Assembly (NCBI GenBank): GCA_903901905.1
Contig: CAIUSQ010000120.1
Coordinates: 1 to 17,446 of the forward strand
DNA length: 17,446 nt
Reading direction: 5' to 3'
Origin: an uncultured Actinomycetes bacterium
Lineage (GTDB): Bacteria > Actinomycetota > Actinomycetes > Nanopelagicales > Nanopelagicaceae
Made by a program: the position numbers and the translations under genes. Position 1 is the stretch's first letter. Every line of letters starts with the position of its first letter. The notes under the pieces are model-generated. The model was not told the origin of the DNA. It saw only the letters and a program-made list of their open reading frames with translations, and ran no database searches. Below, in pieces: positions 1 to 17,446 of the stretch.

Positions 1-1091
1 ACCGAATAAAAACAATTTTACAGATGGCAGCAGTTCTACAGTATTACTCCAGTCTTCCAGTAATCAAGGTGGGGCGTATGGCTGGGCAGTTTGCTAAGCC
101 TCGTTCCAGTGATTTTGAAACTCGAGGTGAAGTGACACTTCCTGCCTACCGCGGAGATGCTGTAAATGACATTGAATTTACGGAAGCTTCACGTACTCCG
201 GATCCTCAACGGTTAGTTCGTGTTTACAACACTTCTGCTGCAACTCTTAACTTGGTGCGGGCATTTACTCAAGGAGGATTTGCAGATCTTCGCCAAGTTC
301 ACGAGTGGAATAAAGGTTTTATTCGTGACTCAAAGGTTGGTGACCGGTATGAACAGATGGCAAATGAAATTGGTCGAGCGCTGTCATTTATGAAATCTGC
401 TGGAGTAGATCCAGAGAGTTTTAAATCAGTTGATTTCTTTTCAAGTCATGAAGCATTGATCATGGAGTATGAAAAGGCGTTGACTCGAATCGATTCACGC
501 ACGGGTAACGCATACGATGTTTCGGGCCATTTCATTTGGATTGGAGAGCGCACGCGTCAATTAGATGGTGCACATGTAGATTTCGCATCTAAGGTTCGAA
601 ATCCAATAGGAATCAAGTTGGGTCCAAAATCAACAGTCGAAGATGCCTTGGCACTGATTGATAAGTTAGATCCAAATCGCGAGCCAGGTCGAATAACATT
701 TATAACTCGCATGGGAGCGGGCAAGATTCGCGAAGTACTTCCTGCGCTAGTAGACGGGGTTACAAAATCTGGAGCGAAAGTTTTATGGGTCTGTGATCCC
801 ATGCATGGAAATACCTACGAAGCACCAACTGGATATAAGACTCGAAGCTTTGATGATGTTATGGATGAAGTAAAGGGATTTTTTGAAGTTCATAAAGCAC
901 TCGGAACTCATCCTGGTGGGGTTCATATTGAACTAACGGGAGATGATGTTACAGAGTGCGTCGGCGGGGGAGAAGAGATTTCACACGATGATTTAGCATC
1001 ACGCTATGAAACAGCCTGCGATCCTCGACTAAACCACTCCCAATCGTTAGAGCTTGCATTTTTAGTTGCTGAAATGTTGCGCGATCGCTAA
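1..1091 (+). CDS. aroG: Class II DAHP synthase, 3-deoxy-7-phosphoheptulonate synthase (5' end outside window)
   Basis: This enzyme condenses phosphoenolpyruvate and erythrose 4-phosphate, the first step of the shikimate pathway for aromatic amino acids. The visible part contains the class II (plant/actinobacterial) signatures KPRSSD, FIWIGERTRQLDGAH, ITRMGAGKIR, WVCDPMHGN and HPGGVHIELTGDDVTEC, which form the PEP, metal and phosphate sites. An ATG lies at base 24, but the frame is open to the left edge and bases 3-23 translate to RIKTILQ, which continues the family sequence just before this ATG. Family members have roughly 440-460 residues and only about 362 are visible here, so the gene is truncated by the window and base 24 is not the start. 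It ends with TAA at 1089-1091, nine bases before the next gene. In other actinobacteria aroG lies close to pknL, as it does here. Family assignment is very secure. Confidence 0.95.
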   Translation, partial: RIKTILQMAAVLQYYSSLPVIKVGRMAGQFAKPRSSDFETRGEVTLPAYRGDAVNDIEFTEASRTPDPQRLVRVYNTSAATLNLVRAFTQGGFADLRQVHEWNKGFIRDSKVGDRYEQMANEIGRALSFMKSAGVDPESFKSVDFFSSHEALIMEYEKALTRIDSRTGNAYDVSGHFIWIGERTRQLDGAHVDFASKVRNPIGIKLGPKSTVEDALALIDKLDPNREPGRITFITRMGAGKIREVLPALVDGVTKSGAKVLWVCDPMHGNTYEAPTGYKTRSFDDVMDEVKGFFEVHKALGTHPGGVHIELTGDDVTECVGGGEEISHDDLASRYETACDPRLNHSQSLELAFLVAEMLRDR

Positions 1092-1100
1092 CTTAGGCGC
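1089..1100 (+). promoter_or_regulatory. Predicted leaderless promoter -10 for ogt
   Basis: The hexamer TAACTT (1089-1094) lies exactly six bases before the GTG at 1101, so transcription would begin on the G of the start codon. Its TAA is the stop codon of the DAHP synthase gene. There is no Shine-Dalgarno sequence in the gap. It is supported by the same spacing at six other genes in the window; no -35 element was identified. Confidence 0.5.
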
Positions 1101-1574
1101 GTGCCTTTTCTAATTTCATCACACAAGACTCCAATTGGAGTTCTCAATCTTTTGGCTGATGATCAAATTCTGATAGGTGCCAATCTTTCAACAGTTGCAG
1201 CTCTTTCTGCTGGCAAGGATTCAAAGACTGTTAAATCAATTCCTGTAATCTCTGAATTGGTACAGGACTACTTTGACGGAGACTTAACGGCGCTCAATGG
1301 GATTCAGGTACGACAATCAGGGGCTTCTTTCTCTCAATCGGCTTGGAAAGCGATGCGAAGAATTACCGTTGGAAAGACCTGGACCTATTCTGAACTTGCA
1401 GCCAAAGCTGGATCACCAAATGCTGTGCGTGCGGCCGGAACGGCATGTGCAAACAATGCAATCATGTTGATCGTTCCATGTCATCGTATTGTTAAAACGG
1501 GTGGCGCTTTAGGAAATTACGCCTATGGAGTTGAAAAGAAGAGATGGCTTTTAAGCCACGAGGGTTTTCTTTAA
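1101..1574 (+). CDS. ogt: Methylated-DNA--protein-cysteine methyltransferase (O6-alkylguanine repair)
   Basis: This suicide DNA-repair protein transfers the alkyl group from O6-alkylguanine to its own cysteine. The 157-residue product has the usual two-part build: a short poorly conserved N-terminal domain (about 1-70) and a conserved C-terminal DNA-binding and active-site domain. The active site IVPCHRI places the acceptor cysteine at C127. The helix-turn-helix region carries the expected Y96 (TYSELA) and arginine finger R110 in NAVRAAGTACANN. The length suits Ogt/MGMT rather than the two-domain Ada protein. The GTG start is preferred because a TANNNT hexamer sits exactly six bases upstream and no Shine-Dalgarno sequence is present. 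The last 24 bases overlap the 3' end of the convergent threonine aldolase gene, so its final residues are encoded antisense to that gene. Confidence 0.92.
   Translation: MPFLISSHKTPIGVLNLLADDQILIGANLSTVAALSAGKDSKTVKSIPVISELVQDYFDGDLTALNGIQVRQSGASFSQSAWKAMRRITVGKTWTYSELAAKAGSPNAVRAAGTACANNAIMLIVPCHRIVKTGGALGNYAYGVEKKRWLLSHEGFL
1551..1574. other. Convergent coding overlap ogt / threonine aldolase
   Basis: The two stop regions cross by 24 bases. With the two 41-base overlaps, all three convergent pairs in the window share coding DNA at their 3' ends. Confidence 0.85.
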
Positions 1575-2585
1575 AATTTCAATAGCCTGTTGGCACTGGA
1601 CGTCGTCAAAATCTAAATGAGTAACAAGACGTACATATTTAGGGCCTAATGCACTGATTAATAATCCAGCTTCTTTGCATCGAACCGCTAATTCTGCAGC
1701 TGAAATAGATAGTGCAGTTAAATCAATTCCAACGATATTTGTTTCAACTGTTGATGCCTCGATCAAGGAGGAATCTATTTTTTCGATGGCTAGGGCTAAT
1801 TCTTTTGCACGTTCGTGATCCAGTGAAAGTCGGCTGATATTATTGTCCAAAGCAAAATGACCACCAGCTGCTATTAAACCAACTTGGCGCATCCCGCCTC
1901 CATAGCGTTTTCTCCACACACGTGCTTTAGTGATGATTTCTTTAGTTGAGAGCATAAGCGAGCCGATAGGTGCGCCTAAGCCTTTTGAAAGACAGATGCT
2001 AATTGTGTCAAAGTATTTGCCATATTCCAGAAGTGGAGTTCCAGATGCTATGTGCGCATTCCAAATTCTTGCCCCATCTAAATGAAGGGCTATTCCCATC
2101 TCATCTGCACCTTGACGGAGTTTTTTAATCTCTGAGATCGCCTGAATCGTTCCACCACCAAAATTATGAGTATTTTCTACCGCGATTGCAGTTGTTGACA
2201 CAAGATAAGGCCCACTATTTGGACGTGCAATATTAAGTGCATCCATAGCTACAAGGGATCCACTTTTAGATGGAAAAGTTCGAGTTGTAATTCCACTAAA
2301 AACTGCGGCAGCACCGAGTTCGGCACGCACAATGTGGCTATTTGTCTCGGCAATCAACTCTTCGCCTGGTGCAACCAACATTCGAATAGCTAGTTGGTTT
2401 GCAAGGGAGCCAGTGGGGGCAAATAGCGCAGCTTCTTTGCCAAACATTTCGGCGACGCGCTCTTCTAAGGAGTTAACCGTTGGATCATCCCCATAAACAT
2501 CATCACCAACTGGAGCCGCAGCAATTGCATCTCGCATACCTGCAGATGGTTTGGTTACGGTGTCACTTCTAAGGTCGATAGTCAT
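1551..2585 (-). CDS. ltaE: Low-specificity L-threonine aldolase (PLP enzyme)
   Basis: This PLP-dependent fold-type I enzyme cleaves L-threonine or L-allo-threonine to glycine and acetaldehyde, and may supply glycine. The 344-residue length is typical. The start IDLRSDTVTKPS is the family hallmark. The PLP-binding lysine is K201 in SICLSKGLGAPIGS, and the cofactor-binding aspartate is D170 in HLDGARIWN. The N-terminal half also has DDVYGDDPTVN and the FAPTGSLANQ phosphate-cup region. The ATG at 2583-2585 is preceded by TAACCT at exactly six bases, whose TAA is the stop of the upstream EamA gene, so it may have its own leaderless transcript besides readthrough from that gene. Its 3' end overlaps ogt by 24 bases on the opposite strand, leaving no room for a conventional terminator. 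Exact substrate stereospecificity cannot be read from sequence. Confidence 0.9.
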   Translation of the reverse strand: MTIDLRSDTVTKPSAGMRDAIAAAPVGDDVYGDDPTVNSLEERVAEMFGKEAALFAPTGSLANQLAIRMLVAPGEELIAETNSHIVRAELGAAAVFSGITTRTFPSKSGSLVAMDALNIARPNSGPYLVSTTAIAVENTHNFGGGTIQAISEIKKLRQGADEMGIALHLDGARIWNAHIASGTPLLEYGKYFDTISICLSKGLGAPIGSLMLSTKEIITKARVWRKRYGGGMRQVGLIAAGGHFALDNNISRLSLDHERAKELALAIEKIDSSLIEASTVETNIVGIDLTALSISAAELAVRCKEAGLLISALGPKYVRLVTHLDFDDVQCQQAIEILKKTLVA

Positions 2586-2597
2586 TTTGCAAGGTTA
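2586..2597 (-). promoter_or_regulatory. Predicted leaderless promoter -10 for threonine aldolase
   Basis: On the minus strand TAACCT (2597-2592) is followed by six bases and then the ATG at 2585. The hexamer begins with the TAA stop codon of the upstream exporter gene, the same stop/-10 merge seen before ogt. There is no Shine-Dalgarno sequence. Confidence 0.5.
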
Positions 2598-3458
2598 CTT
2601 CTCTTCCTTTAACACAATCAAATACATGGCTAGAAGTACTAAAAATCCGCCAAGGAGAACTTGAAGTGTCAATACCTCTCCGCCGAATATGACAGCAAAC
2701 AATGCAGCAAATACCACTTCCATTGTTAGGATCACAGCAACTTTTGTTGCGCTAATGTGAGCTTGAGACCAAGTCTGGATAATGAAAGCCACCGCTGTAG
2801 CAAAGACAGCTGTAAATACAACAACAGCCCAAACACCTCTATCCGGTGGTGGGGCATATCCCTCCGGGATGGAAGCGATACCCGCCATCAATGCGCAGAC
2901 TGTTAGTTGTACAACGGTCATCGCATATACATCTCGACCTGGTGACCATTTACTAAGTGCAATGATATGTGCGGCAAAAAATATCGCACTGATTAGAACT
3001 AGCATCTCACCGAATCCAACAGAAAAACCCTGTACCGACAACAAAGCTAGCCCTATTGTGGCTATGAAGATACAGAACCAGACAAATTTGCTAATTCGCT
3101 CTTTCAAAATTACAGATGCCAATAGCGGAGTAACCACAACGTAGAGGCCAGTAATAAAACCAGTTATTGCAGCACCAGTTCGTTCAAGTCCTAGAGTTTG
3201 AAAAATATATCCAAAGCCCAAAAAGATTCCAGCCAATCCCGCGCGCAGTAACAGTTCTTTATCGAACTTACGTAGGACCTGAGGTCTAATTGCGACCATC
3301 ACCAGAACTGCTAAAGAAAAACGAGTGAATAAAAAATTATTGACACTCTGTCGCTCAATTGCATCTTTCATTACGACAAATGCAAGACCCCAAGCCGCTG
3401 CAACCCCAAGTAGTGCCCATGGGGCAAGTTTTAACTGAAGTTGATGGCGAACAGTCAT
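2595..3458 (-). CDS. EamA/DMT-family inner-membrane transporter (exporter)
   Basis: This is a 287-residue, strongly hydrophobic protein with about ten predicted membrane segments arranged as two tandem EamA halves, the layout of drug/metabolite (RhaT/YdcZ-like) transporters. Visible family features are WGLAFVVMK in the first helix, FLFTRFSLAVLV in the second, TGAAITGFITGLYVVVTPLLA near the end of the first half, and ATKVAVILTMEVVFAALFAVIFGGE at the matching place in the second half. The family exports small metabolites such as amino acids, but the substrate is not predictable here. Its ATG overlaps the stop codon of the endonuclease IV gene (TAATG at 3460-3456), so translation is probably coupled. 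The stop is nine bases from the threonine aldolase start. Confidence 0.85.
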   Translation of the reverse strand: MTVRHQLQLKLAPWALLGVAAAWGLAFVVMKDAIERQSVNNFLFTRFSLAVLVMVAIRPQVLRKFDKELLLRAGLAGIFLGFGYIFQTLGLERTGAAITGFITGLYVVVTPLLASVILKERISKFVWFCIFIATIGLALLSVQGFSVGFGEMLVLISAIFFAAHIIALSKWSPGRDVYAMTVVQLTVCALMAGIASIPEGYAPPPDRGVWAVVVFTAVFATAVAFIIQTWSQAHISATKVAVILTMEVVFAALFAVIFGGEVLTLQVLLGGFLVLLAMYLIVLKEEK

Positions 3459-4321
3459 TATCCACGAAGCTTCTTGAGAAGTGCGACTTCTTTTTTGTGG
3501 GCTGGCTCTAAGCCTGGTGTTTCTAAAATGAGTGGTGCGTTTGCTACAGCAGGATGTTTAAGTAGTTCTTTGAAGGGATCTATTCCAATATGTCCATCAC
3601 CAATGTTTTGATGTCTATCTTTTAACGCTCCGCATATATCCATGGAATCATTTGCGTGGACAAGTTTAAATCGCTCAATTCCAGCGATTTCTACTAAAAG
3701 ATCTATAGTTGCAGTCATTCCACCTTTGGTCGCAATATCGTGGCCAGCTGCAAATACGTGGCAGGTATCAAGGCAAATACCAACTTTTGGGTGGTACTCA
3801 AGTGCCTTGAGGTACATCTCTAAATCATCTAATTTCTTAACTAATGATTGACCTTGTCCTGCAGTGGGTTCAAGTAATAGAAATGGTGATGAGTCATCTA
3901 ATGCATTCAGAATTGGCATCATGCCCTCATGAATCTGTTTCCATGCCTGATCAACGTGGGTGACATCAACTGCTGAGCCAGTGTGAATCACTACTCCAAG
4001 AGCACCGATTTCGTAGCCTCTTTTAAGTGAGTAAGCCGTTGAAGCTAATGAGTTTTCATAGGTTGCAACAGTTGGAGAACCTAAGTTGATAAGAAATGGT
4101 GCATGCACATAGGTTTCAAGATCCATTGCTGCTGCCTTGATTTTGAATGCTTCATCAAGTTCAGGTTTTGCTGCAGGCATTGCCCACATACGAGGACTTG
4201 AAGCAAAGACTTGAATCGCCTCTGCGCCAATCTCTTTGGCATAATCAATAGAACGCTTAGCCATTCCGCCGGTTGTAGGAGTATGCGCACCGATTCGCGG
4301 CTTATTAGTTGGCTTGGACAT
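3458..4321 (-). CDS. nfo: Endonuclease IV (AP endonuclease)
   Basis: This metal-dependent base-excision-repair enzyme cleaves DNA 5' to abasic sites. The 287-residue protein matches the usual length of about 280 and is a TIM-barrel of the AP endonuclease 2 family. Metal-ligand signatures are visible in order: YVHAPFLINLGSP, VIHTGS, LLLEPTAGQG, GICLDTCHVFAAGHD, LVHANDSM and RHQNIGDGHIG, ending with LILETPG. These cover the known trinuclear zinc ligands (His, Glu, Asp) of Nfo. The ATG at 4319-4321 lies four bases after the PknL-type kinase stop and has TACAGT exactly six bases upstream, inside the last codons of that kinase, with no Shine-Dalgarno sequence. It is followed with one-base overlap by the EamA transporter gene. 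The pairing with the exporter is probably positional rather than functional. Confidence 0.93.
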   Translation of the reverse strand: MSKPTNKPRIGAHTPTTGGMAKRSIDYAKEIGAEAIQVFASSPRMWAMPAAKPELDEAFKIKAAAMDLETYVHAPFLINLGSPTVATYENSLASTAYSLKRGYEIGALGVVIHTGSAVDVTHVDQAWKQIHEGMMPILNALDDSSPFLLLEPTAGQGQSLVKKLDDLEMYLKALEYHPKVGICLDTCHVFAAGHDIATKGGMTATIDLLVEIAGIERFKLVHANDSMDICGALKDRHQNIGDGHIGIDPFKELLKHPAVANAPLILETPGLEPAHKKEVALLKKLRG

Positions 4322-4333
4322 TCAACTACTGTA
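4322..4333 (-). promoter_or_regulatory. Predicted leaderless promoter -10 for nfo
   Basis: On the minus strand TACAGT (4333-4328) lies inside the final codons of the upstream kinase (GTA CAG TAG) and is followed by AGTTGA and the ATG of nfo. The spacing of six bases matches the other starts in the window, and no Shine-Dalgarno sequence is present. Readthrough from the kinase gene is the alternative. Confidence 0.45.
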
Positions 4334-6224
4334 CTTTAATCGTTACTGTGCTGCCACGTTCAACTTTTGTTTTCTTAACAGGAGAGACGGAGATAACATA
4401 CTTAACCTTATTTTTTCCTGTCGAAACTACTTTTGGCTTTAGACCAAGAGATTTAAGGAGATTTTGAGCTGCAACAGATTCCATTGCAATAATGGTTTCA
4501 GGAATAAACGTGTAGCGAGGCCCCTTTGAAATAACGATAGAAACTTTTGCTCCCTTATTTAGTGCCGAACCACCGGCGGGGCTTTGTGAAATGACTGCAA
4601 GCTCTAAGACATTCTCGCTGTATGCATATGTAGGTTGGACATCAAAACCAGCCTCAGTTAATTCATTAAGGGCTTGCTCTCCACTCTTACCGAGATAAGA
4701 GGCCAAGGCAATCTGCTCAATTCCTTTGGAGACAATTATTTCAATCTGCGTATCTCGCTTTACTGATGTTCCTGACTTCGGAAGAGTTTCAATCACAAAG
4801 CCTTTGGGGATTTCACTGCTAAAGACTTCTTTAACTGGGAGAATTTCAATTGGATACTTCAAGATGGCATTTTGGGCGGCCAAAACAGTTAATCCTGTTG
4901 TTTTTGGAATCGTGTATCGCTCTGGTCCCTTGGATACGATAAAACTAACACTGCCACTGGCCTGAACTTTTCCGCCTCCGGCTGGGTTTGATTCGATAAC
5001 TCTACCTTTGGCAATTTCTTCATCGAATCTGCTTTCGATCACGGTCGCTGTTAGTCCTAGCGGCTGCAGAATCGATACTGCTTCTTCATATGTTGCTCCG
5101 ACCGTTGATGGAACTACAACTTGCGAACCCGGACCAACCAAACTCCACCAACCTGCTACACCAACTGCGACTGCAAAAAATAGAGCAACCTTACGATTCC
5201 TACGAACACGTTTGCTTGCTCTCTTCTTCTTTTCTTCTTTTCGCCTAAGTTGACGAGTAGTCTCTTTTTTTTCTACTTCAACAGATGGTTCAGATTTAGT
5301 AGCTTCTTTCTTTTGGGTTTTCTCACGAATCGGCTCGACAGGCAGATCTAAACCAAGTGACATTTGATTTTTCTTCGGATCTAAATCAACTTGAATTTGC
5401 GCGAGTTCATCTAAAAACTCAGATGCAGTGCGAGGTCGATTATCTGGGTTCTTTGAAGTTGCTCTAGCAATTAAGTCATCCAAACCCTGCGGAATCTCTT
5501 TGCGCTTACTGCGAAGACGAGGAACTTCTTCATTAACGTGCATATAAGCAATCTGTATAGGGGAGTCGGCGGTGAAAGGTTTATCACCAATCAACATTTC
5601 GTAGGCAACAATTCCAGCCGCATAGACATCACTTCGAGAATCAGCGATTCCCCTTTGGACCTGTTCTGGAGAGAGATAGGAGACGCTTCCTAAAATCACA
5701 CTGGATTCAGCTGTCATTGTTGATCCAATAATTTCGCCTCTTGCCAAACCAAAATCAGCAACTTTAACTCTGCCTTCATTCGAGATCATTATGTTTTCCG
5801 GCTTTACATCACGGTGAACGATTCCTAATGCATGCGCTGCAGATAGTGCACTTAAAATCGGAGTTAAGTAGTTCATTGCATCCTTGATTTCGAATCTTCC
5901 ACGTTCATTCAAATACTCTCGTAATGTATGGCCTTCTATAAGCTCCATCACTAAGAAGACAGCGGGAACTCCATTTTGGTTCCAGCCTTGATCTTGTACA
6001 GCCACGATGTTGGGATGTGAAAGCGCCGCCGCCGCTTTTGCTTCGCGAATAAAACGTGAAACATAGGCATCATCTTGTGCCAGATGTGAGTGCATAATCT
6101 TTACTGCAACTTTACGATCTAAGCGAGTATCGAGCGCCTCATAAATTGCGGCCATCCCGCCATTGGCTACCTGACGCAATAATTGATAGCGACCGTCAAT
6201 GAGTTCACCGGTCAGATCAGACAT
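4326..6224 (-). CDS. pknL: Membrane Ser/Thr protein kinase with four PASTA domains (PknL/PknB type)
   Basis: This receptor-like kinase couples cell-wall precursors or muropeptides outside the cell to phosphorylation inside. The 632-residue layout is: kinase domain (about 12-280) with glycine loop VANGGMAAIYEA, ATP lysine K42, catalytic loop HRDVKPEN (D139) and DFG (D157); a Lys/Glu-rich juxtamembrane stretch (about 295-345) ending in RRNRK; one membrane helix (about 346-364); then four extracellular PASTA repeats of about 65 residues, most ending in a VSKGPE-like motif. It has no ftsW/pbpA neighbours, as pknB usually has. It lies between aroG and a polyprenyl synthase next to metF, which is the neighbourhood of pknL in mycobacteria and corynebacteria, so PknL orthology is preferred. 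That is an inference from synteny. The ATG follows TAAAAT by exactly six bases. Confidence 0.88.
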   Translation of the reverse strand: MSDLTGELIDGRYQLLRQVANGGMAAIYEALDTRLDRKVAVKIMHSHLAQDDAYVSRFIREAKAAAALSHPNIVAVQDQGWNQNGVPAVFLVMELIEGHTLREYLNERGRFEIKDAMNYLTPILSALSAAHALGIVHRDVKPENIMISNEGRVKVADFGLARGEIIGSTMTAESSVILGSVSYLSPEQVQRGIADSRSDVYAAGIVAYEMLIGDKPFTADSPIQIAYMHVNEEVPRLRSKRKEIPQGLDDLIARATSKNPDNRPRTASEFLDELAQIQVDLDPKKNQMSLGLDLPVEPIREKTQKKEATKSEPSVEVEKKETTRQLRRKEEKKKRASKRVRRNRKVALFFAVAVGVAGWWSLVGPGSQVVVPSTVGATYEEAVSILQPLGLTATVIESRFDEEIAKGRVIESNPAGGGKVQASGSVSFIVSKGPERYTIPKTTGLTVLAAQNAILKYPIEILPVKEVFSSEIPKGFVIETLPKSGTSVKRDTQIEIIVSKGIEQIALASYLGKSGEQALNELTEAGFDVQPTYAYSENVLELAVISQSPAGGSALNKGAKVSIVISKGPRYTFIPETIIAMESVAAQNLLKSLGLKPKVVSTGKNKVKYVISVSPVKKTKVERGSTVTIKVQ

Positions 6225-6236
6225 GTGGCGATTTTA
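6225..6236 (-). promoter_or_regulatory. Predicted leaderless promoter -10 for the PASTA kinase
   Basis: On the minus strand TAAAAT (6236-6231), close to the sigma-70 consensus, is followed by CGCCAC and then the ATG at 6224. This is the best hexamer among the leaderless candidates. No convincing -35 element is seen, and no Shine-Dalgarno sequence lies before the ATG. Confidence 0.6.
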
Positions 6237-6237
6237 T

Positions 6238-6257
6238 GGAACCTGCGTGGTAGGTCC
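6238..6257 (-). other. Imperfect inverted repeat between the P-loop kinase and pknL genes
   Basis: In the 55-base gap on the minus strand, GGACCT and AGG(T)TCC can pair around a seven-base loop with one bulged base. It ends just before the TAAAAT hexamer of pknL. It could be a weak terminator for the pnuT unit or an operator over the pknL promoter; it has no T-tract directly after it, and chance is quite possible. The same gap contains a GGCGCGCC palindrome near 6264-6271. Confidence 0.2.
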
Positions 6258-6279
6258 TCATCTGGCGCGCCCAAAAAGG

Positions 6280-6768
6280 TTATGAAGTAAGTTTCACATC
6301 ACAATTTTCGGCTGTTTTATCCAACTTAAAGTGCGCATCTTGGTAACTCTGCCAAATGAGCATTAAATCTCTAAGGTGGCGTCCATCTCGATCTAACACG
6401 CGTTGGAGTCCGATTTCTGGTGCGACTTCTATCCAGTAAGTCTTTGCACCTGCATCTCGGACTATCTTTTGAGCGGCACCAACGCCCTCAAGAATGAGTA
6501 CCTCTGCTGGTGGAATTAACTCTGCCTCACCAAATTCCATCATGGCCCAATTGAATCTTTTTATGTAGAAATTCTTGCCGGCTTTATGAGATTGAACAAT
6601 TTCTGAAAGCTTCAAAGTAAGCTCATCGGATAAAGCATCTTCCCAGCCGTTATAGAGATCGTCCATGTGAATAACTTGCACCGTGGAAGATTGTTGATAC
6701 TCACTTTGAAGCTTTCCAGCAAGTGTAGTTTTCCCCGATCCCGCAGGACCATCAATTGCTAAGAGCAC
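6280..6768 (-). CDS. P-loop nucleoside/uridine-kinase-like protein in the TPP-riboswitch unit
   Basis: This is a small kinase of the uridine-kinase/AAA-like P-loop group that is widespread in actinobacteria. From the GTG start it has 162 residues: Walker A GPAGSGKT (residues 7-14), a conserved HMDDLYNGW with D36/D37 where uridine kinases hold the substrate-activating acid, LILEGVG (E94) after the third strand, and a lid-like VLDRDGRHLRD. The frame stays open to TTG codons at 6789 and 6792, but GTG at 6768 starts directly before the first strand and is preferred. It overlaps the transporter gene by 17 bases (41 if TTG 6792 is used), so the two are translated together behind the TPP riboswitch. 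The natural substrate of this group is unknown to me. The context suggests phosphorylation of thiamine or a precursor after uptake, but no residue here proves it. Confidence 0.75.
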   Translation of the reverse strand: MLLAIDGPAGSGKTTLAGKLQSEYQQSSTVQVIHMDDLYNGWEDALSDELTLKLSEIVQSHKAGKNFYIKRFNWAMMEFGEAELIPPAEVLILEGVGAAQKIVRDAGAKTYWIEVAPEIGLQRVLDRDGRHLRDLMLIWQSYQDAHFKLDKTAENCDVKLTS

Positions 6769-7327
6769 GTTGCCAACGTCGCCAACCAACAACGGCTACA
6801 GCTATAAACACTACATATAGCACCGCAGTGAACCAGTATCCCAAGAGCAAGTACTGCGTGCTTCCGACGATATTGATGATGAGCCAAAGAAACCATGCTT
6901 CAAATTTTTCGTAAATCATCATTACTTGGGCAAATAAACTGCCAACAAGAATGAAGGCATCTGACCACGTTGCTGCAGCGCCAATGCCAGATAGCACCGG
7001 AGATAAAACTGCAACTGATGCTATGACTCCAACGCAGAGATAAAGACGTTTGCGAGTCGACAACACTCCTGGCTTAGCGCCCTTAGGTCCCCATCCGCGC
7101 CAGCCATAAATGGCGGCAACTATAAAAATTATTTGAAGCGCTGCACTTGCAAAGAGTTCAACTTGATAGAAAAAGACCGCATACAAGAGACTTCCAGCGG
7201 CCCACCATGGCCATGTAATTCTCTTTCCGGTAGTGCCCAGCCAAACACCAATGAAGGAGGTAATTGCCGCAATGAATTCTAAAGCCGAGACTTCATATTC
7301 CCAGGCAGTAAATAAAATAGTTGACAT
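6752..7327 (-). CDS. pnuT: PnuC-family vitamin transporter, predicted thiamine transporter PnuT
   Basis: This is an integral membrane facilitator of the PnuC/SWEET-like fold with about seven helices and 191 residues. Visible PnuC features are TWPWWAAGSLLYAVFFYQ, the LQIIFIVAAIYGWRGWG helix with its conserved Gln and YGW-x-x-W, and the repeat of the pattern near the C-terminus (LLLGYWFTAVLY, VVGWRRW). PnuC proteins are often labelled nicotinamide riboside transporters, but the TPP riboswitch directly upstream points to thiamine, the PnuT subgroup. These carriers rely on intracellular phosphorylation to trap substrate, which fits the overlapping kinase gene. The ATG at 7325-7327 is preferred over the in-frame ATG at 7345, because GGAAAGGA lies at proper distance before 7327 and the upstream ATG would lie inside the riboswitch. 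Confidence 0.82.
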   Translation of the reverse strand: MSTILFTAWEYEVSALEFIAAITSFIGVWLGTTGKRITWPWWAAGSLLYAVFFYQVELFASAALQIIFIVAAIYGWRGWGPKGAKPGVLSTRKRLYLCVGVIASVAVLSPVLSGIGAAATWSDAFILVGSLFAQVMMIYEKFEAWFLWLIINIVGSTQYLLLGYWFTAVLYVVFIAVAVVGWRRWQRALSN

Positions 7328-7334
7328 TGTGATT

Positions 7335-7418
7335 TTCCTTTCCATATCCGCATTACCGGATCGGTCTAACGGTCGGTCTGAATTTCAGACCCTCTCAGCC
7401 GTGGTGGCTCCCGTGTTC
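7335..7418 (-). promoter_or_regulatory. TPP riboswitch (THI element) controlling pnuT
   Basis: The minus strand carries the aptamer core in order: CACGGGAGCC, GGCTGAGAGGG, CCGACCGTTAGACC, GATCCGGTAATGCGGAT and GGAAAGG. P2 forms from AGCC/GGCT around ACCAC. P3 is GGTCTG/CAGACC (plus strand 7375-7391), and P5 is ATCCG/CGGAT around GTAATG. This matches the actinobacterial THI pattern, with CCGATC where CTGATC is usual. The 3' end contains the Shine-Dalgarno sequence of pnuT, so TPP binding would most simply block translation initiation; there is no separate terminator hairpin or U-tract. A clear P1 stem was not found. Confidence 0.88.
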
Positions 7419-7426
7419 ATAGAGTA
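7415..7426 (-). promoter_or_regulatory. Predicted -10 for the TPP riboswitch-pnuT transcript
   Basis: On the minus strand TACTCT (7426-7421) is followed by six bases (ATGAAC), placing +1 at about 7414, the first base of ACGGGAGCC, essentially at the 5' edge of the aptamer. The TA at 7425-7426 is shared with the opposite-strand -10 of crtYc. No good -35 element was found. Confidence 0.45.
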
Positions 7427-7430
7427 GCGT
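7421..7430. promoter_or_regulatory. Symmetric bidirectional -10 (ANNNTANNNT) between pnuT and crtYc
   Basis: The ten bases AGAGTAGCGT read as TAGCGT on plus and TACTCT on minus, two TANNNT hexamers sharing one TA. Predicted starts are 7437 (plus, the G of the crtYc GTG) and 7414 (minus), 23 bases apart. The same geometry recurs at 11492-11501. RNA polymerase could engage only one direction at a time. Confidence 0.5.
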
Positions 7431-7436
7431 TATCTC
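7425..7436 (+). promoter_or_regulatory. Predicted leaderless promoter -10 for crtYc
   Basis: TAGCGT (7425-7430) is followed by TATCTC and the GTG at 7437. The stretch TAGCGTTATCTCGTG closely resembles the crtE start region TACCGTTATCACGTG (two mismatches in fifteen bases), which suggests the two carotenoid promoters are related or similarly constrained. There is no Shine-Dalgarno sequence. Confidence 0.55.
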
Positions 7437-7763
7437 GTGCTCAAGTTCGGTTATCTTGCCATGATTGCATTCACAGTATGTGGCTCCATTTGGCTGGAGT
7501 TTGTACTCAAAGTTAAAGTCTTAAAAAGATATAAGAGGGCAATCAAAGCAATTCTTCCAGTCTCATTAATCTTTATTGCCTGGGATGCCTATGCAATCCA
7601 TCAAGGGCATTGGAGTTTTGATAACAATCAGATTCTGGGGATCTTTGGCCCCTTTGGTATTCCACTAGAGGAATACTTATTTTTCACCGTAGTTCCCTTG
7701 GCTGCAATTTTAACGATTGAGGCAGTACGAACTGTTAAAAAACATTGGCAGGTTTACAAATGA
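7437..7763 (+). CDS. crtYc: Lycopene cyclase subunit CrtYc
   Basis: This is the first half of the heterodimeric, membrane-bound lycopene beta-cyclase of Gram-positive bacteria, which converts psi-ends of lycopene to beta-ionone rings. The 108-residue protein has about three membrane helices and the conserved acidic signature IPLEEYLFF, with D50 in FIAWDAYAIHQGHW ahead of it, both typical of the CrtYc/CarR/CrtY-fusion family. The GTG start is chosen because TAGCGT lies exactly six bases upstream and no Shine-Dalgarno sequence exists. It overlaps crtYd by an ATGA. It faces away from pnuT with a shared promoter, and it is separate from the crtE-crtI-crtB unit, so cyclization may be controlled apart from lycopene synthesis. 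Whether the enzyme makes one or two rings cannot be told from sequence. Confidence 0.9.
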   Translation: MLKFGYLAMIAFTVCGSIWLEFVLKVKVLKRYKRAIKAILPVSLIFIAWDAYAIHQGHWSFDNNQILGIFGPFGIPLEEYLFFTVVPLAAILTIEAVRTVKKHWQVYK

Positions 7764-8062
7764 CCTATACCCAATTAGCGATCTCTGCTGTAGTAATTGT
7801 CATAATCCTTGATCTCTATGTTATAAAAACTTGCTTACTCAAACGCAAAGTTTTCTGGACTTCGTATGCAATCATTGTAGGTTTTCAACTTCTAACAAAC
7901 TGGTGGTTAACGTCTCGAAACATCGTCATCTATAGCCCTGATGCAATTCTGGGCCTGCGAATAGCATCTGCTCCAGTTGAGGACTTACTCTTTGGTTTTG
8001 CGCTAGTTGTAGGCGTATTAATTAATTGGATAAAGCTAGGCGCTTCAGATAAGCAGCACTAG
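7760..8062 (+). CDS. crtYd: Lycopene cyclase subunit CrtYd
   Basis: This is the partner of CrtYc; both are needed for cyclization. The 100-residue protein has about three membrane helices and the signature SAPVEDLLFG, the second-half counterpart of PLEEYLFF, preceded by SPDAILGLRI. The ATG at 7760-7762 is preferred: it forms ATGA with the crtYc stop, the usual coupling in this window. A TTG at 7745 in the same frame would only add five residues that overlap crtYc. The final 41 bases overlap the 3' end of crtB on the opposite strand, so the C-terminal WIKLGASDKQH region is encoded antisense to the crtB tail. Confidence 0.9.
   Translation: MTYTQLAISAVVIVIILDLYVIKTCLLKRKVFWTSYAIIVGFQLLTNWWLTSRNIVIYSPDAILGLRIASAPVEDLLFGFALVVGVLINWIKLGASDKQH
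8022..8062. other. Convergent coding overlap crtYd / crtB
   Basis: The 3' ends of crtYd (plus, TAG at 8060-8062) and crtB (minus, TAA at 8024-8022) overlap by 41 bases. Both transcripts must extend through the other's coding end, so no intrinsic terminator fits between them. Confidence 0.85.
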
Positions 8063-8924
8063 CAACACGTAATCTTCTTCCAGCTGATGTTTTAGCACGT
8101 TTGTTGAAAACATCGTAATTGATTTTTTCTACCTCTTCGACAATTCCACAGTACAAAGTACTTGCCGCTTGGATACATGGACGACTAGAGGGCTCCAATA
8201 GTTTGATTCCTGGTGCAGCCTGGTCCTGTAATCTCTTAACTCGAGCAATTTGAAATTTAAGGGCTTCCACTATTTCGGGAGTAAGGACTCTTGCTTCTAG
8301 CATTTTGCGGTCTACGCCAAATTGTTGTAACTCTTTTTTAGGTAGATAGACGCGTGATCTATCTAGATCTTCGCTTACGTCCCGAATAAAATTAGCTAAT
8401 TGAAATGCAATACCTAATGTTTTTGCCGATTCATAGGCATCAGCGTGCAAGGGACCTAGAATCGGAACCATTTGTAGCCCAATAACGGCTGCCGATCCAT
8501 AGACATACTCCATTAAATCTTCATAGGTCTCATACTCTTGAACAGTTAAATCCATCTCCATTGAGTGTAAAAATGCTTCAAAGTATTCATGTGGAATATC
8601 AAATCGCGAGACGGTATCTATTAATGCTCGACCGACAGCATCCTGGCTATTACCTTTCTTTAAATCTGATAAAACTTTGCTGCCCCACGTGTTTAACTCT
8701 TTGGCTTTTTCTTGAACAGATAACTGTGATGCCAGATCATCGACAATTTCATCGGCATAGCGAGCAAAGCCATAGAGCGCATGAACAAAAGGTCTCTTGG
8801 CTTTAGGCAGTAAAAGAGTTGCCAGGAAGTAAGTTTTTCCATGTAAAGCATTGAGTCTTTTGCACTCTGCATATGATGCACGCAGATCGGGATCTGTGAT
8901 TCCGGCAGCGGTTAACTCATCCAC
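8022..8924 (-). CDS. crtB: Phytoene synthase
   Basis: This enzyme joins two GGPP molecules head to head to make 15-cis-phytoene, the committed carotenoid step. The 300-residue length is typical of trans-isoprenyl diphosphate synthases of the squalene/phytoene group. The two magnesium-binding acid motifs are DEIVDD (58-63) and RDVSED (181-186, in QLANFIRDVSED), followed by DRSRVYLP; YGFARYADE and EMDLTVQEYETYEDLMEYVYGSA segments are also family-typical. The GTG start at 8924 immediately follows the crtI stop codon (TAA then GTG), indicating translational coupling in the order crtE-crtI-crtB. Its stop lies inside crtYd on the opposite strand (41-base overlap), so antisense effects between the two carotenoid units are possible. 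Confidence 0.95.
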   Translation of the reverse strand: MDELTAAGITDPDLRASYAECKRLNALHGKTYFLATLLLPKAKRPFVHALYGFARYADEIVDDLASQLSVQEKAKELNTWGSKVLSDLKKGNSQDAVGRALIDTVSRFDIPHEYFEAFLHSMEMDLTVQEYETYEDLMEYVYGSAAVIGLQMVPILGPLHADAYESAKTLGIAFQLANFIRDVSEDLDRSRVYLPKKELQQFGVDRKMLEARVLTPEIVEALKFQIARVKRLQDQAAPGIKLLEPSSRPCIQAASTLYCGIVEEVEKINYDVFNKRAKTSAGRRLRVASAAYLKRLALSN

Positions 8925-10409
8925 TTATTTAACCGGACCCACAATGCGTTCAGCTGCTAATCGACCTGAAATCAAGACCATCGGAACACCAACACCTGGT
9001 TGTGTTCCAGATCCGGCAAATACAACGTTTTCAATTCCAGCGGCAATGTTGCGAGGCCTAAATGGACCCGTCTGAAAAAAAGTATGGGCACTTGCAAAAG
9101 GAGCGCCTGCTTCCATTCCTTGAGACTGCCAATCCAATGGAGTTGTTAGAACTTCAGTTTCAATGGCATCACCAAAGCCTGTGTATCCACGCTTTTCCAT
9201 AGTTTCAACCATGTGATCGCGGTATGGCTTGGCCTGCTTCTTCCAATCTATGTTGGCAGTCAAATTGGGTGTTGGAAATAGAACGTAATAAGAATGTTTT
9301 CCAGGGGGAGCCAAAGTTGGATCATCCTTTGAAGGCAACGTCACCAAAAGACTTGGATCACTCATCAAAACCTTTTTCTTGATGAGCTCATCAAATATTC
9401 CATCCCATTGATGACCAAAATGAATGTTGTGGTGGGCAGCAAATTCGTATTCTCGTGAAGAGCCAACCAGCATCGTTACGCAAGAAGGAGAATAGTTAAG
9501 ACGCTTTACTGAAAGAGGAGTCTTTCCCAATAAATCTCGCCAAGCTACAGGTAGATCGGGATTTAAAATTACCGCATCACATTCAATTCTTTGACCATCT
9601 TCTGTGATCACAGCCTTTGCGCGCGAGTTAACTACATCAATCTTTGAAACGGTAGTGCTGTATTTGAACACGACACCATGTTTCTCAGCTGCTGCTGCCA
9701 TCGCACGCGGAACAGCGTGCATACCGCCCTTAGGGAAGAAAACTCCGTTTACTGAGTCCATATATGCAATAACGGCATAAATCGCTAAGGCTTGTTGAGG
9801 ACTAACACCTGCATACATTGCTTGAAATGAATACACGCGTTGAAGCCTGGGATCTTTCATAAACTGATTAACTCTAGGTGACAGGCGTCTAAAACCACCT
9901 AATGCAATGAGGCGAGCAAGATTTGGAGTTAAGAGATTAAGTGGAGAGTCGATGTTTCTATCGATGAAATCATTCATCTCGTACTTGTATAACTTAGTTA
10001 CGAAATCTACATATTTTGCATAACCTGCAGCTTCTTCAGGGCTAATTTTTTCTGCAATCTCTGCTTCCATCTGAGCAGTATTTGCATGGACATCTAACTG
10101 CGATCCATCTGCATAAAAAGCACGGTAAAGCGGCGAGACCGGCATGAGTTCAAGCCAATCCTTCATATCTTCACCGACACTACTAAAAGCATCTTGAATT
10201 AGTGATGGCATTGTTAAAACTGAGGGACCCGTATCAAAAGAGTAACCTTCTTTTTTCAGTAAACCATTACGTCCGCCGGGAACTGATTCTCGTTCTATCA
10301 CTGTGACTTTACGACCGGCACCTGCCAAACGTAAAGCAGCACTGAGTCCGGCCAATCCAGCACCGACTACGACTACATGATCCGTAGGCCCTTTAACACG
10401 TGCTGGCAT
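8925..10409 (-). CDS. crtI: Phytoene desaturase (CrtI type)
   Basis: This FAD-dependent desaturase/isomerase converts phytoene to lycopene by successive desaturations. The 494-residue length is typical. The N-terminal FAD-binding Rossmann motif VVVVGAGLAGLSAALRLAG is followed by VIERESVPGGRNG and FDTGPSVLTMP. The C-terminal carotenoid-dehydrogenase signature is GIENVVFAGSGTQPGVGVPMVLISGR. Its ATG overlaps the crtE stop (TAATG at 10411-10407), and AAGAGGAG, a strong Shine-Dalgarno sequence, sits just upstream, in contrast to the first gene crtE which has none. Placement between crtE and crtB with tight coupling supports a role in core C40 synthesis. Substrate range (number of desaturation steps) is inferred from pathway logic: the CrtYcd cyclase needs lycopene or neurosporene ends. 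Confidence 0.93.
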   Translation of the reverse strand: MPARVKGPTDHVVVVGAGLAGLSAALRLAGAGRKVTVIERESVPGGRNGLLKKEGYSFDTGPSVLTMPSLIQDAFSSVGEDMKDWLELMPVSPLYRAFYADGSQLDVHANTAQMEAEIAEKISPEEAAGYAKYVDFVTKLYKYEMNDFIDRNIDSPLNLLTPNLARLIALGGFRRLSPRVNQFMKDPRLQRVYSFQAMYAGVSPQQALAIYAVIAYMDSVNGVFFPKGGMHAVPRAMAAAAEKHGVVFKYSTTVSKIDVVNSRAKAVITEDGQRIECDAVILNPDLPVAWRDLLGKTPLSVKRLNYSPSCVTMLVGSSREYEFAAHHNIHFGHQWDGIFDELIKKKVLMSDPSLLVTLPSKDDPTLAPPGKHSYYVLFPTPNLTANIDWKKQAKPYRDHMVETMEKRGYTGFGDAIETEVLTTPLDWQSQGMEAGAPFASAHTFFQTGPFRPRNIAAGIENVVFAGSGTQPGVGVPMVLISGRLAAERIVGPVK

Positions 10410-11485
10410 TAATTACTCCTCTTTGTGGCGATATGAGCAAGCTCCGCTAAAAGTTGTTGACCTTCTTCTGAAAATTCTGGTGAGGCAATTGCCGCAATGG
10501 ATTTTTCAGTCAATTCTTCAATCAACTTCTCTAACTTATCTTTTGCTCCAGAGTCCAAGATTATCTGTTGAAGGGCGGTTATGCCCTCTGAATTTAGATC
10601 TGGTTGTCCAAAGTATTTTTCAAAGGCCTGGGACTGTGATGGAGTTTGAGTATCACGGGACAGGGCGATCAAAACGGTTTTTTTGCCTTCTCGCAAGTCA
10701 TCTCCGGTTGGCTTTCCAGTTACCGAAGCATCTCCATAAACACCTAATAAGTCGTCACGAAGTTGAAATGCTTCTCCAAGAGGTAGTCCATATGCAGAGA
10801 GTGCAGAGATTCTCTTTTGATTTATTGAATCAGCCATCGCCGCCCCAAGGTGTAGAGGGCGCTCTATTGTGTATTTTCCAGATTTGTATCGCGCAATCTT
10901 CATTGAACGATCAAAACTTGAACTTTTTTGTGTCTGCTCGTGAATATCTAAAAACTGCCCTGCCATTAGTTCAACGCGCATTTCATTGTAGTAAGGAATA
11001 GTTCTTGTAAATTGATCAGCGGTTAATCCAGCTGAGTTAAGCATTTGATCAGACCATACAAGTGCCAAATCTCCAAGTAGAACTGCTGCCGATAAACCAT
11101 ACTGTGGTGCAAAACCTTCAAGTCGATCTTGCACATGAATAGATTCAAAGTGACGATGAATGGATGGTTTTCCACGGCGCGTATCAGATGCATCCATTAA
11201 GTCATCATGTATCAATGCACACGCTTGCAGAAGTTCTAAACTTGCTATCGCTCTTATAGTTGATCTCTCAAGAATTCCACCGGCTGCAATAAATCCTGCA
11301 TATGCAAAAAGAGGGCGAAGACGTTTACCCCCTTCTAGTAAAAATGATGTTAAAGAGTTACAAACGAGCGTTAAGTCTTGTGAGATATCTTGCAAATAGG
11401 CACCCTCACGGCTTAGAAATATTCCAAGCTCTTCTTCAACGGATGTACGAACGGCTAGCAGGCTCGTCTTTGGCACTGAATTCAC
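10409..11485 (-). CDS. crtE: Geranylgeranyl/polyprenyl diphosphate synthase, first gene of crtEIB
   Basis: This prenyl synthase builds GGPP from IPP and allylic diphosphates for phytoene synthase. The 358-residue protein is a trans-prenyltransferase: GGKRLRP (52-58), first Asp-rich motif DDLMDASDTRRGKP (D94, D95, D98), the KSGKYTIERP region, and second motif QLRDDLLGVYGD (D244, D245). The sequence style is that of the actinobacterial IdsA/GrcC group, and the gene lies divergently next to metF as does the idsA2-type synthase in mycobacteria. It is coupled to crtI, so GGPP supply for carotenoids is its main predicted job, though it may also serve other C20 products. The GTG start is chosen because TACCGT lies exactly six bases upstream, with no Shine-Dalgarno sequence. 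Confidence 0.9.
   Translation of the reverse strand: MNSVPKTSLLAVRTSVEEELGIFLSREGAYLQDISQDLTLVCNSLTSFLLEGGKRLRPLFAYAGFIAAGGILERSTIRAIASLELLQACALIHDDLMDASDTRRGKPSIHRHFESIHVQDRLEGFAPQYGLSAAVLLGDLALVWSDQMLNSAGLTADQFTRTIPYYNEMRVELMAGQFLDIHEQTQKSSSFDRSMKIARYKSGKYTIERPLHLGAAMADSINQKRISALSAYGLPLGEAFQLRDDLLGVYGDASVTGKPTGDDLREGKKTVLIALSRDTQTPSQSQAFEKYFGQPDLNSEGITALQQIILDSGAKDKLEKLIEELTEKSIAAIASPEFSEEGQQLLAELAHIATKRSN
10412..10424 (-). promoter_or_regulatory. Shine-Dalgarno sequence of crtI
   Basis: On the minus strand AGAGGAG precedes the crtI ATG by about seven bases, inside the final codons of crtE. It is the clearest ribosome binding site in the window and shows that internal genes use SD-led initiation while the first genes of units appear leaderless. 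Confidence 0.7.
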
Positions 11486-11497
11486 GTGATAACGGTA
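11486..11497 (-). promoter_or_regulatory. Predicted leaderless promoter -10 for the crtEIB unit
   Basis: On the minus strand TACCGT (11497-11492) is followed by TATCAC and the GTG of crtE at 11485. It nearly matches the crtYc start region. The TA is shared with the metF -10 on the other strand. Confidence 0.55.
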
Positions 11498-11501
11498 CCC
11501 T
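11492..11501. promoter_or_regulatory. Symmetric bidirectional -10 (ANNNTANNNT) between crtE and metF
   Basis: The ten bases ACGGTACCCT contain TACCCT on plus and TACCGT on minus, sharing the central TA within a GGTACC palindrome. The whole intergenic region is 22 bases. Predicted starts are 11508 and 11485, 23 bases apart, exactly as at 7421-7430. Confidence 0.55.
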
Positions 11502-11507
11502 CACTCA
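11496..11507 (+). promoter_or_regulatory. Predicted leaderless promoter -10 for metF
   Basis: TACCCT (11496-11501) is followed by CACTCA and the GTG at 11508, the same six-base spacing as at the other unit-leading genes. There is no Shine-Dalgarno sequence. Confidence 0.5.
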
Positions 11508-12362
11508 GTGGTAGTTGGCACATCCTATTCATTTGAGTTCTTTCCTCCCAAAGACATAGAGGGGGAAGGAAGATTGTGGCATGCAATAGAAGGGCTCAAA
11601 TCTATTGCTCCAGATTTTGTATCCGTAACATATGGAGCTGGTGGGTCAACTAGAGATCGATCTATTCGTATTGCTCGTGAAATCACAAGCCGCACCGGCA
11701 TTCCAACAGTGGCGCACATTACTTGCGTTGGATCAACGCGCGATGAATTACTGGAGGTTTTAAACAGTTACAAAGATGCCAAAATTACAAGCATTCTTGC
11801 ACTTCGCGGTGATCCAGTTGGCGGACCATTGGCACCATGGCAACCAACAGAAAACGGATTTACTCATGCTGACGAACTTGTTGAATTGGCAAAAGAGTGT
11901 GGAGGATTCAAAATAGGTGTTGCCGCTTTCCCAGATGGACATCCAAGTTCTGGGGGAGATTTTGAAAAAGATATTGACGTGCTCATTAGAAAAGAAGAAC
12001 TGGGTGCAACGTTTGCAACAACTCAATTCTTTTTTGATATGAAGGCTTATAGGAATCTCGTGGAACGCCTTGCAAAACGTGGCTCTGCGCTCACAGTCAT
12101 TCCTGGAATTTTGCCAGTTACTAATGTGAAGCTTCTGCATCGAATGGCAGACCTTGGGGGAACGCCTATTCCAGTTCATATTGCCAAAGCCTTCGCAGAG
12201 GTTGAGTCTGATTCCCAGGCTGTTCGTGATCTAGGTGTAGAAATTGCTACAAAACTATGCAAAGAACTCTTAGAAGCTGGTGCTCCTGGATTACATTTTT
12301 ACACTATGAATAGCTCAACTGCGACAGTTGAGATTTATCGAAGGATCAATAATGTTAACTAA
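11508..12362 (+). CDS. metF: 5,10-Methylenetetrahydrofolate reductase
   Basis: This FAD-dependent TIM-barrel enzyme reduces 5,10-methylene-THF to 5-methyl-THF, the methyl donor for methionine synthesis. The 284-residue length fits bacterial MetF. Signatures include SFEFFPPK at the N-terminus (with the catalytic glutamate), VSVTYGAGGSTRDR, a HITCVGSTRDEL strand, ILALRGDPVGG (the FAD-binding ALRGDP motif), IGVAAFPDGHP, ATTQFFFD and the C-terminal GLHFYTMN. It is divergent from crtE with a 22-base shared promoter region, an arrangement also found around idsA2/metF in mycobacteria. The following phosphatidyltransferase gene starts inside its 3' end, so the two are co-transcribed. Confidence 0.95.
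   Translation: MVVGTSYSFEFFPPKDIEGEGRLWHAIEGLKSIAPDFVSVTYGAGGSTRDRSIRIAREITSRTGIPTVAHITCVGSTRDELLEVLNSYKDAKITSILALRGDPVGGPLAPWQPTENGFTHADELVELAKECGGFKIGVAAFPDGHPSSGGDFEKDIDVLIRKEELGATFATTQFFFDMKAYRNLVERLAKRGSALTVIPGILPVTNVKLLHRMADLGGTPIPVHIAKAFAEVESDSQAVRDLGVEIATKLCKELLEAGAPGLHFYTMNSSTATVEIYRRINNVN
12340..12345 (+). promoter_or_regulatory. Shine-Dalgarno sequence deciding the start of the CDP-alcohol phosphatidyltransferase
   Basis: GAAGGA lies about seven bases before the ATG at 12352, within the last codons of metF. It supports this ATG over the longer open frame that begins at 12328. Confidence 0.6.
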
Positions 12363-12975
12363 GCAAGAGTTTAAACTTAGGTGGAGTGCACTGCACAGTG
12401 ATGCAAAAACTGATGGCATCGTTGGCGCATGGCTAAATATTTCATATCGATTTGGACTTGTGTGCACACTTCTTCGGATCTCCCCAAATGTGCTGACGTT
12501 GTTGGGCCTCCTCGGGGCTTTAGCAACTGCAATAACGTCACAAACAATTTGGGCGATTTTATTTCTTGTCTTTTCGCTTTTTTGCGATGGTATTGATGGA
12601 AGTGTTGCAATCTTCCAACAACGTGAAAGTAATTGGGGGGCAACCCTTGATGCGGTAGCAGATCGCATCAGCGAGGCTTTTTGGTTTTATGCTCTTTACG
12701 CAATCGGTGTTCCTGCTTGGATTCCAATAATTTTATGGAGTATTGCCTCTTTTCAGGAATACGCCCGCGCAAAGCTCAAAGCCCTGGGAGTAAGTGATTT
12801 AGGAGTGGTAACGCCCGCAGAGAGACCGATTCGAGCAAGTTTTCTATTTATAGCATTAGTAATTAATTACGTTAACCTTCCAGGCATTTTCTGGCTATCA
12901 ATAGCTTTCTTAATTGTTCAAATTTATAGTTTTGTTAGTGTCGTAGTTTTCGCTCGAAGCCAATTGCTTGACTAA
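12352..12975 (+). CDS. CDP-alcohol phosphatidyltransferase family protein with altered motif
   Basis: This integral membrane protein belongs to the family that transfers a phosphatidyl (or similar) group from a CDP-activated donor to an alcohol in phospholipid synthesis. The 207-residue protein has about six membrane helices. The family motif is D-G-x2-A-R-x8-G-x3-D-x3-D. Here D82, G83, A86, G96, D100 and D104 are present at exact spacing, but the arginine is isoleucine (I87). The catalytic and metal aspartates are therefore intact. The acceptor (glycerol phosphate, inositol phosphate or other) cannot be assigned. ATG 12352 is preferred over the upstream TTG/ATG-like codons because GAAGGA precedes it at good distance; this gives an 11-base overlap with metF. 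Its 3' end overlaps the crtD-like gene by 41 bases on the other strand. Confidence 0.82.
   Translation: MLTKQEFKLRWSALHSDAKTDGIVGAWLNISYRFGLVCTLLRISPNVLTLLGLLGALATAITSQTIWAILFLVFSLFCDGIDGSVAIFQQRESNWGATLDAVADRISEAFWFYALYAIGVPAWIPIILWSIASFQEYARAKLKALGVSDLGVVTPAERPIRASFLFIALVINYVNLPGIFWLSIAFLIVQIYSFVSVVVFARSQLLD
12935..12975. other. Convergent coding overlap CDP-alcohol phosphatidyltransferase / crtD
   Basis: The plus-strand gene ends with TAA at 12973-12975 and the minus-strand crtD-like gene with TAA at 12937-12935, an overlap of 41 bases, the same length as at crtYd/crtB. Confidence 0.85.
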
Positions 12976-14431
12976 CCAAATCTGCGCTAATTCCAACTAA
13001 GGGAAGTCCACCACCTGGATGAGCAGAGCCCCCAACTAGATAAAGCCCTTTAATCGGTGAACGGTTTTTTGCACGAAGAAATGCTGCTCGTGCTCCATTA
13101 CTCGATGTTCCATATATCGCACCTCCCGGAGCAAGAGTTTGGGATTCTAAATCTGCAGGGGTGCGGATAGTCATTGTCTCTAAACGAGATCGGATTGCAA
13201 TTCCTTGTTCCTCAATTTGGTCAATTATCTGACTGGCATATGTTTGATTGAAATCATTATCGCTCCAATCAAAGCTTCCGTGGGTGGGTGCATTAACGAG
13301 TACAAACCAGCCCTCTAGATTCTCATCCTTACTCATTAATGGATCCTTTGGAGCGCAAATATAAATCGTTGGTCTTGCAACCGGTTTTCCATCCTTAAAA
13401 ATCGAATCAAATTCAGCATCATAATTTTTCGGAAATAGAACTGTGTGGTGGTTCATTTCATCACTTAAATCTTTTCGCATCCCTAGAAGCAAAGAGAATC
13501 CAGCTACTGAAGCATCAGCCTTTGCGATATTTCTGCGTACTCGCTTAAGAACCCGATTGTTGCCAGATATCAGTTTGTTGTACACCAAAGAAGCATCAGC
13601 ATTAGCTATGACAACATCTGCTTCAACTTTTTCTCCGCTTGTTAGAACAATTCCTGCTGCCTTTCCATTCACTGTATTGATTTGAGAAACAGGTGAATTG
13701 AGGTGAAAAGAGACTCCAACATCTTTCGCTCTCTTGTGTACTTCTAGAGCGAGGTTTCCAAGCCCGCCTTTGACATGCCAGGCACCAAAACTCTCTTCAA
13801 CGAAGGCGATTGTGGACAAAACGGCAGGCGCTTTTCGTGGATCAGAGCCGCTATAGGTTGCATAACGATCCATTATGAAGCGCAGATGTTGATCCTGAAG
13901 AATTTCATCTGCATGTTTGCGCAGTGATTTCCATGGCGCAATAATCAATAGATCTCTAAAAAAAGTAATGCGTTTGAGCAATGAAAGAGGGGACTTTAAT
14001 TCTGATTCAACAAATGGCCCGCGACTAACGTCCCACATTTGCTCCGCACGGCGCATAATTTGATCCCACTGACCAGATGCTTGCTCACCGAAACTTTCTG
14101 CGATTGCATCCAGGGTTTCTTTACGAGAAAGGTTTGCAAACCGAACTCTTGAACCATCCTCAAAGCGATAATCAAATGCTGGGTTAACTGTTTCTATTGG
14201 ACAGACCAAACCCATGGGCTTTCCAGTTCTTTGAAAAAAATCTTTATATACAGCCGGCAACGTTAATAGTGAGGGGCCAGTATCAAATGCAACACGACCA
14301 ATCCACTCAGTTCTGCATTTACCTCCAACTTGATCACTGGCTTCATAAATTGCGACCTCATGCCCTCCGCGAGCTAGTCGTGCAGCCGAAGTCATTCCAC
14401 CCATTCCTGCACCTATGACAACAATTTTCAT
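12935..14431 (-). CDS. crtD: CrtD-like carotenoid desaturase (second CrtI-family enzyme)
   Basis: This is an FAD-dependent amine-oxidase/CrtI superfamily protein of 498 residues. The FAD motif VVIGAGMGGMTSAARLARGG is followed by VGGKCRTEWIG and FDTGPSLLTLP, and the C-terminal signature is GLYLVGGSAHPGGGLPLVGISA. The HPGGGLPL ending and the mid-region FGAWHVKGGLGNLA favour the CrtD/hydroxycarotenoid desaturase branch over phytoene desaturase, and a true crtI is already present in crtEIB. The position directly after the cruG-like and cruF genes predicts 3',4'-desaturation of a 1'-hydroxylated psi-end. CrtO-like ketolase or other CrtI-family functions are less likely alternatives. The ATG overlaps the glycosyltransferase stop as ATGA, so translation is coupled. 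The 3' end overlaps the phosphatidyltransferase gene by 41 bases. Confidence 0.82.
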   Translation of the reverse strand: MKIVVIGAGMGGMTSAARLARGGHEVAIYEASDQVGGKCRTEWIGRVAFDTGPSLLTLPAVYKDFFQRTGKPMGLVCPIETVNPAFDYRFEDGSRVRFANLSRKETLDAIAESFGEQASGQWDQIMRRAEQMWDVSRGPFVESELKSPLSLLKRITFFRDLLIIAPWKSLRKHADEILQDQHLRFIMDRYATYSGSDPRKAPAVLSTIAFVEESFGAWHVKGGLGNLALEVHKRAKDVGVSFHLNSPVSQINTVNGKAAGIVLTSGEKVEADVVIANADASLVYNKLISGNNRVLKRVRRNIAKADASVAGFSLLLGMRKDLSDEMNHHTVLFPKNYDAEFDSIFKDGKPVARPTIYICAPKDPLMSKDENLEGWFVLVNAPTHGSFDWSDNDFNQTYASQIIDQIEEQGIAIRSRLETMTIRTPADLESQTLAPGGAIYGTSSNGARAAFLRAKNRSPIKGLYLVGGSAHPGGGLPLVGISADLVSQAIGFERKLRH

Positions 14432-15468
14432 ACTGTGCGACCTTTCCAGGTGACGCTATTTCGCACTTTAAACGAATAGATAATCAAATAGATGAGTAGG
14501 GCAGCAGAGATTGGATGCAGAAAACTGTCAACAATTCTGCCTTGTGTCTTGATGGCACTGAGCATTCTGGAGAAGACAATCAAAATATAGCCAAGCCAGC
14601 CGTAGAAATTTCCCGACAAAGATAAAATGAAAGGAAGAATGCTGGTAAGAAATAGAAATAGAACTACAAAAGATGCACCAACCGCCCCACCAAATGCTTT
14701 ATTCAAGGATTTTCCGTATCCAGATTTGATTAGGCTCCACGATGTATACATTCGGCATTGGGCTATAGATGCTCCATTGATTACTCCACCATGAAAGCCA
14801 TTTCGAATCAGTTCACGAGCTAAAAAGACATCGTCGATGACCGCGTTCTTTATGGCTTTGTATCCACCAATTTTTTCGAGTGCTATTCGACGAACAACAA
14901 AGAACTGACCATTGGCAATAGCCATGGAAGGTCGTGAAGATTTCTCAGCTATTCGAAGAGGTACCGTTGTTAACCAGGACCATTGCAGTAATGGTTGAAT
15001 CATCCGTTCGCCAAATGAAAGTGCAATCTGGCGTGGGTAAGGTGAGATGAAATCTAGCGAAGTTGATTTCATTGTGGCAACTGATCGAGCGATGGCATCA
15101 GGAGTAAGCCGCACATCTGCATCAACTGAAACCAGAAATTCTTCATTTGATTGATCAAATAACTGTTGAAGTGCCCAAGTTTTACCAATCCACCCTTGTG
15201 CCAATGGCGCACCTTTTATGACAGTAAACCGTGAATCACCTGCTGTGAATTGCTCGAGCAGATCAAGAGTGAGATCTTCGGAGTTGTCGTCTAAAAGATA
15301 AAAGTGAAAATCTCCAACTTGTCGAGACAGCGTTGCAATAAAATCTTGAATGTTTTCCGCTTCATTGCGCAGGGGAACTAGTACCCCTGCCCTTTGATCA
15401 CTAAGAGCATGAGGGTTTCGGATGAGAAAAAAATTCATCAAGGTCAATGTCATTAACAACAGAGGCAA
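14428..15468 (-). CDS. cruG: Family 2 glycosyltransferase, CruG/CrtQ-like carotenoid glycosyltransferase
   Basis: This GT-A fold enzyme has an N-terminal hydrophobic segment and C-terminal membrane helices (about 265-340). It probably acts at the inner membrane on a lipid-soluble acceptor. Motifs from the TTG start: VLVPLRNEAENI (29-40), YLLDDNSED (D60, D61), VSVDADV (DxD at D116/D118, nucleotide sugar and metal), NGQFFVVRR, and IDDVFLA (D212/D213, catalytic base region). The order matches CruG/CruC/CrtQ-type glycosyltransferases, and the neighbours cruF and crtD point to 2'-O-glycosylation of a carotenoid. The start is uncertain: the frame opens with TTG at 15468, with further candidates CTG 15462, TTG 15459 and ATG 15453, none with a Shine-Dalgarno sequence. 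The gene is in the same frame as cruF, 24 bases after its stop. The sugar is not predictable. Confidence 0.75.
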   Translation of the reverse strand: MPLLLMTLTLMNFFLIRNPHALSDQRAGVLVPLRNEAENIQDFIATLSRQVGDFHFYLLDDNSEDLTLDLLEQFTAGDSRFTVIKGAPLAQGWIGKTWALQQLFDQSNEEFLVSVDADVRLTPDAIARSVATMKSTSLDFISPYPRQIALSFGERMIQPLLQWSWLTTVPLRIAEKSSRPSMAIANGQFFVVRRIALEKIGGYKAIKNAVIDDVFLARELIRNGFHGGVINGASIAQCRMYTSWSLIKSGYGKSLNKAFGGAVGASFVVLFLFLTSILPFILSLSGNFYGWLGYILIVFSRMLSAIKTQGRIVDSFLHPISAALLIYLIIYSFKVRNSVTWKGRTV

Positions 15469-15492
15469 AATGTAGAGCAGTGAGTTAAAGAT

Positions 15493-16296
15493 TTACGGCC
15501 TTCCGATCCATCGATTGAAAAAATATGGGATGAGAAGTATTCCTAAAATCAAACCAGAGAACATTGCAACTCCGGGGCGGCCAAAGAAAAAGAGATTTCC
15601 CACAACGCCGGAGAAAAGTGTCCAAAATAAAATAATGTCAGCTGGAATTAGAGAGCCGCTATTTTTGCGACGATCGCGAGGTGTGAAGAAGTGAAGTATT
15701 GACATCAAGGCCATGCCAGAGAGCAACCATCCAAATGTATTTGAAAGTGGAATTTCAGGTTGAAATGGAACGTGTGCACCGGATACCTGCCATGTCCATC
15801 GACCGGCGCTGACCATCAGTGGATCTAAGAACAAATCCCATGCACACATGAGAGCTGCTCCATACAAAAATACCCAAGATTTTGCGATCCTGCGGGCAGC
15901 AATTAGACATGGATGAGCAATCATCAACCATGCAAATGGAACAACCAAAGGAACATCAAGGACTTTAGGTCCCAAAGTATCTGAATATACGTAGTCGCCA
16001 AAGGGCCACCCAGTTGTTACTCCAAGTTGTTCTATCCAAAATCCAAACAAAATTGCGATAACAAGCAGAGTTAATCCATACCTAGCTCCATACACTGCAA
16101 AACCATGTAAGAACATTGCAGTTGCCGCTGTGTATACAGATGCAATTGTTATGAAATCTAAAGCAAATCCATCGATAAGTGGATAAGCAATCTGCATTGC
16201 AATTGTAAGTCCAAGAAAAATAAAGATTAAAAGCGTTAAGAAAGGCGAGGTACTGCGACGCACAAATTTTCTTGGAGTGAATTGGCGCATAGACAT
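15493..16296 (-). CDS. cruF: CruF-type carotenoid 1,2-hydratase (DUF422 membrane protein)
   Basis: This is a 267-residue integral membrane protein with about seven helices. It carries the DUF422/CruF features: FWIEQLGVTTGWPFGDYVYSD-like segment (around residues 85-105), LGPKVLDVPLVVPFAWLM, WDLFLDPLMVSAGRWTW, and IPLSNTFGWLLSG. CruF adds water across the C1',2' double bond of acyclic carotenoid ends in deinococci and cyanobacteria (myxol and deinoxanthin pathways); related haloarchaeal proteins act in bacterioruberin synthesis. Beside crtA-like, crtD-like and cruG-like genes this role is well supported. The ATG at 16296 is used; a second ATG two codons later is possible. The gap to the upstream crtA-like gene is 29 bases, and no TANNNT hexamer at the six-base spacing was found, so it is probably transcribed from upstream. 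Confidence 0.85.
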   Translation of the reverse strand: MSMRQFTPRKFVRRSTSPFLTLLIFIFLGLTIAMQIAYPLIDGFALDFITIASVYTAATAMFLHGFAVYGARYGLTLLVIAILFGFWIEQLGVTTGWPFGDYVYSDTLGPKVLDVPLVVPFAWLMIAHPCLIAARRIAKSWVFLYGAALMCAWDLFLDPLMVSAGRWTWQVSGAHVPFQPEIPLSNTFGWLLSGMALMSILHFFTPRDRRKNSGSLIPADIILFWTLFSGVVGNLFFFGRPGVAMFSGLILGILLIPYFFNRWIGRP

Positions 16297-16325
16297 AGGG
16301 ATAATTCTGCCCTATAAATCTCGAC

Positions 16326-17006
16326 CTACTTAATCAAACCCCGCTGCTCAAGTACTGCAAATCTGGCAAAAAGCTCTTCTGAATACCAGTTATAGCGTGC
16401 AGTATCTGCGATTGCCTTTTGGTGGGCTTGCCCACGGTATGCAAAATCTCGCACGGCTGCAGCTGATTCCCACAGTGAAAAAGTCCCTTGCAGTCCAATT
16501 GGTGCCTCTCCAATACCGATCGCACTAACTAATCCTTCTGCAGATTTCAAAGAAATTGTTACTGGTGGTACTGATCGCCAAAATCGAAAATTTTGATGCC
16601 ATTTAATCCGAGCACGTGTGATTGCAGCAACTTGCCCGCTCCATGCCTTAATCGAATCTTTTGCATCTGCATTCTCTAACCCATTGCTAAAGGGATCTTT
16701 TCTGGCCCACTTGCCATGCGAAGAAATTGGAGAAAGCACTGCGCGAAATTCATTGACACTATTTTTGCGCCACTGTGAAATCACGGGAGAGTGATCGAAA
16801 GCTTCAATATCATCAACAACTGCAATTAATCCCCAACTCAATGGATCAGCATCTCGCGGGGTAAAAGTTTCACCCTTACCAATTCCAAGAGATTTGTGAA
16901 AACCCACATTTTTATCCTGAAAAAGAAAGAAGCGATTCAAAGCCATGGATGCAAGAGCGAAAGGAATTCTTGAAGGTTTAATTCTCCAAAAATAAGCGAT
17001 GACCAT
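16326..17006 (-). CDS. crtA: CrtA-family carotenoid oxygenase (spheroidene monooxygenase-like)
   Basis: This 226-residue protein matches the CrtA family. The C-terminal hallmark is visible as IGIGEAPIGLQGTFSLW, then VRDFAYRGQAHQKAI, then WYSEELFARFAV. N-terminal features are MALNRFFLF, the KSLGIGKGETFTP segment and a mid-region SSHGKWARKDPF. In purple bacteria CrtA introduces a 2-keto group at acyclic carotenoid ends. A related flavobacterial enzyme (CrtA-II) is a 2-hydroxylase in myxol synthesis. With cruF, a cruG-like glycosyltransferase and crtD adjacent, 2'-hydroxylation (or ketolation) of a 1'-hydroxylated end is the best prediction. The ATG overlaps the YbaK-family stop as TAATG, so translation is coupled to that gene. 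The protein could easily be mislabelled hypothetical or as a dabb/ABM-like monooxygenase. Confidence 0.82.
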   Translation of the reverse strand: MVIAYFWRIKPSRIPFALASMALNRFFLFQDKNVGFHKSLGIGKGETFTPRDADPLSWGLIAVVDDIEAFDHSPVISQWRKNSVNEFRAVLSPISSHGKWARKDPFSNGLENADAKDSIKAWSGQVAAITRARIKWHQNFRFWRSVPPVTISLKSAEGLVSAIGIGEAPIGLQGTFSLWESAAAVRDFAYRGQAHQKAIADTARYNWYSEELFARFAVLEQRGLIK

Positions 17007-17446
17007 TAAGGCCCAACAATCATTGCTCTGGCACCAGTACAGGCAAGTAATTCAGAAAAGGAAGTTGGATAGACGGCATGCGGATGACCGGCGGCTGCCC
17101 AAACAACTTCGTAATCGTTGAGCGCTTCATCAATGACAATAGTGGCGGGGGAGAGCCAGCCAATTGGTGCAACGCCCCCAATAGAAAAGCCAGACTTTTC
17201 CTTTACATAATCTGCATCAACGCGGTTAAGTTTTTCAATCCCTAAGCCCTCAGCAACTAAATCTGTGTCAACTCGGTGACGTCCACTTGTAATAATCAAG
17301 AGTGGTGATTCATCTGGAAGTTTAAAAATGAGCGACGAAGCGATTTGCCCAACTTCAATACCAAGGGCTGTTGCTGCTTCTTGGGCAGTGCGGGCGCTAT
17401 CTGAGAGTACATGGACTTCACCTTCAACTCCATGTTCATGCAAAGC
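17006..17446 (-). CDS. YbaK/EbsC-family aminoacyl-tRNA deacylase (5' end outside window)
   Basis: This is an editing-domain-like protein that in characterised relatives hydrolyses mischarged Cys- or Ala-tRNA(Pro) and similar substrates. The visible 146 codons show the YbaK/ProX fold: DSARTAQEAATALG, then VGQIASSLIFK with its invariant lysine, SGRHRVD, GFSIGGVAPIGW with the GGVAP motif, and the C-terminal AAGHPHAVYPTSFSELLACTGA. The frame is open to the window edge, and the TTG at 17443 is not a credible start, because family members carry about 10-15 further residues, so the gene is 5' partial. It is coupled to the crtA-like gene by a one-base TAATG overlap. No functional link to carotenoids is expected; co-transcription probably reflects compaction. 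Confidence 0.88.
   Translation of the reverse strand, partial: ALHEHGVEGEVHVLSDSARTAQEAATALGIEVGQIASSLIFKLPDESPLLIITSGRHRVDTDLVAEGLGIEKLNRVDADYVKEKSGFSIGGVAPIGWLSPATIVIDEALNDYEVVWAAAGHPHAVYPTSFSELLACTGARAMIVGP

What the first reader, a model, noticed from the sequence alone, without database searches (positions are those of the whole stretch)
1089..11510. Unit-leading genes share TANNNT exactly six bases before the start codon, suggesting leaderless mRNAs as the default
Seen directly: ogt (TAACTT-AGGCGC-GTG), threonine aldolase (TAACCT-TGCAAA-ATG), nfo (TACAGT-AGTTGA-ATG), pknL (TAAAAT-CGCCAC-ATG), crtYc (TAGCGT-TATCTC-GTG), crtE (TACCGT-TATCAC-GTG), metF (TACCCT-CACTCA-GTG). That is seven of the nine starts not overlapping or directly abutting an upstream gene (cruF and cruG are the exceptions). 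A given site would match T-A-N3-T by chance roughly once in 45-64. None has a Shine-Dalgarno sequence, while coupled genes such as crtI and the phosphatidyltransferase do. A -10 ending at -7 puts +1 on the first base of the start codon. Leaderless transcripts are common in Actinobacteria; a near-universal fixed geometry would be a strong and practical start-site rule for this lineage.
Basis: partly seen in the sequence, partly recalled or inferred. Interest (0 to 1): 0.72.

Follow-up and report, generated by a model that had tools for sequence, protein, structure and literature searches.

The report
Leaderless promoters at actinobacterial start codons
Many genes of this freshwater actinobacterial lineage have a promoter box placed so that the RNA should begin at the start codon itself, a known actinobacterial habit that is common here but not universal; in some tightly packed genes the stop codon of the gene before even forms part of that box.

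Summary
All seven TANNNT-N6-start strings are exactly as reported. In about 1.57 Mb of two same-genus genomes, with starts called without upstream information, TANNNT peaks at spacing 6 (214 of 1499 starts) and 7 (95 more), against about 1% per control spacing. These 309 starts are never TTG (others 56 of 1190), favour a pyrimidine at -1 (249 of 309; others 523 of 1190) and lack Shine-Dalgarno enrichment. Relatives mostly keep the boxes. Leaderless mRNA is therefore very likely, though no transcript ends were available. "Near-universal" is wrong: about 20% of genes and 38-47% of divergent leaders, background-corrected. The rule was published for Actinobacteria in 2011 (PMC3160421). Apparently new, from narrow searches: co-directional gaps of exactly 9 nt are over-represented (33 against 11.25), 21 of the 33 because the upstream TAA/TAG stop supplies T-12 A-11 of the next gene's box, as for ogt and ltaE. 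Also, crtE and metF have divergent boxes sharing one TA; the pattern is in 56 of 57 related loci.

The parts
1089..1103 (+). ogt: -10 box TAACTT (1089-1094), six bases, start GTG (1101-1103); the box's TAA is the stop codon of the upstream DAHP synthase gene (1089-1091)
   Evidence: in the 30 relatives examined TANNNT at spacing 6 with gap 9 (16) or spacing 7 with gap 10 (14), all with a TAA stop
2583..2597 (-). ltaE (threonine aldolase-like): -10 box TAACCT (2597-2592), start ATG (2585-2583); the box's TAA is the stop of the EamA gene (2597-2595)
   Evidence: TANNNT at 6 or 7 in 21 of 30 relatives; 20 of 20 with a TAA/TAG upstream stop have the fused box, 8 of 9 with a TGA stop have no TANNNT, one locus lacked the upstream gene
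4319..4333 (-). nfo: -10 box TACAGT (4333-4328), start ATG (4321-4319); the box's last T is the first base of pknL's TAG stop (4328-4326)
   Evidence: spacing 6 in 29 of 29 relatives that could be read (one cut short), gap 4 in all 29, stops TAG 13, TAA 13, TGA 3
6222..6236 (-). pknL: -10 box TAAAAT (6236-6231), start ATG (6224-6222)
   Evidence: TAAAAT in 30 of 30 relatives, spacing 6 in 12 and 7 in 18
7425..7439 (+). crtYc: -10 box TAGCGT (7425-7430), start GTG (7437-7439)
   Evidence: box at the aligned start in 15 of 30 relatives (14 at spacing 6, one at 7); the other 15, 63-74% identical, lack it
11483..11497 (-). crtE: -10 box TACCGT (11497-11492), start GTG (11485-11483)
   Evidence: 57 of 57 distinct loci with metF at least 54% identical have TANNNT at 6-9 before some crtE start candidate; wide start window
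11492..11501 (.). ACGGTACCCT: two divergent -10 boxes sharing the central TA (11496-11497); 22 bp between the two start codons, predicted start sites 23 bp apart
   Evidence: ANNNTANNNT in 56 of 57 such loci, against 14 of 38 more distant actinobacterial loci
11496..11510 (+). metF: -10 box TACCCT (11496-11501), start GTG (11508-11510)
   Evidence: TANNNT at 6-9 before a metF start candidate in 52 of 57; the other five (L079, L080, L082, L083, L087) keep the box core, and metF begins further down behind an AAAGGA- or GGAGG-like sequence (read by eye)

Best explanation
The shared TANNNT is the -10 element of the housekeeping (sigma-A type) promoter. It ends at -7, so RNA polymerase starts on the A or G of the ATG/GTG start codon and the mRNA has no leader; the ribosome then starts on the 5'-terminal AUG/GUG without a Shine-Dalgarno. 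In this Nanopelagicaceae-type (acI) lineage it serves about a fifth of all genes and somewhat under half of the genes that open a divergent unit; of the other divergent leaders some have a Shine-Dalgarno and many show neither signal. The box packs tightly into gene borders: an upstream TAA/TAG stop can be its T-12 A-11 (gap 9, or gap 10 with spacing 7), an upstream stop's first T can be its T-7 (gap 4), and two divergent boxes can share one TA (crtE/metF). Shown: sequence geometry, statistics, conservation. Inferred: the sigma factor, the exact +1, and leaderless translation.
For: Seven exact matches. G016 (800 kb, 786 starts) and G001 (765 kb, 713 starts), starts called without upstream information: spacing 6 in 106 and 108, spacing 7 in 57 and 38, against means of 7.1 and 8.1 per spacing from 13 to 40; E. 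coli K-12 control (100 kb) 0 of 81 at 6 and at 7. Starts with no nearby alternative show the same peak (61 of 358 and 61 of 311 at six). TTG 0 of 309 against 56 of 1190 (Fisher 4e-6); -1 pyrimidine 249 of 309 against 523 of 1190 (4e-32); SD 4-mer 46 of 309 (15%, background 17%) against 504 of 1190 (42%, background 13%). Relatives, 30 loci examined per gene: pknL 30 of 30, nfo 29 of 29, ogt 30 of 30, ltaE 21 of 30, crtYc 15 of 30. crtE/metF pattern in 56 of 57 loci; in five of these metF's start lies further down behind a Shine-Dalgarno-like sequence while the box stays, as a promoter would. Mapped ends elsewhere agree: S. lividans average hexamer-to-start-site distance 6.3 nt and 97.1% purine at leaderless +1 (PMC8079986, passages); C. 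glutamicum 33% leaderless, all AUG or GUG (PMC3890552, passages).
Against: No transcript ends for this lineage were found. The window's own genome is not held, so the statistics come from two relatives. My gene finder placed 44 of 66 E. coli starts exactly and missed short genes, in this window crtYc, crtYd and pnuC, so fractions are approximate. A raw whole-genome count of TANNNT-N6-ATG shows no clear excess over its reversed control in the 37 same-genus genomes (ratio at most about 1.15, my sums); I take this to be chance matches inside genes, since only gene-aware counts show the peak. The -35 signal is weak (TTG 13 and 9 at -36 and -35 against 4.9 expected, n 214). Half of the crtYc relatives and 9 of 30 ltaE relatives lack the box.
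Confidence: 0.88

Rival explanations
1. The boxes are real -10 elements, but transcription mostly starts a few bases off the start codon or from other promoters upstream, so most of these mRNAs carry a short or long leader.
For: Spacing 7 and some 8 occur; five metF relatives have the same box with a Shine-Dalgarno-like start further down, so the box does not force leaderlessness; upstream promoters cannot be excluded.
Against: The absence of TTG and the -1 pyrimidine point to +1 on the start codon; the 6-7 peak is too sharp for a variable leader.
Confidence: 0.08
2. For ogt, ltaE and nfo (4-9 nt after a co-directional stop) the TANNNT is a by-product of stop codons and coding sequence; these genes are translated by coupling or reinitiation on a polycistronic mRNA.
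For: A TAA/TAG stop supplies two of the three fixed bases for free; the gaps are typical of operons.
Against: Gap 9 is over-represented (33 against a neighbour mean of 11.25, P 1e-7); T at the decisive sixth base in 21 of 33 against 43 of 258 at other gaps; TAG is preferred in fused boxes (13 of 21 against 78 of 345); ogt keeps it in 30 of 30 relatives with the gap moving from 9 to 10 as the spacing moves from 6 to 7, and 8 of 9 TGA-stop ltaE relatives lack any TANNNT.
Confidence: 0.12
3. TANNNT at this position is a translation signal read by the ribosome rather than a promoter element.
For: Fixed distance to the start codon; no Shine-Dalgarno enrichment.
Against: In five metF relatives the box stays while the start lies further down; genes within 10 nt of a co-directional gene show less of it, spacing 6 plus 7 in 32 of 340 (G016) and 26 of 259 (G001) against 72 of 168 and 66 of 184 divergent leaders; the consensus is that of mapped -10 elements (PMC3898074, PMC8079986, passages).
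Confidence: 0.02
4. Chance plus selective reading by the first-stage reader.
For: The window is richer than the genome average: 7 of 18 starts against 14.3% (P 0.009).
Against: P about 3e-10 for 7 of 18 at 1% background; genome-wide peak.
Confidence: 0.01

Closest known systems
TA-led (leaderless) genes of Actinobacteria, Zheng et al. 2011 (PMC3160421; abstract and passages seen)
   Same: TANNNT at around 12 bp before the start codon, read as the -10 box of a leaderless mRNA; [quoted passage not shown]
   Different: I did not check whether this lineage was among its genomes; sharing with stop codons is not in the passages I saw
Mapped leaderless transcriptomes: M. tuberculosis (PMC3898074), C. 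glutamicum (PMC3890552), S. lividans (PMC8079986); passages seen
   Same: -10 TANNNT shortly before +1, +1 on the start codon; a quarter of genes, 33% and 17% of transcripts leaderless respectively
   Different: Those are mapped 5' ends; here only sequence. The genomes sampled here have 44-46% G+C
Leaderless-aware gene-start prediction (GeneMarkS-2, as mentioned in the StartLink paper PMC9581028; passages seen)
   Different: I did not run it and do not know how it does on this lineage
Bidirectional bacterial promoters with shared -10 elements (PMC10268837 and PMC12825309, passages seen; Warman et al. 2021 recalled, not held)
   Same: crtE/metF start sites would be 23 bp apart, inside the published 7-25 bp definition, with overlapping -10 elements
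   Different: The usual distance is 18 bp with reciprocal -7/-11 pairing; here the boxes overlap by TA alone and both products would be leaderless mRNAs

Membership tests
Leaderless (TA-led) actinobacterial genes | TANNNT with first T about 12 bp upstream of the start, as a positional peak above chance | tested here: met
Leaderless (TA-led) actinobacterial genes | Start codon ATG or GTG (purine +1), no TTG | tested here: met
   0 of 309 TTG against 56 of 1190
Leaderless (TA-led) actinobacterial genes | No Shine-Dalgarno beyond background | tested here: met
   46 of 309 (15%) against a background of 17% at -60 to -45; other starts 504 of 1190
Leaderless (TA-led) actinobacterial genes | 5' end of the mRNA at the start codon | not testable with these tools
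   no RNA data; searches found no paper on leaderless genes in this lineage
   100 of 352 divergent leaders at six; 38-47% at six or seven after start-agnostic correction
Bidirectional promoter (crtE/metF) | Divergent start sites 7-25 bp apart with overlapping -10 elements | tested here: inconclusive
   geometry met on sequence (23 bp, shared TA); start sites not mapped
Stop-codon/-10 fusion (proposed here) | Excess of co-directional gaps that place a stop in the box, with selection on the remaining box bases | tested here: met
   gap 9: 33 against 11.25; T at base six 21 of 33 against 43 of 258; gap 4: TA five bases before the stop 9 of 26 against 21 of 698

The most novel reading that the evidence does not exclude
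In this streamlined lineage stop codons are recurrently used twice: the upstream gene's TAA/TAG is the T-12 A-11 of the next gene's -10 box (gap exactly 9, or 10 with spacing 7), or its first T is T-7 (gap 4). Stop-codon choice (TAA/TAG against TGA) is then under promoter selection, and an apparent operon joint is also an independent leaderless transcription start. Divergent genes do the like by sharing one TA between two boxes.
Probability: 0.65. Interest if true: 0.55.

Novelty: new member of a known kind. Interest (0 to 1): 0.38.

Why it matters
Gene-start calls and operon predictions in this freshwater lineage should allow for leaderless starts, about a fifth of genes. The stop/-10 sharing gives a concrete, testable link between stop-codon usage, gap length and promoter position, and suggests that gaps of 9-10 nt can be transcription-unit borders rather than operon joints.

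Tried and rejected
Raw pattern counting of TANNNT-N6-ATG in 60 whole genomes: no clear excess in the 37 same-genus genomes; in the 23 genomes of other families 12 show at least 1.5-fold excess over the control by my sums, so the feature is wider than this genus but uneven. The 96-100-kb samples of G038, G049 and G055 (72, 77 and 67 genes) gave 2, 4 and 2 starts at spacing 6, above their own backgrounds of 0.1-0.3% but too few to rate; G039 gave 8 of 83. With start-agnostic counting the E. coli sample gave 1 and 3 of 81 at spacings 6 and 7, below its own background.

A TGA version of the fusion (stop TGA as an extended -10) was suggested by ltaE relatives but not found among gap-12 joints of G016 and G001 (0 of 11 have TGA). 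A preferred divergent gap of exactly 22 bp was looked for and not found: 2 of 92 pairs in G001, 0 of 84 in G016; those two and a 23-bp pair in G001 also share the TA, by my reading of the printed sequences. No Rfam match in the window at gathering thresholds, so no known riboswitch family for pnuC. Searches (GeneMarkS-2; divergent promoters) gave nothing useful. A first run of the alignment of relatives failed for a wrong program option and was repeated.
Full report
What the window is. The metF search of named genomes gives mostly unnamed freshwater-type actinobacterial records first, with IMCC25003 and IMCC26103, a 'Candidatus Nanopelagicaceae bacterium' (L096), a 'Candidatus Nanopelagicales bacterium' (L106) and a record marked acI (L100) among them (that the IMCC strains are acI is recalled). 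The window's own genome is not held; G001 is nearest, with 41% of its sampled words.

Checking the observation. All seven box-spacer-start strings are exact. Three of the seven genes start 4-9 nt after a co-directional stop, two of those boxes borrow the upstream TAA, and pnuC, a divergent leader with a Shine-Dalgarno, was not counted. So the window figure is 4 of 5 leaders that are divergent or more than 50 nt from the gene before, or 7 of 18 starts. At 1% background 7 of 18 has P about 3e-10; against the genome rate of 14.3% it has P 0.009.

Genome-wide test. I wrote a gene finder that chooses starts from coding score and start-codon type only. On 100 kb of E. coli K-12 it found 66 of the 68 annotated genes that I listed and 44 of those 66 starts exactly; in the window it missed crtYc, crtYd and pnuC. 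It is fair but imperfect, and it uses nothing upstream. In G016 (800 kb, 786 starts) TANNNT stands at spacing 6 in 106 and at 7 in 57; in G001 (765 kb, 713 starts) in 108 and 38; spacings 13-40 average 7.1 and 8.1. Divergent leaders: 51 and 21 of 168, 49 and 17 of 184. E. coli gives 0 of 81 at both. Letting any in-frame start within 60 nt count and correcting by control spacings gives 21.7% and 19.5% of all genes, and 47.0% and 38.0% of divergent leaders. Among the 1168 starts without TANNNT at 6-8, hexamers [ACG]ANNNT at spacing 6 number 120 against 61 expected, so strict TANNNT undercounts somewhat. Internal in-frame ATG/GTG codons show no peak at six (0.25% and 0.44%). Divergent leaders by signal: G016 72 with the box (11 of them also with an SD 4-mer), 38 with SD only, 58 with neither, of 168; G001 66 (11), 46, 72, of 184.

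Why leaderless. If +1 is the start codon's first base, TTG should be shunned and -1 should be a pyrimidine. Both hold: TTG 0 of 309 against 56 of 1190, and -1 C/T 249 of 309 against 523 of 1190. SD 4-mers are at background in TANNNT starts (15% against 17% far upstream) and enriched in the others (42% against 13%). The average box in the first samples (59 and 49 sites) favours G-14, T-12 A-11 G, G/A, C, T-7, T-6. This agrees with mapped start sites in other Actinobacteria (passages).

Conservation. For ogt, ltaE, nfo, pknL and crtYc I searched 81 same-genus genomes each (76, 75, 77, 80 and 65 had a match) and examined only the 30 loci returned per gene. pknL keeps TAAAAT in 30 of 30, 12 at six and 18 at seven; nfo 29 of 29 (one locus cut short); ogt 30 of 30; ltaE 21 of 30; crtYc 15 of 30, the others (63-74% identical) lacking it. 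For crtE/metF I tested 110 loci: 9 lacked one gene, 5 were duplicates, one was not divergent; 57 distinct loci have metF at least 54% identical and 38 less. Of the 57, 56 hold ANNNTANNNT, 49 the stricter NNGGTANCCT, 57 have TANNNT at 6-9 before a crtE start candidate and 52 before a metF one; the window for start candidates was wide, so a few of these hits are probably chance (L008 and L023, for example). The other five (L079, L080, L082, L083, L087) keep the core while metF begins further down behind an AAAGGA- or GGAGG-like sequence (read by eye). That separates the box from translation and marks it as a promoter element. Of the 38 more distant loci 29 have such a box at metF, 23 at crtE and 23 at both, but only 14 hold ANNNTANNNT.

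Stop codons inside the box. Among 1142 co-directional joints the gap of exactly 9 nt occurs 33 times against a mean of 11.25 at gaps 5-8 and 11-14 (P 1e-7); counted without trusting my starts, 41 against 19.4 (P 1e-5). 21 of the 33 are TANNNT-6 by way of the upstream TAA/TAG. The third fixed base, not supplied by the stop, is T in 21 of 33, against 43 of 258 at other gaps (P 4e-8). TAG, which fits the favoured TAG box, is the stop in 13 of 21 fused joints against 78 of 345 at other gaps from 0 to 30 (P 2e-4). G016 adds seven of eleven gap-10 joints with spacing 7; G001 has no gap-10 joint, so that count rests on one genome. The second register, gap 4 with the stop's T as T-7, has TA in place in 9 of 26 against 21 of 698 (P 2e-7). 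The orthologues behave as the fusion predicts: ogt has TAA in 30 of 30, with gap 9 or 10 matching spacing 6 or 7; ltaE with TAA/TAG is fused in 20 of 20, with TGA 8 of 9 have no TANNNT; nfo, where only the T is used, has TAG 13, TAA 13 and TGA 3. In all, 28 such gap-9/10 joints of 1142 were counted, about 2.5%. I found no paper on this, but the two searches were narrow and cover open-licence papers only; no outgroup with enough genes was available, so I cannot say whether it is special to this lineage.

Literature. Zheng et al. 2011 state the TANNNT rule and more than twenty percent leaderless genes for Actinobacteria (PMC3160421, abstract and passages). The StartLink paper mentions GeneMarkS-2 as handling such genomes (PMC9581028, passages). 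No paper in the library holds 'leaderless' together with a word beginning 'Nanopelagic' or with 'acI' and 'freshwater'; the 20 listed of 57 papers had no 'leaderless'.

Verdict. The stop-codon sharing is the part worth following.

Noticed in passing
window 7406-7414: GGCTCCCGT, 23-31 bases before crtYc's start, appears (by eye, in the 36 bases printed) in crtYc relatives that keep the promoter (for example L338, L342, L343, L345-L347) and not in those that lack it; possibly an operator.
   Followed up: no
G016 and G001 samples; similar sequences upstream of ltaE in L245, L249, L264, L265, L272: TGAGANNNT at spacing 6 occurs before 11 starts lacking TANNNT, against about 0.2 expected: probably an extended -10 in which the T at -12 is replaced.
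   Followed up: partly
window 11485-11508; loci with metF under 54% identity: A divergent polyprenyl synthetase-metF pair is kept in other Actinobacteria; 23 of 38 such loci have leaderless-type boxes before start candidates of both genes.
   Followed up: partly
L071, L074, L077, L084, L109 (titles): Contigs that resemble this lineage carry the title 'Bifidobacterium breve', which looks like mislabelled metagenome records.
   Followed up: no
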